A DNA stretch of 64,000 nt from Paenisporosarcina sp. HGH0030 (GTDB lineage: Bacteria; Bacillota; Bacilli; Bacillales_A; Planococcaceae): positions 970,130 to 1,034,129 of the forward strand of contig NZ_KE150421.1 in the NCBI RefSeq assembly GCF_000411295.1, given 5' to 3'. Under the pieces are notes generated by a model. That model saw only the letters and a program-made list of their open reading frames with translations, was not told the origin of the DNA and did no database searches. The position numbers and the translations under genes were made by a program. Shown in pieces: positions 1 through 64,000 of the stretch (its first letter is position 1; the number at the start of each line of letters is the position of its first letter).

Positions 1-759
1 TACATACCTTTTTTTACCAGCAATATATCCTCCGATTTTTGCTAGGCCACCCCCTGGATTTTTAATAAGGGACCCGGCCATCAAATCGACTCCAACGTTA
101 GTCGGTTCAAGCTCTTCTACAAATTCTCCATAACAGTTATCAACAAAAATAATAGCTTGCGGTTTTAAGGTCCGAATTTTTTTTGTCATCACTTCAATTT
201 GTTCAATGGTAAACGACGGGCGGTTTGCATACCCTTTTGAACGTTGAATTGCTATGACTTTCGTTTTCTCAGATATGGCTAGTTCCACTTTGGTCCAATC
301 GATTTGTCCGTCTTCTTGTAAATCGACATGTTGATAGGAGATATTAAAGTCCTTTAATGACCCCGTGTCCTTTTCTCCCCCATCTACAATTGATTGCAAT
401 GTATCATATGGCTTACCTGTTATATATAATAGTTCGTCACCAGGACGGAGCACTCCAAATAAACTGATTGTTATAGCATGTGTTCCGGAAATAATCTGTG
501 CTCTGACGAGTGCTGCTTCGCTCCCGAACACTTCAGCATAAACTCTTTCCAGATTATCTCTTCCTTCATCGTCGTAGCCATACCCAGTCGAAGGATGTAA
601 ATGAAAATCGCTGACTTGGTTATTGCGAAATGCAGTAATAACTTTTTCCTGATTAAAAAAAGCGATATGATCAGCCGCTTCATGTTGAGCAGAAACGAGT
701 TGTTCCATTTGCTTGGCTTCATTTAATAATTTTGGTGTCAAAATTGTTCGAAATGTCAT
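1..759 (-). CDS. ynbB: Methionine gamma-lyase family protein (YnbB type), 3' end outside window
   Basis: 253 codons are visible; the C-terminus runs off the left edge. The reading frame gives a fold-type I PLP enzyme of the aluminium-resistance / methionine gamma-lyase family: HPSTGYGYDDEGRDNLE near the N-terminus, SGTHAI, and a DNCYGEFVEELEP stretch before the PLP-lysine region (SLIKNPGGGLAKIGGYI). Start ATG at 759 follows a GAGG ribosome site. In Bacillus subtilis ynbB lies close to hfq and miaA, and both follow here within 3.2 kb, which supports the assignment. The physiological substrate of YnbB is not established. Confidence 0.85.
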   Translation of the reverse strand, partial: MTFRTILTPKLLNEAKQMEQLVSAQHEAADHIAFFNQEKVITAFRNNQVSDFHLHPSTGYGYDDEGRDNLERVYAEVFGSEAALVRAQIISGTHAITISLFGVLRPGDELLYITGKPYDTLQSIVDGGEKDTGSLKDFNISYQHVDLQEDGQIDWTKVELAISEKTKVIAIQRSKGYANRPSFTIEQIEVMTKKIRTLKPQAIIFVDNCYGEFVEELEPTNVGVDLMAGSLIKNPGGGLAKIGGYIAGKKRYV

Positions 760-851
760 GATATATGCCTCAATTCTTCTATTTTCCTTTTTCATCTTAT
801 CAGTCCCACTACTATCGTCAACTAATTATATTGATAGCTAGCTGAAAAGTA

Positions 852-879
852 TTGTAATTAACTGAAAATCTGCTACAAT
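852..879 (+). promoter_or_regulatory. Putative sigma-A promoter of the TRIC gene
   Basis: TTGTAA (852-857), 16-base spacer, TACAAT (874-879), about 35 bases before the GTG start. By eye only. Confidence 0.45.
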
Positions 880-914
880 TTAATCCGTTCTATTGAATTC
901 TGGAGGAATGTGAA

Positions 915-1532
915 GTGGCTTGGGAAGTATTAAGTATTATTGGAACAATTGCGTTCGCGGTTTCTGGTGCAATTGTTGCCATGGAAGAAGAATATGATTT
1001 ATTCGGGGTGTATTTACTTGGAATTGTAACAGCCTTTGGTGGTGGAGCAATTCGAAATTTACTTATAGGTGTACCGGTATCTGCACTTTGGGAGCAGGAA
1101 ATGATGTTCCAAATTGCCTTTGTTGCGATTACCGCAGTCTTCTTATTCCCACAAAACTTATTGAAACATTGGAATCGTTGGGGAAATTTCTTCGATGCAA
1201 TCGGCTTGTCTGCTTTTGCCATTCAAGGTGCCTTGTTCGCTGTTCAGCTCGGATTGCCAATTAACGCAACGGTAGTGGCTGCTGTCCTGACTGGTTCGGG
1301 TGGTGGTATCGTCCGTGATGTCCTAGCGAAACGAAAACCTTTAATCTTGCAAAATGAAGTATATGCAGTATGGGCAGCGATTACTGGATTAGTTATTGGG
1401 GTGGGACTAGCCGAAAGCGACGTATCACTTTATGTATTGTTCATGATTACAACAGCTTTACGTGTTGTTTCATATATGAATAAATGGCGCCTGCCATTTC
1501 GTTCTTTACAACAAACTGAAAAAACAGCTTAA
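915..1532 (+). CDS. TRIC (UPF0126) family trimeric cation channel protein
   Basis: 205-aa membrane protein of about seven hydrophobic segments built from two repeated halves. The family's glycine signatures are present in both: GGGAIRNLLIG around residues 37-47 and GSGGGIVRDVLAKRKP around residues 125-140. Such proteins form trimeric, mainly K+-conducting pores in prokaryotes; the bacterial role is poorly defined. Start is GTG at 915 because TGGAGG lies 8 bases upstream. The gene is divergent from ynbB and shares a terminator with the convergent rhodanese gene. Confidence 0.85.
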   Translation: MAWEVLSIIGTIAFAVSGAIVAMEEEYDLFGVYLLGIVTAFGGGAIRNLLIGVPVSALWEQEMMFQIAFVAITAVFLFPQNLLKHWNRWGNFFDAIGLSAFAIQGALFAVQLGLPINATVVAAVLTGSGGGIVRDVLAKRKPLILQNEVYAVWAAITGLVIGVGLAESDVSLYVLFMITTALRVVSYMNKWRLPFRSLQQTEKTA

Positions 1533-1560
1533 CTCATTATTCGAGTTAAGCTGTTTTTTT
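1521..1560. terminator. Bidirectional intrinsic terminator
   Basis: Inverted repeat AGCTTAACTC / GAGTTAAGCT with A-run before and T-run after; it lies between the convergent TRIC and rhodanese genes and overlaps the rhodanese stop. Confidence 0.85.
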
Positions 1561-1858
1561 ATAGTTCTACTTCACCTTTCCAATCCAACATGCCACCAGA
1601 AAGGTTTGTTACGTCAAAGCCTTGTGATTCCAAGAACTGACAAGCTTGTCCACTGCGTCCACCAGAGCGACATACTATGACATATTCTTTCGTTTTATCT
1701 AATTCTTGGTGTTTATATTCAACTAACCCCAATGGTAAATGTTGCGCACCAGGAATCATACCGTTAGCAACTTCATCAGCTTCACGTACATCTATCATAT
1801 GAACTGTTTCCCCTGCATCAAGTCTTGCTTGTAACTCTTCAGGTTGAATCGTTTTCAT
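1559..1858 (-). CDS. Single-domain rhodanese-like sulfurtransferase
   Basis: 99-aa cytoplasmic rhodanese domain. The active-site loop CRSGGRS (Cys63) is intact, so persulfide transfer chemistry is possible. DVREADEV and GG(M)xxW are the usual family signatures. An upstream in-frame start at 1876 exists, but GGAGG sits 7 bases before the ATG at 1858, which I prefer. It follows hfq on the same strand after about 70 bases. Confidence 0.85.
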   Translation of the reverse strand: MKTIQPEELQARLDAGETVHMIDVREADEVANGMIPGAQHLPLGLVEYKHQELDKTKEYVIVCRSGGRSGQACQFLESQGFDVTNLSGGMLDWKGEVEL

Positions 1859-1928
1859 GTTTGTTCCTCCAATCAATTAAATACAACCCTTATGATATAT
1901 CCTAGCGGGTATACAATCAAACAATTGA

Positions 1929-2156
1929 TTATGCTTCGTCAGTGGAAATAGAAATTGCTTTCGCCGGTACAAACGTAGAAATGGCATGTTTATAAATCAA
2001 TTGCTGCTTCCCTTCTGATTCCAGCAACACTGTGAAATTATCATAAGATTTAATAAGTCCTTTTAGTTGGTAACCGTTTAATAAAAAGACCGTCACAAAT
2101 ATATTATTTTTTCTTACTTGATTTAAAAATGTATCTTGCATATTGATCGATTTCAT
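1929..2156 (-). CDS. hfq: RNA chaperone Hfq
   Basis: 75 aa, the usual Bacillus length. Sm1 motif ([19 protein letters not shown], residues about 22-40) and Sm2 motif (YKHAISTF, residues about 55-62) are both complete. Hfq forms a hexameric ring that binds A- and U-rich RNA and small regulatory RNAs. It lies 67 bases downstream of miaA, the standard bacterial arrangement, probably co-transcribed. Confidence 0.95.
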
Positions 2157-2223
2157 TGTTTAGTTCCTCCAATTTCAACTCACGTATTGGTTGTAAATTT
2201 ATTATCACTGATAGTATTCGCTT

Positions 2224-3144
2224 TTAATGATGGGATTCCTGCATAATGCTCGGAAGAATTTCCGATAAAGTAATCTCTGGTTCAATCCAAACGACAGGCA
2301 GCTTATTGCGGAAATAAGTTAATTGTCTCTTTGCATATCGGCGTGAATTTTGCTTAATTTGTTCGATGGCTTCTGCCAATGAAATTTCTTCTCTGAAATA
2401 AGAGAATATTTCTTTATAACCAATAGCCTGTACTGACTGAGTATCCCTGATATCATTATCCCATAGAAGCTTCGCTTCCTGGACCAAACCTCGTTCGATC
2501 ATGCGGTCGACACGCAAATTAATGCGCTCATAGAGAATTTCCCTTTCAACATCAAGTCCGAGAATCACATGCCGATACATAGGTTCATGTCCCTGGTTTT
2601 GTGGTTCGGCAGATTTAGTTGTATCCGAATGCTCTGCGATTTCTAACGCCCTTACCACTCTGCGTGTATTATTAGGATGAATCTCCGCGGCACTTCGAGG
2701 GTCCACCTGTTTAAGTTTCTCATGCAACGCAAGGGGGCCCAGTTCTGCAAGTTGTTCATAATATTTGTTGCGGATGGTCTCATCAACCCGCTCCTCAGTA
2801 AATTGAAAATCATATAAAACAGATTGTACATAAAGCCCGGTACCGCCAATTAGAATAGGCAATTTTCCTTTTGCTCTAATTTCTGCGATTTTTGCTCGTA
2901 CTATTTTTTGGTATTCTGCTACCGAGAAAGATTCATCTGGCTGTTTTATATCCAGTAAATGGTGAGGAATCCCTTCCATTTCGTCTGATGTGATTTTGGC
3001 TGTGCCGATATCAAGTCCTTTATAAACTTGCATGGAATCACCATTAATTACTTCCCCGTCCAGCAATTTAGCAAGCTTAATTGATAGGGCTGTTTTACCG
3101 GATGCGGTAGGTCCAACTATGGCTAACACTTCTAATTCATTCAT
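2224..3144 (-). CDS. miaA: tRNA dimethylallyltransferase MiaA
   Basis: 306 aa. It transfers a dimethylallyl group to A37 of tRNAs reading UNN codons. The P-loop GPTASGKT is at residues 10-17, followed by [18 protein letters not shown] and the [10 protein letters not shown] motif. Start 3144 is chosen over the in-frame 3159 because GGATGGAG precedes it and because it overlaps the upstream lipase stop as ATGA, which implies translational coupling. It heads miaA-hfq. Confidence 0.95.
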
Positions 3145-4061
3145 TTTTTCTCCATCCAATTAATAATGAGTTCAAATGTTTCTTCTTTATTAATCTCGTT
3201 TAGTAATTCGTGTCTTTTTCCTTCAATTAAAACAACCGTAATATCAGTAAGTCCTGCTTTCTTATATTTTTCAGCAACTTCCCAAAGTTGATTACCATTT
3301 TGACTGACGGGATCCAACGCACCAGATATCATCAAAATTGGGAGTTGTTTTGGAATGTCATCCATCCCTTTCATTTCATGTATCTTATTTATGCCTGTGA
3401 TTAAATCAACAAAGAATTGGTTACTTGCTACAAATCCACAATAAGGATCATCAATATACTTTTGGACTTCAACAGAATCTGTCGATAACCAATCAAATTC
3501 TGTTTTAGCATCTATAACACCTTTATTGAATTTTCCGAACGTCAACTTGTTCAATAATGGATTCTCAATTTGAGTTCCTTTTACTCGAGCAAATCCCTTG
3601 GCGATCAATTTCCCAACTTTACCAGAGAAACCAGCAGGACCTCCTGTACCAGATAAAACGATTTTTGAAATGGAGTGGCCATATTTTTGTATATAGCGTC
3701 TGCCAATGAATGAACCCATGCTGTGAGCAAAAAGAATGGGACTTTCACAAGTAAAATCTTTTCTAACATCCTGTAAAACTTCCCGGACATCTTCTGTCAC
3801 TCGATCAAAGCCGTCCTTTTCTGCAAAGAATCCCTTTTGATTATTTTTTTGTCCAGTGAAACCATGCCCTCGATGGTCATGCCCAGACACGACATATCCT
3901 TTGGTAACCAAAAATTGTGCAAACTCTTCATATCGTCCGATATGCTCCGCCATGCCATGCAATATATGGATATGACCAATTGGTGGGTTCTGGGGTTTAT
4001 AGACAACTGTATAGACTTCATGTCCATCTGACATCTTTACATAATGGATGCTTTTCGTCAT
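3141..4061 (-). CDS. Alpha/beta hydrolase, lysophospholipase / monoacylglycerol lipase type
   Basis: 306 aa. Oxyanion/HG motif LHGMAEH (35-41), HDHRGHG (61-67), nucleophile elbow AHSMGS with Ser114, a late Asp in GALDPVSQ and His in GKRHELLNE complete the triad of serine aminopeptidase S33 / monoacylglycerol lipase-like enzymes. No signal peptide, so it is cytoplasmic. The start overlaps the glpD stop (TAATG), and its end overlaps miaA, so lipid and glycerol genes are read as one unit. Substrate unknown; a link to glycerol release is inference. Confidence 0.85.
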
Positions 4062-5704
4062 TATGCATGCTCCTCTCGGAATGATGTTGCTGCATTCAGT
4101 TGATTTTCTAAATCAACAAGATAATATTCCAATTGATCTTCCGTGTAGCCAAGTTGTGCTTTCATCATTTGACACACTTGTTTTTTATACGAATAAACTT
4201 CTTCAATGTTGAAATATAAATCTCCAGTTCTACGGACAAAAAAATCTGACGGTGTACAAGTCATTTCGAATTGTATTCCATACGCAAGTCTAGCAGCTAG
4301 TGGCAGTGGCAAATCAAAGACATTTCCCTGTAGAACGCTCGCGTAGGCAAATAAATGATCGACATTTGTTCCATAAAAAGATGCCAGTTGGAGAGCCTCG
4401 TCATACGTTAAGCCATACCGTTGACCTTCCAGAGCTTTCATTTCAACAAAAGATGAAAAACGATTTGATCCACCTACATCTCCCCCTGATAATGGAAGAT
4501 TTTTTGTTATGGAGGCACCATAAGAAAAAGTGGATTTTTTAATTACACGATCGACAACCATCTCCGCCATTTTGCGATATCCTGTCAGTTTGCCACCAGC
4601 AATCGTAATCAGACCGCTTGACGATTCCCAAATTTCATCTTTGCGGGAAATTTCGGATGGATCTTTTCCTTCTTCAAAAATAAGTGGCCTTACACCGGCC
4701 CATGTCGACTCAACTTGTTGCGGAGTCAATCTTATACTTGGAAACATAGATGTAATGGCTTCTAATATGTAAGTCACATCTTTACTGGTTGCAACAGGAT
4801 TCTTCGGGTCATTGTCGTAAAATGTGTCCGTGGTACCGACATAGGTTTTGCCATTACGGGGTATCGCAAATATCATGCGCCCATCGTGTGTATCAAAATA
4901 AACCGCTTGCTTTAACGGGAAATCCGTTTGATCCACTACAACATGTATACCCTTTGTCATTCGAAGCTGTTTGCCATTTTCAATTGAATCTTTTGCACGG
5001 ACTTGATCTACCCAAGGACCAGTTGCATTAACAACCTGAGTGGCATGAATCGTCGCTAGTTCTCCGGATAGTTGATCTACTACTTCTACGCCGACATTTC
5101 GACCTTGTTCATAAATGAAGGACTCGGCTTTCACATAGTTTACGCAAACGGCTCCTTTTTCAGCCGCTTTTTTTATGACTTCAATTGTCAAACGCGCATC
5201 ATCAGTACGATACTCCACGTAGTATCCCGCACCACGAAGTCCTTTTGTTTTCAACAGGGGTTCTTTCTTCACCGTTTCTTCTGATGTTAACATTTTACGG
5301 CGTTCATCCCGTTTGACTCCCGCCAAGAAATCATAAACGCGAAGTCCGGCTGAAGTCGAAAGCGGTCCAAATGTTCCGCCTTTATGAAACGGTAATAGCA
5401 TCCACTCTGGTTCTGTTATATGAACTGCATTTTCATATACGATTTCACGCTCTTTCCCCACTTCCGCCACCATCTGAACTTCGAATTGCTTCAGATAACG
5501 AAGTCCTCCGTGAACAAGTTTGGTGGATCGACTGGACGTACCTGCAGCGAAATCCTGCATTTCAACTAAAGCTACTGACAGACCTCGAGTGACGGCGTCA
5601 AGTGCAATTCCTGCACCCGTAACCCCTCCACCGATGACTAATAAATCGAATTGAAACGTATTTAAAGTCTTGATTTGTTTTGGACGTCCAATTGCTGAAA
5701 ACAT
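4061..5704 (-). CDS. glpD: Aerobic glycerol-3-phosphate dehydrogenase GlpD
   Basis: 547-aa FAD enzyme that oxidises glycerol-3-phosphate to DHAP and feeds electrons to the quinone pool at the membrane. The N-terminal dinucleotide fold [17 protein letters not shown] (about 25-41) and [16 protein letters not shown] are standard, as is the C-terminal helical domain. It follows glpK by 12 bases in the same operon. No glpF or glpP is in the window. Confidence 0.95.
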
Positions 5705-5716
5705 GACGATCTCCCC

Positions 5717-7240
<1,524 letters not shown>

Positions 7241-7420
7241 CTAATGCATCGTGCCATTTTTTAAGAAATTATTTCCTCTAATTATACTGTTTTTCCTAAA
7301 TGATTGTACATGAAACGCGCCTTGTGATTTATCGTGAAATTTAGTTAATAAGTTTTTCTTTATGATATGAATTTCGCTGCACTATCAAGCTTTCTAAAAT
7401 AAATTCACACTATTCTGTAG

Positions 7421-7465
7421 TTGCTTTATTGAACGTTGTCGCATATAGTTGTTCTAAGGAAACTT
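7421..7465 (+). promoter_or_regulatory. Putative promoter and MntR-like operator of the metal ABC operon
   Basis: TTGCTT (7421-7426), 17-base spacer, TATAGT (7444-7449). GTTGTTCTAAGGAAACTT at 7448-7465 overlaps its downstream edge; TAAGGAAAC resembles the 3' half of Bacillus MntR boxes. The match is from memory and only partial. The rest of 7208-7542 holds glpK leader and AT-rich sequence. Confidence 0.4.
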
Positions 7466-7542
7466 TTTTTCGATTAGGAAATAATTATTTTTATATAAAA
7501 ATATGACGTATATAGATATTTAATTATCAGGAGGGATTAGAA

Positions 7543-8286
7543 ATGACAACAGCTATTGCCGTAAGCGATTTATTTGTATCATACAACGGAAACGAAGCGT
7601 TAAGAAATGTCAGTTTTACAGTCGAAGAAGGAAATTTGGTTGGCATCATAGGACCCAATGGAGCAGGGAAATCCACCCTGCTGAAAGCTTTATTGAATCT
7701 CATTAAAAAAGATACAGGTAAAGTTGAAATACTCGGAAAATCGATAAAGGAAATGAAGACGAAAGTTGCTTATGTTCCTCAACGCAGCAATATTGACTGG
7801 GATTTCCCGATTACCGTTATGGACACAGTCCTAATTGGCACCTATCCAAACTTAGGAATTTTCAATCGTCCTAAAAAAGAACATAAAGCTTGGGCTTTAG
7901 AATGTTTAAAGAAAGTTGGCATGGCCGATTATGGCAATCGCCAAATTGGTGAGCTATCAGGCGGACAGCAACAAAGAGTATTTCTAGCGCGTGCATTGGT
8001 ACAAAAACCTGAAATGTATTTTCTGGACGAACCATTCGTAGGTGTTGATGTAACGAGTGAAGAAAAAATCATTTCCATTTTGAAAGAACTTCGCGATAGC
8101 GGAAAAACAGTCGTTGTTGTTCACCATGATTTGAGCAAAGCAAGCGATTATTTTAATGAATTGATTTTGCTTAATAAAGAATTGATTGAGCACGGCATTG
8201 TCGAGAAAGTATTTCAACCTGCCGTACTGAACAAAGCCTACACCAATCAATTCTCTCCAATTGTAGGCACGGAGGTGACATCATGA
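7543..8286 (+). CDS. Metal (Mn/Zn type) ABC transporter ATP-binding protein
   Basis: 247 aa. Walker A GPNGAGKST (about 37-45), Q-loop VPQRSNIDWDFP, signature LSGGQQQR, Walker B MYFLDEPF and H-loop VVHHDL are all intact. Family: cluster 9 importers (MntB/PsaB/ZnuC). It is the first gene of a three-gene ATPase-permease-lipoprotein operon, the same order as staphylococcal mntABC; preceded by GGAGGG. Metal specificity cannot be fixed from sequence alone; Mn is favoured by the operator-like site upstream. Confidence 0.9.
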   Translation: MTTAIAVSDLFVSYNGNEALRNVSFTVEEGNLVGIIGPNGAGKSTLLKALLNLIKKDTGKVEILGKSIKEMKTKVAYVPQRSNIDWDFPITVMDTVLIGTYPNLGIFNRPKKEHKAWALECLKKVGMADYGNRQIGELSGGQQQRVFLARALVQKPEMYFLDEPFVGVDVTSEEKIISILKELRDSGKTVVVVHHDLSKASDYFNELILLNKELIEHGIVEKVFQPAVLNKAYTNQFSPIVGTEVTS

Positions 8287-9149
8287 TGAATTTTATTGAT
8301 GCTATAATTCAATATGAATTTTTACAAAAGGCCTTGCTCACGTCGATAATGGTCGGAATTATTTGCGGGGTTATAGGATGCTTTATTATTTTACGGGGCA
8401 TGGCCTTAATGGGAGATGCAATTTCTCACGCAGTCCTTCCAGGTGTGGCATTGTCTTACATGTTAGGAATTAACTTTTTCATTGGTGCTGTCTTTACAGG
8501 GATTCTGACTGCCATCGGCATCGGATTTATCAGCCAAAACAGTCGAATTAAAAATGACGTATCAATTGGTATTATGTTTACTGCTGCATTTGCCTCTGGG
8601 ATTATTCTCATTACGCTTATGAAAAGCAGTACTGATTTGTACCATATCCTATTCGGGAATGTACTGGCCGTTAGACCGACAGAAATGTTGTCAACATTGG
8701 TGATTGGAATCTTTGTGCTAATCAGTATCTTTGTCTTTTATAAAGAACTTCTTGTCAGTTCATTTGATCCGACGATGGCAGCAGCATATGGACTTCCTAC
8801 AAAAGCCATTCATTACTTTTTAATGGCGCTACTGACTTTGGTGACAGTCGCTTCTTTACAAACCGTAGGAATTATTCTGGTGGTGGCAATGCTCATCACT
8901 CCGGCCTCGACAGCTTATTTGTTAACTGATCGACTGTGGGTAATGATTTATCTATCAGCTGGAATTGGTATATTATCATCCATACTCGGCTTATATTTCA
9001 GCTACACATATAATTTGGCTTCAGGTGCAACAATTGTACTTGCTGCAACTGTATTATTCATTCTCGCCTTTTTATTTTCGCCGAAGCAAGGATTGGTCTG
9101 GAGATCACTAAAAAGTGCTCGAAAACGAGAACTGCATTCTCAATCTTAA
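8283..9149 (+). CDS. Metal ABC transporter permease
   Basis: 288 aa with eight or nine membrane segments, of the MntC/ZnuB (ABC-3) permease family. Typical stretches are GDAISHAVLPGVALSYMLG (about 45-63) and the TVGIILVVAMLITPASTAYLL stretch. It overlaps the ATPase gene by 4 bases (ATGA), so the two are translationally coupled. Confidence 0.9.
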   Translation: MMNFIDAIIQYEFLQKALLTSIMVGIICGVIGCFIILRGMALMGDAISHAVLPGVALSYMLGINFFIGAVFTGILTAIGIGFISQNSRIKNDVSIGIMFTAAFASGIILITLMKSSTDLYHILFGNVLAVRPTEMLSTLVIGIFVLISIFVFYKELLVSSFDPTMAAAYGLPTKAIHYFLMALLTLVTVASLQTVGIILVVAMLITPASTAYLLTDRLWVMIYLSAGIGILSSILGLYFSYTYNLASGATIVLAATVLFILAFLFSPKQGLVWRSLKSARKRELHSQS

Positions 9150-9168
9150 TTATTTTTGGAGGATAAAC

Positions 9169-10110
9169 ATGAAAAAAACACTATATTTATTAAGCACGAT
9201 GAGTATTCTATTGCTGCTACTACTTTCAGGTTGTACAAAAGAAAATGGAAATGAAACAGATGACAATGGGAAAATTCAAGTCGTAGCTACCTATTCGATC
9301 ATTTACGATATCGTTAAAAACGTTGGCGGCGATCGAGTCGAAGTTCATACACTAGCACCCGTTGGTTCAAATCCGCATGAGTACGATCCATTGCCAAAAG
9401 ATGTGCAATTGACTACTGATGCAGATGTTGTCTTTTACAATGGTCTAAATCTTGAAGGAGGAAACTCTTGGTTTGAGAAACTCCTCCTTACGGCAGGAAA
9501 GTCCGAAAAAGATGCACCGGTTTTCCGATTAAGTGAAGGTGTGGAACCTAAACATCTAACGACTAAAGGCAAAGAATCAGAAGAAGATCCTCATGCATGG
9601 TTGGACATCCGTAACGGCATTAAATATGCTGAAAACGCCAAAAATGCATTAGTGAAAGTCGATCCAGATCATGCGGCTGAATACGAAAAAAATGCGGAAG
9701 CCTATATTGCTGAATTGAAGAAGTTACATGAAGAAGCAGTTGCCCGTTTCAACGAAATTCCTCAAGAAAAAAGAGTTTTAATTACCAGTGAAGGTGCTTT
9801 TAAATATTTTTCAGAGGCATATGGATTTGAAGCGGCTTATATTTGGGAAATTAATTCAGAAAACCAGGGCTCCCCTGAACAAGTAAGTAAAGTCGTTGAT
9901 TATATCCGCTCTAAAGAAGATCCAGTACTTTTCGTGGAAACGAGCATCGATCCACGTAGTATGGAGTCCGTGTCTGCTGAAACTGGTGTACCGATTTACG
10001 GAAAAGTTTTCACCGACTCCATCGGCAAGCCCGGTGAAGATGGCGACACATATATCAAGATGATGGAATGGAATATTGATACAATCTTCAAAGGCTTGAC
10101 TGAAAAATAA
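9169..10110 (+). CDS. Metal ABC transporter substrate-binding lipoprotein
   Basis: 313 aa. Signal peptide with lipobox LLSGC (Cys near residue 24), so membrane-anchored outside the cell. Cluster A-I solute-binding fold: metal ligands expected in SNPHEYDP, EDPHAWLD, the SEGAFKYFSEAYG region and ETSIDPRS. Start 9169 follows TTGGAGGA; longer in-frame starts overlap the permease. There is no histidine-rich loop as in many ZnuA proteins, which mildly favours Mn over Zn. Confidence 0.9.
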   Translation: MKKTLYLLSTMSILLLLLLSGCTKENGNETDDNGKIQVVATYSIIYDIVKNVGGDRVEVHTLAPVGSNPHEYDPLPKDVQLTTDADVVFYNGLNLEGGNSWFEKLLLTAGKSEKDAPVFRLSEGVEPKHLTTKGKESEEDPHAWLDIRNGIKYAENAKNALVKVDPDHAAEYEKNAEAYIAELKKLHEEAVARFNEIPQEKRVLITSEGAFKYFSEAYGFEAAYIWEINSENQGSPEQVSKVVDYIRSKEDPVLFVETSIDPRSMESVSAETGVPIYGKVFTDSIGKPGEDGDTYIKMMEWNIDTIFKGLTEK

Positions 10111-10259
10111 TGGGGTCGCTTCGACGTTGATTTATCGTTTACCCTACCGATTGTGATATGACGTGGTATACTTGTAGCTGGCGTGAAGGGTAAAGATCAA
10201 TAATATTTTCCCAAATGTGCATGTCTTTTACAGACAATCGAATCGAGAAGGTGAAATCA

Positions 10260-10652
10260 ATGATTGAAATAAAAACATCAACATTAAGTGATGGAGAATT
10301 AAATCGTGGCGTTTTTGCTACGCGTGATATTAAAAAAGGTGAACTGATTCACGAAGCACCAGTTTTACCCTACCCAAATGAAGAGCATGAGCATGTGGAA
10401 AAGACGTTGCTTGCGGACTATGCATTTGAATATGGCATAAACCATACTGCATTAGTGCTCGGTTATGGCATGCTATTCAATCATTCGTATCAACCGAATG
10501 CTGTGTATGACATTAACTTTGATAATCACACGTTTGATTTCTTCGCTTACAAAGATATTAAAGCTGGAGAAGAAGTTTTGATTAACTATAATGGTGAAGT
10601 CGATAATGAAGATCCATTGTGGTTTAACAAAGAAAACCCAACAACTGACTAG
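10260..10652 (+). CDS. Small SET-domain protein
   Basis: 130 aa, almost entirely a SET domain: RGVFATRDIKKGELI (16-30), the NHSYQPNA box (about 74-81) and EEVLINYNG (about 103-111) correspond to the SAM-binding NHSxxPNA and the catalytic-tyrosine motif. Such stand-alone bacterial SET proteins are presumed lysine methyltransferases; the target is unknown. Start 10260 has AGAAGGTGA just upstream. It is the last gene before the repeat array. Confidence 0.8.
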   Translation: MIEIKTSTLSDGELNRGVFATRDIKKGELIHEAPVLPYPNEEHEHVEKTLLADYAFEYGINHTALVLGYGMLFNHSYQPNAVYDINFDNHTFDFFAYKDIKAGEEVLINYNGEVDNEDPLWFNKENPTTD

Positions 10653-10679
10653 TTTTCTAGTCAAGTGTTGGGTTTTTTT
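10635..10679. terminator. Bidirectional intrinsic terminator
   Basis: Long stem AACCCAACA(A)CTGACTAG paired with CTAGTCAAGTGTTGGGTT, then T7; between convergent genes. Confidence 0.85.
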
Positions 10680-10953
10680 ATGATGTTCGATATGATTTCA
10701 ATGTTGTTTTAATTGATGCATATGTGCCGATTGCTGCAGCACTATAGAAAAAACCCATGAATATTCCAGCAGAAAGGTTATCGGGATGACTGATGAAAAT
10801 CGAAATGAATAAACCAATCAAGGTTGCACAAGTAGGGATATATTTTGAAGGTACGTGAACAAGGAATTTTAGGATGAGGAGCAATATTATAATTACAGGG
10901 ATAGCCCATAGTGCATCCCAAACATTTGTATGTATGATTGGAAACTCAGCCAT
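10678..10953 (-). CDS. Small membrane protein of unknown function
   Basis: 91 aa with three hydrophobic segments (about 12-32, 40-55, 62-80). ATG at 10953 is preceded by AAAGGAGACT, so it is very likely translated. It superficially resembles holin-like small membrane proteins, but no phage gene is near. No function proposed. Confidence 0.65.
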   Translation of the reverse strand: MAEFPIIHTNVWDALWAIPVIIILLLILKFLVHVPSKYIPTCATLIGLFISIFISHPDNLSAGIFMGFFYSAAAIGTYASIKTTLKSYRTS

Positions 10954-11086
10954 TGAATAGTCTCCTTTAGCAAATTACTTTTTACAAAGCATTACCGTGA
11001 GGGACAGTTGTTATACATTGATTTTTTCGAGGCGATTATTCACAAATAAGTGAACTTGTTTTCGGTTCTACCTTTTTGAGCAAAAA

Positions 11087-11404
11087 TCATCTAATTTCCT
11101 TAGCTGATGTGACTCTTTCAGATTTCTTCATTTTTATAAATGAAAACAATTCTCTAAAAAAGATATAATATCCAAGCAACATTAAAACTATCATTGAATA
11201 TGCAATCGTAGGGTACTCATTAAATATTTAATCTCGTTGACCAATGATAAAATAATGTACCATTATTAATATAATCAAATAGTATATTACTGAAATCATT
11301 TGATTATGTTTTTTGAAAATCAATAAAGATATTAAATATAAAACACCAGCTAGAGCAAAGGTCTCCAAAAAAGCAATCGCAAATACTGTTATTTCCCTTT
11401 CCAC
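11087..11404 (-). pseudogene. Small membrane protein gene split by an in-frame TAA
   Basis: From GTG 11404 (AAGGGG 10 bases upstream) the frame encodes two hydrophobic segments and meets TAA at 11228-11230. Past it the same frame stays open for 46 more codons, giving NEYPTIAYSMIVLMLLGYY and a basic tail, to TGA at 11087. The quality of the second half suggests one protein of about 105 residues interrupted by a single nonsense change. It could instead be a functional 58-aa protein. Family not recognised. Confidence 0.5.
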
Positions 11405-11500
11405 TATTAACACACCCCTTAAAAAATTTGTTCCTTATTAATATGATATTTCACAATATCTTCATCAAAATCCTTTACCCCTAAAGTAAATTTCTTTTTC

Positions 11501-11590
11501 TGCTAACCTGCCACGTGTTAGTTCAATAAGAAAAAGAGCTGCCTAAGCACCCCGATGATCTTTTACTAAAGCATTAGTAACAGTTAGTTC
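11501..11590 (+). repeat. CBR copy 1 (leftmost)
   Basis: Left site decayed (CTAACCTGCCACGTGTTAG), then TTCAATAAG, a worn AAAGAGCTGCC module with GATGATC, and a weak right site (ACTAAAGCATTAG). It marks the left edge of the array and abuts the lipoprotein stop. Confidence 0.65.
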
Positions 11591-11595
11591 AATAT

Positions 11596-11985
11596 CTAGT
11601 TGATGTTTAATATGATTGTTTCAGTATGGCCATTCCATTCTATTGTCACTACAACCTCAGCTTCTTCAATGATTTTGGCATTTGTTGGGTTAGCCTCTTT
11701 ACTAGCTTTAAACGTTCCGTTTTCCTCCAATGTTAAACCGCTTCCACCAAAACCTCCTGCATTAGTCTCAACGTTATATTCAATTTCTCCAACTGAATTT
11801 ACATCGTTTCCTTTATATTGAAGTTTTAATTCCTGTTCTTCCCATTCATCTTCGGTTTGAGTAACCTTTAATTCTCCCGTCCAATTATCAGACTCTCCAG
11901 AGAAATCGAAAGTTTTATAGCCACATGCTGATAGCAAAAATGATACCAATACCAGCAACAATAATGCTGAAATCCTTCGACGCAT
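11596..11985 (-). CDS. Secreted lipoprotein of unknown function
   Basis: 129 aa from ATG 11985, chosen for AAAAGGGG upstream. Signal peptide with lipobox LLSACG. The mature part contains FSGESDNWTGEL and a beta-rich domain ending in EVVVTIEWNGHTETIILNIN. Similar small Bacillales lipoproteins are common, but I cannot name the family. A CBR lies directly downstream. Confidence 0.75.
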   Translation of the reverse strand: MRRRISALLLLVLVSFLLSACGYKTFDFSGESDNWTGELKVTQTEDEWEEQELKLQYKGNDVNSVGEIEYNVETNAGGFGGSGLTLEENGTFKASKEANPTNAKIIEEAEVVVTIEWNGHTETIILNIN

Positions 11986-12286
11986 AATACATCCCCTTTT
12001 GCTTTTAAAATACAAATTTATACCCCAAGCCCGATGATCAGTTAATCACCACTTAAAAACTTCAATGATTTACATATATTAACTTATTGAATACCATTCC
12101 AATAATCCCTTCATATAGAACTAAACTTCCTCGTTTTTAGAATAAGAAATGCAAAGGTATGAATTAACTTGTATTCCATTAATAATTTATGCTGGCTATG
12201 TTTTTGGGGAGAATGATTACTAATTTAGTGATAATTAAAACAAGGAGAAATACAAATCAACTTAATCCAGTATTAAAATAATTTCT
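11986..12286. other. Intergenic stretch with a 30-base partial repeat
   Basis: No gene seen. 12069-12098 (TTTACATATATTAACTTATT followed by GAATACCATT) recurs with one mismatch at 48231-48260, where it precedes a CBR-like right half. It may be a strongly diverged left site. Confidence 0.4.
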
Positions 12287-12372
12287 TATTGAACTAATCG
12301 GTTCAGTGAGTGACAAAAAAAGAGCTGTTTAGGCAGCTCTTTAATCTTTAAAAAAGCTTTCGTTAGTTCAAC
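12287..12372 (+). repeat. CBR copy 2
   Basis: Left site worn (TTGAACTAATCGGTTCAGTG). Middle hairpin AAAGAGCTGTTTAGGCAGCTCTTT is a good inverted repeat; right half ends AAGCTTTCGTTAGTTCAACA. Confidence 0.65.
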
Positions 12373-12487
12373 AACTCATAAATCATAAGGTTGAAATACA
12401 AGCGATTTTCCTTGAGCATTTTGTCACGATTGAAAAGCACCCGTCCACAATAGTTATCTTCCAGATATAACGGGCTCTAGGAATAGA

Positions 12488-12535
12488 AAAAACCCCGTAT
12501 AGGTCACTTTTTTAAAGTGTCCACTATTAGGGGTT
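12488..12535. repeat. Imperfect inverted repeat, terminator or IS-end remnant
   Basis: AAACCCCGTATAG...ACTTT pairs with AAAGT...CTATTAGGGGTT. The right part (GTGTCCACTATTAGGGGTTC) recalls the ends of IS3/IS150-type elements, but no transposase is present. It can also act as a terminator for the gene at 12569. Confidence 0.4.
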
Positions 12536-12568
12536 CAGTTCATGGTTCAGTAATCATCTCTGTTATTT

Positions 12569-13036
12569 CTATTCAATAAAGTTTATTTTATTTTCCTGAC
12601 ACCATTCAATCGCAATTTGTTTAAAACACTCATCACGGTATGAATACCATTGATCTTCTATTTCAAAATCTATTATTTTGTCCTTAAACCTTCTAAAGGC
12701 ACCCTTACCCTTAATGGCCCTTAATAAAGATTCCTGCATCCGTTGATCCCTTACTTTTAAACTGAAGTTTTCCATTATTTCATATTCATTCACTGCATAT
12801 TTAGTAGGTAACTCTATATAGTTTTCAAAGTTTTTAACCACATCAATTGCATTCATTCTATTTTCTTGTTCCCATTCAGGTAAATGATCAAATGGTTCTT
12901 CGTCTTCGGCAGCTCTCAAGTCCTCAGATGTAACTATAATTATTTCACCCGTATTAATATTTAGTAATGAACGTGACTCTTCAAACTGTACTTCCATTTC
13001 CTCAATTATATCTTTTAGACTGACTTGTATATTCAT
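12569..13036 (-). CDS. UPF0158 family protein
   Basis: 155-aa acidic cytoplasmic protein. MNIQVSLKDIIEEMEVQFEE, a GEIIIVTSED stretch and the conserved C-terminal AFRRFKDK with QWYSYRDECFKQIAIEWCQEN are typical of UPF0158 (PF03682). Biochemical function unknown. ATG start at 13036 has a GGTGA site. Flanked by CBR copies on both sides as a single-gene unit. Confidence 0.75.
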   Translation of the reverse strand: MNIQVSLKDIIEEMEVQFEESRSLLNINTGEIIIVTSEDLRAAEDEEPFDHLPEWEQENRMNAIDVVKNFENYIELPTKYAVNEYEIMENFSLKVRDQRMQESLLRAIKGKGAFRRFKDKIIDFEIEDQWYSYRDECFKQIAIEWCQENKINFIE

Positions 13037-13178
13037 TATTAGATCACCTTTAGAAGTTTTTTACTATCCCGATAGTTAAACAAAGACTGTTTATTTATTA
13101 TTCGTTACTGATTCATTTATTTTATTAACTTACAACCTCCTTGATTCCATTTCTTTAATCATAATACATATCTCCTTG

Positions 13179-13256
13179 TTTAACTAACCTGCTTAAGTTA
13201 CTTGAATAAGAAAAAGCGATCCTTCTTTATTGAAGAATCGCACCCGTTAGTGAAAA
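13179..13256 (+). repeat. CBR copy 3
   Basis: Left site GTTTAACTAAC / CTGCTTA / AGTTACTTGAA, then TAAGAAAAA, hairpin GCGAT..TCTTTATTGAAG..ATCGC and ACCCGTTAGTG. The loop TTATTGAAG is shared with other copies although the stem differs, with compensating changes. Confidence 0.75.
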
Positions 13257-13279
13257 GTCGACCTAAAGTCTAAATTTAT

Positions 13280-13362
13280 TCAATAGTATATGAGTGAAAT
13301 CAATAATGATAGAAGTATAACGATTATCGTACCGAAAATTCAAATCGCTTTTTGAAATGCAC
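13280..13362 (-). pseudogene. Frameshifted very small membrane protein
   Basis: GTG at 13362 lies right after GGAG and gives MHFKKRFEFSVR, then a stop. One base over, the frame continues IIVILLSLLISLIYY to TGA 13280. Together they would form a single-TM protein of about 28 residues, third gene after sigma and its partner. Low certainty because it is so short. Confidence 0.3.
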
Positions 13363-13394
13363 CCTCCGAAGATAATGCAAAACTACAAAATTTT

Positions 13395-14153
13395 TCAATA
13401 TCCATTGTCTTCTTCTATTTTTTCATGTAACCCACCAACATCACGGATTTCAAACTTTCCAATTTTGCCTTCTTCCGAGAGAATTGCCATCCCTTGTATC
13501 TCGTGACGTGAAACCTCCCCAACGTTATTTTTATATTCCACCTGAGCAGTAAAGTCATAATTTTTTGGTGCAGACTTGTTTTCACTTTGAGTCACTTGTA
13601 TATCGCTAACTTTCATTTGATAACGCACTTCCTCTAGTTCCGTACCAAAGTGGAACTGGAAAGCCTGATTAGTAGGAATAAGGTGTTCATAAGCATAGTC
13701 CATAAAGTAAGGTCCATATGTTTTTTTCACTAATTCCTCGTAGGCAAGGGATTCAGGAGAATCTGCTGGAAGTCCGAAGCCTGCCGAACCTTCTGGCAAG
13801 CTTTGACTAATTTCATCCATTTTTTTATTAATGTTTTTTTGGATAAGAATATATTCCTCATTAGGAACCGTAAATTCGGATTCAAGAATTGCCTGGACCG
13901 CTGCCTTATTTTTATCTTCATCAGCAATTTCAGCAGCCAAATGATTAGTAGGATTTTCAGTTTTAACTAAACTAAAAATGAGGAAACAAGCCACTGCAAC
14001 CATTGCTATAGAAATGAAAATCGGCGCTACATATCGTTTTTCCCTTCCTACTTTATCTTGCAGTTTTAGTAGACTATTTCTTCGTGCTTCATTGGAACGG
14101 TCAATATGCTGCATTTTCTGGAAATGTTCATCAAATTCTTTTGATGGATCCAT
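13395..14153 (-). CDS. Membrane partner (putative anti-sigma protein) of ECF sigma factor
   Basis: 252 aa. A soluble N-terminal part of about 45 residues (MDPSKEFDEHFQ..NSLLKLQDKVG), one membrane segment (VAPIFISIAMVAVACFLIFSL, about 43-63) and a large extracellular domain. Start 14153 follows AAGGAAGG and overlaps the sigma gene by 23 bases. Topology and position match anti-sigma factors, but no zinc-binding HxxxCxxC motif is present. Assignment is by context. Confidence 0.65.
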   Translation of the reverse strand: MDPSKEFDEHFQKMQHIDRSNEARRNSLLKLQDKVGREKRYVAPIFISIAMVAVACFLIFSLVKTENPTNHLAAEIADEDKNKAAVQAILESEFTVPNEEYILIQKNINKKMDEISQSLPEGSAGFGLPADSPESLAYEELVKKTYGPYFMDYAYEHLIPTNQAFQFHFGTELEEVRYQMKVSDIQVTQSENKSAPKNYDFTAQVEYKNNVGEVSRHEIQGMAILSEEGKIGKFEIRDVGGLHEKIEEDNGY

Positions 14154-14658
14154 TAATAAAACCTTCCTTTCCATGAAATTCTTCTCTTAATGCCTCAAAT
14201 CCCCGGGTCATTTTTGTTTTCACCTTTGCTTCTGTCCAACCCAATATATAGGCCGTCTCTTTAATGGAACATTCATTCACTTTTCTGAGAATCAGCACAT
14301 CTCTATAATCTTTCTTCAGTCTGCTTAAGGCGGCGTGTAACTTTGCAAGATCCTCGTTCGTTTCTGCAGTGCCCTCAGGCGTAGGGGTCTTATGGTCGAT
14401 GTCGTTTTCATTTCCCCATTTAAAAAACTGGATGATTCTTTTTCTTCTAAAGTAATCATAGGTAACATTTCGTGCTATTTTCAAAAGCCATGTTAAGACT
14501 GAAGCTCGATTGTTAAAATGGTTCAGGCTCTTTATCGCTTTACAAAACGTTTCCTGCGTCAAATCTTCAGCGGTTTCTTTATGACGTACCAGCAGATAAA
14601 TAAAGTGATAAACCTTGTCACTATAATCTAAATACAACCGTTCTACATCCTCTTCCAT
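14131..14658 (-). CDS. ECF-type RNA polymerase sigma factor
   Basis: 175 aa. Region 2: YHFIYLLVRHKETAEDLTQETFCKAI...LTWLLKIARNVTYDYFRRKR; region 4: LSRLKKDYRDVLILRKVNECSIKETAYILGWTEAKVKTKMTRGFEALR. Both -10 and -35 recognition domains are complete. Start ATG 14658 is preferred over the upstream TTG because AGGAG lies 9 bases before it. Forms a two-gene unit with its membrane partner. Confidence 0.9.
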   Translation of the reverse strand: MEEDVERLYLDYSDKVYHFIYLLVRHKETAEDLTQETFCKAIKSLNHFNNRASVLTWLLKIARNVTYDYFRRKRIIQFFKWGNENDIDHKTPTPEGTAETNEDLAKLHAALSRLKKDYRDVLILRKVNECSIKETAYILGWTEAKVKTKMTRGFEALREEFHGKEGFINGSIKRI

Positions 14659-14777
14659 AAATTTCAACTCCTCTTAACAATCATAGACGAACGAAAGAAT
14701 GAAAAGTATCGTTATCATAATCAAAATGTAAGTGCTTTTATCAACATGGAGAACTAATGAATGTAGATATCAAACAC

Positions 14778-14853
14778 AAAAACACCCAACTAAGAGGTCA
14801 GGTGTTTGCACTAAATATAATAAGGGTTCTTCAACTAAAGCACCCGTTAGTAA
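14778..14853 (+). repeat. CBR copy 4 (no left site)
   Basis: Unusual middle hairpin (AAACACC / GGTGTTT) followed by a standard right site CTTCAACTAAAGCACCCGTT. A second inverted repeat, CGGGCGAAA / TTTCGTCCG, follows at 14895-14921. No gene is seen in 14659-15172. Confidence 0.6.
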
Positions 14854-15036
14854 AAAAGAATTCTAATATGAACACTCACAGTGCAAGAATTAAAAAACGG
14901 GCGAAATCAAAGTTTCGTCCGCAGAAGTTTTACTTATTTATTGTATAATTCATCATATCTCTTAAAGAACACAGCCATCCACGTTTCAACTCACTTTGGA
15001 ATGCGTATTCTAGAACCGCCCCCTGAAAGTTTTATA

Positions 15037-15120
15037 CCTTCTTCCACTAAACTTCCCCTTTAGTTGAAGAAGAAAAAGGCTTAACTCCTTATTCAAGTAA
15101 AACAGCCGTAAGTTGAACAA
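15037..15120 (+). repeat. CBR copy 5
   Basis: CTTCCACTAAACTTCCCCTT, TAGTTGAAG, GGCTTAACTCCTTATTCAAG loop with imperfect TAAAAC stem, then GCCGTAAGTTGAACAA. Complete but diverged. Confidence 0.75.
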
Positions 15121-15172
15121 CACAAAAAAACCGACATTTTATTGTCGGTTTCTGAATTAATTTTATATAACC

Positions 15173-15526
15173 TTATTTACTATCTGTTTTTACTACTTTA
15201 AAACCATTTACACCTTCATTTTCAACCACATGTTTAAGAATTGACAATTTGTTATTCCAAAACTGTTCATAATATGAAAGCCATAGTTTTAATTCTGCTA
15301 AGGGTTCTGGTTGCAACTGATAAATTTTTTCCCTACCAACTTTTTTTCCGCTTACTAAATTTGCTTCTGAAAGGATAAATAGATGTTTTGCAACGGCTGT
15401 CCGACTAATTGGAAAATGAGATGTTATTTCTGAGATTGGTAATTCCTTGTTAGCAAGTAATCGAAGTACCTCTCTTCTAGTTGGATCAGCAATAGCTTGA
15501 AATACATCATGCTTTGCTGCTGTCAT
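15173..15526 (-). CDS. ArsR-family transcriptional regulator
   Basis: 117-aa winged helix protein: FQAIADPTRREVLRLLANKELPISEITSHFPISRTAVAKHLFILSEANLVSGKKVGREKIYQL is a canonical ArsR/SmtB DNA-binding region. No CxC metal site is visible; it belongs to the SdpR-like subgroup usually paired with an SRPBCC protein. Its ATG follows the stop of that gene with no gap (TAAATG). Confidence 0.88.
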   Translation of the reverse strand: MTAAKHDVFQAIADPTRREVLRLLANKELPISEITSHFPISRTAVAKHLFILSEANLVSGKKVGREKIYQLQPEPLAELKLWLSYYEQFWNNKLSILKHVVENEGVNGFKVVKTDSK

Positions 15527-15946
15527 TTATCCTTCAACTACCTTTCGAAGTCGTTCATTTACAATTCCGACCCAGCCATTGTCCATTCTGTCACGAATAA
15601 TAGAACTTTTCTCGTTCGCTTTTGGAAGAACAGTATCAGGAGATTTCCAACCACTGTGTATAAGTGTAAACTCCGTCTTCTCATCCAGCTCTTTTAAAAG
15701 AAACGTAACCACCCAACCTTCTGTATCCCATGAAAAAGAAACTTTGGTTGGTTCATCAATTTCTAATACTTTGCAAGGAGATGGACCGAATGGGGATTGT
15801 ATATGAAATTCATGTCCTACTTTAGGTTCAAAATCGTTTTGCATAAACCAAATTGCAATTCCCTCCGAAGTAGAAACCGTTTCCCACACTTTTTGTATAG
15901 GTGCTTCAAAAGTAACAATCTGCTTAATATCTTGTATTGTTTCCAA
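15527..15946 (-). CDS. SRPBCC (AHSA1-like) domain protein
   Basis: 139 aa forming one helix-grip domain: [26 protein letters not shown] at the N-terminus, [32 protein letters not shown] in the middle and a long C-terminal helix. Members bind small hydrophobic ligands; the ligand is unknown. First gene of the operon with ArsR; promoter and twin operators lie just upstream. Confidence 0.85.
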
Positions 15947-15976
15947 AATTATATTCTCCTTTATTATTAAATAAAA

Positions 15977-16025
15977 CCTTTTGGTTATATATCAGATAAT
16001 ATAACACCTTTTGGTTTTATGTCAA
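15977..16025 (-). promoter_or_regulatory. Promoter with two ArsR-type operator repeats
   Basis: On the minus strand TTGACA (16025-16020) and TATTAT (16001-15996) are 18 bases apart. CCTTTTGGTT occurs at 15977-15986 and at 16007-16016, 30 bases apart (about three helical turns). One copy lies in the promoter spacer, so autorepression by the adjacent ArsR is likely. Confidence 0.65.
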
Positions 16026-16066
16026 AGAGGATTTCTCATATTTATTCTTCTTTTCAATAATTTTTA

Positions 16067-16203
16067 TTCAACTAACCTGCCCCGTTAGTTTAAGTGTAAC
16101 ATTTCACAATATATTGCCGAAATCTACTTGATGTTTTGGACGTAAAAATAGACCATCGAAATGATGGTCTTGTTTAAACTAAAGCACCCGTAAGTTGAAT
16201 AAG
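16067..16203 (+). repeat. CBR copy 6, long form (type III middle)
   Basis: Perfect left site (ATTCAACTAAC / CTGCCCC / GTTAGTTTAAG), about 60 bases containing TAACATTTCACAAT and CTACTTGATG, hairpin TAGACCATCGAAATGATGGTCT, then TTTAAACTAAAGCACCCGTA. Nearly identical to 39607-39742 and 40451-40589. Confidence 0.9.
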
Positions 16204-16215
16204 CAGTAAATCAAT

Positions 16216-16338
16216 TTAGTTTTTCCACCAGTTCGGATATGAACTCCACCATTCTTCTGCTTCTTCTAAAGAATAATAAATACGAGTCCTATTAATAGGC
16301 GAGCTTCCACCTATTTTTGTTTTGTTTGTGATAACTAC
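16216..16338 (-). pseudogene. 3' remnant of a cassette gene
   Basis: Open frame without a start giving a 40-residue Trp-rich tail (YYSLEEAEEWWSSYPNWWKN) ending 13 bases from the CBR right end. The position is what a cassette gene's 3' end would show; the 5' part is missing. Family not recognised. Confidence 0.4.
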
Positions 16339-16409
16339 ACATTAAAACGATTCTTGAATATGCTAGGTAAGAATGTAAATTATTACTCGAACTTGGAAAG
16401 AGGTATATT

Positions 16410-17228
16410 ATGATTCAACTATCGGGGATGCCCTTTCAACAAAGTGACATGTGGTCGTCTGGTAGTATTGAAAGTATGATCATTCAACGGATGATTGAAG
16501 ATACAGTCGTTTACTCGTATCAATCCATAGGTGAATTATCGTTTGAGCTTAAGTTACGAAAAAATATCATATTAAGTGCAAGAGCCATGAATCAAAGCAA
16601 TGTGCGGTTTGAAACACTTGAAAATTCCCGTGGTAATCCTCAGTACTGGCATATGACGAGTACCGGCGGATTCCTGCTGCGGCATGGAGTAAAACCATCA
16701 GACGCGATTCAAGATATCTACATGAACAGTTCACAATATGCTTTTGAATGTGCTACGGCAATGATCATTATCTATTACCATGCGGTCCTAAACACTATGG
16801 GAGAATCCTTATTTAATCAATTATTTCAAAACATCTATTTATACAGCTGGCAAAATGATTCTGAACTCCAAATAAAACCGTATTATACAGACCATTTTTT
16901 GCCTGGAGATGTCGTATATTTTGAAAATCCGGACTTCGACCCGAGAACCCCTCACTGGAGAGGGGAGAATGCCGTTGTTTTAGGAGATGGTACGTATTTT
17001 GGTCATGGGTTAGGAATAATGACAGCTGAACAAATGATTCATGCTCTGAATCAAACCAGAATGCCAGGGGCAAATCAATCAGCCTATCTGACAAATGTAG
17101 TTGCAAGACCATCTTTTAAACATTTGGCGAAACTTTCGATGTCGCAACCAGGTTATTTGATTCAAAATTACCAACATATCGTCCATCATAACGAAAGTTC
17201 GATTCCAATTGATCGATACATGTTCTAA
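16410..17228 (+). CDS. tgl: Spore coat protein-glutamine gamma-glutamyltransferase Tgl
   Basis: 272 aa, about 25 residues longer than B. subtilis Tgl. It cross-links spore coat proteins (such as GerQ) through isopeptide bonds late in sporulation. Catalytic Cys114 lies in AFECATAM; the following segments PGDVVYFENPDFDP and WRGENAVVLGDGTYFGHGLGI are characteristic. AAAGAGG precedes the ATG. It is a plus-strand gene in a mostly minus-strand array and marks the organism as a spore former. 17229-17535 downstream shows no convincing gene. Confidence 0.92.
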   Translation: MIQLSGMPFQQSDMWSSGSIESMIIQRMIEDTVVYSYQSIGELSFELKLRKNIILSARAMNQSNVRFETLENSRGNPQYWHMTSTGGFLLRHGVKPSDAIQDIYMNSSQYAFECATAMIIIYYHAVLNTMGESLFNQLFQNIYLYSWQNDSELQIKPYYTDHFLPGDVVYFENPDFDPRTPHWRGENAVVLGDGTYFGHGLGIMTAEQMIHALNQTRMPGANQSAYLTNVVARPSFKHLAKLSMSQPGYLIQNYQHIVHHNESSIPIDRYMF

Positions 17229-17535
17229 TCGTAATCGTATCGTTCCCTGAGCCATACTGTGAATAAAAAACACAATAACAATTGTCACATTTCAAAAAAG
17301 TTATGTCTCACTACTTTACAAACTTTGAGAAAAAGTTTTCTGCCGAGAAGCTAATTCCACCATTTTATCCGCCATTATCCCGTAACCCCTGCCTACTTCC
17401 GGTCTTTGTGAAGAAAAAATCACTGCGTAATAAGGTGGTTCAGGAGTTTTTGCAATTCCACTCATATGTAAGTCCCACTAAAAAATCACTTTTGAAACAA
17501 TATTAGAAATTTAAACATGATTTCAGCTCACCTTG

Positions 17536-17603
17536 TTCAACTAACCTGCCCCGTTAGTTGAATAAGAAATGGTCTTAATCCTTATTGAAGTAAAGCACGC
17601 GTT
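17536..17603 (+). repeat. CBR copy 7
   Basis: Perfect left site (GTTCAACTAAC / CTGCCCC / GTTAGTTGAATAAG), then AATCCTTATTGAAGTAAAGC and a short right end ACGCGTTAAC. Abuts the methyltransferase stop. Confidence 0.85.
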
Positions 17604-17626
17604 AACAGGCATGTTAGGATATTTGT

Positions 17627-18358
17627 TTACTTCACACAAGAAAAAGCCAATACAACTGGAATTCGCTGTCTTCTTACAAATTCTTCTTCGCTACTGAAAT
17701 GTTCACGTTTTGGTGTACCTTCACGTAAATCTAGCACTGTAAAGCCAACTTGTCTAAGTGCTATAAAATAATTTTCAATTGTACGATGATACTTAACCAC
17801 TATTTGATCAATCCAAGGCTCTTTTCTTTCACCCTCACGGAAATAGTCATCAACAATCCAATTACCGCGTTTGTCCCCAGATTGCTTACTAACAAATGAT
17901 GAAGTTGTTAGTGGATGCTGGATACTAAAAGCAAATCTTCCGTTTCCTTTAAGTGTTTTATGAACATCTTGAAACAGGCGGTTAATGTCTGAAACATAAT
18001 GGAATGCAAATCGAGATGTTACAATATCAAATGCCTCTGTCGGATAGTCATAAGATTCCATTGTTTCAAAGTGTATTGTCCCGTTTGGTTCAAGTACGTT
18101 AGAGCGTGCCACTTCCACCATTTGTTCCGAACCTTCAACTCCTGTGTAGTTTTTTGCCCCTAACTGTAAGAGTTCTTTTCCGAACGAGGCATCACCACAT
18201 CCTAAATCTAAGACGCTTTTATCTTGAATGTTCCCAATTAATTCATAGATAATTGGACCTTCAATGGCATTATTTGGACTATCTTGTCTGTTTCTTCTTT
18301 TCATGTAATTTGAAAAAAAATCTGTTTGATCGTAAACATTTGATCCTCTGAATTCCAT
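17627..18358 (-). CDS. Class I SAM-dependent methyltransferase
   Basis: 243 aa. Motif I VLDLGCGDASFGKEL (about 54-68), motif II GVEGSEQM, motif post-II VTSRFAFHYVSD and GRFAFSIQHP. A Methyltransf_11-type small-molecule methyltransferase of unknown substrate. Single-gene unit between CBR copies 7 and 8. Confidence 0.85.
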   Translation of the reverse strand: MEFRGSNVYDQTDFFSNYMKRRNRQDSPNNAIEGPIIYELIGNIQDKSVLDLGCGDASFGKELLQLGAKNYTGVEGSEQMVEVARSNVLEPNGTIHFETMESYDYPTEAFDIVTSRFAFHYVSDINRLFQDVHKTLKGNGRFAFSIQHPLTTSSFVSKQSGDKRGNWIVDDYFREGERKEPWIDQIVVKYHRTIENYFIALRQVGFTVLDLREGTPKREHFSSEEEFVRRQRIPVVLAFSCVK

Positions 18359-18518
18359 CGAAACGTCTCCTCATCTAATTAATTCTCTTTTACTAAACTA
18401 ATTTGAGATGTCAGGCGATTCATCGCTAAATGCACAAATTAATGTATTCTATCACATGTTTATTAGAATAGACAAGCTTACTTTCCAGAAAAAATTCAAC
18501 TAATATTAACTACTCTTT

Positions 18519-18590
18519 ATTGAACTAAACTGCCTCGTTAGTTCAATAAAAAAGTGACTTAACCTCGACTTGAGGTAAAGCACCCACCGT
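18519..18590 (+). repeat. CBR copy 8
   Basis: TTGAACTAAAC / TGCCTC / GTTAGTTCAATAA, GACTTAACCTCGACTTGAGG with TAAAGC, then a worn ACCCACCGTT. Confidence 0.8.
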
Positions 18591-18598
18591 TTGCTTAA

Positions 18599-19165
18599 TT
18601 AGACGATACTCTCTCTGTAAAAATCCACTAAATCAGGGTCCTTTTCCTCTAAAATGTCTTCAAAGCTATCCCAACCCTGCTTACTTATAAACCCAGCTTC
18701 CTGTGATGTAATTGGAATAAGCCAGGTCATTAGAATTGAAGAGTTTGTATCAATATCGTAGCTATGGAAGCTATCATGAAAATAAACTGGAATGCTGGAA
18801 TATAAAGCTTCAAGGTTCGAATCATCAAATAATGAACCGTACGGACCTATTACATCCCCTCTCAAGAGAGCAGAGTGATCTTTAAGAATGGACATACCAA
18901 CCTGGTGGAGAATACCTGGTATGCCTTCATCCCCAAATTCCGAATAAGAAACCATTATTAACTCTTGACGAATCTCCATTTCATTTTCAGGCGATGCCAA
19001 AATATGATTGCTCAATCCTAACGTGGAGTAGGTCGTAGTTTTTTGGAAGGGACCTTTGCTAAATTTAACAATTTGGAATGGTAATTCTGCACTTTCCGCA
19101 TCATCCCCAAACCCATAAAGAATTTCACCTAAATTATCTTCTAAAAACTCAATAAATGTTTTCAT
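18599..19165 (-). CDS. Suppressor-of-fused (SUFU) domain protein
   Basis: 188 aa from ATG 19165, chosen for TGGAGG 8 bases upstream (a longer frame to 19219 has no site). KTTTYSTLGLSN, RQELIMVSY and the C-terminal WLIPITSQEAGFISKQGWDSFEDILEEKDPDLVDFYRESI are the bacterial SUFU domain hallmarks (PF05076). Bacterial SUFU proteins are often immunity proteins of contact-dependent toxins. No toxin gene is adjacent. Confidence 0.8.
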   Translation of the reverse strand: MKTFIEFLEDNLGEILYGFGDDAESAELPFQIVKFSKGPFQKTTTYSTLGLSNHILASPENEMEIRQELIMVSYSEFGDEGIPGILHQVGMSILKDHSALLRGDVIGPYGSLFDDSNLEALYSSIPVYFHDSFHSYDIDTNSSILMTWLIPITSQEAGFISKQGWDSFEDILEEKDPDLVDFYRESIV

Positions 19166-19253
19166 TTTTACCTCCAGAATAAATAATTTTGGATTAATTC
19201 TGTCTAGCACTAATTCCACTGTGATTCAATTTTATCATTTTAATTCTTATTAT

Positions 19254-19280
19254 ATTAACCTGCCATGTTAGTTGAATAAG
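19254..19280 (+). repeat. Solo CBR left site (copy 9)
   Basis: TATTAACCTGCCATGTTAGT plus TGAATAAG; no middle or right site. The gene at 19282 stops immediately after it. Confidence 0.75.
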
Positions 19281-19281
19281 G

Positions 19282-19728
19282 TTATTTCATTTTTTCTAAA
19301 ATCAGATAATCCTTTGTTTTTAAGATTGAAATAGAATTTTTATTTGTAAAATTAATTAAATCTATAAATACGTTGTCGGGTTCGAAATTAACAACATGAA
19401 TGTTAAATCCCTTTTTGATTTTTATAATAGCACCTTTGTTTGTCCAACCTAATCGTTTAAATTTTATCTTAATTATTTGATTGGGATATATTACTTTTTT
19501 ATAGAGAGGAATTGCTAAGAATAATGGTTGATACGTCAGAAAACCGTCATTTATTTCAAACTTGTATCGAATAAAGAATGATACAACAAGAAAAACAAGA
19601 ACTACTATTTGAAAATATAATAACCCTTTGGAAAAATTAAATCCTGTAATATTTGAAATTAATAAACCCATCATCATCGCAAATAAAAATCCTATAACTC
19701 CTCGCTGACCTTTTGCATTATATACCAA
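19282..19728 (-). CDS. Membrane protein with PH-like domain, unknown
   Basis: 148 aa. Two N-terminal membrane segments (about 12-30 and 36-52), then a basic beta-rich domain (INDGFLTYQPLFLAIPLYKKVIYPNQIIKIKFKRLGW) resembling the bacterial PH/EbsA type. TTG start with GGAGGG 7 bases upstream. Function unknown. The stop abuts a solo CBR site. Confidence 0.7.
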   Translation of the reverse strand: MVYNAKGQRGVIGFLFAMMMGLLISNITGFNFSKGLLYFQIVVLVFLVVSFFIRYKFEINDGFLTYQPLFLAIPLYKKVIYPNQIIKIKFKRLGWTNKGAIIKIKKGFNIHVVNFEPDNVFIDLINFTNKNSISILKTKDYLILEKMK

Positions 19729-19780
19729 CTTTATTCCCTCCTCTTATTTGATTTAAAATAAACTTACAAATTCATTTAAC

Positions 19781-20344
19781 TCACCATATTCTTTGAACGT
19801 TCAGTAATTCCTGTTCATTGAATTCCATTCTATAAATATCAGGTTTTGATGTGCTATGTAAAAAATTTAAGTCATAGGTGCTATCGAAATATCCCATCAT
19901 CAAGGTCATAATAGCCCCGTGAGTTCCTATAACTACTTTTTTATTTCTCAAAGTATCTAATAGTTCTTTTAAAACTTTTATTGCTCTTTCTTGACAATCA
20001 GCATTTGATTCTCCTCCCTCTAAGGAGAAATTCGAATCGAAAAACGACTTTTCCAAAATCTGAACCAATTCCTTATCAGCTAATCTTTTGATTTCAGAAG
20101 AAAATATCCTCTCTTTTAAATCCTCAAAGACTAAAACTTCTTGCCCTATTTGTTGAGCTATCTTTTCAACAGTCAATATTGAACGTAGGTATGGGCTTGA
20201 AACAACTGTATCGATTTTTTCATCTTTCAATATGTCAGTTACTCGTTGAGCATCTAAATAACCTTTTTCGGTTAATCCTCTTGTTCTATCATTTCCTTCT
20301 TTTGGCGACTCACCGTGTCTCACCATATAAAAAACTGTACTCAA
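19781..20344 (-). CDS. Histidine phosphatase (phosphoglycerate mutase-like) family protein
   Basis: 187 aa. VRHGES near the N-terminus carries the catalytic His; TRGLTEKGYLDAQRV, SSPYLRSILTVEKIA, the conserved late HGA (VIGTHGAIMTL) and Glu in SLEGGES complete the family pattern. TTG 20344 preceded by GGGGGGAA is the likely start. Phosphomonoesterase of unknown substrate. Confidence 0.85.
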   Translation of the reverse strand: MSTVFYMVRHGESPKEGNDRTRGLTEKGYLDAQRVTDILKDEKIDTVVSSPYLRSILTVEKIAQQIGQEVLVFEDLKERIFSSEIKRLADKELVQILEKSFFDSNFSLEGGESNADCQERAIKVLKELLDTLRNKKVVIGTHGAIMTLMMGYFDSTYDLNFLHSTSKPDIYRMEFNEQELLNVQRIW

Positions 20345-20381
20345 TATATTCCCCCCCAATAAGTTTCTCTTATTTTTCCTT

Positions 20382-20470
20382 CTTCAACTCTACTGCTACG
20401 TTAGTTTATTAAGAAAAAGAGTTGCTTTAAGCTGACCGATGTTCTTCAACTAAAGCACCCGTTACTTTAA
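20382..20470 (+). repeat. CBR copy 10
   Basis: CTTCAACTCTACTGCTACGT, TAGTTTATTAAGAAAAAGAG, worn GTTGCTTTAAGC stem, then GTTCTTCAACTAAAGCACCC with GTTAC. All parts present but diverged. Confidence 0.8.
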
Positions 20471-20501
20471 GTACATTTCTTATTATTCCGTGAAATGGAT
20501 A

Positions 20502-21698
20502 CTAATAAATTTCTGTTCGATACTTTTCGATGACTGCTGTTGTCAAAATCCCTGTTTTATAAAAATGACTCACATAAACACTTACCATCATTTCATTTTC
20601 TTCCGTAATCTCCATATTCCATAATACGCGATTGATAATGCCTGCTAGTTCTTCAGGATTCGCATACATTGTATTCCATGCCCGGACTTGCAATTCTAAT
20701 TCATCACTCAATGCGGCTACTTCGAGTTGTTCTGTTGGCACCGGTTCACTAAACTGTGCATACGGATTTTCGTATACGTTCGTGTAAATGAACTTGATTG
20801 GATTGTACTCATCTAACTCATACGTAAAGCATTCATTCCCAACTGTAACAATTATATTATTCTTTCCAAATTCAATCTTTCCGTTTTCTAATACCATATT
20901 TTCCGAAAAGGATTGAATAGAACACTTCACATCTGGTGTAATCAAAAAATAGCTATATTCCAGATTCAGCTGTGTAATGTACTCTGCAAGTGATGTCTTT
21001 TCAATCCTACCTTCATCTCTCAATGTTGCATAAGTAATCGGACGATAATAATACTGGACATCCATCTCTTTAATTTCGATTGTCCACTCTGCATCAGGAC
21101 ATTCAAACAGCACACGGAAAGCAAACCCATCATCTGTTTTCTGTAACTCATTGTAAATGAACCATTGCCCAACTTGGATTGGTTCATCTGTTTCTTCTGC
21201 TATAACATTTTGAAAAATGAAATGAATAAGTGATTTGGATGAAAACCCACCCTCTGTATTGACGTATAGATGAAGCGTTTTATCCTCTCGTTCAATTCGT
21301 TCAATGGTTGAATCATGCAAACTTTCCGCAAAGACCTCTTGAACTGTAGTTGGTAAATAGGTAACAGTCTGCTTTGTCTGTTCATATGCAGCATCTAAAA
21401 TTTGTTCAAATTCCTTGTCTGCTTCTCGCATCCATTGCAAATAATCATCACGTACTTGTTTTGGTAATGTCGGTTGATTTAAAGTAGCATTTTCCACGAA
21501 TGGAATGAAACGGCTTGGCAAGACTGCCAGCAATCTCGCTTTTACGTCTTCAAGTTCTTCTTTTAAACGCGCAATGAGATCGTACCTTTCTTCTATTGCT
21601 TCTTTTCGTGCTACTTCCCAATTTTGGTCGGATTCATGAATTGGCAGTAAATTACACATTAAAAATCTTTCTTTAACTTCTTTCGATATACTCCACAT
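20502..21698 (-). CDS. DUF4085 family protein
   Basis: 398-aa soluble protein with an N-terminal coiled stretch (EVARKEAIEERYDLIARLKEELEDVKARLLAVLPSRFIPF) and a beta-rich C-terminal half. The pattern fits DUF4085, found mostly in Bacillales and without known function. No catalytic motif or signal peptide. Start ATG 21698 with GAGGTGAAG upstream. Confidence 0.6.
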   Translation of the reverse strand: MWSISKEVKERFLMCNLLPIHESDQNWEVARKEAIEERYDLIARLKEELEDVKARLLAVLPSRFIPFVENATLNQPTLPKQVRDDYLQWMREADKEFEQILDAAYEQTKQTVTYLPTTVQEVFAESLHDSTIERIEREDKTLHLYVNTEGGFSSKSLIHFIFQNVIAEETDEPIQVGQWFIYNELQKTDDGFAFRVLFECPDAEWTIEIKEMDVQYYYRPITYATLRDEGRIEKTSLAEYITQLNLEYSYFLITPDVKCSIQSFSENMVLENGKIEFGKNNIIVTVGNECFTYELDEYNPIKFIYTNVYENPYAQFSEPVPTEQLEVAALSDELELQVRAWNTMYANPEELAGIINRVLWNMEITEENEMMVSVYVSHFYKTGILTTAVIEKYRTEIY

Positions 21699-21804
21699 AA
21701 CTTCACCTCAAATAGTTTTTTTAGTGGGTTCTTTTTAGTAATCTAACCAATTATGTTGGGTCAATGTTTCAATTATTACTCTGTGGTAATGACGATTGTT
21801 TTAT

Positions 21805-21862
21805 TTACACTAACCTGCTTCGTTAGATCAATAAGGAAAATGGCTGCTTGAGCATCTTGTCA
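21805..21862 (+). repeat. CBR copy 11
   Basis: TTTACACTAAC / CTGCTTC / GTTAGATCAATAAG, then AATGGCTGCTTGAGC; no right site. The gene at 21868 stops six bases beyond. Confidence 0.7.
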
Positions 21863-21867
21863 AAAAT

Positions 21868-22059
21868 TTACTCATCTTCTTTTTGATGATTAGGTAAAAA
21901 TAATGCAATCAAAATAATTAGTCCAATTAATAACTGAAAACTAGGGAGACCAGATAGAAACCCTTTGTTGTAACTATCAATAATTCTCATTGCCTGAAAA
22001 GAAATAAAAATTATCATAAGTATTATTAACGCAATTCGATACTTAAATTTAATACTCAT
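21868..22059 (-). CDS. Small membrane protein
   Basis: 63 aa, two hydrophobic segments (8-25 and 38-54) and a charged C-terminus. AGAAAGGGAG before the ATG supports translation. No family recognised; one-gene unit between CBR copies. Confidence 0.6.
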   Translation of the reverse strand: MSIKFKYRIALIILMIIFISFQAMRIIDSYNKGFLSGLPSFQLLIGLIILIALFLPNHQKEDE

Positions 22060-22084
22060 TTTTTAACTCCCTTTCTAAATACTG

Positions 22085-22240
22085 TTCAAAACTGCCCCGA
22101 TAATTCAAGTAGGAAAAGAGTTGCCTTCAGCAGCCCAATGATATTCAACTAAAGCATTCGACTCCAAGTAGACATAACACCCGGATTGGGAAGTATTCGA
22201 TTTCATTACTCCACAAGAAAAGCTGCCCTTTAAAGGCAGC
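22085..22240 (+). repeat. CBR copy 12, compound
   Basis: 22085-22172 is a diverged CBR (TTCAAAACTGCCCCGATAAT, GAGTTGCC, ATTCAACTAAAGCATTCG). It runs into GACATAACACC..GGGAAGTATTC and hairpin AAGCTGCCCTTTAAAGGCAG, a module also seen at 41130-41313 and partly at 37885-38003. Confidence 0.7.
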
Positions 22241-22283
22241 TGGCTTCACATTTGTATATATACCAACTGACATAATGTTAAAT

Positions 22284-22316
22284 AAAAAAATCGTCCGTTC
22301 AATCGGACGATTTTTT
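22284..22316 (-). terminator. Intrinsic terminator
   Basis: AAATCGTCCG / CGGACGATTT with A7 and T6 flanks; directly downstream of the lipoprotein gene at 22318. Confidence 0.85.
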
Positions 22317-22317
22317 C

Positions 22318-22853
22318 TTATTGTGCTACTTCGCTGGCAATGCTTGATTCAGCTAAGCCAACTTCTTTAAGTACCTTACTTAATTCAGCGTCAGCCTCTT
22401 CAAATTTTGCATTTGCCTCATCTAATACAACGTCACCTTCCGCAGCTAATGCGTCTGCTTTCATTGTATAAGCTTCTTGTAATTTGTTTAATGCTGAGTC
22501 AATTGTTTCTTGATGATCTTTTAATTCAGCCGGAACTTCTAATTCTTCTACTTTAACCGCAGTATTTGCAGCAGCTGTTTTTGCAGCATCCCGCATTTTT
22601 TTAAGCTCAGCAGCTTCTGGAGGTGCTTCTAAATCTATATTTTCATAAGCATTTAGTTCTGCATCTACAGCATTAATAGATTGAGAGATTGATAAGTAAA
22701 ACTTCATCATATCTCCAGCTGGGTTCGCTTTTTCTTTAGATGTAGTTTCTTCAGATTTAGTTCCTTCAGTCGTTGTAACTTTTTTCTCTTCTTCGTCTTC
22801 AGTACAAGCTGCAAGAACTAAAGAAAGTGAAGCAATAATAGTTTTTTCATCAT
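22318..22853 (-). CDS. Lipoprotein gene with frameshifted signal peptide
   Basis: The main frame encodes about 178 aa: a Thr/Glu/Lys-rich linker and a helical domain with four or more helices (ISQSINAVDAELNAYENIDLEAPPEAAELKKMRDAAK..). The lipobox LAAC is in frame, but the natural start ATGATG (22853) after AAAGGAG is one base out of frame. Six A's at 22842-22847 would need to be seven to give MMKKTIIASLSLVLAAC. In the present sequence only a TTG at 22857 opens the frame, with an atypical acidic signal peptide. Slippage, decay or a read error are all possible. Confidence 0.65.
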
Positions 22854-23039
22854 TCAATCTCCTTTAACCTTGGGAATATTTAGTTATATTACCACGGATA
22901 AACTCACATGTAAATTAATTACCAAATAGTTCGCCATTTAGTAACGTTTTATTCAAAGATTTTATAAAGCCCGATTCAATCACTGAACCGAAGGGTTTTG
23001 TTCAGAAAACCAGATTAATTTGTACTCTACAATTCTGAG

Positions 23040-23153
23040 TTACATCATTCCACTACCATCCATAACGTTTACTAAGGCAATGTTGTCTCCAGTAATTTCA
23101 AAAGCTTCTTCTTTATCTGTATCGTTAACTAAATCAATAATGTATTCAGACAT
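23040..23153 (-). CDS. 37-aa acidic peptide, unknown
   Basis: ATG 23153 with GGGG nearby. Reading frame MSEYIIDLVNDTDKEEAF then EITGDNIALVNVMDGSGMM. Composition looks coding and it ends with tandem stop-proximal Met codons. No family recognised. Sits between the lipoprotein and CBR copy 13. Confidence 0.4.
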   Translation of the reverse strand: MSEYIIDLVNDTDKEEAFEITGDNIALVNVMDGSGMM

Positions 23154-23200
23154 AATTAACCCCGATCTGTTCTTGTATTTATTTTTTCCCCAATTTTATT

Positions 23201-23262
23201 GTTCAACTAACCTGCCCCGTTAGTTGAAGTAGAAAGAGTGCTTAAACAACCCAAGCAATTCA
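23201..23262 (+). repeat. CBR copy 13 (left site intact)
   Basis: Perfect left site: GTTCAACTAAC / CTGCCCC / GTTAGTTGAAGTAG; then a worn GAGTGCTTAAACAACCC and no clear right site. Confidence 0.8.
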
Positions 23263-23325
23263 CCTATGTTTCCCTAGATGAGTATCTTATTGTTGATGCC
23301 ACTTTAATTAAACGGAGGGAACAAC

Positions 23326-24108
23326 ATGGGATACTTTGTTACTGTAGAACCTGGTGTAAAGATATATGTAGAGGATGTAAACCCGGAGGGAAATAAAACA
23401 ATACTATTTATACATGGTTGGCCATTAAACCATAAGCAGTATGAATATCAGTTTGATGTTCTTCCAGCAATGGGATATCGATGTATAGGCATCGACTGGA
23501 GGGGGTTCGGTAATTCGGATAAACCATTCCATGGCTACAACTTTGACAGATTGGCAGATGATATCCATGCAGTAGTAGTCGCGTTGCAGTTAAAAGACTT
23601 CACACTAGCTGGACACTCTACAGGAGGGGCAATCTCGATTCGATATATGGCTCGACACCAAGGTTATGGAGTATCCAAACTTGTCCTCATAGACGCGCAA
23701 TCTCCGTATAGTGTTCAAGAAGAAGTTGCAAATATGTTCATTTCAGGATCACTTAATGATCGACCTAAAATGTTGCAGGGATTAAATGATCTCTTCTTCT
23801 TCCAGTATCTTACCACCCCATTATCGGACTGGTTTTTTCAGCTAGGATTACAGGCAGCTGGTTGGTCGACTGTAGCAGTCATGAAGACACTAAGAGATGA
23901 GAACGTGTACTATGATCTTGACAAAATACTAGTACCTACACTGATTATTCACGGAATACATGATAAAATTGTTCCGTTTGATAAAGCTCAGGAAACAAAT
24001 ACGCTAATAAAAAATTCACTGCTTGTTCCATTTCAATACAGCGGTCATGGTCCTTTTTGGGAAGAACGTGAGAAGTTTAACCAGCTATTGATGCAATTTA
24101 TTGGCTAA
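23326..24108 (+). CDS. Alpha/beta hydrolase, haloperoxidase/esterase type
   Basis: 260 aa. HGWPLNHKQY (oxyanion loop, about 25-34), GIDWRGFGNSDKP, nucleophile AGHSTGG (Ser about 98), acid in HGIHDKIVPFD and His in YSGHGPFWEER form the full triad of the non-heme haloperoxidase/esterase group. No signal peptide. AACGGAGGGA precedes the ATG. Substrate unknown. Confidence 0.85.
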   Translation: MGYFVTVEPGVKIYVEDVNPEGNKTILFIHGWPLNHKQYEYQFDVLPAMGYRCIGIDWRGFGNSDKPFHGYNFDRLADDIHAVVVALQLKDFTLAGHSTGGAISIRYMARHQGYGVSKLVLIDAQSPYSVQEEVANMFISGSLNDRPKMLQGLNDLFFFQYLTTPLSDWFFQLGLQAAGWSTVAVMKTLRDENVYYDLDKILVPTLIIHGIHDKIVPFDKAQETNTLIKNSLLVPFQYSGHGPFWEEREKFNQLLMQFIG

Positions 24109-24143
24109 TAGTTCACTTCAGCTAACGGATAACGATTTTTTTT

Positions 24144-24168
24144 AACCGCTCATGTCATGGGCGGTTTT
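24144..24168 (+). terminator. Weak intrinsic terminator
   Basis: AACCGC / GCGGTT stem after the hydrolase gene, with a short T-run. Confidence 0.55.
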
Positions 24169-24266
24169 CCTTTGTAAAAATCAACAATAAACGATAACAG
24201 AGCCTTTAATTAAATCTTTCTAATTCTCTCCTCCTTTTTATTCACCATCGATTGTTGTTCCTTCTT

Positions 24267-24290
24267 TATCTGCCCTGTTAGTTGAATAAG
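24267..24290 (+). repeat. Decayed CBR left site (copy 14)
   Basis: ATCTGCCCTGTTAGTTGAAT followed by AAG; left arm lost. Confidence 0.6.
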
Positions 24291-24407
24291 CACCTTATCT
24301 TTTAATACACATTATGGTCGAACTGCGTACTAAGACCTTCACTCCCATAAGACAAGGTCCACAAAACATGGTGTACCCATATATTGATAAAAAGGAGTGA
24401 AAGCAAA

Positions 24408-24833
24408 TTGAATCAAAATTCTGTGCAGCCTTCTGCAAACATGGAAGTATTAAACGACATTTTGAAAGCAATTAATGGTGAATATACAGCAATTGCCTGC
24501 TATGAATTATTAGCGAACCAGGCTCAGAACGCCGAAATAAAAAATCGTATTCTTGAAATCAGAAATGATGAAATCAGACACTATGAAACCTTTTGGCAAC
24601 TTTATATTTCTTTGACGGGAAAACAACCTACTCCACAAATCACAAAACAATGTTCTGCAGATTATAAAAGTGGGATACTTGCTGCATTCATAGATGAACA
24701 GGAGACTGTAGACTTCTATCACGATATAGCGCGAAGTACTAATAATCCTGTTATTAAAGATGCTTTCACGCAAGCTTCTGCTGATGAACAAAATCATGCG
24801 GTTTGGTTTTTATATTTCATGAATCATCATTAA
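24408..24833 (+). CDS. Ferritin-like domain protein
   Basis: 141 aa from TTG 24408 (AAGGAG 10 bases upstream). A four-helix bundle with paired carboxylate/His motifs: NGEYTAIACYE, IRNDEIRHYETFW, DEQETVDFYHDIA and SADEQNHAVWF match a rubrerythrin-type di-iron site (E, ExxH, E, ExxH). Probably an oxidoreductase or metal-storage-like protein; exact role unknown. Confidence 0.75.
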   Translation: MNQNSVQPSANMEVLNDILKAINGEYTAIACYELLANQAQNAEIKNRILEIRNDEIRHYETFWQLYISLTGKQPTPQITKQCSADYKSGILAAFIDEQETVDFYHDIARSTNNPVIKDAFTQASADEQNHAVWFLYFMNHH

Positions 24834-24843
24834 TTGTTTAGCA

Positions 24844-24868
24844 GCCGGCTATCACGTCGGCTTTTTTT
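24844..24868 (+). terminator. Intrinsic terminator
   Basis: AGCCG / CGGCT stem with T7 after the ferritin-like gene. Confidence 0.75.
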
Positions 24869-24914
24869 CTTGCACCTTATGTGTCAAATGCGACATAAAA
24901 ACTCCCATTCTCTT

Positions 24915-24996
24915 CTTCAACTAAACTGCTGCGTTAGTTGAATAATAAAAATGCTTTGCATCTTTATTGAAGTAAAGCACTCCGTTAGTTCAACAA
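24915..24996 (+). repeat. CBR copy 15
   Basis: CTTCAACTAAAC / TGCTGC / GTTAGTTGAATAA, hairpin GCTTTGCATCTTTATTGAAG with TAAAGC, right site ACTCCGTTAGTTCAACAA. Complete. Confidence 0.88.
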
Positions 24997-25007
24997 TAAC
25001 CCATCTT

Positions 25008-25121
25008 TTAGTTATCGGTTATTTTTGATTTATGAAACGTTAAAATTCTATTAACACTGCTACCTATATTTCCTATCCATGCCCCTAAAAAAGACACAAA
25101 TGTGTTGAATATTAAAATCAT
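25008..25121 (-). CDS. 37-aa membrane peptide or gene remnant
   Basis: ATG 25121 to TAA 25008, 12 bases beyond the CBR right end: MILIFNTFVSFLGAWIGNIG then SSVNRILTFHKSKITDN. One hydrophobic helix. A TAA lies just before the ATG in the same frame, so it may be the tail of a longer decayed gene. The rest of 24997-25423 shows no clear gene. Confidence 0.35.
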   Translation of the reverse strand: MILIFNTFVSFLGAWIGNIGSSVNRILTFHKSKITDN

Positions 25122-25423
25122 TTACATCAGATACTCTTCCAGTTGGGTAAATGTATTGAATTACTTCAATTAGCAGGTACAGCCATTCGCCGTTCTAGTC
25201 TAGGCGGACATATAAATAACAGTGGGCATTCTTAATCTTGTGTCTATTGTTCATTTTTTCACGGTAGATGAAAGAAAGATTATCTTAATCATATAGGGAT
25301 TTAAAAATATTATTGATTAACTTGTTAGGAATTGTTTATGGAGATTGATAAATACCTGCAAAATGCTAGGACGTATATTTCTACTTTCATTTCTCATACT
25401 AAAGAACAAAAGGAGTGATATCT

Positions 25424-25606
25424 ATGGCGAAACGGACTAAGAAAAATGACGCAGAACAAAAGAATAAACAAGGGTTTGACTCCAGCAAAACAGATTCAGA
25501 ATTCTCCAAAGAATTTGGCAGTGCAAATGCTAATCGAGCGAAAAAAGAAAAGGCGAAAAAAGAAAAAGCATCCAAAAACCAAGGGGAATGGAAAGGAATG
25601 CATTGA
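25424..25606 (+). CDS. Small basic protein, possibly SASP-like
   Basis: 60 aa, very Lys-, Asn-, Gln- and Ala-rich without hydrophobic core: FDSSKTDSEFSKEFGSANAN then a KKEKAKKEK tail. AAAGGAGTGA precedes the ATG. Composition and the F(S/A)xEF stretch resemble small acid-soluble spore proteins of the gamma type, but the pattern is not exact. Confidence 0.5.
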   Translation: MAKRTKKNDAEQKNKQGFDSSKTDSEFSKEFGSANANRAKKEKAKKEKASKNQGEWKGMH

Positions 25607-25783
25607 TTGTTTTATCAAGATTTCAAAAACACCCCTCCCTCATAGGATGTATGGCGTTTCCAATGAACAGGATATAACTCTTTTGATCTACAGCGTGGAT
25701 TTTTTTATAAACTTTCCACAACATCATATCCACTCTCAAAATCTGATAAATCTACCATTTATTCAAAGAAAACCCTTATAATG

Positions 25784-25836
25784 AACTGCACCTCCAATTG
25801 TTAGTTGTGTCTAACGATTGAAGGTGCAGTTTTTTG
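25784..25836 (+). terminator. Strong intrinsic terminator
   Basis: AACTGCACCT(C)CAAT..TTAG pairs with CTAA..ATTG(A)AGGTGCAGTT, then T6. Confidence 0.85.
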
Positions 25837-25845
25837 ACCCCCAAA

Positions 25846-25908
25846 AAGTTCAATTAGAAATGGTTTCACTCCGTTTTGAAGTAAAGTACCCGATAATTGA
25901 ATAAGGGT
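25846..25908 (+). repeat. CBR copy 16
   Basis: AGTTCAATTAGAAATGG, TTTCACTCCGTTTTGAAGTA, then AGTACCCGATAATTGAATAA. Left site largely lost. Confidence 0.75.
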
Positions 25909-25915
25909 AATAATC

Positions 25916-26244
25916 TCAATTTTTTATTCTAAGGTAATTTTCAAGTTCCTTAAATGGAGAAGCATAGGAATCATTAAATTTCTTTATATGATTAACCCAG
26001 ACCAATTACGGTCGAGGAATGGGTGTATCTGAGTGGTATCTGAAATACTATACAGATTAATTAAGAAATAAAGGGTTTCCCATATCAAATAGTCATCGTC
26101 TAACTTAAATAACATCTCAATGACAATTGGTAAATAGTTAAACTCTTCTTCAGAAGTCATTCCCTTAGTAATTGATTCAAAAAAATTACTGAAATACCAC
26201 TCGTCTTTATCTAATTTATCTTCCCATTCTTGATATATAATCAA
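25916..26244 (-). pseudogene. Frameshifted acidic protein gene, unknown (immunity-like)
   Basis: ATG 26244 encodes an acidic helical protein (YFSNFFESITKGMTSEEEFN..LDRNW) and stops at 25984. One frame over, the sequence continues VWVNHIKKFNDSYASPFKEL and ENYLRIKN to TGA 25916, with coding-like composition. A single indel near 26005 would join them into about 108 aa. Size and composition resemble immunity proteins; no family named. Confidence 0.5.
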
Positions 26245-26309
26245 TAACTTTTGTCCGATTTAATCACATCCCGAAGTTAATAATGCTATAAAAACATTTT
26301 ATCACTTTA

Positions 26310-26355
26310 TATTGAACTAACTTGTCCCGTTAGTTGAATAAGAAAAAAGAGCTGA
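26310..26355 (+). repeat. CBR copy 17 (left site plus truncated middle)
   Basis: TTGAACTAAC / TTGTCCC / GTTAGTTGAATAAG, then AAAAAAGAGCTGAC. The hairpin partner and right site are missing, as at 43541-43590. Confidence 0.85.
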
Positions 26356-26539
26356 CACTTTGCACTGCACCCTTCTTCTTCACTCGGTTTAGAAAGTCTT
26401 AATCCGTTTATAAGCTTCCGTATGTCTTATCTAAGCGCAAATTTCCGGTTAATTATTTTGGGTTTCCGATGCTTTTCAACTATTCTAACCTAAAAATCAT
26501 GTGGTATAATTAACCATTAATGTTGAGAGGGGAATTATA

Positions 26540-26974
26540 ATGGACACAGGCGATAAAGTAACCATAACGGTAGAAACAATAGTTCATGCACCCGTTGAAA
26601 AAGTGTGGGAATTTTGGACAGAACCAAAGCATATAACGAAATGGACGTTTGCTTCTGAAGACTGGCACGCACCAATTGCCGAAAATGATGTAAGGGTTGG
26701 CGGAAGATTCCATACAAGAATGGAAGCAAAGGATGGAAGCTTTGGATTTGATTTTGGTGGAGTTTATGATGAAATTAGAATAAATGAATTTATTTCTTAC
26801 ACTCTTGGAGATGGTAGGAAAGTTACGATCACGTTTGTTAGTCAAGAAAACGACACTAAGATAATTGAAGTTTTTGAAGGAGAAGCCACTCATTCCATTG
26901 AGCAGCAAAAAGCAGGCTGGCAGGCGATTCTAGAAAATTTCAAAAGATATAGCGAACTTTCTAAAGAAAATTAA
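26540..26974 (+). CDS. SRPBCC (AHSA1 / polyketide cyclase-like) family protein
   Basis: 144 aa: VETIVHAPVEKVWEFWTEPKHITKW, FHTRMEAKDGSFGFDFGGVYDEI and a final helix HSIEQQKAGWQAILENFKRY. Likely small-ligand binding; ligand unknown. TATAAT at 26505-26510 and GAGAGGGGA before the ATG give it its own promoter, so this plus-strand unit is expressed independently. Confidence 0.85.
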   Translation: MDTGDKVTITVETIVHAPVEKVWEFWTEPKHITKWTFASEDWHAPIAENDVRVGGRFHTRMEAKDGSFGFDFGGVYDEIRINEFISYTLGDGRKVTITFVSQENDTKIIEVFEGEATHSIEQQKAGWQAILENFKRYSELSKEN

Positions 26975-27023
26975 AAATACTTCGGACTTGAGATTGAATA
27001 AAAATTATTCAAAAGCTTATTGT

Positions 27024-27049
27024 TACCTTCCTTTGGAAAGGTTTTTTTA
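27024..27049 (+). terminator. Intrinsic terminator
   Basis: ACCTT / AAGGT stem with T7, after the SRPBCC gene. Confidence 0.75.
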
Positions 27050-27123
27050 TGTTAACCATTTTTAAACTTACTAAGAGGAATAACGTCTGGGAACGTATCA
27101 TAAACCTCTATTTTCCTTTCTTC

Positions 27124-27160
27124 TTCTTCAACTAACCTACCCAATTAGTTGAACAAGAAG
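27124..27160 (+). repeat. Solo CBR left site (copy 18)
   Basis: CTTCTTCAACTAA / CCTACCCAA / TTAGTTGAACAAGAAG, an extended palindrome. It is followed at 27162-27243 by a long hairpin (AAAGAGCC..CTCCTTG with CAAGAG..GGCTCTTT) unlike the other middles. Confidence 0.8.
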
Positions 27161-27261
27161 AAAGAGCCGTATAGGAGTCCTCCTTGTTTGATAATGAGTC
27201 AATGACAGTTGACACTCATGATCATACAAGAGGGCTCTTTTTCGTTCAAGACCTCGAACAT

Positions 27262-27310
27262 TCTTCAAACAGGAAAGCTGCCCTGTTAGTTGAAGAAGAA
27301 TTAAGGCTCA
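27262..27310 (+). repeat. CBR copy 19, decayed
   Basis: TTCTTCAAACAGGAAAGCTG then CCCTGTTAGTTGAAGAAG. 27360-27400 (ACCTTCTTCGATCAACAC) resembles the downstream part of the copy at 36888. Confidence 0.6.
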
Positions 27311-27416
27311 TCTCTGGGTCCTCTTTTTATGCACTGTTTTTCATGGGAGTTCACTAACTTCAACATTAAAGAACGTCAAACCTTCTTCGATCAACACACC
27401 GATACGAAGCTAATTT

Positions 27417-28124
27417 TTAACATCTTACATGTTTTCGTTTAAAACCCAGCCTCCCTTTATCAATTTCTTTTTGAATACTTTCGTAAGCGTTTAGGATACT
27501 GCTTTTTTTCTTGTCCCGTTTGACTTCTACTGTACCTACTGCCTTTGCGGTCTCGACTGCCTTTTCATGGTGAGGCAAATATGAAGTCCCCACAGTGTAT
27601 AGAAAATTATTCATAGCTGATTTCGTTCGTTCTGGGGAATCGTGAATCTTATTTTTTACAAGATCAAGCATATTTGAAATCTTGCTTTCGGAAAATTCAT
27701 TGTCTATGCGATTACCTAAAAGCCAGCAGTAGCAACTCCAGCCCGCTGACATTCTCAGTTCTTGACCGCTTGCAATCCATTTATCAGCAACGTCTTGTGC
27801 AATATCAGACTCTGATAAAGTTACTGCAACCACATAATCGGACAGCATATAAAAATATGCTGCATCCATCCACCGATCAAAATCCGTCTCAGTCATGGCT
27901 TTTGGATCTGCAATAATGCCTGCAAAGTACATTGCATCGTAGTTACCTGTGGAATAAAGCTCGTCAGCTAAATGTTGATTTATTCTTATCTTCTTTGCAA
28001 TTGGTTTCATAGCGCCTGTAGCTACGCCAAAAAGAGGCTCGTGCGCACCATTAGATAAGTATATTTTTTTCGTTCGTTCCTTACCGAGGGCTTCAAGCTC
28101 CTGCATAACTGTTTTGAAATCCAT
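27417..28124 (-). CDS. DNA alkylation repair (AlkD-like HEAT) family protein
   Basis: 235 aa of HEAT-like helices: GVATGAMKPIAKKIRINQHLADELYSTGNYDAMYFAGIIADP..MTETDFDRWM and SAGWSCYCWLLGNRIDNEF. Family PF08713 contains AlkC/AlkD glycosylases that excise alkylated bases, but several relatives are not enzymes. This member belongs to a subgroup common in Bacillales; activity unproven. Confidence 0.75.
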   Translation of the reverse strand: MDFKTVMQELEALGKERTKKIYLSNGAHEPLFGVATGAMKPIAKKIRINQHLADELYSTGNYDAMYFAGIIADPKAMTETDFDRWMDAAYFYMLSDYVVAVTLSESDIAQDVADKWIASGQELRMSAGWSCYCWLLGNRIDNEFSESKISNMLDLVKNKIHDSPERTKSAMNNFLYTVGTSYLPHHEKAVETAKAVGTVEVKRDKKKSSILNAYESIQKEIDKGRLGFKRKHVRC

Positions 28125-28188
28125 AGTTTTGCACTTCCTTCCTTATTAATAATTTCATTGTAACAACTATTTACTGAAATATTAAATC

Positions 28189-28275
28189 ATATAAAAATAA
28201 GGTCAACCTTTAAAAACTTGTTGACCTTATAATACGAAAGCACATTTTAGTTTAAGTACAATACTTCACAATCTT
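28189..28275 (+). repeat. CBR-related copy 20 (type V middle)
   Basis: Hairpin AAGGTCAAC..GTTGACCTT, ATAATACGAAAGCACATT and TTAGTTTAAGTACAATACTT. Its only sister is 46940-47025. Confidence 0.75.
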
Positions 28276-28316
28276 GCATCCTTGGATAAATTACTATTAC
28301 TAAATGTTTGATATGT

Positions 28317-28358
28317 AAAAAAAGGGAACCCTGCTAACCAGGAGGTTCCCTTTTTTAT
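28317..28358. terminator. Intrinsic terminator-like hairpin
   Basis: AAAAAGGGAACC / GGTTCCCTTTTT with A and T runs on both sides. Confidence 0.75.
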
Positions 28359-28448
28359 TAGTGAGATAAAAAATACAAAATAACGTTTGGAAAAAAACAG
28401 GCTGAGGTTTGGGTTTCAGCTTTTTTCAACCGACAACTGTTACATTAC

Positions 28449-28529
28449 CTATAGGAGTGCATTGAATGAATATAGTTGGTAACCAGTACCTATAACTAAA
28501 AATGTTGTAGCACCAAAAGGCAAAATCAC
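28449..28529 (-). CDS. 26-aa hydrophobic peptide, uncertain
   Basis: GTG 28529 after CTGGAGG (5-base gap), 37 bases downstream of cwlJ: MILPFGATTFLVIGTGYQLY then SFNALL. Strong ribosome site but a weak start codon and very short length; may be a remnant. Confidence 0.25.
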   Translation of the reverse strand: MILPFGATTFLVIGTGYQLYSFNALL

Positions 28530-28565
28530 AAAAACCTCCAGAATTAATAATAGCTCTTAGACAAC

Positions 28566-29006
28566 CTAACCACTATAAACACTATCACATGTTCCAGCTG
28601 CTGGTTCATAATAACAATGATTTTTAAATTGACCAGCATAAGGTTGACCGTACCATGTTGGAGGGCATGGTGCATATGGATTAAAATACCATAGAGCATA
28701 TTTCCCTGGATGGTCTCTCCAATAATCTAAATTCTTTTTTGCTAATCTTTTTTCAACAGATCTCGCTCTTTCATAAAATAAATTACCTTTTTGAACCGCT
28801 TCAAAAGAATAATTTCCTCCTTGTACTTGAAAAATTACATCTGAAATTGTTCTTAAATCTCTAAAGTCTAAACAATCGGCTTTAAGACGATTAACAATTA
28901 CATTTCCAACATATAACATTCCTTGCTGTCCTTCACCTTCGGCTTCTGCCCTCATCATCCTTGCCATTAAGTCAATGTCTGAACTTTTGTATTTTACTCT
29001 TGGCAT
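28566..29006 (-). CDS. cwlJ: Spore germination cell wall hydrolase CwlJ
   Basis: 146 aa, the usual CwlJ length. DIDLMARMMRAEAEGEGQQGMLYVGNVIVNRLKADC holds the catalytic Glu; the Trp/Tyr-rich tail KYALWYFNPYAPCPPTWYGQP..FKNHCYYEP is specific for CwlJ rather than SleB. CwlJ degrades cortex muramic-lactam peptidoglycan during Ca-dipicolinate-triggered germination. Its usual partner gerQ is not visible in the window. No signal peptide, as expected for a coat-located CwlJ. Confidence 0.9.
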   Translation of the reverse strand: MPRVKYKSSDIDLMARMMRAEAEGEGQQGMLYVGNVIVNRLKADCLDFRDLRTISDVIFQVQGGNYSFEAVQKGNLFYERARSVEKRLAKKNLDYWRDHPGKYALWYFNPYAPCPPTWYGQPYAGQFKNHCYYEPAAGTCDSVYSG

Positions 29007-29349
29007 TTATTCACCCCAACAATATAGTATGAAAAAAAACCTACCTTGTGTCATTGTAAACTTAGTTTTAATGCTACAGTTTCTAAGTAATATGAAAACT
29101 TAGACAAACCTTTTTTCTCAACGTATGTCAAATAGCCATTCAGCTTGGCGGATTTCCCGAATACTGCAGAACGTATCAGGGCTAGAAAGCGGCATAATAG
29201 TACAGAATTAAAACATCAAACCCTCTAATAACTAAGCAAAAAGCATAAGTAAATGAGAAAACCTCATTTATTTATGCTACGGTTCAGCGTTTTAGTGCTA
29301 GGAGGCAAAAAAGGGTATGTTCAGAAATCACTTTGAACATACCCTTTTT
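29007..29349. terminator. Intergenic region ending in a terminator for the SLH gene
   Basis: 29305-29349 is a long perfect stem (AAAAAGGGTATGTTC / GAACATACCCTTTTT) downstream of the minus-strand SLH gene. 29236-29278 is another inverted repeat (AGCATAAGTAAATGAG / CTCATTTATTTATGCT). No gene or known riboswitch recognised in the rest. Confidence 0.7.
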
Positions 29350-29392
29350 GATAATTTGTCATTTTATTTGATGAATATCGCTTTATGCAAAT

Positions 29393-30355
29393 CTATTCTT
29401 CCAGCAGTTTAATTTCTACCAGTAACCTTTTTAGCATGACTGCTGTCTCTGCCCTTGTTGCAGATTCTTTTGGTTGCAATTCATTTGCCTTGTTTCCTTG
29501 AATTACGCCAAGTTGTATAGCTAATGCTACGTCTGCTCTGGACCATGCACTGATAGATTTACGATCTATATATTTTGCCAATACTTGATCCACATCCATT
29601 GTTGGTGCTTGTTTCTCTATGATTTTGTATGCACGACCCATTAATGCAGCCATTTGTTCACGTGTGATGTACATACTTGGTTTAAATGTATTGTCTTCGT
29701 AACCATTGATTAATCCTGCTTCAACAGCTGATTGTAGTTCCGAAACATACCAATCCGTTGGTCGGACATCTGTAAAGTTTTCTTGCTCCGTCGCTTTTGG
29801 CAAGTCGAGAGCACGCGCAAGTAGGGCTGTGAATTCTGCACGTGTAATATCTTTTTCGGGTGCAAATAATCCATTTTTCAGTCCATTAATAATGCCTTTT
29901 GTTGCTAATAATTCAATATCCTCTTTTGCCCAATGTTCTGAGATATCAGCAAAAGTGATTGGTTCAGGCGTTGGCTCTGGAGTTGGTGTTGGGTTTGGTT
30001 CTGGATTTGGCGTTGACCCGTTAAGCTTAATGACTTCTTTCTCGACAAGATTGCTTTCTGTAGTTACTTGAACGGTAAAGGATACATTGTTGGTCAATGC
30101 TTCTTTCGTTTTATACGTATTCGAATACTTTCCTGATTCGTCAGCTGTGAATTCGTCGATATACATCAAATTTTCGGATGTAAGAACATTTCCTTTGAAA
30201 ACTGTAATCGTCATTACTTTATTGGCATATTTGGCATCATGTCCACTAGTTGTAAATGTGCCATCTTCATTATTGGTTGTTGCAGCAAGTGTTAATAATG
30301 GGATACATAGGCTTATTACAACTGTTGCGATGAACATACATATTAATTTTTTCAT
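29393..30355 (-). CDS. Secreted S-layer homology (SLH) domain protein
   Basis: 320 aa from ATG 30355 (ATGGAGG upstream). Signal peptide MKKLICMFIATVVISLCIPL, a short beta domain (about 27-110), a Pro/Thr/Glu linker and three SLH repeats (FADISEHWAKEDIELLATKGIING, FTDVRPTDWYVSELQSAVEAGLING, ISAWSRADVALAIQLGVIQG). SLH trimers bind pyruvylated secondary cell wall polymer. It follows the giant phosphoesterase by 79 bases, so it may anchor or cap that protein, which has no SLH of its own. Confidence 0.88.
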   Translation of the reverse strand: MKKLICMFIATVVISLCIPLLTLAATTNNEDGTFTTSGHDAKYANKVMTITVFKGNVLTSENLMYIDEFTADESGKYSNTYKTKEALTNNVSFTVQVTTESNLVEKEVIKLNGSTPNPEPNPTPTPEPTPEPITFADISEHWAKEDIELLATKGIINGLKNGLFAPEKDITRAEFTALLARALDLPKATEQENFTDVRPTDWYVSELQSAVEAGLINGYEDNTFKPSMYITREQMAALMGRAYKIIEKQAPTMDVDQVLAKYIDRKSISAWSRADVALAIQLGVIQGNKANELQPKESATRAETAVMLKRLLVEIKLLEE

Positions 30356-30434
30356 CCTTAACCTCCATCTAACTTCATTCGTACTTAGAAAGTTATCAGC
30401 GAGAAGATTACTTCCCGCTGAACAGAACAATTGA

Positions 30435-33400
30435 TTATCTTAATACAGGACGTTTTAATGTTTCATCCCATTTCCAAACCGTTTCAAAATCCCAACCTAA
30501 TAACTCACTGTACGTCTCAATCGTTTCGATTTCTTCTTTTGTTTTACTTAATCCTGACACACTGGATCCAGCATTTTCTTTTGTTTTTTCCACATTAACG
30601 ATCGATCCATTATAGGCAAAGTTATTTTCCAAAATTGCAGTATGTCCGCTTAATATACGACCGACGACTCTATTCGCATATGGAGATGTTACAGTTCCAT
30701 TTAATGCAATCGTATTTTTCACAGCTGTATTGTTGTAACCATATCCGGAAATACCACCTGCATTACTCTTAGTGGCACTCACTTTACCAGTAGCATACAC
30801 ATTCTCTGTCAAACTTCCAGAATTTGTGATACCTACCAGTCCACCAGCTTGACTCCCAGTTGCCGATACATCTGCGTTGGAGTAACTATTTCGTATTACA
30901 GCATTTGAGTACCCAACTAATCCACCTACTGTATTGGCCCCAGTTACTTTACCTGTCGAATAACTATTTTCGATCGTCCCATTGTTAAGATTCACTAGTA
31001 CACCAGTTTGAGATGCGCCAGTTTCTCCGGTTACATCTACATTCACCATCGCGATGTTATGGATAGTTCCACCATTTAAATGAATAAGAGCACCTGAAGT
31101 TGATTTGAAGTTAATCAGCTTTTTCCCGTTACCATCAAGTGTTCCCATAAATGGTGCATCAACAGCAAATGGTGTTAATACTTCTCCTGTTAAATCAATA
31201 TCATTTTCCAAAGTATACTTTTCATTTAAATGATCATCGATTTGCTTAAGGTCTTCCACCGTTCTGATCATGTAGAATCCATTTTCATCCTGATCCAATG
31301 ATGGTTTTCCTGCCCCACTGTTTTCCGTAAGTTCTTTATTCCCTATTAATATAGGTCGATCTGCGTTTTCATCCCACGTCCATACGTGATTAAAATCCCA
31401 GTCAAGATCTTCAAACGTTGCTTGGTCTTTAAGGGCATCTTCACTCTTACCAAGACCTTTTTCATTATTTGGATCTTCCTGAGTGATTGCCTCTTTGCTG
31501 ACAATCATCTTCTCTTTTGCGATGTTATTTTCTAATTCCGCCTTTTCGCCAGCCAACACTCTTCCTACAATTCTATTAGCTGCGGTAGTCGTAATTACTG
31601 AAGTATTCAATGCAGCACTGTTCTGTATCACTGTATCACCATAGGCGTAACCACTGATTCCACCCGCATTGCTTGCTCCTGCTGTTACAGTACCAGTTGC
31701 ATATACATTTTCTGTAATACTTCCACGGTTCGTAATCCCAACCAAACCACCCGCTTGTTTTTCATTTGCTTTTACATTGGCGGTTGAATAACTGTTTCTA
31801 ATTATTCCATTTGAATAGCCAACCAGGCCGCCGACAGTCGACTGTCCCTTGATAGCTCCTGTCGTGTAGGAGTTTTCAATCGTCCCATTATTTACATCTA
31901 CCAGAATTCCTACATCATTCGTTCCTGTAGCAATGTTCACATCCAAAACAGCGATATTTTTGATCGTGCCGTTATTAATCCGGAATAATCCAGCACCATT
32001 TGTTGAAATATCAACACCTGTTATAAAATGTCCATTTCCATCAAAAACTCCACTGAATGGGGTGGCATCGGATCCAATTGCAGTAATTACATCCTGGTTT
32101 CCAATGATATCTTTTGTTAGGATATAATGTTTATCCGGATAATATTGGATTTTCTCCAAGTCTTGAACTGTATCAACTTTATATGGATTTTCTGCAGTAC
32201 CTTCTCCATCCATCGCTTCTCTTACAATTCTAGAAGGGAAAATAGGATTTTGATTCGTCAAATTGTCCCAAACAAAAAGTTTCACCGTATTTTGATCATT
32301 ATAAATAAGTGGTTTGTCGAAATTGATGATTTGTTCACGACCAAGTCCCTCTAATGCTACCTCTTTAATCTGTGCATCGATAAGCTTTGTACCTGTTGCA
32401 TCATAGGTAGCACCAATCACAGTAACTTGATCACTTGAATCCGGATAGTTTAATAAACCAACTCCATTAAACTCTCCATCCTCCACATCTACACTTGATA
32501 ATTCCATATGGCTTTCCGGCGGAGTCAATGTAAATTCATCAATAACAGTTCCGGCATTATTGTAGGCTTTAATCGTTAAGGAATCTTCATTAGCTTCCAG
32601 AATCACGCCAGTCTGAACATTTTCATCGTAAACTACGTTATCCCAATCATAGACTTCATTGTCATAAAATTTAGGACCAGATGAACCCATTGTAATAAAC
32701 GTAGTCCCTAAGTTCATCGCGTCTTGGTTATTATTCATGACACCGTCTCTAATGGTGGTACGTTTATATACATGGTCATGCCCGCCAATATAAAGGCTTA
32801 CTCCCAATTGTTGAAGTTTCTTAGATATTTGTGCTCTACCTGTACTCATCCCAGCATCATCGCTATGTGAACCACCATAATACGGGAAATGCCCCATCAC
32901 AATTTTCCATTTCTTATTGGTTGCTCTCATGTCTTGCTCAAGCCACTCTAATTGCTTATCCGTGAAGTCCATCGAGTTTAATACAGCGATGTGTGCGTCT
33001 CCATAGTCAAACGAATAATTCCCTTCTTTTTTCGTCCCTTTGCCATTTTCAGGTAAGTTGAAGAAATTCGTGTATGAGCTTGCATCAACATCTTGTATGA
33101 CTTCATGATTCCCAATCATGTTTGCTGATAACAAATTCAGGTCTTTGTAGATATACTTCATTACATCCGTCCAAGCATCAGTCATACCAGCTGAATTCAC
33201 CAAGTCACCAACTTGGATCATTAGCTTGCCGTTTGCATTGTTTTGTTTCAATACATCCAGCATGTCAGTATAAAGCTTAAAGCTTTCTGGATTTCGGTCC
33301 GGAACTTGGAGATCCCCCATAAGGTAAATCGTTGTATCCTCTGATTCAGGAGCTGTTTCAAATGAATACGCTTGTCCCCATGGACCTTCCGGAGTCAGGC

Positions 33401-35135
33401 CATATCGGTATTGATAAGTTGTCCCTCTTTTTAAATCCGCTAAATCTGCCTCATGTGAAGCTAGTACTCTATAACTACTATTGTCTATATTTTCCCCATA
33501 TGCAGATTCAAAATAAGAAACCTTTGTTTCCATGACACTTGCATTGCTCCAATCTTTTTCGGAAGTAGGCATATACTGAACATGGGCTTCCTTCAGAACA
33601 CTGTCCGTAACCAGTGTTATGCCTACTTCTTCATCCGTTGCCCCAACATTTACAGTTGGCGTAAATTCATTTAAAATTTTGTCTCCATCTAGACTAGTAT
33701 CATCAACCAATATTCTGACTGTGTTAACCCGTGAATTTCCTGCTGAATCCGTCGTATAGTATCTAACAAAGTATTCGCCGTATTCCTCTACCACGAAATG
33801 ATTATCCACTATTTCCGCCATGCCTTTAGAATCGAAAACTTCTGCTTTCACATTAGGAGTTTCACCACTATCATCAATTGATGTTGCATCAGGAATTTCC
33901 ACTGTATCACCTAACTGAACAGTAGAAGGCAATTCCCCGTTTATGACGATGTCAGGAGCGTAGTCAGTTCCTTTCGTTACTTCACCAACCCAGAACGGTG
34001 CACTAAGTATTTCATCTCCATCTTTCTGGAAAGTTCGAACGAAGAAATATTCCCCATCACTGGATGGTATCGACTCATCTAATACAAACTCATTGTTATT
34101 AATATCCTTATATTCTTTTACAATCTCACCGTTGTTTGTATAGATAGTGACATTGTCAATAAGATCCTCTGTGTCTGGATCTTTCAATAAAACATTAAGA
34201 TTAAGTTCTTTTGTGTCCCCAGAGAGTATAGAACCCATTATATTTCCATTAGCTGAGTAACCTAATTCAAAATTTTCATCGAAAGTAACATACGTACGGC
34301 GGTTCGCCATTGCATCGTAAATACTTTCTCTGGTTAATTCATCTGTCCAAACACCTGTTAAAGCAGGATTTCCGCTTCCCCAATTGGCACTGTGTTCATC
34401 CCCTCCATAGGAAGGAGAAAGGTGCCACCCATTATCTAAAGCTTGGACGAATGTGTCAAAATAACGTGAAACTTTATATTCAAACAACGTAACGTTATCA
34501 TCTATGTCTTTATTTAAATGACCAAAGCCATTGAAATTGCCTTTACTATTTGGATCGGGATGATTGAATTGTGCAATTGCACCTTCTTCTTCTGCAAGAC
34601 GACCATAAAATGTTGGAAGATCATACATTAATTCGCCCATTCCAAATTGTCCAGTTGCCCCTTTTCCATATGTTCTAGGAAACCATTCTGTATTGAACAA
34701 ATTGATATGCCCAGCATTGTCATACCAAGTTACTTCAACACCAGGTATTGTTACAAGACTGTCAGAATTCAATCTATCAAGCTCTGATCGAGAAAACTTG
34801 TATTCATCCGAGTAAGAATCTGTGTAGCTTTCCAGATAGTCATTACCAGTAGTTATATCAAACGTCACATCATGTTCCGATGTACTGTAAAAATCAAGAT
34901 TCGTATTTTCCGCCACATGATTAACAGCATCCTCCGGGAACAACACACCATCACTAATGGAAGTATGCGAATGCAACTCCCCCGTAAATAACTTCAGATC
35001 TAAATACTCTGCCCTTTCACTGTCCGGTGCACTCTCATCCCCTGCAGCATAGGCAGGAATCGTTTGCATCATCAAAGCTAACGGCATTAACAAAGCTATG
35101 CTCTTTCTCATTAGAACACTACTCTTTTTTCTCAC
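30435..35135 (-). CDS. Giant secreted protein with PHP-type and calcineurin-type phosphoesterase domains
   Basis: 1566 aa from GTG 35135 (AAAGGGG upstream). Signal peptide to about AYA(A). PHP / CehA-McbA-like metal domain early (GELHSHTSISDGVLFPEDAV; HDVTFD; FNHPD; GGDEHS). Two Ig-like segments follow. A purple-acid/calcineurin-like phosphoesterase domain sits about residues 560-830 (MGDLQVPD, QVGDLV, IGNHE, MGHFPYYGGSHSD, GGHDHVY), with metal ligands intact. Two duplicated GLUG-type repeat blocks, each with N(G/N)TI(K/H/E)N, GLVGYSN and GGLVGITN motifs, fill the C-terminus. Probably extracellular phosphate scavenging or biofilm-matrix function; unproven. Confidence 0.88.
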   Translation of the reverse strand: MRKKSSVLMRKSIALLMPLALMMQTIPAYAAGDESAPDSERAEYLDLKLFTGELHSHTSISDGVLFPEDAVNHVAENTNLDFYSTSEHDVTFDITTGNDYLESYTDSYSDEYKFSRSELDRLNSDSLVTIPGVEVTWYDNAGHINLFNTEWFPRTYGKGATGQFGMGELMYDLPTFYGRLAEEEGAIAQFNHPDPNSKGNFNGFGHLNKDIDDNVTLFEYKVSRYFDTFVQALDNGWHLSPSYGGDEHSANWGSGNPALTGVWTDELTRESIYDAMANRRTYVTFDENFELGYSANGNIMGSILSGDTKELNLNVLLKDPDTEDLIDNVTIYTNNGEIVKEYKDINNNEFVLDESIPSSDGEYFFVRTFQKDGDEILSAPFWVGEVTKGTDYAPDIVINGELPSTVQLGDTVEIPDATSIDDSGETPNVKAEVFDSKGMAEIVDNHFVVEEYGEYFVRYYTTDSAGNSRVNTVRILVDDTSLDGDKILNEFTPTVNVGATDEEVGITLVTDSVLKEAHVQYMPTSEKDWSNASVMETKVSYFESAYGENIDNSSYRVLASHEADLADLKRGTTYQYRYGLTPEGPWGQAYSFETAPESEDTTIYLMGDLQVPDRNPESFKLYTDMLDVLKQNNANGKLMIQVGDLVNSAGMTDAWTDVMKYIYKDLNLLSANMIGNHEVIQDVDASSYTNFFNLPENGKGTKKEGNYSFDYGDAHIAVLNSMDFTDKQLEWLEQDMRATNKKWKIVMGHFPYYGGSHSDDAGMSTGRAQISKKLQQLGVSLYIGGHDHVYKRTTIRDGVMNNNQDAMNLGTTFITMGSSGPKFYDNEVYDWDNVVYDENVQTGVILEANEDSLTIKAYNNAGTVIDEFTLTPPESHMELSSVDVEDGEFNGVGLLNYPDSSDQVTVIGATYDATGTKLIDAQIKEVALEGLGREQIINFDKPLIYNDQNTVKLFVWDNLTNQNPIFPSRIVREAMDGEGTAENPYKVDTVQDLEKIQYYPDKHYILTKDIIGNQDVITAIGSDATPFSGVFDGNGHFITGVDISTNGAGLFRINNGTIKNIAVLDVNIATGTNDVGILVDVNNGTIENSYTTGAIKGQSTVGGLVGYSNGIIRNSYSTANVKANEKQAGGLVGITNRGSITENVYATGTVTAGASNAGGISGYAYGDTVIQNSAALNTSVITTTAANRIVGRVLAGEKAELENNIAKEKMIVSKEAITQEDPNNEKGLGKSEDALKDQATFEDLDWDFNHVWTWDENADRPILIGNKELTENSGAGKPSLDQDENGFYMIRTVEDLKQIDDHLNEKYTLENDIDLTGEVLTPFAVDAPFMGTLDGNGKKLINFKSTSGALIHLNGGTIHNIAMVNVDVTGETGASQTGVLVNLNNGTIENSYSTGKVTGANTVGGLVGYSNAVIRNSYSNADVSATGSQAGGLVGITNSGSLTENVYATGKVSATKSNAGGISGYGYNNTAVKNTIALNGTVTSPYANRVVGRILSGHTAILENNFAYNGSIVNVEKTKENAGSSVSGLSKTKEEIETIETYSELLGWDFETVWKWDETLKRPVLR

Positions 35136-35310
35136 TTGTAAACCCCTTTCTTTTGGTCGTGCAATCACTCACACAATTCTCACACAATCTAATATTTATC
35201 ATATTGATGCTTTTATTTTCCATATTTCGGATAATTCTTAACGAAATTTACTATAAGTTAACAAAACTTAGTATATTTTCAACAAAATCATTCATCCAAA
35301 CCCAATAATA

Positions 35311-35350
35311 AAAACACTCCTTCTACCTTTTCAGGCGGAAGGAGTGTTTT
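35311..35350. terminator. Bidirectional intrinsic terminator
   Basis: AAAACACTCCTTC / GAAGGAGTGTTTT stem upstream of the giant gene and downstream of the DUF421 gene. Confidence 0.85.
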
Positions 35351-35391
35351 GTGATTTTCTATTATGTGCTGTACAGTTGAGAAAAATTATT

Positions 35392-35989
35392 CTAGTCTTT
35401 CGGCAACTCCGGGCTGATCGGATCATTCACATTGGTATGCGACTGATTGATTAAATCAATCCTTTTGATAAGAAAAGGATGTATCGGAAAACTTGGATTC
35501 AATTAATAGTATTAAATCCTGAATGTCCTGCTTGGTGGCTGGTTGTTTATTAGCGTTCAACTTATAACCAAGTTCTCCATTAACCTCTATTGTTCCCCAC
35601 TCTAGATCACCTATAGTGTAGATTCCAACTTGGCGTAATCGCATTTCAAGATTTTCAGTAGTAAGTCTCATTTTTTTCATGTTTTCTTCATTTATGGTCC
35701 CATTTTCAATTACTAATATTGATTTTCCTGTAAGAAGTTTTTCTACCCCTTCAAACTTTATTTTAAGATACTGGATTACAAACACTGTAAGTATGAGAAC
35801 AGAAGCAACACCAAATGTGTTCCAAAGTCCTTGGTTCTCGATAGGACGACTAAGTAAAGGTCCAATCGTAATCATTATAACAAGTTCGGAGACGGTCATT
35901 TGAGAAATGGAATTTCTTCCAGCTAGTCTTAATAAGAGCACTCCCACTACAACAATGAGAACTGCATTCCAAATCAAATTTAATTCCAT
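35392..35989 (-). CDS. DUF421 (YetF-like) membrane protein with shifted C-terminus
   Basis: Three N-terminal membrane segments, RLAGRNSISQMTVSELVIMITIGPLLSRP and a cytoplasmic domain with ILVIENGTINEENMKKMRLTTENLEMRLRQVGI fit DUF421. The main frame stops at 35456 (177 aa). One frame over, the sequence continues RIDLINQSHTNVNDPISPEL then PKD to TAG at 35392, a tail that looks coding. A one-base deletion near AAAAGG (35468-35474) would explain it. Function unknown; related proteins are linked to sporulation and cell envelope. Confidence 0.7.
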
Positions 35990-36039
35990 ATTACCAACCC
36001 TTTTTTGATTAGTTTTCCCAAAGGACTAATATAATATAC

Positions 36040-36160
36040 ATTTAATATAGAGGGTGTAAGGATTAAAACGAGAATTTCCATTTGGTGCAGAAGAGGCAGT
36101 AAATCCGGGTATTCCCAGATTTTGTGGTGAAATCCATAAAATGGACCAGCTAAACGATTA
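36040..36160 (+). pseudogene. 3' fragment of an unidentified gene
   Basis: Plus-strand open frame without start: REFPFGAEEAVNPGIPRFCG then EIHKMDQLND and TAA, ending just before CBR copy 21. Composition looks coding, family not recognised. Confidence 0.3.
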
Positions 36161-36292
36161 ACAGACCAAATAATTGATCCTTATTGAAGTAAAGCACCCG
36201 TTAGTTGAATAAGAATTTCCTTTTTGACTTACCTTCTGAACGATCGTCTGATCCGATGTACATGCAAATAAAGATACAGCTAAAAAAGTCAT
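36158..36292 (-). pseudogene. Truncated lipoprotein gene running into a CBR
   Basis: ATG 36292 gives a signal peptide with lipobox (MTFLAVSLFACTSDQ), then the frame reads into CBR copy 21 and ends at TAA 36158. The real C-terminus has been replaced by repeat sequence. Confidence 0.5.
36175..36213 (+). repeat. CBR copy 21 (right half only)
   Basis: TGATCCTTATTGAAGTAAAG, CACCCGTTAGTTGAATAAG. No left site; truncates a lipoprotein gene. Confidence 0.85.
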
Positions 36293-36310
36293 CTTCTAGT
36301 GAAGAATCTA

Positions 36311-36754
36311 TTAATTCCTTGATTGTTGCCGGTTTACCCCAAATAAACTCACGATAAAAGTTAATCCAGCGACAATTGGAACAATCTCAAATGAGTTTAT
36401 ATTAAACAACCAATAAGGGATAGGTACACTAAATGAAGAAGAATTAGGTGCTACATTTAAGAAAATCGTGTATGTGACTGGACTATAAAAGGATAGAATT
36501 AGTAATGGACATGTTATGCATAGAAACAGTGGTATATTAATTTTAAACGACCAAAATTTTATAAAGATTAGGGAACTATATTAGCCAAACAAAAAGGGGA
36601 CAATCGAGTTGAACCAATACGTAGATAGAGGATTATACGTTGCTTCAAAATCTTGTTTTATTATCTGTTGATAATGGAAAGCAACCAGTAGCAATGCAAG
36701 CAAACCTATAACCCATAGTAATTTCAAGGCAATTTCTTTAAAGTCTTGACGCAT
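36311..36754 (-). pseudogene. Membrane protein gene with in-frame TAA at codon 58
   Basis: ATG 36754 follows AAAGGAGAGGG. 147 sense-frame codons run to TAA 36311, interrupted once by TAA at 36581-36583. Translation: one TM helix (LLWVIGLLALLLVAFHY), FNSIVPFLFG, stop, YSSLIFIKFW, then three more hydrophobic segments. The frame is open on both sides, so a single nonsense change is the simplest reading. Family not recognised. Confidence 0.6.
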
Positions 36755-36887
36755 TTATTAAACCCTCTCCTTTATGGAATCTTCCTATTGTATTCTCCTC
36801 AATCGTAGAAAACCAATCATTCGTGTTTTTTATTTCATTAAATCAGCCTACATTTTAGAATTTAGCCAACCGTCTTTGTACTCTTTA

Positions 36888-36965
36888 TTGAACTAAACTG
36901 CCCCCGTTAGTTGAAGAAGTTCAACAAAATAAGCGTTAATCCTTCTTGGATCAACACTTCGAAAA
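36888..36965 (+). repeat. CBR copy 22
   Basis: TTGAACTAAAC / TGCCCCC / GTTAGTTGAAGAAG, then TTCAACAAAATAAGCGTTAA and TCCTTCTTGGATCAACAC. Middle and right site diverged. No gene in 36755-37345 otherwise. Confidence 0.8.
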
Positions 36966-37128
36966 TACTCAATAAGCTGCCAATGTAGCCCTCTATGCCA
37001 ATTCATTGTGTTTGTATTGATTCCCAGAAAAATTTATCCATATAAGTCCGTATTATTAGTTCAAATGGTTTTAAAAACTCAAGCCTAAAACACATCAAAT
37101 TTGCTTTACATTTACGGTGTAATAACTT

Positions 37129-37195
37129 TAAACGGGGCAGCGAGCGTGAATTGCTTTTCTTTTGATAACTCACTATGCACCCGTTAGTTGAAGTT
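37129..37195 (+). repeat. CBR copy 23 (right site; possible inverted left core)
   Basis: GCACCCGTTAGTTGAAG at 37177-37193. At 37131-37140 AACGGGGCAG is the reverse complement of the left-site core CTGCCCCGTT, the only such inverted match noticed; may be chance. Confidence 0.55.
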
Positions 37196-37345
37196 GCTTA
37201 ACTTGATTGGATCATTTTTCGTGGATATTTCACTCTCATTTTTCTACCTAAAACGCTACCTTTCTGGATTTTATTCGAGTTTGCACCTCATATAATACTT
37301 TTGAAACCGCCCCCCCTGAGAGCTGAAGGAAAAAAAGCTGTTTAT

Positions 37346-37789
37346 CTACTCGTATTGGTTGAAATTTGTATCCTTTGGCATAACGGATGTAATATACGCT
37401 ATTTCTTCTTCACTAAGATTAGGGGCAAAAAATTCCGTTCCCCAATGTTCAGAATGAAACATCGTAGTATCACCTTTGCTTAAGAAAATAGAGAACCATT
37501 TGATATTCTCCGTTTCAGCTATGTGATCATAAAGAAGATGATGTGAAATATCGTACGTCAGGATTCCTCGGAAAATGGTTAATTTCATATCTTCTGGCAA
37601 CTCAGGATCGTCTTGAACTAAGGCTTTCGTTTCCTTAATCACTTCTTTTTCTTCATTCCAACAATGGATCTCGATGGTATCCGATTTCTCAATGAAGTAT
37701 TTCATTAACGGAACCCAGTACTCATAATCTTCAGGCATCGGATTAGGATTAGGGAATTCTGGAATGGTGAAATGCAATTGGTATTTCAT
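37346..37789 (-). CDS. Hypothetical protein (147 aa)
   Basis: Soluble, acidic, Trp- and Tyr-rich: MKYQLHFTIPEFPNPNPMPE..WVPLMKYFIEKSDTIEIHCWNEE. GAAGGTGA precedes the ATG and the frame is full-length looking. No motif that I recognise; one-gene unit between CBR copies, immunity-like in size. Confidence 0.65.
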   Translation of the reverse strand: MKYQLHFTIPEFPNPNPMPEDYEYWVPLMKYFIEKSDTIEIHCWNEEKEVIKETKALVQDDPELPEDMKLTIFRGILTYDISHHLLYDHIAETENIKWFSIFLSKGDTTMFHSEHWGTEFFAPNLSEEEIAYITSVMPKDTNFNQYE

Positions 37790-37884
37790 GTTTTAACTCA
37801 CCTTCCCTTCTATAGATCAACAATAAAGTATATTTACCGAACGTTTCACTTTTAAAGAAAGCTTATCATTGGCTGATTCGTCCG

Positions 37885-38003
37885 CCATCCATCGATTCGA
37901 TTACTCAACTGGCATGTATAGTCCATACACAACCAGTTGACATAGCATCACAATCGGGAAGTATTCCTTTTATTCAACTAAAGCACCCGTTAGCACAATA
38001 AGA
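37885..38003 (+). repeat. CBR copy 24, long form (type IV middle)
   Basis: GATTCGATTACTCAACTGG, a segment ending ACCAGTTGACATAGCATCAC, GGGAAGTATTCC, then ATTCAACTAAAGCACCCGTT. Shares modules with 41130-41313 and 22085-22240. Confidence 0.75.
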
Positions 38004-38007
38004 CCGC

Positions 38008-38343
38008 TTATGCTTTAACATTTGATTTTATATTTTCAACAATTACGATTAAAAAATATAAAAGAATTAATGCGATAGAAATACCCAGATATAATTCAAA
38101 TTTTGATAAAAACATTTCTTTTGTCCAACCGTCTTCTGGCAATAAAAATGTAGCTAAAAAATTGGAGATTCCTATACCATCATTCACTTCAGGAATTAAA
38201 CTTTTAGTGTAATTTTGACCTAAAGCAACACTTGAAAGAATTGCGAATGCGATCATTGGTATTACTGCTTGAGACATTTTCATTTTTCTCTTTGAAATAA
38301 AAACTCCCGCTATAATTCCGTACAACAATATAATGAAAATCAA
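38008..38343 (-). CDS. Small membrane protein (111 aa)
   Basis: Three membrane segments (1-14, 24-44, 83-104). TTG 38343 with GGGAGGGA 4-5 bases upstream is the likely start. No family recognised. The stop is close to the CBR right end. Confidence 0.6.
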   Translation of the reverse strand: MIFIILLYGIIAGVFISKRKMKMSQAVIPMIAFAILSSVALGQNYTKSLIPEVNDGIGISNFLATFLLPEDGWTKEMFLSKFELYLGISIALILLYFLIVIVENIKSNVKA

Positions 38344-38418
38344 TAAATCCCTCCCTAATTATTCCCTTAATGTTATTACGGTTTAAATGTCTATAAGTTC
38401 CAATTTACGATTTTTCTT

Positions 38419-38449
38419 ATTCAACTAACATGCCCCGTTAGTTTAATAA
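38419..38449 (+). repeat. Solo CBR left site (copy 25) fused to a coding end
   Basis: ATTCAACTAAC / ATGCCCC / GTTAGTTTAATAAC. The minus-strand DUF4304 gene ends inside the right arm: the TTA of GTTAG is its TAA stop. Confidence 0.88.
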
Positions 38450-38854
38450 CATAGAAATCCAAAAACGGTCTGATGTATTTAATAAACCCACAACACTTGA
38501 AGCTATTTCATCAAAATCATCTTCTGTTTTTGCATTCTCAAAATCAAACCATATTCCTTCTTCATCAACTGATTTTGCTCCTAACCTAAACCGATTGTTT
38601 AGATGATGAGCAGTTGCTTTGTTTGGTGGGATTTTTTCTCCCCAACTCATAGTTACACCTTCTATTGGACACGTTGCCAATTCAACTACAATTGAACCAC
38701 CCCATCTGTTGAATTGGATAGTAATTAAATCTATAATCTTTTCATTTGTCCGTCTAAAGTGAGGAAACGACCCTTTAAATTCTTGTTTTCTTAAAACCGG
38801 TGTCACAATTTTTTTCAAGGCATTATCCATCATTTTTCTTTGATTCGATTCCAT
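38438..38854 (-). CDS. DUF4304 domain protein
   Basis: 138 aa: MDNALKKIVTPVLRKQEFKGSFPHFRRTNEKIIDLITIQFNRWGGSIVVELATCP is the DUF4304 pattern (PF14137), a family common in polymorphic-toxin immunity loci; function unproven. AAAGGAGAAA precedes the ATG. The last codons and stop come from CBR site 25. Confidence 0.75.
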   Translation of the reverse strand: MESNQRKMMDNALKKIVTPVLRKQEFKGSFPHFRRTNEKIIDLITIQFNRWGGSIVVELATCPIEGVTMSWGEKIPPNKATAHHLNNRFRLGAKSVDEEGIWFDFENAKTEDDFDEIASSVVGLLNTSDRFWISMLLN

Positions 38855-38879
38855 TTTTTCTCCTTTCTCAGGTTAATTT

Positions 38880-38962
38880 GTTCAACTAACCTGCCCAGTT
38901 AGCTCAATAAGAAAAAATGCTTTACTCCTTCTTGAAGTAAAGCACTCGTTAATTTAATAAGA
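38880..38962 (+). repeat. CBR copy 26, complete short form
   Basis: GTTCAACTAAC / CTGCCCA / GTTAGCTCAATAAG, AAAAAATGCTTTACTCC hairpin with TTCTTGAAG loop, GTAAAGC, ACTCGTTAATTTAATAAG. Confidence 0.92.
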
Positions 38963-38974
38963 GGAGTAGAGGAG

Positions 38975-39382
38975 TTATGAATTCATCAATTTGTTGAATT
39001 TTTTGTCGTAAAGACTTCGCTTTAAAAAATCTGAACGCCAATAATCATATAAATCTTTTCGACTTGCTTTTAGAAAAGTTTTTAATACTTTTTTTAATTC
39101 AGAGTTATAAGGAAATAGGACGTCTTTACCTAAGCTGTAACCTTTACTAAAGTAAAATGCTGCAGATTCATATTCTTTAATTTCTTGATATAAATAGCCT
39201 ATGAATATAAATCCACTAGCTAATTCTTCTACTTCGAAATCTTCGTCATTTAATTTACTTTTTAAAAACTCTATCGCTCTTAATTTTTTCTTCCTCGAAA
39301 ACAAACCGTACAAAGAATTAGCTTGTTCTACTACTTCAATATATTTTTTTGAAGGGTCTTTTAATTTGTATTTGTCTTTCAT
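38975..39382 (-). CDS. Hypothetical helical protein (TPR-like)
   Basis: 135 aa, Lys- and Tyr-rich, predicted all-helical: RAIEFLKSKLNDEDFEVEELASGFIFIGYLYQEIKEYESAAFYFSKGYSLG resembles one TPR pair. GGTGA before the ATG. No catalytic residues. Single-gene unit between CBR copies. Confidence 0.65.
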   Translation of the reverse strand: MKDKYKLKDPSKKYIEVVEQANSLYGLFSRKKKLRAIEFLKSKLNDEDFEVEELASGFIFIGYLYQEIKEYESAAFYFSKGYSLGKDVLFPYNSELKKVLKTFLKASRKDLYDYWRSDFLKRSLYDKKFNKLMNS

Positions 39383-39409
39383 TTAATCACCTATCTCCTT
39401 AAAACCTTT

Positions 39410-39573
39410 TTACACTATCATTTTCTTAATAGAATTATTAGGTTCAATCATCTGTTTTAAATGCAAGTTTTCTATTATTGGAATGTTTAATGCATTGCTC
39501 TTACCTTTGAAAATTCTTCCATTGAATATCCAATCTTAACATCTTCTTTATTACAGAAAAACATATCCATCAT
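39410..39573 (-). pseudogene. Short decayed gene
   Basis: ATG 39573 gives MMDMFFCNKEDVKIGYSMEE FSK, then a stop at 39487. The adjacent frame continues GKSNALNIPIIENLHLKQMI.. to TAA 39410. A one-base shift would join them. Speculative. Confidence 0.3.
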
Positions 39574-39606
39574 CCTCTGTTAAGGTTACCAAAAGAAACT
39601 ACTACT

Positions 39607-39742
39607 TTTAACACTAACCTGCCCCGTTAGTTTAAGTGTAACATTTCACAATGGATTTCTGAGATCTACTTGATGATTCGGATAAAAAATAGACCATCGA
39701 AATGATGGTCTTGTTTAACTAAAGCACCCGTTAGTCAAATAA
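39607..39742 (+). repeat. CBR copy 27, long form (type III middle)
   Basis: ACACTAAC / CTGCCCC / GTTAGTTTAAG, CATTTCACAATGGATT, hairpin TAGACCATCGAAATGATGGTCT, TTTAACTAAAGCACCCGTTA. Sister of 16067 and 40451. Confidence 0.92.
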
Positions 39743-39789
39743 ATTCCATTTAACCTTCTAGCTTAGCTCTTCTTTCAAGAAGTAGTAAT

Positions 39790-40308
39790 TTACCAGCCCA
39801 TACGAGAACATAAAGAAGTAATATGTGCAAGATGATGTCCACTATGCCAAGCGTAAATTCCTATATTTTCACCTACTGAAACTCCGCCTAAATCCGGATG
39901 TATAAATGTCTTTTCAATATCAGCAGGACTTAGACTACGTAAAAGTTTGACCCAGCGTATGTGCAATGCTTCTAGCAGAGATAGTGAAATATCAACTGGT
40001 AATTTGTAGTCAGGAAGTTCTGCCCATTTCCCTTCGTCATAAGGCTTGATTACAGGATTTTCTTCAGTAAGAGCCAATTTAAAACGAACATAGGCATTCA
40101 TATGACTATCCGCTAAGTGATGCACTACTTGACGAACAGTCCATCCTCCTGAACGATAAGGTGTATCAAGCTGTTCATTATCCAAGTCTCTTACAACCTC
40201 TCGTAATAATCCAGGTAAATCTTCAATCTCATTTATCCAACCTTCTGTCATAATATTAGTAATCTCACCATCAAGCTGAAATTTTCCAATTGGATATTTC
40301 GCTTCCAC
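39790..40308 (-). CDS. DinB / YfiT-type bacillithiol transferase-like protein
   Basis: 172 aa. Metal-binding His pattern of the DinB/YfiT family: [24 protein letters not shown] and [12 protein letters not shown]. The first His plus the C-terminal HSGHH supply the metal site. YfiT relatives conjugate or hydrolyse with bacillithiol. GTG 40308 follows GGAGG with an 8-base gap. Confidence 0.85.
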
Positions 40309-40450
40309 CTCTAGTTCCTCCTTTAAAAATCCTGCGCAAATTTTTTTCTATTACATTTAGCTACTAACTTAAATAATAATGTTCTAAGCACACAGCACAA
40401 TGATTAAGCTCTTTATCATTACCTTTAAATCCTTTACACCTACGTTACCT

Positions 40451-40589
40451 TCTTCAACTAACCTGCCCCGTTAGTTTAAGTGTATCATTTCACAATGGAT
40501 GGCCGAAATCTACTTGATGTTTTGGACGTAAAACTAGACCATCGAAATGATGGTCTTGTTTAACTAAAGCACCCGTTAGTTGAAGAAGG
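40451..40589 (+). repeat. CBR copy 28, long form (type III middle)
   Basis: CTTCAACTAAC / CTGCCCC / GTTAGTTTAAG; TGGACGTAAAA and hairpin AGACCATCGAAATGATGGTCT, right site TTTAACTAA / AGCACCC / GTTAGTTGAAGAAG. The best-preserved long copy. Confidence 0.93.
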
Positions 40590-40786
40590 AATATCAATTA
40601 TTTCTAAAGAGATAAAGCTGGCTTGAGTAATTTCGGTTAATTATCATCTGGAATTGTTTATCATGTAGTTACTTATGGTATTATAAAAGCATGTTAAAAA
40701 CTGGAAGGGGACTATAGGTTCTTCACAGACTTTTGTGAAACCAATGGTTGGATTTAATAAGATTAAACTAGGGGAGTTTTCCAATT

Positions 40787-40993
40787 ATGAAAATTTCGAA
40801 AAATAATCTTTTTATTTTTATGATTGCTTTTGTTATCGCTTTAGCGTTTACAAAGTTATCTGCAACAAGTGATTTTAAAAGTATGATGTATTCTGCTGTG
40901 TATTTATTTGTATTGATTCCAATTGGATTTGTAACAATAAAATCCATAAACCGTATCTTTGATGTGGTTGTACTAAAATTTAATAAGGGTTGA
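40787..40993 (+). CDS. Small membrane protein (68 aa)
   Basis: Two membrane segments (8-25 and 34-53) and a basic end. GGGGAG before the ATG and a strong downstream terminator indicate a real plus-strand gene. Family unknown. Confidence 0.65.
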   Translation: MKISKNNLFIFMIAFVIALAFTKLSATSDFKSMMYSAVYLFVLIPIGFVTIKSINRIFDVVVLKFNKG

Positions 40994-41021
40994 GATTATA
41001 TAGTCTCTTCCCGGGTTTACA

Positions 41022-41073
41022 AGAGAATAATAAAAGACATTCATCGTTCATTGATGAATGTCTTTTATTCTCT
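41022..41073. terminator. Very long perfect terminator hairpin
   Basis: About 24-bp stem: AGAGAATAATAAAAGACATT + CATC pairs with GATG + AATGTCTTTTATTCTCT. Longer than a terminator needs. Confidence 0.85.
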
Positions 41074-41129
41074 TTATGGTTCAAAAATCTACGACTAAAA
41101 CGTGATAGCTAATGATTTAGCCCTTGACC

Positions 41130-41313
41130 GTCACGGACGATCCGTCCGCAAACATCGATTCTGTTACTCAACTGGATTGTATAACGTATGCACGCTTGGT
41201 TGACATAACACCACAATTAGGGAGTATTCAACTTCATAACTCAATAAGAAAAAGCCGCCTTGTAAAGGCAGCTGGTTGTTCAACTAAAGCACCCGTTAGT
41301 TCAATAAGAAGGA
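41130..41313 (+). repeat. CBR copy 29, long form (type IV middle)
   Basis: CATCGATTCTGTTACTCAAC, GGTTGACATAACACCACAAT, GGGAGTATTCAACTTC, hairpin GCCGCCTTGTAAAGGCAGC and a perfect right site TTCAACTAA / AGCACCC / GTTAGTTCAATAAG. Confidence 0.85.
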
Positions 41314-41365
41314 GTCGCCAATACAACTCCTTAGTTAAATTAAAACGAGCACTCATTTGCATATT

Positions 41366-42015
41366 TTAAGGAAGCCAATCATGACAATTATTAGCTAATT
41401 GCTGCAAATCCTCTATAAATGTACTACGTTATATCCATCACAAACAGCATGATGCACTTGTAATGAAATTGGCAACAACGTTTTATCTTTCATATTTAAA
41501 TATTTCCCCCCTGTAATGATGGGTAATAAAAAGTCGCTATCATTATTTATATTTAGGTTAAAGCCAGTAAAACTAACCCAAGGAATACTAGATATAGGAA
41601 AAGAATTTTTGGGTTCATTATCTTTTGTAAAGAGACCTTTAACTTCAGCGTATTGCTTTATATCACTTTGATAGTTTTTATAAAAGACAGTAAATTCATT
41701 AGAAAACTCCGTCCATATGCTTGAGAATGATTTATTATCACTGTGGAAGATTGTATAACTTGGAATCATTTTATCCCAATACCCTAGAACACCCTCATCA
41801 TTAAAGCAAGTTCTAAATTCTTCATGAGAATTTACTGTCTTGCTGATCATGTAAATAAAAGTAGGGTATAGCTTAATTCCCTTGGTACGAAGCTGTTCCA
41901 ATAACGTTGTGATGTCTATATTTGCTGTTATGCTAAAGGTACACTTTAGATTTAAATAATGCTCGAAATACGGGTTTCTATCCCATTTTTCTTTATCAAT
42001 TAAATTAAACTTCAC
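41366..42015 (-). pseudogene. cat: Type A chloramphenicol acetyltransferase gene, frameshifted near the 3' end
   Basis: Frame from ATG 42015 encodes 200 aa of a CAT: MKFNLIDKEKWDRNPYFEHY, PTFIYMISKTVN, then the catalytic HHAVCDGYNV, and stops at 41413. CATs have about 20 residues more; these are found one frame over (FIEDLQQLANNCHDWLP, TAA 41366). A single indel near 41415 therefore clips the last helix. The catalytic His is kept, so partial activity cannot be excluded. AGGAGG lies upstream of the ATG. CAT acetylates chloramphenicol or, in some relatives, other acceptors. Confidence 0.8.
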
Positions 42016-42129
42016 TTGATTAGCCTCCTAAAATTGTGTTTTTTATTTTTAGGAGGCTAATCATCTGCTTTCACCAATCTCCTCACCTCTTAATAATTCT
42101 TCGTTTAAAATACTAAATCAAACGCAGCA

Positions 42130-42213
42130 CTTATTCCACTAACCTGCTTCGTTAGTTGAATAAGAAAAAGGCTTTAACCCTTATTGAAGTAAAGCACCCG
42201 TTAGTTGAAGAAG
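42130..42213 (+). repeat. CBR copy 30, complete short form
   Basis: ATTCCACTAAC / CTGCTTC / GTTAGTTGAATAAG, AAAAAGGCTTTAACCC, TTATTGAAGTAAAGC, ACCCGTTAGTTGAAGAAG. Confidence 0.93.
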
Positions 42214-42275
42214 AGATCCATTTTACAGGTAATTAACTTGTGCGTATTGAATAGATTGTGTAAAGGGGTGATTAA

Positions 42276-43523
42276 GTGGTAAGTAAAGAAAAATGGAAAC
42301 GATGGCGTTTCCCAACTTTATTACTAGGGGCTGTTGGAATATCTGGACTGGGGGATTTTGTATTTTTGGTCGCTATAAATTTATTAGTGTATCAAATGAC
42401 AGAATCCGCAGCAGCTGTGGCTGGTCTGTGGATTGTTGGACCACTTGCATCGATTTTCACGAGATTTTGGGCTGGGAGCATTATTGATCGTGCTAATCGC
42501 AAAAAGTTAATGATATGGACGGACTTGATTCGGGCATTATTAATCGCTTTGGTCCCTTTTATGCCTACCGTATGGGAGATATACATATTGTTGTGGTTTG
42601 TGAGCATGGCGAAAGCATTTTTTGCACCTGCATCGCTTACCTATATTACGGAACTTGTTCCAGCTGAACAACGCAAACAATTTAATGCATTTTATTCCTT
42701 AACAAGCTCTGGTGCATTTATTGTAGGACCCGCGATTGCAGGGGTGCTTTTTGTCATTGGTTCAGTGTATTTAGCAATCTTTTTAAATGCAATCTCTTTT
42801 TTAATATCAGCAATTTTGTTTTTATTTTTACCTGATCAACAGAAAGAAAAAACATCATTTAAAAATCCATTGTCTTTTTCAGCTATTAGAGAAGACGCAA
42901 AAACCGTTATTGCTTTTGGAAAAAAAACACCCGTTTTTATGCTAGTACTTGCTTTGTATTTAGGAACACTGTTCACAACATTTGCTATGGATACGCAAGA
43001 AGTTGTCTTTACTCAGCGAGTAGTTGGGCTATCAGAGCTGGATTATAGTTTGCTCATTAGTATTACAGGCATAGGATCTATTTTAGGCGCATTGACGGTG
43101 GCGTCTTATTCAAAAAAACTATCCATTCGTTTTCTTTTTGGTGGAGGACTTCTTCTAATGTCACTTGGTTACTTACTGTATGCCTTCAGTACGTCATTCA
43201 CAATGATTACAATAGGGTTCGTAATATTGGGGTTTTTTAATTCTTTTGCAAACACTGGCTACAACACATTTTATCAATTTCATGTTCCGATTGAAATTAT
43301 GGGGAGGGTGACTAGCTTTTATGGACTCATCCAAAGTGCAGGGCAAATCCTTTTGGTAATAGTCGTTGGTATCATAGCAGATATTTTTCCACTCCGATAT
43401 ACAATTATCACATTATCTCTGGTGAATTTCTTCTCTATAATTGGCCTGATCGTACTAATGAAACATCGTATCTATCAGTCGATTTTTAGTGAAGTGGAGA
43501 ACAATGAAAAGATGACTGCATAA
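42276..43523 (+). CDS. MFS transporter (drug efflux type)
   Basis: 415 aa, 12 membrane segments. GSIIDRANRKKLMIWTDLIRA between TM2 and TM3 is the MFS loop motif; SLTYITELVPAEQRKQFNAFYSLTSSGAFIVGPAIAGVLF is typical of the macrolide-efflux (Mef-like) branch. GTG start with AAAGGGGTG upstream. Next to the cat unit, but separated by a CBR; substrate unknown. Confidence 0.88.
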   Translation: MVSKEKWKRWRFPTLLLGAVGISGLGDFVFLVAINLLVYQMTESAAAVAGLWIVGPLASIFTRFWAGSIIDRANRKKLMIWTDLIRALLIALVPFMPTVWEIYILLWFVSMAKAFFAPASLTYITELVPAEQRKQFNAFYSLTSSGAFIVGPAIAGVLFVIGSVYLAIFLNAISFLISAILFLFLPDQQKEKTSFKNPLSFSAIREDAKTVIAFGKKTPVFMLVLALYLGTLFTTFAMDTQEVVFTQRVVGLSELDYSLLISITGIGSILGALTVASYSKKLSIRFLFGGGLLLMSLGYLLYAFSTSFTMITIGFVILGFFNSFANTGYNTFYQFHVPIEIMGRVTSFYGLIQSAGQILLVIVVGIIADIFPLRYTIITLSLVNFFSIIGLIVLMKHRIYQSIFSEVENNEKMTA

Positions 43524-43540
43524 AAAATGCTACTTTTTCT

Positions 43541-43590
43541 TATTGAACTAACCTGCCCCATTAGTTCAATAAGAAAAAAAGAGCTGACTC
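43541..43590 (+). repeat. CBR copy 31 (left site plus truncated middle)
   Basis: TTGAACTAAC / CTGCCCC / ATTAGTTCAATAAG, AAAAAAAGAGCTGAC, then unrelated sequence. Same break point as 26310-26355. Confidence 0.88.
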
Positions 43591-43633
43591 GTATGCAGTT
43601 GTTTACTGTGGAAAAAATGCTTATTCACATTCT

Positions 43634-44221
43634 TTAGCGGTCTATTATTTTGAAATAACGATATATTTTGTTTAATTTCTCGTCATGCTTTCCCTTCGGA
43701 TTTTCCATATTCCCAAATTCAAAAAACTTCACTCTTTTTATCCCAACATAATTAAATAAGGCCTTCTTCATTAATACTTTGTGCGCATTATTCAACCAGA
43801 ACAAAGGATAATACGTTGGCCCCTTCATCGTTGAAATACAAACAACAGACTTCCCCTTCAAAAGTCCTTCTGGCAGAAGTCCGCCCTTGTCTTTGTAGGC
43901 AAATTCTGAAGCAAACATTTGGTCTATATACCCCAAAAGCATAGCTGGAGGACGTCCCCACCAGATCGGATATATGAAAACTATTTTATCGGCCCAAATA
44001 ATTTGTTCTCTATACTTTTCAAGTTGGGGATCGGAGTGCATATCCCTTCTGCGTTTTTTCTCATTGAAAACTAGGATCGGATTAAACTCCTCTTTATATA
44101 AATCCAGCACCTTTATCTCCGCTTTATTGGGGTTCTCACTGCTTCCTTGGATGACCTTTTGAAAAAATGCATAACTTAGGCTCTGATGATTTGGATGCGT
44201 ATATATAACAAGCGTTTTCAT
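43634..44221 (-). CDS. NAD(P)H-dependent FMN oxidoreductase (quinone reductase type)
   Basis: 195 aa flavodoxin-like fold: MKTLVIYTHPNHQSLSYAFF (phosphate-binding start) and ADKIVFIYPIWWGRPPAMLLGYIDQMFASEFAY, the MdaB/NQO-like signature. Probably two-electron reduction of quinones or nitro compounds. GAGGTGG before the ATG. Divergent from a MarR gene with two operators between, so it is likely the regulator's target. Confidence 0.88.
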   Translation of the reverse strand: MKTLVIYTHPNHQSLSYAFFQKVIQGSSENPNKAEIKVLDLYKEEFNPILVFNEKKRRRDMHSDPQLEKYREQIIWADKIVFIYPIWWGRPPAMLLGYIDQMFASEFAYKDKGGLLPEGLLKGKSVVCISTMKGPTYYPLFWLNNAHKVLMKKALFNYVGIKRVKFFEFGNMENPKGKHDEKLNKIYRYFKIIDR

Positions 44222-44237
44222 TGTGCCACCTCTTTAC

Positions 44238-44291
44238 TTATCATTTGATAAACAAATCGTAACACACTCTTTTTTAGTTATCAAATGATAA
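44238..44291. promoter_or_regulatory. Paired MarR-type operators
   Basis: TTATCATTTGATAA (44238-44251) and TTATCAAATGATAA (44278-44291), each near-palindromic and reverse complements of each other, centred 40 bases apart (about four helical turns) in the divergent promoter region. Confidence 0.75.
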
Positions 44292-44331
44292 TTGTATTAT
44301 AACAACTATTTTGTTATATTGTCAGTAAGAG

Positions 44332-44784
44332 GTGATCCTTCTGGACAAAAAAGCTTTATTTCATAAATTTGTGGCCTTTACTACTTCTGTACATCAAGTG
44401 ACGCATGAAATTACAAAAGATGTTAAATCCGATTCTATTACCCCCGTTCAACATAGTATTCTTGAATATATAGCGGTTAGTCAGCCCGTTACCATTAGTC
44501 AAATTAGTGATTGTCAGAATATGTCCATGCCTAACACGAGCCGTGAACTGAAAAAACTAAGCGAAAAAAATCTATGCGAAAAATTTGCCGTTGCCGAGGA
44601 TCGACGAAAGCAATATATCCGTCTTTCCAAAGAAGGCGAAGTCATGATGAACGAAGCCTTTAAACATATAGAAGCCCGTTTCCTGCAACGGATAAAGGAG
44701 GCATCCAATGAAGATTTGGAAGAAATTAACCGGTCGCTGGATGTGCTTCACTCAAAAGTGTTTTATTCAAGTAAATCCTTGTGA
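44332..44784 (+). CDS. MarR-family transcriptional regulator
   Basis: 150 aa. Winged helix: ITPVQHSILEYIAVSQPVTISQISDCQNMSMPNTSRELKKLSEKNLCEKFAVAEDRRKQYIRLSKEG. Probably represses itself and the divergent reductase in response to phenolic or quinone ligands. The start is unclear: GTG 44332 is too close to AAGAGG; a CTG at 44341 has better spacing. Confidence 0.85.
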   Translation: MILLDKKALFHKFVAFTTSVHQVTHEITKDVKSDSITPVQHSILEYIAVSQPVTISQISDCQNMSMPNTSRELKKLSEKNLCEKFAVAEDRRKQYIRLSKEGEVMMNEAFKHIEARFLQRIKEASNEDLEEINRSLDVLHSKVFYSSKSL

Positions 44785-44816
44785 AGGTGAATTGCCTGCT
44801 GTACCGCCAAATAAAC

Positions 44817-44857
44817 GACGACAAGCTCTTACCCTAAATGGGAGGAGCTCGTCTTTT
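44817..44857 (+). terminator. Intrinsic terminator
   Basis: GACGACAAGCTCTTACC / GGAGGAGCTCGTC with T-run after the MarR gene. Confidence 0.7.
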
Positions 44858-44876
44858 AACTTGCAAGAAAATCTCT

Positions 44877-44935
44877 ATCCCGTTACTTGAATAAGAGAAA
44901 GACTTTACTCCTTATTGAAGTAAGCGCCAGTTTAT
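44877..44935 (+). repeat. CBR copy 32
   Basis: CCCGTTACTTGAATAAG, AGAAAGACTTTACTCC, TTATTGAAGTAAGC, GCCAGTTTAT. Left arm lost, right site decayed. Confidence 0.75.
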
Positions 44936-45025
44936 GGAATGTTTTATGTGATTTTTCTTAAAGAAAAGCACCCATTGATTGATCCCGTTTCCTAACTTAT
45001 ACGGCGATTGGCTTGTGCTACCCCT

Positions 45026-45180
45026 AAAACAGAAAAAGGCTAAATCATAAGATTTAACCTTTTCCCTATTTGGAATTTCTATTTATCAAATAACTTAAGC
45101 CTACATAGTCCAGTGCTATTAAACTTATAAAAAGCAAAAGACGATTTAACCTTTTTAGTGGCTAAATCGTCTTTTTTTTA
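45026..45180. terminator. Two related terminator hairpins
   Basis: 45026-45060 (AAAAGGCTAAATC / GATTTAACCTTTT) and 45136-45180 (AAAAGACGATTTAACC / GGCTAAATCGTCTTTT, T8). The two share AAATC..GATTTA arms. No gene in 44936-45288. Confidence 0.7.
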
Positions 45181-45288
45181 TAAAATAGCCCCGAAGTTTT
45201 TTAACAATAAGAAGACATTCCAATTATCGAAACCACTTCTAGAGCAGCGTCGGTTCCGCAAAGGGCAACGATTCCTGCTCGTATTTAT

Positions 45289-45825
45289 TTATTTTTGAGC
45301 CCCATCATACTTAAATTCCCACTTTAAAGTCATTGGTTCATAGAACTTTTCTACATCTTCAGCGTGACGAGATAGATCAGGTTCGCTGATTTGAAAAGTT
45401 AATTCATAATTTCCAGGTTCAGGTAATAAAACATTAGAAGCATAATGTGGGTCACCTGCTACCATTTGATACAATTGCCCTTGATCTACATCTTCATCTG
45501 TATCAAGATTATGTATCTTATAGCCAATTGTTAGATATGGAATCCATTCACCTTCATGAAATCCAAAAGAATTGTCTTTTGCTGCATGAATGTCGGCTTC
45601 TAAGTGAATGTTTCCTTCTTTTCCTCCACGCTCAACAGGAGCTACTTCAACTGAATGGGGCAAATAAACAGCATTAATCTCCATTCCATTTTTAATTACC
45701 TGACCAATCATTATATCCTCTCCAGCTTGACCTTCATGTTCAGAACCATGTTCTTTCTGATTAGTGCAAGCCGATAATACTAGAATTACTAATGATGCCA
45801 AAAATAAGATTAAGTATCTTTTCAC
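45289..45825 (-). CDS. Tp34/P19-family iron transport lipoprotein
   Basis: 178 aa. Lipobox LSAC (Cys about 20), then His/Glu-rich linker, then the Tp34 domain: DIMIGQVIKNGMEINAVYLPHSVEVAP.., GEWIPYLTIGYKI, AGDPHYASNVLLPEPGNYELTFQI. His and Met residues in these stretches are the usual periplasmic metal ligands. Family binds Fe2+/Cu2+ and feeds high-affinity iron permeases. It lies 62 bases after the DoxX-like gene; an upstream Fur box supports an iron role. Confidence 0.82.
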   Translation of the reverse strand: MKRYLILFLASLVILVLSACTNQKEHGSEHEGQAGEDIMIGQVIKNGMEINAVYLPHSVEVAPVERGGKEGNIHLEADIHAAKDNSFGFHEGEWIPYLTIGYKIHNLDTDEDVDQGQLYQMVAGDPHYASNVLLPEPGNYELTFQISEPDLSRHAEDVEKFYEPMTLKWEFKYDGAQK

Positions 45826-45887
45826 AAGCTATCCCTCCCCATATCGATTTTATTTATCATTTCTAAACTTTGTTCGAACTGCTCATT

Positions 45888-46481
45888 TTAATTCCAGAGT
45901 TTTTTCAACGGAACTCGGAATTTTGTATCTCTAAGTCTGTTAATAGTTAAGGAAAATAAATGATCTATTTTAAAGTATTGATCCAAGCTTAAACTATAAA
46001 TCTGTCTTTCTCTTAGTAACAAGCAAAATGCGCTTGTATAAAGGGTAAGGCTCATTACATTGATATTACCTGAGAGAAGAAAATTTATATGCATAAAGAG
46101 ACAAGTCAGAATCGATGGAAGTATCATAAATCCTGCGATGAGGAACAAACCAAGCATCATTTGAACGATGGGAATGGAATAATTTAAACCCATCACGTGC
46201 TTTAAAGCTACCTCGTCAATAAGGAATTTATAAAAATCTGGTACATTAGGTTTATCTAATGCTTTCAGCAGATAATCACTAAGAAATACTCCGGGTTGAG
46301 CAAACCACGAATGCCCTGTGGAACCTCCTTTTCCCAAAATCTTCGTAACTCCCGCTAAAAGCCAACCTAACCCAAATAGAATACGCATTAAAACGACTAA
46401 AGATTGAAACACGTGTTTTCCAAGTTTGTTTTGATCTGTAGTATGGAATATATCTTTAGCAACTACTTCATTTTGCATCAT
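45888..46481 (-). CDS. DoxX/DoxD-like membrane protein
   Basis: 197 aa, four membrane segments: LVVLMRILFGLGWLLAGVTKILG, a loop with GHSWFAQPGVFLSDYL, then IPIVQMMLGLFLIAGFMILPSIL and a further TM pair. Matches the DoxX / TQO small-subunit group. AGGAGGAC precedes the ATG. Probably co-transcribed with the Tp34 gene, an arrangement I take to be part of a Fur-controlled unit. Confidence 0.75.
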   Translation of the reverse strand: MMQNEVVAKDIFHTTDQNKLGKHVFQSLVVLMRILFGLGWLLAGVTKILGKGGSTGHSWFAQPGVFLSDYLLKALDKPNVPDFYKFLIDEVALKHVMGLNYSIPIVQMMLGLFLIAGFMILPSILTCLFMHINFLLSGNINVMSLTLYTSAFCLLLRERQIYSLSLDQYFKIDHLFSLTINRLRDTKFRVPLKKLWN

Positions 46482-46627
46482 AAAGTCCTCCTGAATATTT
46501 TTAGAACGAAGTAGAATCAGTACTGATAATCATAAGAAAAGTTCATCGACAATCCAAAACTATTTTTTGTAAAACAACCGATTAATAAACCTATACCTAC
46601 CAATAGTTTCCCCAAGTTTCTAAAAAG

Positions 46628-46729
46628 TTAAATGTGTGATAACGAATAGCTAAATTTTTCAGAAATATCACCCGCTAGCCATGAAACACGTTTATTCGAG
46701 TTACACATGTAACACAGCTTCGATACCAT
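46628..46729 (-). CDS. 33-aa CxxC peptide behind a Fur box
   Basis: ATG 46729 has a perfect AGGAGGAAAAC ribosome site: MVSKLCYMCNSNKRVSWLAG then DISEKFSYSLSHI. A CxxC (CYMC) lies at residues 6-9. It follows the Fur box by about 50 bases and precedes the DoxX gene. Could be a leader peptide, a tiny iron-response protein or the stump of a lost gene. Confidence 0.45.
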   Translation of the reverse strand: MVSKLCYMCNSNKRVSWLAGDISEKFSYSLSHI

Positions 46730-46780
46730 GTTTTCCTCCTATTTTTCAAAGTAAAAAGCACAAAAGATATCATAACACAA

Positions 46781-46803
46781 TTGATAATGATTTTCATTGT
46801 CAA
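46781..46803 (-). promoter_or_regulatory. Fur box
   Basis: Centre TTGATAATGAT / T / TTCATTGTCAA: close to the classic 7-1-7 Fur consensus (GATAATGAT..ATCATTATC). TTATGAT on the minus strand just downstream is a plausible -10. Controls the small peptide, DoxX-like and Tp34 genes. Confidence 0.8.
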
Positions 46804-46939
46804 TTACATCCATGCAGTATCATAGCTTCGCTTGTCGAGATCTACTTCCCAACCAGCCTCAAACATGCTTCTTCACGGATCATCATCCCACGCACCCGTA
46901 CGTCCTACCCTTGGCTACTGATATCTTAAATCCAATAAA

Positions 46940-47025
46940 AATAAGGTCAACCAGTAAAAACTGGTTGACCTTATAATACGAAAGCATTCGTTAGTTTAAG
47001 TGCAATCTTTCACAATCTTATATTC
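46940..47025 (+). repeat. CBR-related copy 33 (type V middle)
   Basis: Hairpin AAGGTCAACCAGT / ACTGGTTGACCTT, ATAATACGAAAGCATTCG, TTAGTTTAAGTGCAATC. Stem extended relative to 28189. The preceding GC-richer 46830-46920 is unexplained. Confidence 0.75.
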
Positions 47026-47110
47026 TGACCATTTGATGACAAAAATGCTGCCTACATGACGCTCTAGTCTTTAACTCAAGCATTCTTAATTTGCAGTTGA
47101 TAGACCTCAA

Positions 47111-48034
47111 TTAGTTATTAATGATCTCAATAATTTTTTGTTGAGCATCTTTAGCTTCAGGGATAGGCATTACAACAAACGCATGGTTCATTTTTGGATA
47201 AACAAATGTAATGTTCTCAATTCCTTGCTCTGTTAGTTTTTCATCAAGTTTTATAGCATCTGGATATAAACCTTCGTGTGTTCCAATAAAGTGAGTGATT
47301 TTCCCAAGTCCTTTAAAGTTACCGTAGATTGGACTAATTAATGGGTCATCTATGTTCTTATCAGCTGCCCAAATCTTTGTAATCACTTCCATTCCTCCAA
47401 TAGCCAACATTGGGTCCTTTTTTTCATATTCAGGTATAAGAGGGTTATCAAGTCCCATATCAACACATGCAGATAGCAAAATGATATCTTTTGGTTGAGG
47501 TATATTGTTCGTCTTTAAAAGTTGTGCCAAACCAAGTGATATATTTCCGCCTGCCGAATCCCCCATGATGGTCAATTGTTTAGGACTTTCAACGGTTCCA
47601 AGGACTTCTTTATATAGGTTTAAGAGTTTTGGGTAGGTGTGCTGATAATTAAAATTAGGTACTTTAGGATAAATAGGAGCAATAATTTTCGCATTTAATG
47701 ATTGAGCCATTTTATCCATGAACCTCCAGTGAAAAATTAAAGGTTGATTAGTCCAGGCCCCTCCATGTATATAAAGAATTACTTTTTGTCCCAAAGATTT
47801 TTGGTCATTTAATGTGAAAACCTTTATGTCCTCAATTACTTGCTCCTTAATATCACTGGAAAATTTAGCATTCCCTATAACATATGGCTTAATATTTTCA
47901 GTTCCCCTTTGTTTTACGAACTGCGAGGTGTTTTCAATAGTGGAAAAACCCTTTTTTGTATTTCGCAAAGTTAGATATTTTTCAAAAAGATAACTTTGTA
48001 TAGAACGTTTTTTGCTGTAAATTTGTAAACTCAT
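47111..48034 (-). CDS. HSL-family carboxylesterase (alpha/beta hydrolase)
   Basis: 307 aa from ATG 48034 (AAAGGGGAT upstream). HGGAW oxyanion motif (about 89-93), GDSAGG nucleophile motif (about 160-165), DPLISP with the acid region, and MNHAF with the catalytic His make a complete hormone-sensitive-lipase type esterase. Substrate unknown; cytoplasmic. Confidence 0.85.
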   Translation of the reverse strand: MSLQIYSKKRSIQSYLFEKYLTLRNTKKGFSTIENTSQFVKQRGTENIKPYVIGNAKFSSDIKEQVIEDIKVFTLNDQKSLGQKVILYIHGGAWTNQPLIFHWRFMDKMAQSLNAKIIAPIYPKVPNFNYQHTYPKLLNLYKEVLGTVESPKQLTIMGDSAGGNISLGLAQLLKTNNIPQPKDIILLSACVDMGLDNPLIPEYEKKDPMLAIGGMEVITKIWAADKNIDDPLISPIYGNFKGLGKITHFIGTHEGLYPDAIKLDEKLTEQGIENITFVYPKMNHAFVVMPIPEAKDAQQKIIEIINN

Positions 48035-48230
48035 TTTTATATCCCCTTTCACAAACCCCTTTTTTATTGATCATTCTGTTCAGTTTATGAAATAACGTTA
48101 ATAGTTATTTTTCTCTTCATCAGAAGTTTTCAACAAAATTGAAAGCATGTTTTGAATAGAACGTAGGATTCTAATCTTCTTTTCAAGTTGTTATTCACAA
48201 TACCCTGTTAAACACCAATTCTATTTTTAA

Positions 48231-48308
48231 TTTACATATATTAACTTATTCAATACCATTTTAAAAATACTCCTTCTTGAAGTAAACCCGTTACTGAATA
48301 CGAGAAAA
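48231..48308 (+). repeat. CBR copy 34, decayed
   Basis: TATTAACTTATTCAATACC, ACTCCTTCTTGAAGTAAAC, CCGTTACTGAATACGAG. The front part matches 12069-12098. No gene in 48053-48349. Confidence 0.6.
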
Positions 48309-48349
48309 ACTAACCCTCATTGCTAATGGATAATAAATTCCCCAGATAT

Positions 48350-48631
48350 TTAAATAACAATTAAGACAATTATCCAACTGAATACGGTAATACCTAATAA
48401 AAGATTTCTGATTTTACTTCGTGTTTCTTTAGTACAACTATTTAAGTATCGACGAGTTCCTAACCCAATCGACCAAGTAACTATAAGGATTAAAGACAAA
48501 ATAATTATAAATTTTGCATTAGGGAATGTATCGTTTAATACAGCTACAACTAAACCATTCAAACCAAAATATAAAAGTAAAGTAAGTGCTAAGCCATAAC
48601 CACATAAAAACCACGTACTATTTTTATTCAT
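48350..48631 (-). CDS. Small membrane protein (93 aa)
   Basis: Three membrane segments (about 7-29, 37-57, 74-92). ATG 48631 follows AGGAGGGAC. Family unknown. One-gene unit between two CBRs. Confidence 0.65.
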   Translation of the reverse strand: MNKNSTWFLCGYGLALTLLLYFGLNGLVVAVLNDTFPNAKFIIILSLILIVTWSIGLGTRRYLNSCTKETRSKIRNLLLGITVFSWIIVLIVI

Positions 48632-48665
48632 CTTGTCCCTCCTATTAACTACAATAAAACTCCAT

Positions 48666-48754
48666 TTCAACTATACTGCCTCTTTAGTTGAATAAGAAAA
48701 AAGAGCTGACTAGGCAGCTCTCTGATCTTTACCACATGCACACGTTAAATAAAT
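48666..48754 (+). repeat. CBR copy 35 (type II middle)
   Basis: TTTCAACTATAC / TGCCTC / TTTAGTTGAATAAG, AAAAAAGAGCTGAC / GGCAGCTCT hairpin, TGATCTTTACC, ACACGTTAAATAAATAA. Confidence 0.85.
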
Positions 48755-48776
48755 AAAAGTAAATAGCTATTGATAA

Positions 48777-49217
48777 TTAATACTTATACTCTGACGTGCT
48801 TAAATTATAACTAACATAGGTTCCGCCAATAAAATCGTGAATTGACCTTTTGTCTTCTCTAAAAATAATCATAAAGATACTCACCACCGCTGATAATCCA
48901 AAAGAGACAAAACCAATTAGACCACGTCCAATTACTTCTCTCATAACCATATTTGAAAGTTTGACATTATCACCATCTAATCGTTTTACTTTAATTTTGC
49001 ACATTCGCTTACCCAAAGAATAACCAATCCATAAGACTGGTAAGATAGTTAAATACAATGTATAAAACAATTGAAAAGATAAACCAGACGTCCAATTAAC
49101 ATTGTATTCACCTTTTAGGATCATCAAAACAACACCTCCAAGAATGACAATAATGCTAAATTCCACTATAAAGGCAAATGCTCTCACTATTAGACCAGCA
49201 GGGTTTTTCGTCTCCAC
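48777..49217 (-). CDS. RDD-family membrane protein
   Basis: 146 aa with four membrane segments. LIVRAFAFIVEFSIIVILGG, then LGKRMCKIKVKRLDGDNVKLSNMVMREVIGR and REDKRSIHDFIGGTYV are the RDD-domain landmarks (Arg at the start, Asp pair, GG at the end). Often envelope or ion-related; function uncertain. It may be co-transcribed with the sigma/anti-sigma pair 57 bases upstream. Confidence 0.82.
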   Translation of the reverse strand: METKNPAGLIVRAFAFIVEFSIIVILGGVVLMILKGEYNVNWTSGLSFQLFYTLYLTILPVLWIGYSLGKRMCKIKVKRLDGDNVKLSNMVMREVIGRGLIGFVSFGLSAVVSIFMIIFREDKRSIHDFIGGTYVSYNLSTSEYKY

Positions 49218-49274
49218 TCTATTTCCTCCAATCCAATGAAATGTGATTCAATATTTCAATCTCATCTCCTAGCA

Positions 49275-50558
49275 CTATCGTGGAACCTTGACTGTGATTT
49301 GAGCTTGTTGATTCAACGTCATATGTGGCAGTACAAATGTTTTCAAAATAATGTCACCATTACCTTTTGTATCATTAAAGTATAATTTATATTTATTCTT
49401 ACCAATCGCTTTAGGATAACCTCCATCTGCTATTAAATCATTCCCGTCTGTGTCTTCCACACTTAATTGATTCATTTCAAAATTCGATCCAAATGGGAAT
49501 GAACTTGTTGATTCAAAGTAAAGGGCATACTTACCATTTTCTTCTTCGACTTTTGTCACCACAATGTCGCCCATTTCACCTTGTGAAATTGTTAAAGGTA
49601 ATTGATTTTCTTCTAAAGTAGCTGTAATCTCCTTCCTTTCTATAACTAACGGCATAAAGAATGGACTAATTGTAAGATCAGTTACTTTCTCACTAATTGG
49701 TTCGAATACATATTCTAAAAGCATACTCTCAGCATCTCCTGAACCCGACGAATTAATCATCGGTATAACTGTTCCGTCTTGGTCTAATAGGTGTAGCTGA
49801 AGTACCTGATGTTCATTCATGATTTCTTCAACAGTCCCTTTATATAAAATGTGCAGACTTACAGCTGAATTTGTACTCTCAAATTTTTTCACTTCATAGG
49901 AAAGGCCATCTAATTCAGTTTTTTGCCCTGTGGTTAAATTAATACTATTATTATTTGTTTTTTTTACATGTGTTTCAAAATGCCAATCACCTTCTGTCTT
50001 ACCAATTTGATGTATGGCAACGGATAAGTCAAACTCATTCGGTAAAGGCTTCGTTGGATGAACTTGAATGAGTCCGGAATATTGCCCGTTTGGTAGATAC
50101 TCCCCTGTCATATTTTCCGAAAAGTTAATTACTTCCCCGTTTACTTCAATATGAAGTGGGTAAATTTCTTCTGCCTTGTCTTGAACGAATGAAAATGCAA
50201 GGCGTGAACCATCATATAATACATCCTGAATTGTTAATGAAACCCCATTACTCGTTAATGTTTCATTTAGCGACATTGCATTTTTATCATTGATTGCAAC
50301 TTGCAAACCTTTATCACCAACTGATGTAAAAATTGAATAGAGTATTGGTACTTTTGCAAGGACACTTGCCATCGTTGGTGAAATAAATCCTGAGCCAATG
50401 ATTAAACCAAATGCGGCAGCACTTGAAAGCAGTAGCATCATTACTTTTTTAGGCGCAACTTTTTTTTGGCTAGCTCTTAGCCCTTCTTCAATCGCTGCAT
50501 CTAACTTTTGAAAAGGTACTTGAATTGAATCAATTGATTTTTTAATATCCTTGTTCAT
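49275..50558 (-). CDS. DUF4179 membrane protein, putative anti-sigma partner
   Basis: 427 aa. Cytoplasmic N-terminus (about 1-40), one membrane segment (VMMLLLSSAAAFGLIIGSGFI), then the extracellular DUF4179 region: NGVSLTIQDVLYDGSRLAFSFV and a beta-rich C-terminal half. Overlaps the sigma gene by 17 bases. DUF4179 proteins are regular partners of ECF sigma factors in Bacillales and act as their membrane antagonists; that role is inferred here. Confidence 0.82.
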   Translation of the reverse strand: MNKDIKKSIDSIQVPFQKLDAAIEEGLRASQKKVAPKKVMMLLLSSAAAFGLIIGSGFISPTMASVLAKVPILYSIFTSVGDKGLQVAINDKNAMSLNETLTSNGVSLTIQDVLYDGSRLAFSFVQDKAEEIYPLHIEVNGEVINFSENMTGEYLPNGQYSGLIQVHPTKPLPNEFDLSVAIHQIGKTEGDWHFETHVKKTNNNSINLTTGQKTELDGLSYEVKKFESTNSAVSLHILYKGTVEEIMNEHQVLQLHLLDQDGTVIPMINSSGSGDAESMLLEYVFEPISEKVTDLTISPFFMPLVIERKEITATLEENQLPLTISQGEMGDIVVTKVEEENGKYALYFESTSSFPFGSNFEMNQLSVEDTDGNDLIADGGYPKAIGKNKYKLYFNDTKGNGDIILKTFVLPHMTLNQQAQITVKVPR

Positions 50559-51072
50559 TCACTTGTCCCCCTTGATAAAACTGTTTTAACTTTTGAATTG
50601 CTCTGTGTAAATTCGACTTCACTGTGCCTTCTGGACAGTTTAAGTAATCTGCTATTTGTTGAACTGGTAAATCCCTATAATATCGAAGAATAATGACCGT
50701 TTTATATTTTTCTTCTAGCTGTTCGATTGCTTGTAATAAATCCATTTTTTCTTCAATCCGCATATCGGGAGACTGTTTTTCCACCATTTCCTCTTTGAGT
50801 AGGATGATTTTCGATTTTTTTCGCAAAACATCGAGTGCTGTATTGATAAGAATCTTCGTAAGCCATGTATTGAAATACTTTTCTTTTTTTACAGTACTCA
50901 TATTTACAAAGGCTTTCGTGATTGTTTCTTGAACAATATCTAAAGCATCATTTTCGTTCTTTACATATAAATAAGCCATCTTGTAAAGCTTTTCTTTATC
51001 GATTTCAATTAAATGAAGAAATGCTTTTTTGTCGCCTTGCTGAGCCTTTTTAAATAGACTTTGATTAAACAC
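50542..51072 (-). CDS. ECF-type RNA polymerase sigma factor
   Basis: 176 aa. Region 2 (LYKMAYLYVKNENDALDIVQETITKAFVNM..WLTKILINTALDVLRKK) and region 4 (LEEKYKTVIILRYYRDLPVQQIADYLNCPEGTVKSNLHRAIQKLKQF) are complete. GTG 51072 follows TGGAGGG. Second sigma/anti-sigma pair in the array; sequence clearly different from 14131-14658. Confidence 0.92.
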   Translation of the reverse strand: MFNQSLFKKAQQGDKKAFLHLIEIDKEKLYKMAYLYVKNENDALDIVQETITKAFVNMSTVKKEKYFNTWLTKILINTALDVLRKKSKIILLKEEMVEKQSPDMRIEEKMDLLQAIEQLEEKYKTVIILRYYRDLPVQQIADYLNCPEGTVKSNLHRAIQKLKQFYQGGQVNEQGY

Positions 51073-51216
51073 AAAGTACCCTCCATTTCCTTTACAATTG
51101 TTAGATGAATGAAACTCCCCTTTCGTTTCAAATTTTCAACGTTTTTTTGTAGCCATACAGAAAACGCTTCTACTGCTCGCAGAAACGTGGATAGAATTAT
51201 GATTAATTTAACCCCT

Positions 51217-51298
51217 ATTCAGCTAACCTGCTCCGTTAGTTCAATAAGAAAAAAAGCTTCACTCCTTAATGGAGTAAAGCACCCGTTGGTTCAACAAC
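51217..51298 (+). repeat. CBR copy 36, complete short form
   Basis: TTCAGCTAAC / CTGCTCC / GTTAGTTCAATAAG, AAAAAAAGCTTCACTCC, TTAATGGAGTAAAGC, ACCCGTTGGTTCAACAA. Confidence 0.9.
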
Positions 51299-51318
51299 TT
51301 ATCGTTTGTAACTCTATT

Positions 51319-51516
51319 CTAAGCACCAGTTCTCGACGCTTTATTTTTTTTTATTCTCCAAAAAAGTGAAAAAATAAGGAGAAGAAATCCTACAACAACT
51401 CCTATAATTTGGTCTAATAAAAGTTCTTCAGTTCTAAAGTAACGAAGAATAAAAGTTCCACCAAATATTAAAAGAATCATACAAGCCAATTGAATAAGAT
51501 ATGTGTTAATTTTCAT
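51319..51516 (-). CDS. Small membrane protein (65 aa)
   Basis: Two membrane segments (5-26 and 34-53) with a basic tail. AGGAGGTAGCTG lies just before the ATG. Family unknown. Confidence 0.6.
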   Translation of the reverse strand: MKINTYLIQLACMILLIFGGTFILRYFRTEELLLDQIIGVVVGFLLLIFSLFWRIKKNKASRTGA

Positions 51517-51557
51517 CAGCTACCTCCTAACCCTCAATAAGTTAACATAAAACCAGA

Positions 51558-51612
51558 AACAGTAGCCTCAAAGGATGGCTGCTGTTTTTCAACATAAGCA
51601 CCCGTTACTTCG
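51558..51612 (+). repeat. CBR copy 37 (middle plus right site)
   Basis: Hairpin AAACAGTAGCC / GGCTGCTGTTT, then TTCAACATAAGCACCCGTTA. Left site missing. Confidence 0.7.
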
Positions 51613-51649
51613 TATATTACTTTGAACGAAAGAATCCGGATCAAATGGG

Positions 51650-51856
51650 TTAAACTTTTTGTTTTTTTCTTTTATCCAATAAATAGAAGGCTATCGCTGC
51701 TATGAATAAACCCGTACTTAGCCATAAAGCTATTCCATTTCAATTTCCATTAAAAAGGGTGATATTGGTAAGCGTGATGAGATGCATTAAAACAATTAGA
51801 ATTAATAAACCAGTTGACGTTTTCAGATTACCACTCCATTCTGTGTACTTATTCAT
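51650..51856 (-). pseudogene. Small membrane protein gene with in-frame TGA
   Basis: ATG 51856 to TAA 51650, 68 codons, broken once by TGA at 51740-51742: STGLLILIVLMHLITLTNIT..LFNGN, stop, NGIALWLSTGLFIAAIAFYL and a basic tail. A single TGG to TGA change would give this. The frame is otherwise clean. Confidence 0.55.
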
Positions 51857-52048
51857 TTCTTACTTAGACTTTTAATTCCAACATCGAGATAAAAAAAGTA
51901 AAAACTCATTTTTCAAGCTACAAAGTAATGGTTTTTATTAGTTGATTTAAATTACTTCAGTTAAAAAGTTCAGCAAATTTATATACTCAAAACATAGCAT
52001 AAGCATAACATTAAAAATCCCTTAGTTGGATATATTTAGAATATTTTT

Positions 52049-52074
52049 TGAACTAACCTGGTCCGTTAGTTCGG
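52049..52074 (+). repeat. CBR left site flanking the recombinase remnant (copy 38a)
   Basis: TTGAACTAAC / CTGGTCC / GTTAGTTCGG. The recombinase fragment begins about 30 bases later. Confidence 0.85.
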
Positions 52075-52103
52075 TTGTCGAATCGGAGAAATCATTTCGT
52101 TAG

Positions 52104-52442
52104 AAAGGAACCATATTAATTGGTCCAATCGATCTGCTTAAACGCTATATGGAGAGTCGCACAGAAAATGCCCTGGCCATCTTCGTCACAGTAAGACATC
52201 CCCATAAAATGAATGTCGCTCAAATGAGATACATCATCAAGAAGATTACATATCGTCCTGGAAAAGAGATCCATCCCCATCTACTTAGAAACAGCTATGC
52301 TACTCATTTGTTGAATATTGGAACACCCATTGAAGTCGTTCAAAGTCTTCTGGGACACGAGAAGAGCGCCCCCCTCTGATTTACGCTCAACTAAGCGAAA
52401 GACTAAGGAAAGAGTATTATCAGAAGTACTTTAAAATGTAAA
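52104..52442 (+). pseudogene. Tyrosine recombinase (Xer/phage integrase-like), C-terminal remnant, frameshifted
   Basis: About 110 codons of the catalytic domain. LLKRYMESRTENALAIFVTVR..HKMNVAQMRYIIKKITYRPG, then the HxxR box IHPHLLRNSYATHLL and LLGHEKSA with the second His. The first frame stops at 52377-52379 within a run of C's; one frame over, LIYAQLSERLRKEYYQKYFKM carries the Tyr nucleophile. The N-terminal arm-binding domain and the first catalytic Arg are missing. It is inactive as it stands. It sits between a CBR left site and a CBR right half. Confidence 0.85.
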
Positions 52443-52505
52443 AAGGGCAACGTCATAATTGACATTGCCCAAATTGACTAAAGCGCGCTTTAGTTGAAGA
52501 AGGAA
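52443..52505 (+). repeat. CBR right half flanking the recombinase remnant (copy 38b)
   Basis: Hairpin AAGGGCAACGTC / GACATTGCCC (starting 52441), then AAATTGACTAAAGCGCGCTT, TAGTTGAAGAAGGAA. Together with copy 38a it forms one CBR whose two halves bracket the recombinase. Confidence 0.78.
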
Positions 52506-52627
52506 TATTAGCATGCTCTAGTTACATAGGTTAATTTTAGCAATAGTAATAAAAAATTGAACGATTTAACTTCTTAAAACAGCTTTAATCGAATATTTAA
52601 ATATCGAATTACATTGGGGAGTGAAAC

Positions 52628-54073
52628 ATGGGGGCTATTAATGGAAAAGATTATATTTACCGATTAAACCAGCTTAACAATGAGATTTGGTACGACGGTG
52701 AAAAAATTGAGGGGTTGCTCTCGGAACACCCTGCATTCAAAGGACTTATTCAGTCAAAAGCGGCTCTTTATGATTTGCAACATGACCCAAAAATAAAAGA
52801 TGAGATGACTTTTATTTCCCCAGTCTCAGGTGAACGTATTGGTCTTTCGTTTTTGCAACCAAAAACGAAAGAGGACTTAATAAGAAGAAGAAAGATGATT
52901 GAACATTGGGCTAGGTATTCAGGTGGTGTCATGGGAAGAAGCCCAGATTATTTGAACACAGTTTTAATGAGCTTTGCCTCTTCGGTATCCTTTTTAAAAA
53001 ATAAAGACAAATGTTTTCCGAATAATCTGCAAGCGTTTTATGAATTGGCTAGGGAAAATGACCTGTCGTTTACACATACCTTTGTTTCACCACAAGTGAA
53101 TCGTTCTGAAATCTACTTTGAAGATACCGATGAGCCACCAATCGCCGCAAAAGTTATTGATACAAATGAAGAAGGAATCATCATTAAAGGAGCCCGTCTT
53201 CTTGCTACGCAAGGTGGTTTAACTGATGAGTTATTAGTATTTAGCGTTGGTAAATTTCTATTTAATGAAGATGAAGCTTTTGCTTTTTCGATCCCTTCTA
53301 ACACGAAAGGAATAAAGTTTATTTGTAGGGATTCATTCATCGGAGGACAATCTTCTTTTAATTATCCATTAAGCTCGCGATTCGAAGAAATGGATTCTAT
53401 CGTTGTCTTTGACAATGTATTAGTACCTTGGAATAGGGTATTTTATTACAACAATGCGGAAGTAGCCGAAGAATTCCCAATTCAAAGCTCTTTCAATCCC
53501 TTTACTAAGCACCAAGTTTTGAATAGACAAATTGTAAAAATAGAGTTCGTCTTAGGTATTGCTGAGCTTCTTATCGAAACGATTAATATTAACGGGTATC
53601 AACATATTCAAGAAAAGATGTCAGAAATCATCATTGGTCTAGAAACGATGAAAGCCTTGTTAGAAAAATCGGAGAATAACGCAAAATTAGATGAATGGGG
53701 ATATATGCGTCCAGATATTTTCCCGCTTCAAGTTGCCGGTAACATTTTCCCTAAAATTTATCCTCGTTTCACTGAAATTATCCAGTTAATCGGAGCTAGT
53801 GGAATGATTACATTGCCAACTGAAAAAGCATTTCATTCTATTATTAGAAATGACTTAGATATTTATCTTCAAGGAGCAAATAAGACCGCAGAGGAACGTG
53901 TAAAAATATTTCGTTTAGCTTGGGATCTAACAATGAGTTCATTCGGAACTAGACAAACCCAATATGAGCGATACTTTTTTGGTGACCCAATTCGATTATC
54001 AAGCGATTTATATAAGAAATATCCAAAAAATGAATATGTAGAGGTAATTAGTAATTTCTTAAATCTAAAATAA
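52628..54073 (+). CDS. 4-hydroxyphenylacetate 3-hydroxylase (HpaB) family flavin monooxygenase
   Basis: 481 aa, full length for the family. MGAINGKDYIYRLNQLNNEIWYDGEKI, RRRKMIEHWARYSGGVMGRSPDYLN, FVSPQVNRS, ARLLATQGGLTDELLVF, VPWNRVFYYNN and GASGMITLPTEKAFHS are the family landmarks for FAD/substrate binding. It uses FADH2 from a separate reductase, not seen here. Related to B. subtilis YoaI; substrate unknown. GGGGAGTG before the ATG. Confidence 0.88.
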   Translation: MGAINGKDYIYRLNQLNNEIWYDGEKIEGLLSEHPAFKGLIQSKAALYDLQHDPKIKDEMTFISPVSGERIGLSFLQPKTKEDLIRRRKMIEHWARYSGGVMGRSPDYLNTVLMSFASSVSFLKNKDKCFPNNLQAFYELARENDLSFTHTFVSPQVNRSEIYFEDTDEPPIAAKVIDTNEEGIIIKGARLLATQGGLTDELLVFSVGKFLFNEDEAFAFSIPSNTKGIKFICRDSFIGGQSSFNYPLSSRFEEMDSIVVFDNVLVPWNRVFYYNNAEVAEEFPIQSSFNPFTKHQVLNRQIVKIEFVLGIAELLIETININGYQHIQEKMSEIIIGLETMKALLEKSENNAKLDEWGYMRPDIFPLQVAGNIFPKIYPRFTEIIQLIGASGMITLPTEKAFHSIIRNDLDIYLQGANKTAEERVKIFRLAWDLTMSSFGTRQTQYERYFFGDPIRLSSDLYKKYPKNEYVEVISNFLNLK

Positions 54074-54137
54074 GAAGAATAACAGAAGTTCAACTATTGT
54101 CTTAAATACAGGTTTGAATATTCCTTTTAGGATCGAA

Positions 54138-54176
54138 ATAGAACGCTCAATCTTTTTATACATTGAGCGTTCTTTT
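54138..54176. terminator. Bidirectional intrinsic terminator
   Basis: AGAACGCTCAAT / ATTGAGCGTTCT with A/T flanks, downstream of the HpaB-like gene. 54180-54295 on the minus strand shows a short coding-like frame (ISYHLSLRHSEFNVDLEDLK) that reads through this hairpin; not called. Confidence 0.85.
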
Positions 54177-54503
54177 ATTTTTGCTAGGATTCCATGCACT
54201 TTTAACAATATTTTTGATTTCTTTAAATCCTCTAAATCAACATTAAATTCACTATGTCTTAATGATAAGTGGTAAGAAATTTCTGATTCTTTCACTTCCT
54301 ATATATCAGTCCAACTCTCTTCTTCTTTAATCCAAAAAAGCTGCATTAAAACAGCACTGCACCTCAGAGGATGAAAATGTATTCAGAACGGTTATAGATT
54401 ACTACGGCTAGGAAATGAAGGTCGTTGAACTATGGTGCCATACAGCCCTCCCGTTAGTCTGACTCCAACAAACACTGTGTATCACGCTATGTCGCGCCTT
54501 CTT

Positions 54504-54590
54504 ATTGAACTAAACTGCCCCGTTAGTTGAATAAGAAAAAAAGCTGCCAAGGCAGCCTAATGATCTTTAACTAAAGCACCCGTTAGTGAA
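54504..54590 (+). repeat. CBR copy 39, complete (type II middle)
   Basis: TTGAACTAAAC / TGCCCC / GTTAGTTGAATAAG, AAAAAAAGCTGCCAAGGCAG, TGATCTTTAACTAAAGCACC, CGTTAGTG. Best example of the type II form. Confidence 0.93.
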
Positions 54591-54626
54591 AAGCGTCTCT
54601 GTTTAATACAGAAACATCTCTAATAT

Positions 54627-54884
54627 TCACTTATCTTTAAGAACTACGGTTTGTCTTTCACTTTTCCACTTGAAATACGTATAAATTAATTGGACTATTA
54701 GGGTAACTATTAAAAGTACCAATAAAAATACGCTAAAATTTGACTGGATATCCAATACAAACAGCTGGATTGATAAAAATATAACAACAGGAATCATCCA
54801 CAAAGTTCGAATGAACTTCTTTCTATAATTCAACTTCCAATAATTAAATCCACCATCACGACCATTTTTCACTAATTCCACCAC
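54627..54884 (-). CDS. Small membrane protein (85 aa)
   Basis: Two central membrane segments (about 29-47 and 50-69) with charged ends. Starts with tandem GTG codons after TAAAGGTG. Family unknown. Confidence 0.6.
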   Translation of the reverse strand: MVELVKNGRDGGFNYWKLNYRKKFIRTLWMIPVVIFLSIQLFVLDIQSNFSVFLLVLLIVTLIVQLIYTYFKWKSERQTVVLKDK

Positions 54885-54924
54885 CTTTAGTTGTTACTTC
54901 TCTGTGAATGTTCGGAGTTCCTTC

Positions 54925-54990
54925 TTCAACTATCCTGCCCCGTTAGTTCAATAAGAAAAATGGCGATCTTTAACTAAAGCACCCGTTAGC
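54925..54990 (+). repeat. CBR copy 40
   Basis: CTTCAACTATC / CTGCCCC / GTTAGTTCAATAAG, AAAAATGGCGATC, TTTAACTAAAGCACCCGTTA. Middle hairpin deleted. Confidence 0.88.
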
Positions 54991-55020
54991 TTTTTAAGAT
55001 TTTTATAAATAAGCCCATTC

Positions 55021-55923
55021 TTAATCAGCATTTACAGGCAACTTAACATTCTGACGTCGAATTCCAAAACCTAAAGCAATGGCAGCCCCAATGCAACTAA
55101 ACAGACAACCAGCAAACAAAAACAATGACGGATCTGATTCACCGATTAATACAGAAGCTATTCCTCCAATGACCGGGAAAAGGGCGACCATATAACCACT
55201 TTGAGATCCCCCAATTGTTTCTACAAGCTTTAAGTAGAACAACCAGGCAGCGAACGAAGCAACCAGGGTTAAATAAAGCAACGCGGATACGTATGAAACA
55301 GATGTTGGAATTGTTATTTCTTGTCCTTGAATCAATACAATGGACCCCATTAATATACTGGCTACTGTAAATCCAATGGCATTCGCATAGATAGGATCAA
55401 CCCTCCTACTGGCATTTCTTGCCGAGCTGGCGTCACCAACTGCTGTAAGAAGCGTACCTATGAAAGCAACCACAATTCCTTTTATCTCATTAAACCCTTG
55501 AAAATTGTTCAATGTGGGATAAATGAGAATACATACGCCCAATACCCCAAAAACCCCCCCAATTAAAACGCGTGAATGTAATTTTTCTTTTAAAAAAACT
55601 CGGAGAGCGATTGGAGTCAGTATCACTTTTAACGAGAAGACCAATGTTACTATTGCCGCAGAACTCAAAATGGTGGCGTAATAAAAGCACAGGTAGCTTA
55701 ATGCAAAGTTACATATACCGAACACTATTACAAACGGGATATCTTTTCTTTTTGGTCTCCCCTTTGGTCTAAGGAACCATACAAGAACTAAAAATAATAA
55801 GGCTGTAATAATTAAACGATAGGTTAAGGATAATTCCAAACTGACAGGTGTTCCTTGGATTTTCACCGCAATAAAATTAAGTCCCCACACGATTAAGCAA
55901 AATATATACATAAACTTTGTCAT
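55021..55923 (-). CDS. EamA/DMT-family transporter
   Basis: 300 aa, ten membrane segments in two EamA repeats: VWGLNFIAVKIQGTPVSLELSLTYRLIITALLFL at the start and VASFAAWLFYLKLVETIGGSQSGYMVALFPVIGGIASVLIGE in the second half. Metabolite or drug exporter of unknown substrate. Typical cassette-sized cargo between CBR copies 40 and 41. Confidence 0.88.
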   Translation of the reverse strand: MTKFMYIFCLIVWGLNFIAVKIQGTPVSLELSLTYRLIITALLFLVLVWFLRPKGRPKRKDIPFVIVFGICNFALSYLCFYYATILSSAAIVTLVFSLKVILTPIALRVFLKEKLHSRVLIGGVFGVLGVCILIYPTLNNFQGFNEIKGIVVAFIGTLLTAVGDASSARNASRRVDPIYANAIGFTVASILMGSIVLIQGQEITIPTSVSYVSALLYLTLVASFAAWLFYLKLVETIGGSQSGYMVALFPVIGGIASVLIGESDPSLFLFAGCLFSCIGAAIALGFGIRRQNVKLPVNAD

Positions 55924-56053
55924 TGCATTGCCTCTTTCTGCTGTTTAACTTGCTATGTTAATCAACTGCTCAAGTAAGTAATTGTAACAAAACTCACGAG
56001 TTTATGTTCTTATTTAATTGATTAAATTAACCATTTATTGATTAATTTCCTTA

Positions 56054-56090
56054 TTGAGTTAACCTGCCCCGTTAGTTGAATAAGAAAAAT
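56054..56090 (+). repeat. Solo CBR left site (copy 41)
   Basis: TTGAGTTAAC / CTGCCCC / GTTAGTTGAATAAG, AAAAATTAG; no middle hairpin or right site. 56091-56389 holds only the promoter region of the next gene. Confidence 0.85.
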
Positions 56091-56389
56091 TAGTATAGGT
56101 TTATGAACATAGAATTATGGTCAGAGTTTTGTGACGCGGAATTTATTTTAATGATATTTTGAAAAACACTATTGTCGTGTCCAGATAAGGACGAGCTTTG
56201 CTACATAGGGGATTAATAATTATTCCCAGTCAGAGCTTGACTAATATTCCAAAAATATCAGAGTGGTGTAGAAGGTATAAATTACCTTCTTTTTCTTTGC
56301 CTAATCCATGTTATGATTCGTTAGGTGCTTTACATTTTCAAATAATAAGATATTAAAATACTGATAGAAAACCTAGGAGGAAAACATAC

Positions 56390-57049
56390 ATGAAGAAACT
56401 AATATCGTTAGTTCTGCTGATGTCTTTATTCAGTGGTGTATCATCAGTTAGTGCAATCACAACATTTAAGGAACCACCTTTTCAAGCATATAAAGTAACC
56501 CAAGGAGATTCATTTTGGTTTATTGCTAATAGATACGGATTAGATTACAAAAAATTAATGGAGCTAAACCCAACAGTTGATCCTATGCAAATGAAAGTTG
56601 GATCAGTGATTCAACTAAAACCAGCTTCACAATCAACTCCAACTCCAACTCCACCAACCACAGCTTCATCTGCTCTTTCAGCATATGAACAACAAGTGGT
56701 TACATTGGTAAATCAAGAACGTGCAAAAGTTTCTCTTCCTGCTTTGAAAGTTGATGCGAAATTATCTGAAGTCGCAGGCATCAAATCACAAGATATGAAA
56801 AACCTTAATACTATGTCTCATGACGGAACTTATGGATCACCTTTCGATATGATGAAACATTTTGGAGTTACTTATAAATCAGCTGGCGAAAATATTGCTC
56901 AAGGTCAAACAACCCCTGCAGAAGTCATGAAAGCTTGGATGAATTCTCCTGGTCATAAAGCTAACATCTTGAGTAAAAACTTTACTCATATCGGAGTTGG
57001 CCATGTAGCAAGTGGAAACTATTGGACTCAACAATTTATAGGAAAATAA
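56390..57049 (+). CDS. Secreted LysM + CAP (SCP/PR1) domain protein
   Basis: 219 aa. Signal peptide (to about SVSA, residue 22); LysM domain YKVTQGDSFWFIANRYGLDYKKLMELNP (about 34-75); Pro/Thr linker; CAP domain VTLVNQERAKVSLPALKVDAKLSEVAGIKSQDM...MSHDGTYGSPFDMM...AGENIAQG...AWMNSPGHKANILSKNFTHIGVG. Same architecture as YkwD/YlbC-type spore or wall proteins. AGGAGGAAA before the ATG. Confidence 0.9.
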   Translation: MKKLISLVLLMSLFSGVSSVSAITTFKEPPFQAYKVTQGDSFWFIANRYGLDYKKLMELNPTVDPMQMKVGSVIQLKPASQSTPTPTPPTTASSALSAYEQQVVTLVNQERAKVSLPALKVDAKLSEVAGIKSQDMKNLNTMSHDGTYGSPFDMMKHFGVTYKSAGENIAQGQTTPAEVMKAWMNSPGHKANILSKNFTHIGVGHVASGNYWTQQFIGK

Positions 57050-57085
57050 GAGAAAGAAGTGTGGTTAATTCCATGCTTCTTTTTT
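57050..57085 (+). terminator. Intrinsic terminator
   Basis: GAAAGAAGTGTGG / CCATGCTTCTTTTTTT hairpin just after the CAP gene. Confidence 0.75.
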
Positions 57086-57264
57086 TATCTGTCTTATTAT
57101 ATTGTCGAAACATTTTAAATAATTTTATCCTTTGAGGGTAGCTTTTTCTTATTGCTTATAAGAGTTCGTAAAAGTGACGTTAAAAAGTGAACGTTCATTA
57201 AAAGGTATTATAGTATTGCGAACTATGTAAATGACTAAATAGGAGCAATTCAAAGCAGTTCGTA

Positions 57265-57338
57265 AAAGTGCCCCTTTAGTTGAATAAGAAAAAAAGCTGT
57301 CTAAACAGCTAAATGATCTTCAAGTAAAGCACCCGTTC
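57265..57338 (+). repeat. CBR copy 42 (type II middle)
   Basis: GTGCCCCTTTAGTTGAATAA, GAAAAAAAGCTGTCTAAACA, TGATCTTCAAGTAAAGC, ACCCGTTC. Left arm lost. Confidence 0.85.
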
Positions 57339-57342
57339 TTAT

Positions 57343-57450
57343 TCACCAAAAAATATAATTTATGAAGCTTATAATAAACGTTGTTACCGCCAAATAACCC
57401 CCCATTCTTACTTCCTTGTTTTTAAAACTTAATTCAAATCGTTCACTCAT
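57343..57450 (-). CDS. 35-aa membrane peptide
   Basis: ATG 57450 after GGGGTGGAGTAT: MSERFELSFKNKEVRMGGYL then AVTTFIISFINYIFW, stop 57343. A charged start and one C-terminal membrane helix. Its stop lies 5 bases from the CBR right end and its start 26 bases from the next CBR, so it is a complete minimal unit. Confidence 0.55.
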   Translation of the reverse strand: MSERFELSFKNKEVRMGGYLAVTTFIISFINYIFW

Positions 57451-57475
57451 ATACTCCACCCCATTTATATCTTTC

Positions 57476-57509
57476 TTCAACTAACCTGCCCCGTCAGTTG
57501 AATAAGAAA
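57476..57509 (+). repeat. Solo CBR left site (copy 43, rightmost)
   Basis: TTCAACTAAC / CTGCCCC / GTCAGTTGAATAAG. Right edge of the array. Confidence 0.9.
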
Positions 57510-57551
57510 TCCTTTTCAGAAAAGTCACTCCATAAATCTATATCATTAACT

Positions 57552-57685
57552 TCATATTTCTTTTTTTAACCTATTAACCATAAGTTCCAACTCGGTTTTC
57601 AAATTATTAATAAGATATTTCTTAATTTCTATGGTATTTGCAGTCTCCCATCTGTCACGTGGTATACCTATGTGGGCAATGTTTT
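57552..57685 (-). pseudogene. 3' fragment of an unidentified gene
   Basis: Open frame without start: HIGIPRDRWETANTIEIKKY then LINNLKTELELMVNRLKKEI, stop 57552. Its 5' part is replaced by the IS630 remnant. A plausible last cargo gene disrupted by an insertion. Confidence 0.4.
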
Positions 57686-57689
57686 ATCA

Positions 57690-57851
57690 CTTAATAGCAC
57701 CTATTCTATTCGGGGGTGGTTAAAATCATCCGTCATCAACAACGTATTCTTCGATTCTGTTCAAAAGATCCGTAAAGCCGTTCAAGGTTTTAATTGTCAT
57801 ATCAATGAAACACCAGAAGCTACTATTAATCGGCTATGTATTCAATTCTAA
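57690..57851 (+). mobile_element. IS630-family transposase, C-terminal remnant
   Basis: About 50 readable codons: GWLKSSVINNVFFDSVQKIR then KAVQGFNCHINETPEATINR and LCIQF, stop 57851. WLKS(x)VxNNxF(Y/F).. and the RLC end are typical of IS630-type DDE transposases. The DDE core and the ends are gone. 57852-58060 shows no gene. Confidence 0.7.
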
Positions 57852-58060
57852 ATGTTTTCCACCGGATATATATCCAAACTATTCTATTAAAACTGAATTT
57901 TCTTGAAATATATTTTATCTTATCCTATACTAGTAACGATTGAGATTGAGAGTTGAGGAGATGAAAAATACTGATGGATTTTTGAACGATTGATGTCGCA
58001 AACAGAGACGGCAGCTTCAAATGACAAGTATCAATTTATATTCGGAGGGATGGGAACGAA

Positions 58061-61000
58061 TTGAAGAAAAGGAAACACTGTTACAAGCGAATATTTAGTA
58101 TTGTAGCAACATTACTTATGGTATTTTCATTACTATCACCAGGATTCGCGGATGCTGAATCAATAAAGCCATCAAACCGTTATGTAAATGATCACCAAAC
58201 TGCTGCAGAGGTAAAGGTAAGCAATCGTTTACTGGATACGTTTAAAAAAGATGATAAAGTAACTTTTTTAATCAAATTTAATGAAAAAGCAGATACAGCA
58301 AATGCTATAAAGCGGGCGAAAGCGATTGCGAAGCAAGAAAAATTAACGGCGAATAAAGAAGAGTTTATCCAACGCTCTGCAGTAGTATCTGAGTTAAAAG
58401 CTACTGCACACGTAGAGCAGCAAAACGTTTTAAAATATCTTAAACAAGAAGAACTTAAAGGGAATGTCGAATCTTTTAATTCCTATTTTATCGTCAATGG
58501 TATGGCTGTTACAGCGACGAAAGAGGTTGCAGAAAAGATAGCAACCTTTTCCGAAGTTGAAAAAGTACTGCCAAACGAAACAAGACAATTATTTGCTTCA
58601 ACAACTAAAGAGGAAAGCCTTAATTCAAATCTAGCGAATGTAGAGTGGAACGCTGAGAGAGTTGGAGCTCCGGCTTTATGGGAAAAAGGAATCGACGGTT
58701 CAGGTGTTGTTGTAGCGAGTATTGATACCGGTGTTCAATTGGATCACCCCGCATTAAAGGAAAAGTATCGCGGCTATAATGCAGCAACCGGAGAAGTTGA
58801 TCACGACTTTAATTGGTTTGATGCCACAGCCGGACTATCGAGTCCATATGATGATTTAGGACATGGAACACATGTGACTGGGACAATGGTCGGCAGTGAA
58901 CCAGATGGATCTAACAAAATAGGTGTAGCACCGGGCGCAAAATGGATTGCTGTTAAGGCATTCTCGGAGACTAGCGGAAGTGATGCCAATCTATTGGCTG
59001 CAGCAGAGTGGATTTTAGCACCAACAGATGCAAATGGGAATACCCGCGTTGACATGGCACCTGATATTGTTAACAACTCATGGGGTGGCGGACCAGGTCT
59101 TGATGAATGGTATCGGGATGTAGTAAGAGAATGGAGAAATGCCGGGATATTTCCTACTTTCGCAGTTGGAAACACAGGCATGACTAATGATGGCGGACCT
59201 GGATCAGTCGCCAATCCAGCAAACTATCCCGAATCATTTGCAGTGGGAGCAACGGATAGTAATGATATCGTTGGAGACTTTTCATTACGCGGCCCTTCAC
59301 CATATGGTGAAATAAAGCCTGATATTTCAGCGCCTGGAGCGAATATTCGTTCATCGATACCTCGCAGTGATTACGAAGGCGGTTGGAATGGATCATCGAT
59401 GGCGGCCCCCGCTGTATCGGCAGTTGTAGCATTATTATATGAAGTAAATGCAAGTTTATCGGTTGATGAAATAGAAAAAATTTTAATAGAAACAGCAAAG
59501 CCTTTAACGGATAAGGAATATCCAGAATCACCAAATAACGGGTACGGCTATGGATTAGTCAATGCATACAATGCGGTATCTTCTATTAGTGATGGTCTAG
59601 GGACTTTGGAAGGAAAAGTGGTCCAAACGAATTTTGATTTGCCGATAAGCGGTAAAGTAAGCGTGCTTGAAAGTAGACAGTACATCAACACAAATCCTGA
59701 AAATGGCTCTTATAAACTCCCGCATGCTGCTGGTAAATTTACAGTTCAAGCCGAAGCATATGGATATCAATCTAAACAGCAATCAGTAACGTTTGAAAAA
59801 GATAAAGCTATACACGCAGATTTCACATTGAATGAAATCCCAAAAGGAACTATAAGTGGTGTGATTACCGATAAAATCTCGGGGGAAGTTGTTGAAGGTG
59901 TGACATTACTCCTTATGGAAGATGCCAATATTACACCTGTGGCTACGGATAGGGACGGTAAATATGAACTTACTGCTATTGAAGGAACTTATACGTTGAG
60001 AGCCATGAGAAGCGGCTATCACAGTCAAGATGTTGATATTACAATAAAAGGAAATGAACATGCGGTTGATATTGTTCTTGATCCTTTTTACACGTATCCT
60101 GGCGGCGAAATTGGCTACGATAATGGAAAAGTTGATAGTGGCAGTATGTATTTTGGCGGTGGAGCTGGCTGGGCAGTAAAAATGTCATTGCCAGAGAATA
60201 AGAAATCAGCGATTGTCACAGATGGTGTGTTTCACTTAAAGGATAAAAAATACTCAGAAACACATGGGACGGAATTTAATGTGGAAGTATGGGATGCCTC
60301 TGGGCGCGATGGGTTACCGGGTAAGAAACTTGCTGGCCCGATAGCCGCTGAAGCTGTATTGGATGACTGGACAGTAGTTGATTTAACCGATTACAATATC
60401 AAGGTTGATGGAGACTTTTATATGGTGTATGTCCAAACACTGAATTATCCGGAGGCACTTGGTTTAGCAACCGACAACGGTAATCCATATATGGAGAGAA
60501 GCTATCAATATCTTGATGGCGAATTTTATCCAGCATTTGTTGAAGACGGTAATTATATGATCCGTGCACGTGTTAGTTATGAAGTAGACAAGCCATCAAT
60601 TACTTCGCCAAAACAGGATGAAGTATTCAAAGACGAAAACATCACGGTAGAAGGAACTGCCTCACCTTCAACAACGATTAAGCTGATGAATAATAATGAA
60701 GAAGTAGGTACTGCAAAAGTTGGCGATGAAGGCAAATTTTCAATCCCAATGAAAATTAAAGATGGTAAAAATAGTTTAACAGCAGTCTCCATGTTGAATG
60801 GGAAAATGACGGGAAAATCGAATCCTGTTATTGTTTCACTACTATCCAAGGATCTTGGTCCTGGCCCTGGACCTGGTCCGGTTGATCCTAAACCAGAAAT
60901 ACCACCAGCATTCACAGATATTACAAATACTTTCGCAAAAGATGAAATTAATAAGCTCGCAGCGAAGGGAATTATCCAAGGGAAAACGGGAACTACCTTT

Positions 61001-61462
61001 GCACCAAACGCACAAATTACGCGTGCAGAATTCACCGTATTACTTGCTCGCGCGCTAAACCTTCCGTTGAAGACGTACGAGGGCAAGTTTGAGGATGTGA
61101 ACACAAGTAAAAAGTGGGCATTTGCAGGGATTGAAGCAGCCGCCAATGCAGGCATTGTGAACGGAATGAAGGATGGTAAATTTAATCCAGACGCTCCGAT
61201 TAAACGTGAAGAAATCGCGGCAATGGTTGTAAGAGCAGTTGAGATTAAAGATAAAATAAAACTAGACAACCTAGAAAAACCAGCTAATTTTAAAGACCAT
61301 CAATTAATTGGTGCATATGCAATTGATTCTGTCTATAAAGCAACTGCACTAGGTGTTATTAAAGGTAACGAAGGTCAGTTCAATCCTAAAAACAACGCAA
61401 CACGTGCTGAAGCAGCAGTTATGCTCTATCGTACATTGGACACACTTAAACTACTAGACTGA
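58061..61462 (+). CDS. SLH-anchored S8 family serine protease (subtilase)
   Basis: 1133 aa. Signal peptide, I9-type propeptide (to about 190), then the catalytic domain with Asp222 (SIDTGVQ), His268 (GHGTHVTG) and Ser446 (NGSSMAAP); WGGGPG is the oxyanion region. Carboxypeptidase-regulatory-like repeats follow (LEGKVVQTNFDLPISGKV and GTISGVITDKISGEVVEGVTL), then an Ig-like domain, a GPG(P) linker and three SLH repeats (about 960-1133). Closest in layout to bacillopeptidase F-like enzymes, here wall-anchored. TTG start with GGAGGG upstream. Confidence 0.92.
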   Translation: MKKRKHCYKRIFSIVATLLMVFSLLSPGFADAESIKPSNRYVNDHQTAAEVKVSNRLLDTFKKDDKVTFLIKFNEKADTANAIKRAKAIAKQEKLTANKEEFIQRSAVVSELKATAHVEQQNVLKYLKQEELKGNVESFNSYFIVNGMAVTATKEVAEKIATFSEVEKVLPNETRQLFASTTKEESLNSNLANVEWNAERVGAPALWEKGIDGSGVVVASIDTGVQLDHPALKEKYRGYNAATGEVDHDFNWFDATAGLSSPYDDLGHGTHVTGTMVGSEPDGSNKIGVAPGAKWIAVKAFSETSGSDANLLAAAEWILAPTDANGNTRVDMAPDIVNNSWGGGPGLDEWYRDVVREWRNAGIFPTFAVGNTGMTNDGGPGSVANPANYPESFAVGATDSNDIVGDFSLRGPSPYGEIKPDISAPGANIRSSIPRSDYEGGWNGSSMAAPAVSAVVALLYEVNASLSVDEIEKILIETAKPLTDKEYPESPNNGYGYGLVNAYNAVSSISDGLGTLEGKVVQTNFDLPISGKVSVLESRQYINTNPENGSYKLPHAAGKFTVQAEAYGYQSKQQSVTFEKDKAIHADFTLNEIPKGTISGVITDKISGEVVEGVTLLLMEDANITPVATDRDGKYELTAIEGTYTLRAMRSGYHSQDVDITIKGNEHAVDIVLDPFYTYPGGEIGYDNGKVDSGSMYFGGGAGWAVKMSLPENKKSAIVTDGVFHLKDKKYSETHGTEFNVEVWDASGRDGLPGKKLAGPIAAEAVLDDWTVVDLTDYNIKVDGDFYMVYVQTLNYPEALGLATDNGNPYMERSYQYLDGEFYPAFVEDGNYMIRARVSYEVDKPSITSPKQDEVFKDENITVEGTASPSTTIKLMNNNEEVGTAKVGDEGKFSIPMKIKDGKNSLTAVSMLNGKMTGKSNPVIVSLLSKDLGPGPGPGPVDPKPEIPPAFTDITNTFAKDEINKLAAKGIIQGKTGTTFAPNAQITRAEFTVLLARALNLPLKTYEGKFEDVNTSKKWAFAGIEAAANAGIVNGMKDGKFNPDAPIKREEIAAMVVRAVEIKDKIKLDNLEKPANFKDHQLIGAYAIDSVYKATALGVIKGNEGQFNPKNNATRAEAAVMLYRTLDTLKLLD

Positions 61463-61464
61463 TT

Positions 61465-61502
61465 TGAAAAAGAAGAGCCGAGTAATTTCGGCTCATTTTT
61501 TA
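61465..61502 (+). terminator. Intrinsic terminator
   Basis: GAGCCGA / TCGGCTC stem plus T6 after the protease. Confidence 0.85.
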
Positions 61503-61610
61503 ATGCACTCTAAAAAAGTACCGATATAATTAAAATCTAATACAATTAGAAATATTGATAATCACTGTATGCCATTAATATGGAAGAAACGTATGGCCAG
61601 TACAAATTCA

Positions 61611-61662
61611 TGGTTTCCCCCTTATCAAACCGCACGTGCCCTATTTAGGCATACGGCTTACC
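61611..61662 (-). mobile_element. Possible group II intron remnant
   Basis: On the minus strand: GGTAAGCCGTATGCCTAAAT, GGGCACGTGCGGTTTGATAA, GGGGGAAACC. Paired GCCGTATGCC / GGCACGTGCGG(TT)TGA strings are characteristic of bacterial group II introns. No reverse transcriptase or complete domains V/VI were found. Confidence 0.4.
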
Positions 61663-61696
61663 AATATGTTACAACGAGGTTCTAGTGTGATGCATT

Positions 61697-61885
61697 TCAG
61701 GTATTTTGCATCTTGTGAATGCGGAGAGGCGAAAAATACTCTTCACTTTTCATTTTGAAGCGAAACTTGTCTTGATCATATTTTTGTTTTGCCTTGATTT
61801 TCTTCTCTTTTGCGAAATCATCGAGTGTTGTACCGTATGATTTGTTGAGGTACAACCATAGACAATGAAGCCTCATTTTATTCAC
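61697..61885 (-). CDS. Hypothetical basic protein (62 aa)
   Basis: MNKMRLHCLWLYLNKSYGTT then LDDFAKEKKIKAKQKYDQDK and a Lys-rich tail. GGGGAGGGTGAA before the ATG. No family recognised; may be a 5' fragment of a longer gene lost downstream. Confidence 0.4.
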   Translation of the reverse strand: MNKMRLHCLWLYLNKSYGTTLDDFAKEKKIKAKQKYDQDKFRFKMKSEEYFSPLRIHKMQNT

Positions 61886-62016
61886 CCTCCCCAGTAATTC
61901 GACGAGTAGTAGTTATAGAAGTTTCAATACACCAAAGCATGATTTGAGTGCTTAACTTGTAAAAAACTCGCATATCCAGACACGTAATGGCGCGATTCGG
62001 TAATGGTTTCACAAAT

Positions 62017-62063
62017 AATCCCCCTCAAAATAAGAACATTCGTTCTTGCAGTGAGGGGGATTC
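62017..62063. terminator. Long hairpin, terminator-like
   Basis: AATCCCCCTCA / TGAGGGGGATT with an inner AAGAAC..GTTCTT. No gene between it and the CMD remnant. Confidence 0.65.
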
Positions 62064-62093
62064 TAATATTTGTCTAGTGAGTATGTCTTGCTT

Positions 62094-62277
62094 TTATCGG
62101 TAAATCATGGATATAGGTTTCAATTTCTTTTTGATCGAGCCGCCACCAATCACACCAATTTTGAGGGTTTTCATGATTTCATCAATGGTTGCCCCGGCAT
62201 TTAAGCAGCCTTCCTGTGATAGCAAATGCATTCATCGCAGCGACTGATTATTGATATGGCTAATCCCATAATGGTGT
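62094..62277 (-). pseudogene. Carboxymuconolactone decarboxylase (AhpD-like) gene remnant
   Basis: Two frames together read LAISIISRCDECICYH, then (shifted) EGCLNAGATIDEIMKTLKIG and VIGGGS. This holds the CxxC-H (CDECICYH) active site of the CMD/AhpD family. Frameshifted, with the start missing. Ends at TAA 62094. Confidence 0.7.
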
Positions 62278-62279
62278 AC

Positions 62280-63029
62280 TTACCCTAACTGGCGTTTAAA
62301 TACTTTAATGGCGAAGAAGTAAGCGATGACCATGATGCCGACGCACCAGGCAAGCGCAATCCAGATATCGTTGCCAACAGACCCTTCATACAAAAGGGCA
62401 CGAATCGCATTCACGATTGAAGTCACGGGCTGGTTCTCAGCGAACGCACGGACAATTTTAGGCATGGTTTCGGTGGGGACAAAGGCCGAACTGATAAACG
62501 GTAGGAAAATCAGCGGGTACGAGTAGGCTGTCGCCCCTTCCATAGACCCCGCTGTCAATCCGGGAATGACCGCCAGCCATGTCAGCGCCAGTGTAAACAG
62601 CCCGAGTATCCCAGCTACCGCGAGCCAATCCAGGATATCCGCGCTGGAACGGAAGCCCATCAAGAGCGCGACGAGGATAACCACCACGATAGTTAGCGCA
62701 TTGGAAACAAGCGAGGTCAACACGTGAGCCCACAATACCGACGAGCGCTTGATGGGCATGGTAATGAAACGCGACATCAGCCCGCTCTTTACATCCGTGA
62801 ACAGCCGTACAGAAGTGTAAGCGACGCCGGATGCGATAGCCATCAGCAAGATTCCCGGCAATAAATAATTGACGTAGTTGTCCGTGCCTGTCTCTATGGC
62901 GCCGCCAAATACGTAGACAAACAGCAGCAGCATCATAATCGGCGTAATCGCCACCGTGATAATCGTATCCGGGCTGCGCATGATGTTGCGCATTAAACGT
63001 CCTAGTAATACCCCTGTTTTGCTTTTCAT
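62280..63029 (-). CDS. ABC-2 type exporter permease (DrrB-like)
   Basis: 249 aa, six membrane segments. RNIMRSPDTIITVAITPIMMLLLFVYVFGG and TDVKSGLMSRFITMPIKRSSVLWAHV are DrrB/ABC-2 landmarks; LIFLPFISSAFVPTETMPKIVRAFAENQPVTSIVNAIRALL follows. It starts immediately after the ATPase stop (TAAATG). GC content is visibly higher than the rest of the window, pointing to recent transfer. Confidence 0.9.
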   Translation of the reverse strand: MKSKTGVLLGRLMRNIMRSPDTIITVAITPIMMLLLFVYVFGGAIETGTDNYVNYLLPGILLMAIASGVAYTSVRLFTDVKSGLMSRFITMPIKRSSVLWAHVLTSLVSNALTIVVVILVALLMGFRSSADILDWLAVAGILGLFTLALTWLAVIPGLTAGSMEGATAYSYPLIFLPFISSAFVPTETMPKIVRAFAENQPVTSIVNAIRALLYEGSVGNDIWIALAWCVGIMVIAYFFAIKVFKRQLG

Positions 63030-63791
63030 TTACATCTCCTCCTTTTTGCCGATGATCGCGAGGAAAATTTCCTCTAATGTCGGCTGCTTCTCGATGTACT
63101 CCACTTTCGCTGGCGGGAACATCTCCTTGAGTTCGGTAAGGGTTCCGGTCGTGATGATTTTTCCGCCATGCAGGATGGCGATACGGTCCGCCAGTTGTTC
63201 GGCTTCCTCCAGGTACTGGGTCGTCAGCAAGATGGTCGTGCCGCCGCCGGCAAGCTCCTTGACGGTATCCCAGACTTCAATCCGCGCTTCGGGGTCAAGC
63301 CCTGTCGTAGGTTCGTCGAGAAAAATGACTGCTGGCGTCCCGATCAGGCTCATGGCGATGTCAAGCCGGCGCTTCATCCCGCCTGAATATTTGTCTGCCC
63401 GGCGGTTGGCCGCATCGGTCAGGCTGAATCTTGCAAGCAAATTGTCGGCGACTTGAGCGGGATTGGAAACTCCCCGCAACTTGGCGATCATCATCAGGTT
63501 TTCCCGCCCGGTGAGCATCCCGTCTAAAGCTGCGAACTGCCCTGTCAGGCTGATACTCTGGCGAACATGATCCGGTTGACGCTGGATGTCAAAGCCGCAA
63601 ATACCTACTTCGCCGCCATCGGCCTTCATCAGCGTCGAGAGGATGTTGACTATCGTCGTCTTGCCCGCTCCATTTGAGCCCAGCAGTGCGAAAATTTCGC
63701 CACGCTGTACCTCAAAATCTACTCCCTTTAAGACTTCCTTGTCTTTAAAGGATTTTTTTAACCCTTTTACAGAAATCGCTGCATTGCTCAT
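63030..63791 (-). CDS. ABC exporter ATP-binding protein (DrrA-like)
   Basis: 253 aa from ATG 63791 (AAGGAGGAAA upstream). Walker A GSNGAGKTT, signature YSGGMKRRLD, Walker B VIFLDEPTTGLDP and switch TTQYLEEA are intact. C-terminal PTLEEIFLAIIGK is the DrrA-type regulatory end. With DrrB it forms an ATP-driven drug or lipid exporter. Same GC-rich composition as its partner. Confidence 0.92.
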   Translation of the reverse strand: MSNAAISVKGLKKSFKDKEVLKGVDFEVQRGEIFALLGSNGAGKTTIVNILSTLMKADGGEVGICGFDIQRQPDHVRQSISLTGQFAALDGMLTGRENLMMIAKLRGVSNPAQVADNLLARFSLTDAANRRADKYSGGMKRRLDIAMSLIGTPAVIFLDEPTTGLDPEARIEVWDTVKELAGGGTTILLTTQYLEEAEQLADRIAILHGGKIITTGTLTELKEMFPPAKVEYIEKQPTLEEIFLAIIGKKEEM

Positions 63792-63922
63792 ACTTTTTTC
63801 CTCCTTATAAAATACTCTTCTATTTAGTCTGACTGATAATCTGTACAACTTATTACTAGGTGAAAATATAACTGAATGGCGAATGTGGCAATTCACATTT
63901 GTAATCAGCTATTCAGTCGGTA

Positions 63923-64000
63923 TTATCTATTGAATTTATTTTTTCCCAATCGCTTCATGATACTCTGATTCAAATCTTCACGATACTTGGCGACATAGGT
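63923..64000 (-). CDS. C-terminal end of an unidentified gene (runs off window)
   Basis: 25 codons visible: TYVAKYREDLNQSIMKRLGK then NKFNR, stop 63923. It lies upstream of drrAB on the same strand. The C-terminus resembles DUF1048 proteins that often precede such exporters, but too little is visible. Confidence 0.5.
   Translation of the reverse strand, partial: TYVAKYREDLNQSIMKRLGKNKFNR

What the first reader, a model, noticed from the sequence alone, without database searches (positions are those of the whole stretch)
11501..57509. Integron-like gene-cassette array built on a one-orientation repeat (CBR)
About 42 copies of one repeat lie between 11.5 and 57.5 kb and none were seen in the core block before or in the region after. 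All recognised copies are on the same strand. Most intervals hold one short gene (or a sigma/anti-sigma, ArsR/SRPBCC or MarR/reductase unit) of unrelated function. A passive repeat or MITE family would be expected in mixed orientation and not spaced by gene. This is the layout of an integron cassette array, which I do not know to be described in this form in Gram-positives. Inference: recombination between identical sites inserts and removes units.
Basis: partly seen in the sequence, partly recalled or inferred. Interest (0 to 1): 0.95.

Follow-up and report, generated by a model that had tools for sequence, protein, structure and literature searches.

The report
Integron-like gene cassettes in Bacilli
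Environmental relatives of Bacillus carry arrays of short unrelated genes separated by a repeated DNA site, and two strains of one species have gained, lost and even swapped genes at these sites, likely through an enzyme whose gene travels as one of the units, so this would be an integron-like gene-shuffling system built on a different enzyme.

Summary
The repeat is real: all window copies lie on one strand, and the genome holds 108 copies (26-base pattern, up to 3 mismatches; 0 with the reversed pattern) in about eleven clusters. There are two forms, A (AACTAAC-CTGCCCC-GTTAGTT) and B (AACTAA-AGCACCC-GTTAGTT), often paired around a variable stem-loop. Against a second genome of the same species, 22 of 36 ends of 18 differences fall at a site (9% by chance); two units (997 and 1,684 bp) have exchanged places between loci 256 kb apart. 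The likely enzyme is a 279-aa Xer-type tyrosine recombinase, itself a unit between sites: all 38 of 261 genomes with a close copy have sites, none of the 156 site-free genomes has one. Site direction follows the replichore, not the genes. It works like an integron but failed tested membership features: the enzyme lacks the IntI insertion and the site is not one attC hairpin; no attI platform was found. Ten paper searches listed no such arrays in Bacilli. That this enzyme moves the units, and how, is inferred.

The parts
11507..57506 (+). cassette array: co-oriented A and B sites with unrelated genes between them (27.3-36.2 kb has no site)
11507..11529 (+). A site with a 2-base insertion; left end of the array and of a strain-difference block
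12119..12146 (+). A site, degenerate
   Evidence: 6 mismatches
14830..14859 (+). B site
   Evidence: 5 mismatches
15045..15121 (+). A-B composite site (A 15045, B 15092)
   Evidence: block border against strain G115
16070..16203 (+). A-B composite site (A 16070, B 16174) with a long stem-loop
17539..17566 (+). A site, exact consensus
   Evidence: 0 mismatches
18523..18550 (+). A site
19253..19280 (+). A site
20386..20474 (+). A-B composite site (A 20386, B 20445)
21808..21835 (+). A site
22085..22112 (+). A site, degenerate
   Evidence: 8 mismatches
23205..23232 (+). A site
24263..24290 (+). A site, degenerate
24919..24997 (+). A-B composite site (A 24919, B-like 24970)
25876..25905 (+). B site; border of a strain difference
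26315..26342 (+). A site
27130..27298 (+). two A-like sites around a short insert whose right end matches the IS110-family insert of strain G115
36184..36213 (+). B site; border of a strain difference
36892..36919 (+). A site
37973..38002 (+). B site; left border of a unit replaced in strain G115
38423..38450 (+). A site starting a unit of about 0.5 kb also found in another array of this genome (L044)
38884..38961 (+). A-B composite site (A 38884, B 38932)
39612..39743 (+). A-B composite site (A 39612, B 39714)
40456..40588 (+). A-B composite site (A 40456, B 40559)
41279..41308 (+). B site, exact consensus
   Evidence: 0 mismatches
42137..42213 (+). A-B composite site (A 42137, B 42184); right border of the unit replaced in G115
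43546..43573 (+). A site; in strain G115 it holds a 1,751-bp IS110-family insert
44868..44895 (+). A-like site, degenerate
   Evidence: 8 mismatches
48669..48696 (+). A site
51221..51298 (+). A-B composite site (A 51221, B 51269)
51588..51617 (+). B site, degenerate
52051..52502 (+). decayed recombinase unit: A site 52051-52078, recombinase remnant about 52032-52432, stem-loop and B site 52473-52502
54508..54595 (+). A-B composite site (A 54508, B 54566) with stem-loop
54928..54998 (+). A-B composite site (A 54928, B 54969)
56057..56084 (+). A site
57261..57288 (+). A-like site, degenerate
   Evidence: 7 mismatches
57479..57506 (+). last A site of the window array; in strain G115 it holds the same-length insert as 43546
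41413..42015 (-). example unit gene: chloramphenicol acetyltransferase-like, present here and absent from the replaced stretch in G115
16410..17228 (+). example gene reading along the sites: transglutaminase-like (PF20085)

Best explanation
This is a genome-wide gene-cassette system: strain comparison shows short gene units gained, lost and swapped with breakpoints inside a repeated site, and a 279-residue Xer-type tyrosine recombinase, itself carried as one such unit, likely cuts and rejoins these sites next to GTTAG. Shown: two site forms in one direction, A (AACTAAC-CTGCCCC-GTTAGTT) and B (AACTAA-AGCACCC-GTTAGTT); exchanged units begin with GTTAG and end with an A or a B left half; the same unit start occurs behind an A half in one place and a B half in another, so the join lies right of spacer position 4, at or beside CCC|GTTAG. 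Inferred: a unit leaves as a circle by recombination between the direct sites at its ends and enters at another site of either form. Because A and B differ in the left part of the spacer, only the right border needs to match, which suggests exchange of one strand pair finished by replication, as in integrons, rather than the two-step exchange of Xer or lambda Int. Shown: sites follow the replichore whatever the direction of the genes. Inferred and open: new sites are founded by a strand-specific reaction at the fork, or wrongly pointing sites are purged because they invert the chromosome arm.
For: Two 99%-identical copies of the recombinase unit (1,273 bp) at 499 and 588 kb end at A and B with unrelated flanks. 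Swap of a 997-bp and a 1,684-bp unit between two loci in the two strains, 99.5 and 99.8% identical, breaks inside B and A. 22 of 36 ends of 18 strain differences within 25 bp of a site, background 9.1%, P 1.5e-14; 9 with both ends. 89 same-direction against 3 opposite-direction repeated segments relative to the sites. 18 pairs (27 sites) with the same unit start behind A and behind B. Recombinase: inside arrays; 38 of 38 genomes with a close copy have sites against 67 of 223 others, Fisher P 7e-18; in 78 loci of many genera sites point with the recombinase gene (A 365:14, B 257:6), an A-pattern site 85-105 bp before the start in 37 of 78, a stem-loop after the stop in 67 and a GCACCC-GTTA-like end in 64 by a lenient pattern. 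Catalytic residues conserved in 22 sequences (roles recalled). Orientation: 100 of 100 listed sites in G115.
Against: G115 has 119 sites but no recombinase at E 1e-80; a remnant was found in its fetched stretches. 14 of 40 genomes with 10 or more sites have no close copy. Co-occurrence is not corrected for relatedness. Five of 18 strain differences have no end at a site and four have one. No circle, cleavage or excision has been observed. The arms beyond GTTAG show no covariation at the two variable positions within A or B sites, and the same-left-flank pairs constrain the join only weakly. Single-strand use rests on spacer logic and orientation only.
Confidence: 0.8

Rival explanations
1. The repeats are passive (terminators or MITE-like elements spread earlier) and the gene differences come from ordinary RecA recombination between dispersed copies.
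For: The stem-loop between A and B looks like a terminator for leftward genes; five of 18 strain differences lie away from sites; G115 differs although it has no full recombinase now.
Against: Exchange occurs between A and B forms that share only about 15-20 bases around CCC|GTTAG, little for RecA (general knowledge). Single units swap cleanly with 99.5-99.8% identity while the locus-specific stem-loops stay. Sites keep one direction beside genes of either strand (29 against and 7 along, of 36 ORFs chosen by hand). Strong link to one recombinase that is itself a unit.
Confidence: 0.1
2. The units are moved by the housekeeping XerC/XerD pair, as in Acinetobacter dif modules, and the array recombinase is a passenger.
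For: A and B are dyad sites with a 6-7 base spacer, like Xer sites in general layout (recalled); G115 and other site-rich genomes lack the recombinase.
Against: Sites are directly repeated; copy number varies from 0 to 126 among genomes although XerC/XerD-like proteins are found in all 19 genomes searched; the recombinase occurs only in genomes with sites.
Confidence: 0.05
3. A Y1/HUH single-strand transposase (IS200/IS605 or RAYT type) spreads the hairpins at the lagging strand, and gene linkage is secondary.
For: Replichore-locked direction and hairpin-forming sites would fit (general knowledge).
Against: No PF01797 match in G000, G003, G012 and G030, four of the five most site-rich of the 19 genomes searched, while site-poor genomes have it. 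It would not explain two-ended swaps of units.
Confidence: 0.03

Closest known systems
Integrons (IntI, attI, attC), including sedentary chromosomal arrays and CALINs
   Same: Arrays of unrelated short genes separated by co-oriented dyad sites with a variable middle; single-unit gain, loss and swap by a tyrosine recombinase (here inferred); GTT-bounded join; arrays without a neighbouring integrase; orientation tied to replication, as in 25 of 30 sedentary integrons (PMC5371416, passages); an IS110-type element sits inside the sites, as IS1111-attC elements do (PMC11187229, passages)
   Different: Recombinase scores 95.9 against a cut-off of 265 for IntI and lacks the IntI insertion; two usable half-sites A and B instead of one attC; predicted folds are separate hairpins; recombinase is itself a unit; no attI platform found; dozens of loci per genome; most genes read against the site direction. 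IntegronFinder 2.0 reports one complete integron in Firmicutes, Limnochorda pilosa, and a few CALINs (PMC9024848, passages)
Xer-dependent dif (pdif) modules of Acinetobacter
   Same: Gene modules bounded by short tyrosine-recombinase sites and shuffled as units (PMC6449649, abstract); an IS family inserts next to those sites too (PMC10132070, search listing)
   Different: Those use host XerC/XerD and dif-like sites, mainly on plasmids; here sites are all direct, chromosomal in the main, with a dedicated recombinase
bcr1, Bhal-1 and other dispersed stem-loop repeats of Bacilli (PMC2267715, passages); REP/RAYT
   Same: Dispersed intergenic repeats with hairpins in related genera
   Different: No described gene-unit exchange at those repeats in what I read; no sequence comparison could be made here; Y1 proteins absent from four of the five most site-rich genomes of 19

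Membership tests
Integron | IntI integrase (NCBIfam TIGR02249 above cut-off) | tested here: not met
   95.9 bits against cut-off 265; best family is NF040815 XerA type, 224.2 against 220
Integron | IntI-specific insertion (I2 helix) needed for folded single-strand sites (PMC7790495 abstract; PMC8138268 passages) | tested here: not met
   the extra block of IntI1 of R388 is absent from this recombinase, as from XerC and XerD of the same genome
Integron | attI site and promoter in a fixed platform beside the integrase, integrase outside the cassettes | tested here: not met
   recombinase units lie between sites; an A-pattern site 85-105 bp upstream in 37 of 78 loci could be an attI analogue but was not tested as one; no promoter was tested
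Integron | attC: one imperfect hairpin with RYYYAAC/GTTRRRY ends | tested here: not met
   end boxes AACTAAC/GTTAGTT are close to the recalled consensus; 45 composites fold better than shuffled (-12.8 and -13.8 against -5.7 kcal/mol) but the three printed folds are separate hairpins; no covariation at two variable positions within A, B or composite outer arms, though overall arm complementarity at A is above shuffled (z 4.1)
Integron | array of cassettes exchanged at the site | tested here: met
Tyrosine recombinase superfamily | catalytic R-K-H-R-H-Y set | tested here: met
   R138, K162, H254 and Y263 invariant, H228 and R231 at least 90% conserved in 22 sequences; assignment of roles recalled
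Xer-dif modules | dif-like sites used by host XerC/XerD | tested here: inconclusive
   sites are directly repeated and tied to another recombinase; use by XerC/XerD was not testable
IS200/IS605, REP/RAYT | Y1 (HUH) transposase | tested here: not met
   no PF01797 match in G000, G003, G012, G030

The most novel reading that the evidence does not exclude
An independent invention of the integron: a Xer/XerA-like recombinase that travels as one of its own cassettes, with no fixed platform, founds and feeds dozens of cassette arrays around Bacilli chromosomes and on plasmids, inserting units in a strand-specific way at the replication fork so that nearly every site on a chromosome arm points the same way.
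Probability: 0.5. Interest if true: 0.96.

Novelty: new variant of a known kind. Interest (0 to 1): 0.92.

Why it matters
Integrons are the textbook engine of gene stockpiling in Gram-negative bacteria and are very rare in Firmicutes. If a second cassette engine runs through Planococcaceae and Bacillaceae, a large pool of mobile accessory genes (regulators, transporters, hydrolases, transferases, some resistance-like) has been hidden as scattered intergenic repeats. What an integron minimally needs (platform, folded strand, IntI insertion) becomes testable by comparing two independent solutions, and the replichore rule gives a direct readout of strand use.

Tried and rejected
Passive repeat or terminator reading: rejected because units swap at the sites and sites keep their direction beside genes of either strand. 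HUH transposase: not in four of the five most site-rich of 19 genomes. Known RNA family: no Rfam match above gathering score in the window. Folded attC-like substrate: little support. Reading the join from HSP ends alone was blurred by the conserved arms; the A/B comparison was sharper, but its same-left half is weak (spacer position 5 agrees in 65% of 68 pairs against 49% of random pairs; 14 same-left A/B pairs on 11 sites look artefactual), and one of the printed same-right A/B pairs (L150/L160) looks like a stem-loop match rather than a unit start. The first strain comparison (28 differences) held three spurious links in one chain; the stricter rerun (anchors of 200 bp or more, that chain left out, three IS inserts set aside) is the one counted; of its nine locus pairs h had no match and i no difference. 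The AlphaFold2 model of the recombinase was poor (mean pLDDT 60) and was not used. A recombinase subfamily at 60-68% identity (27 of 261 genomes) is not tied to these sites. The place of IntI1 in the tree was not read because of its very long branch. Papers: a search with site letters listed only four papers, which I did not open; ten searches in all listed no description of such arrays in Bacilli; preprints and most subscription journals are not held.
Full report
What is there. A 26-base pattern has 13 window hits with at most 3 mismatches and none in 100 shuffles. Loose scans give 32 A and 20 B hits on the + strand; after dropping four double or chance hits, 31 A and 18 B remain, plus one A at 11507. 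A reads TTSAACTAAC-CTGCCCC-GTTAGTTSAATAAG, B reads TTSAACTAA-AGCACCC-GTTAGTTSAATAAG. In 21 arrays from four genomes (G000, G003, G006, G012) 270 A and 251 B cores score at 4 mismatches or fewer, some of the B ones surely by chance; 126 neighbouring pairs are A then B within 200 bp, and 172 are B then A at 200 bp or more. The usual order is therefore gene, A, stem-loop, B, gene.

Genes between sites. Pfam scans of 30 ORFs of the array show unrelated families: sigma factors, ArsR with AHSA1, transglutaminase, methyltransferase, SUFU, histidine phosphatase, hydrolases, DNA-alkylation repair, DinB, chloramphenicol acetyltransferase, MFS, flavodoxin-like, iron transport, HpaB, EamA; six of the 30 have no Pfam match. 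Of 36 ORFs that I chose by hand, 29 read against the sites and 7 along them.

Whole genome. The window is C1:970130-1034129 of a 3.52-Mb genome in five contigs. The pattern occurs 57 times forward and 51 times reverse, 0 in the reversed control. Along the main contig the listed copies are minus up to 658 kb and plus from 987 kb; looser copies near 2.21 Mb are mixed. In all 25 fetched loci with four or more A sites the strand reading GTTAG has negative GC skew; among 11 loci with one to three A sites, one (L050) is mixed and one (L096) goes the other way. In the complete same-species genome G115 (dnaA at 331) all 100 listed of 119 sites follow the replichore: minus from 0.28 to 1.73 Mb, plus from 2.11 to 3.49 Mb. 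In G166 and G170, other genera of the family, 85 of 97 and 47 of 53 typed sites (of 97 and 65) fit when ter is put exactly opposite dnaA; 16 of the 18 misfits lie within about 0.1 Mb of that assumed point, on one side of a single switch, and two (3.444 Mb in G166) are plain exceptions. By clusters 29 of 33 fit (one-sided P 5e-6).

Units move. Single units recur in different arrays within and between genomes, 89 in the same and 3 in the opposite direction relative to the sites. Two copies of a 1,273-bp recombinase unit at 499 and 588 kb are 99% identical and end at A on the left and B on the right with unrelated flanks; a further shared segment starts at CCCGTTAG behind a B half in one place and an A half in the other. 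More boundaries are shown. At 37993/42130 this genome has 4,136 bp where G115 has 511 bp, with breaks at GCACCC|GTTAG and CTGCYYC|GTTAG. Over seven array regions with differences, three IS inserts set aside, 9 of 18 differences have both ends within 25 bp of a site, 4 have one and 5 none; that is 22 of 36 ends against 9.1% for random positions, P 1.5e-14. One of the five, a clean 5.7-kb difference at 17405-23100, has neither end at a site. The clearest case is a swap: a 997-bp and a 1,684-bp unit lie at about C1:1.390 and 1.646 Mb in this genome and in exchanged places in G115, 99.5 and 99.8% identical, with breaks inside B on the left and A on the right, the locus-specific stem-loops staying behind.

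Where the join lies. Among 1,250 sites in the fetched loci, 18 pairs (27 sites) share the unit start but have an A half in one place and a B half in the other. For A-A pairs with the same unit start the spacer is identical in 42 of 253, which is the random rate of 17%, and the last base of the left arm is at the random rate (53%), whereas in 68 pairs with the same unit end that base agrees in 79%. The join is therefore right of spacer position 4, at or beside CCC|GTTAG.

The enzyme. A Pfam integrase search of 19 genomes showed a distinct recombinase inside arrays of site-rich genomes. This genome has two intact copies (279 aa from TTG), a 5' stretch at the end of L041 with no continuation found in L040, and a remnant in the window array. 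Copies of G003 and G011 are intact; those of G006 and G012 are broken; that of G030 runs off its contig and is broken too. It best fits NF040815 (XerA type) and falls far under the IntI cut-off; solved relatives by sequence are XerA/XerC-like and XerD, IntI4 being weaker. It lacks the insertion of IntI1 and forms its own clade apart from XerC and XerD of the same genomes. 2,508 proteins match at E 1e-20; the 120 listed are 77-97% identical. In 261 genomes of the order sample, 38 have a close copy (75% or more, my grouping) and all 38 have sites, median 26; of the other 223, 67 have sites; none of the 156 site-free genomes has a close copy. 27 genomes have only a 60-68% relative and are no richer in sites than the rest. 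Relatedness was not corrected for. A genome-contig scan kept 78 loci, from Paenisporosarcina, Psychrobacillus, Viridibacillus, Lysinibacillus, Sporosarcina, Bacillus, Neobacillus, Peribacillus, Oceanobacillus and others; a Chryseobacterium label among them is probably misnamed. There the sites point with the recombinase gene (A 365 to 14, B 257 to 6), an A-pattern site lies 85-105 bp before the start in 37 of 78, and the stop is followed by a stem-loop in 67 of 78 and a GCACCC-GTTA-like end in 64 of 78 by a lenient pattern. Hence the recombinase is itself a unit. Seven plasmid records hold a relative; the Sporosarcina psychrophila plasmid has nine co-oriented sites around it with mercury-resistance and other genes between. 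The four phage records that match are only 34-37% identical.

Mechanism. I commit to site-specific exchange by this recombinase between direct A/B sites, releasing and inserting units, with the join at the GTTAG border. Shown: the units, their ends, their movement, the linked enzyme. Inferred: that this enzyme does it, that a circle is the intermediate, that one strand pair is exchanged. The replichore rule is shown; its cause is not. Founding insertions that use one strand at the fork would fit, and so would loss of inverted sites because recombination between them inverts the arm. Composite sites fold better than shuffled sequence on both strands, but the printed folds are separate hairpins and variable arm positions do not covary, so I do not claim a folded substrate.

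Comparison. It works like an integron but fails membership on enzyme, site fold and platform. The IntegronFinder 2.0 survey names one complete integron in Firmicutes and a few CALINs (PMC9024848, passages). Sedentary integrons are also biased relative to replication, 25 of 30 (PMC5371416, passages). Acinetobacter dif modules share the module idea with XerC/XerD (PMC6449649, abstract). A further parallel: in G115 a 1,751-bp insert sits at the same point inside three A sites; the one examined encodes an IS110-family transposase, much as IS1111-type elements target attC (PMC11187229, passages).

Noticed in passing
window 43553-43557 and 57486-57490 (empty here, filled in strain G115), L051 8604-8608; L140 17890-19645 in G115; short related insert at window 27130-27298: A 1,751-bp insert lies at the same point inside three A sites of G115; the examined one encodes an IS110-family transposase (PF01548, PF02371). 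The other two agree in length, and one of them in its ends. The cassette site seems to be its target.
   Followed up: partly
27 of 261 genomes, for example G085:C1:640542-641381: A sister recombinase subfamily at 60-68% identity is not associated with these sites; it may use a different repeat.
   Followed up: no
window 41413-42015 (-): A chloramphenicol acetyltransferase-like gene (PF00302) lies in the stretch that strain G115 lacks.
   Followed up: no
window 17405-23100: A clean 5.7-kb difference to G115 has breakpoints 119-215 bp away from any site core, so another route of gain or loss also acts here.
   Followed up: partly
window 29300-29998 and L040 (C1 about 0.64 Mb): A 699-bp stretch at the end of an SLH-domain gene is repeated at 98% identity, without sites at its ends.
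   Followed up: no
window 28172-28282 and 46916-47026: A 111-base repeat (85% identical) with an inner inverted repeat ATAAGGTCAACC...GGTTGACCTTAT, a different family from the cassette site.
   Followed up: no
L240 9110-11820 (Sporosarcina psychrophila plasmid pSP10-266k): merA and merR lie between co-oriented B and A sites on a plasmid, with an IS110-family transposase gene in the next interval.
   Followed up: no
G166:C1:3443584 and 3445425: Two neighbouring sites point against the replichore rule in G166; a local inversion is possible.
   Followed up: no
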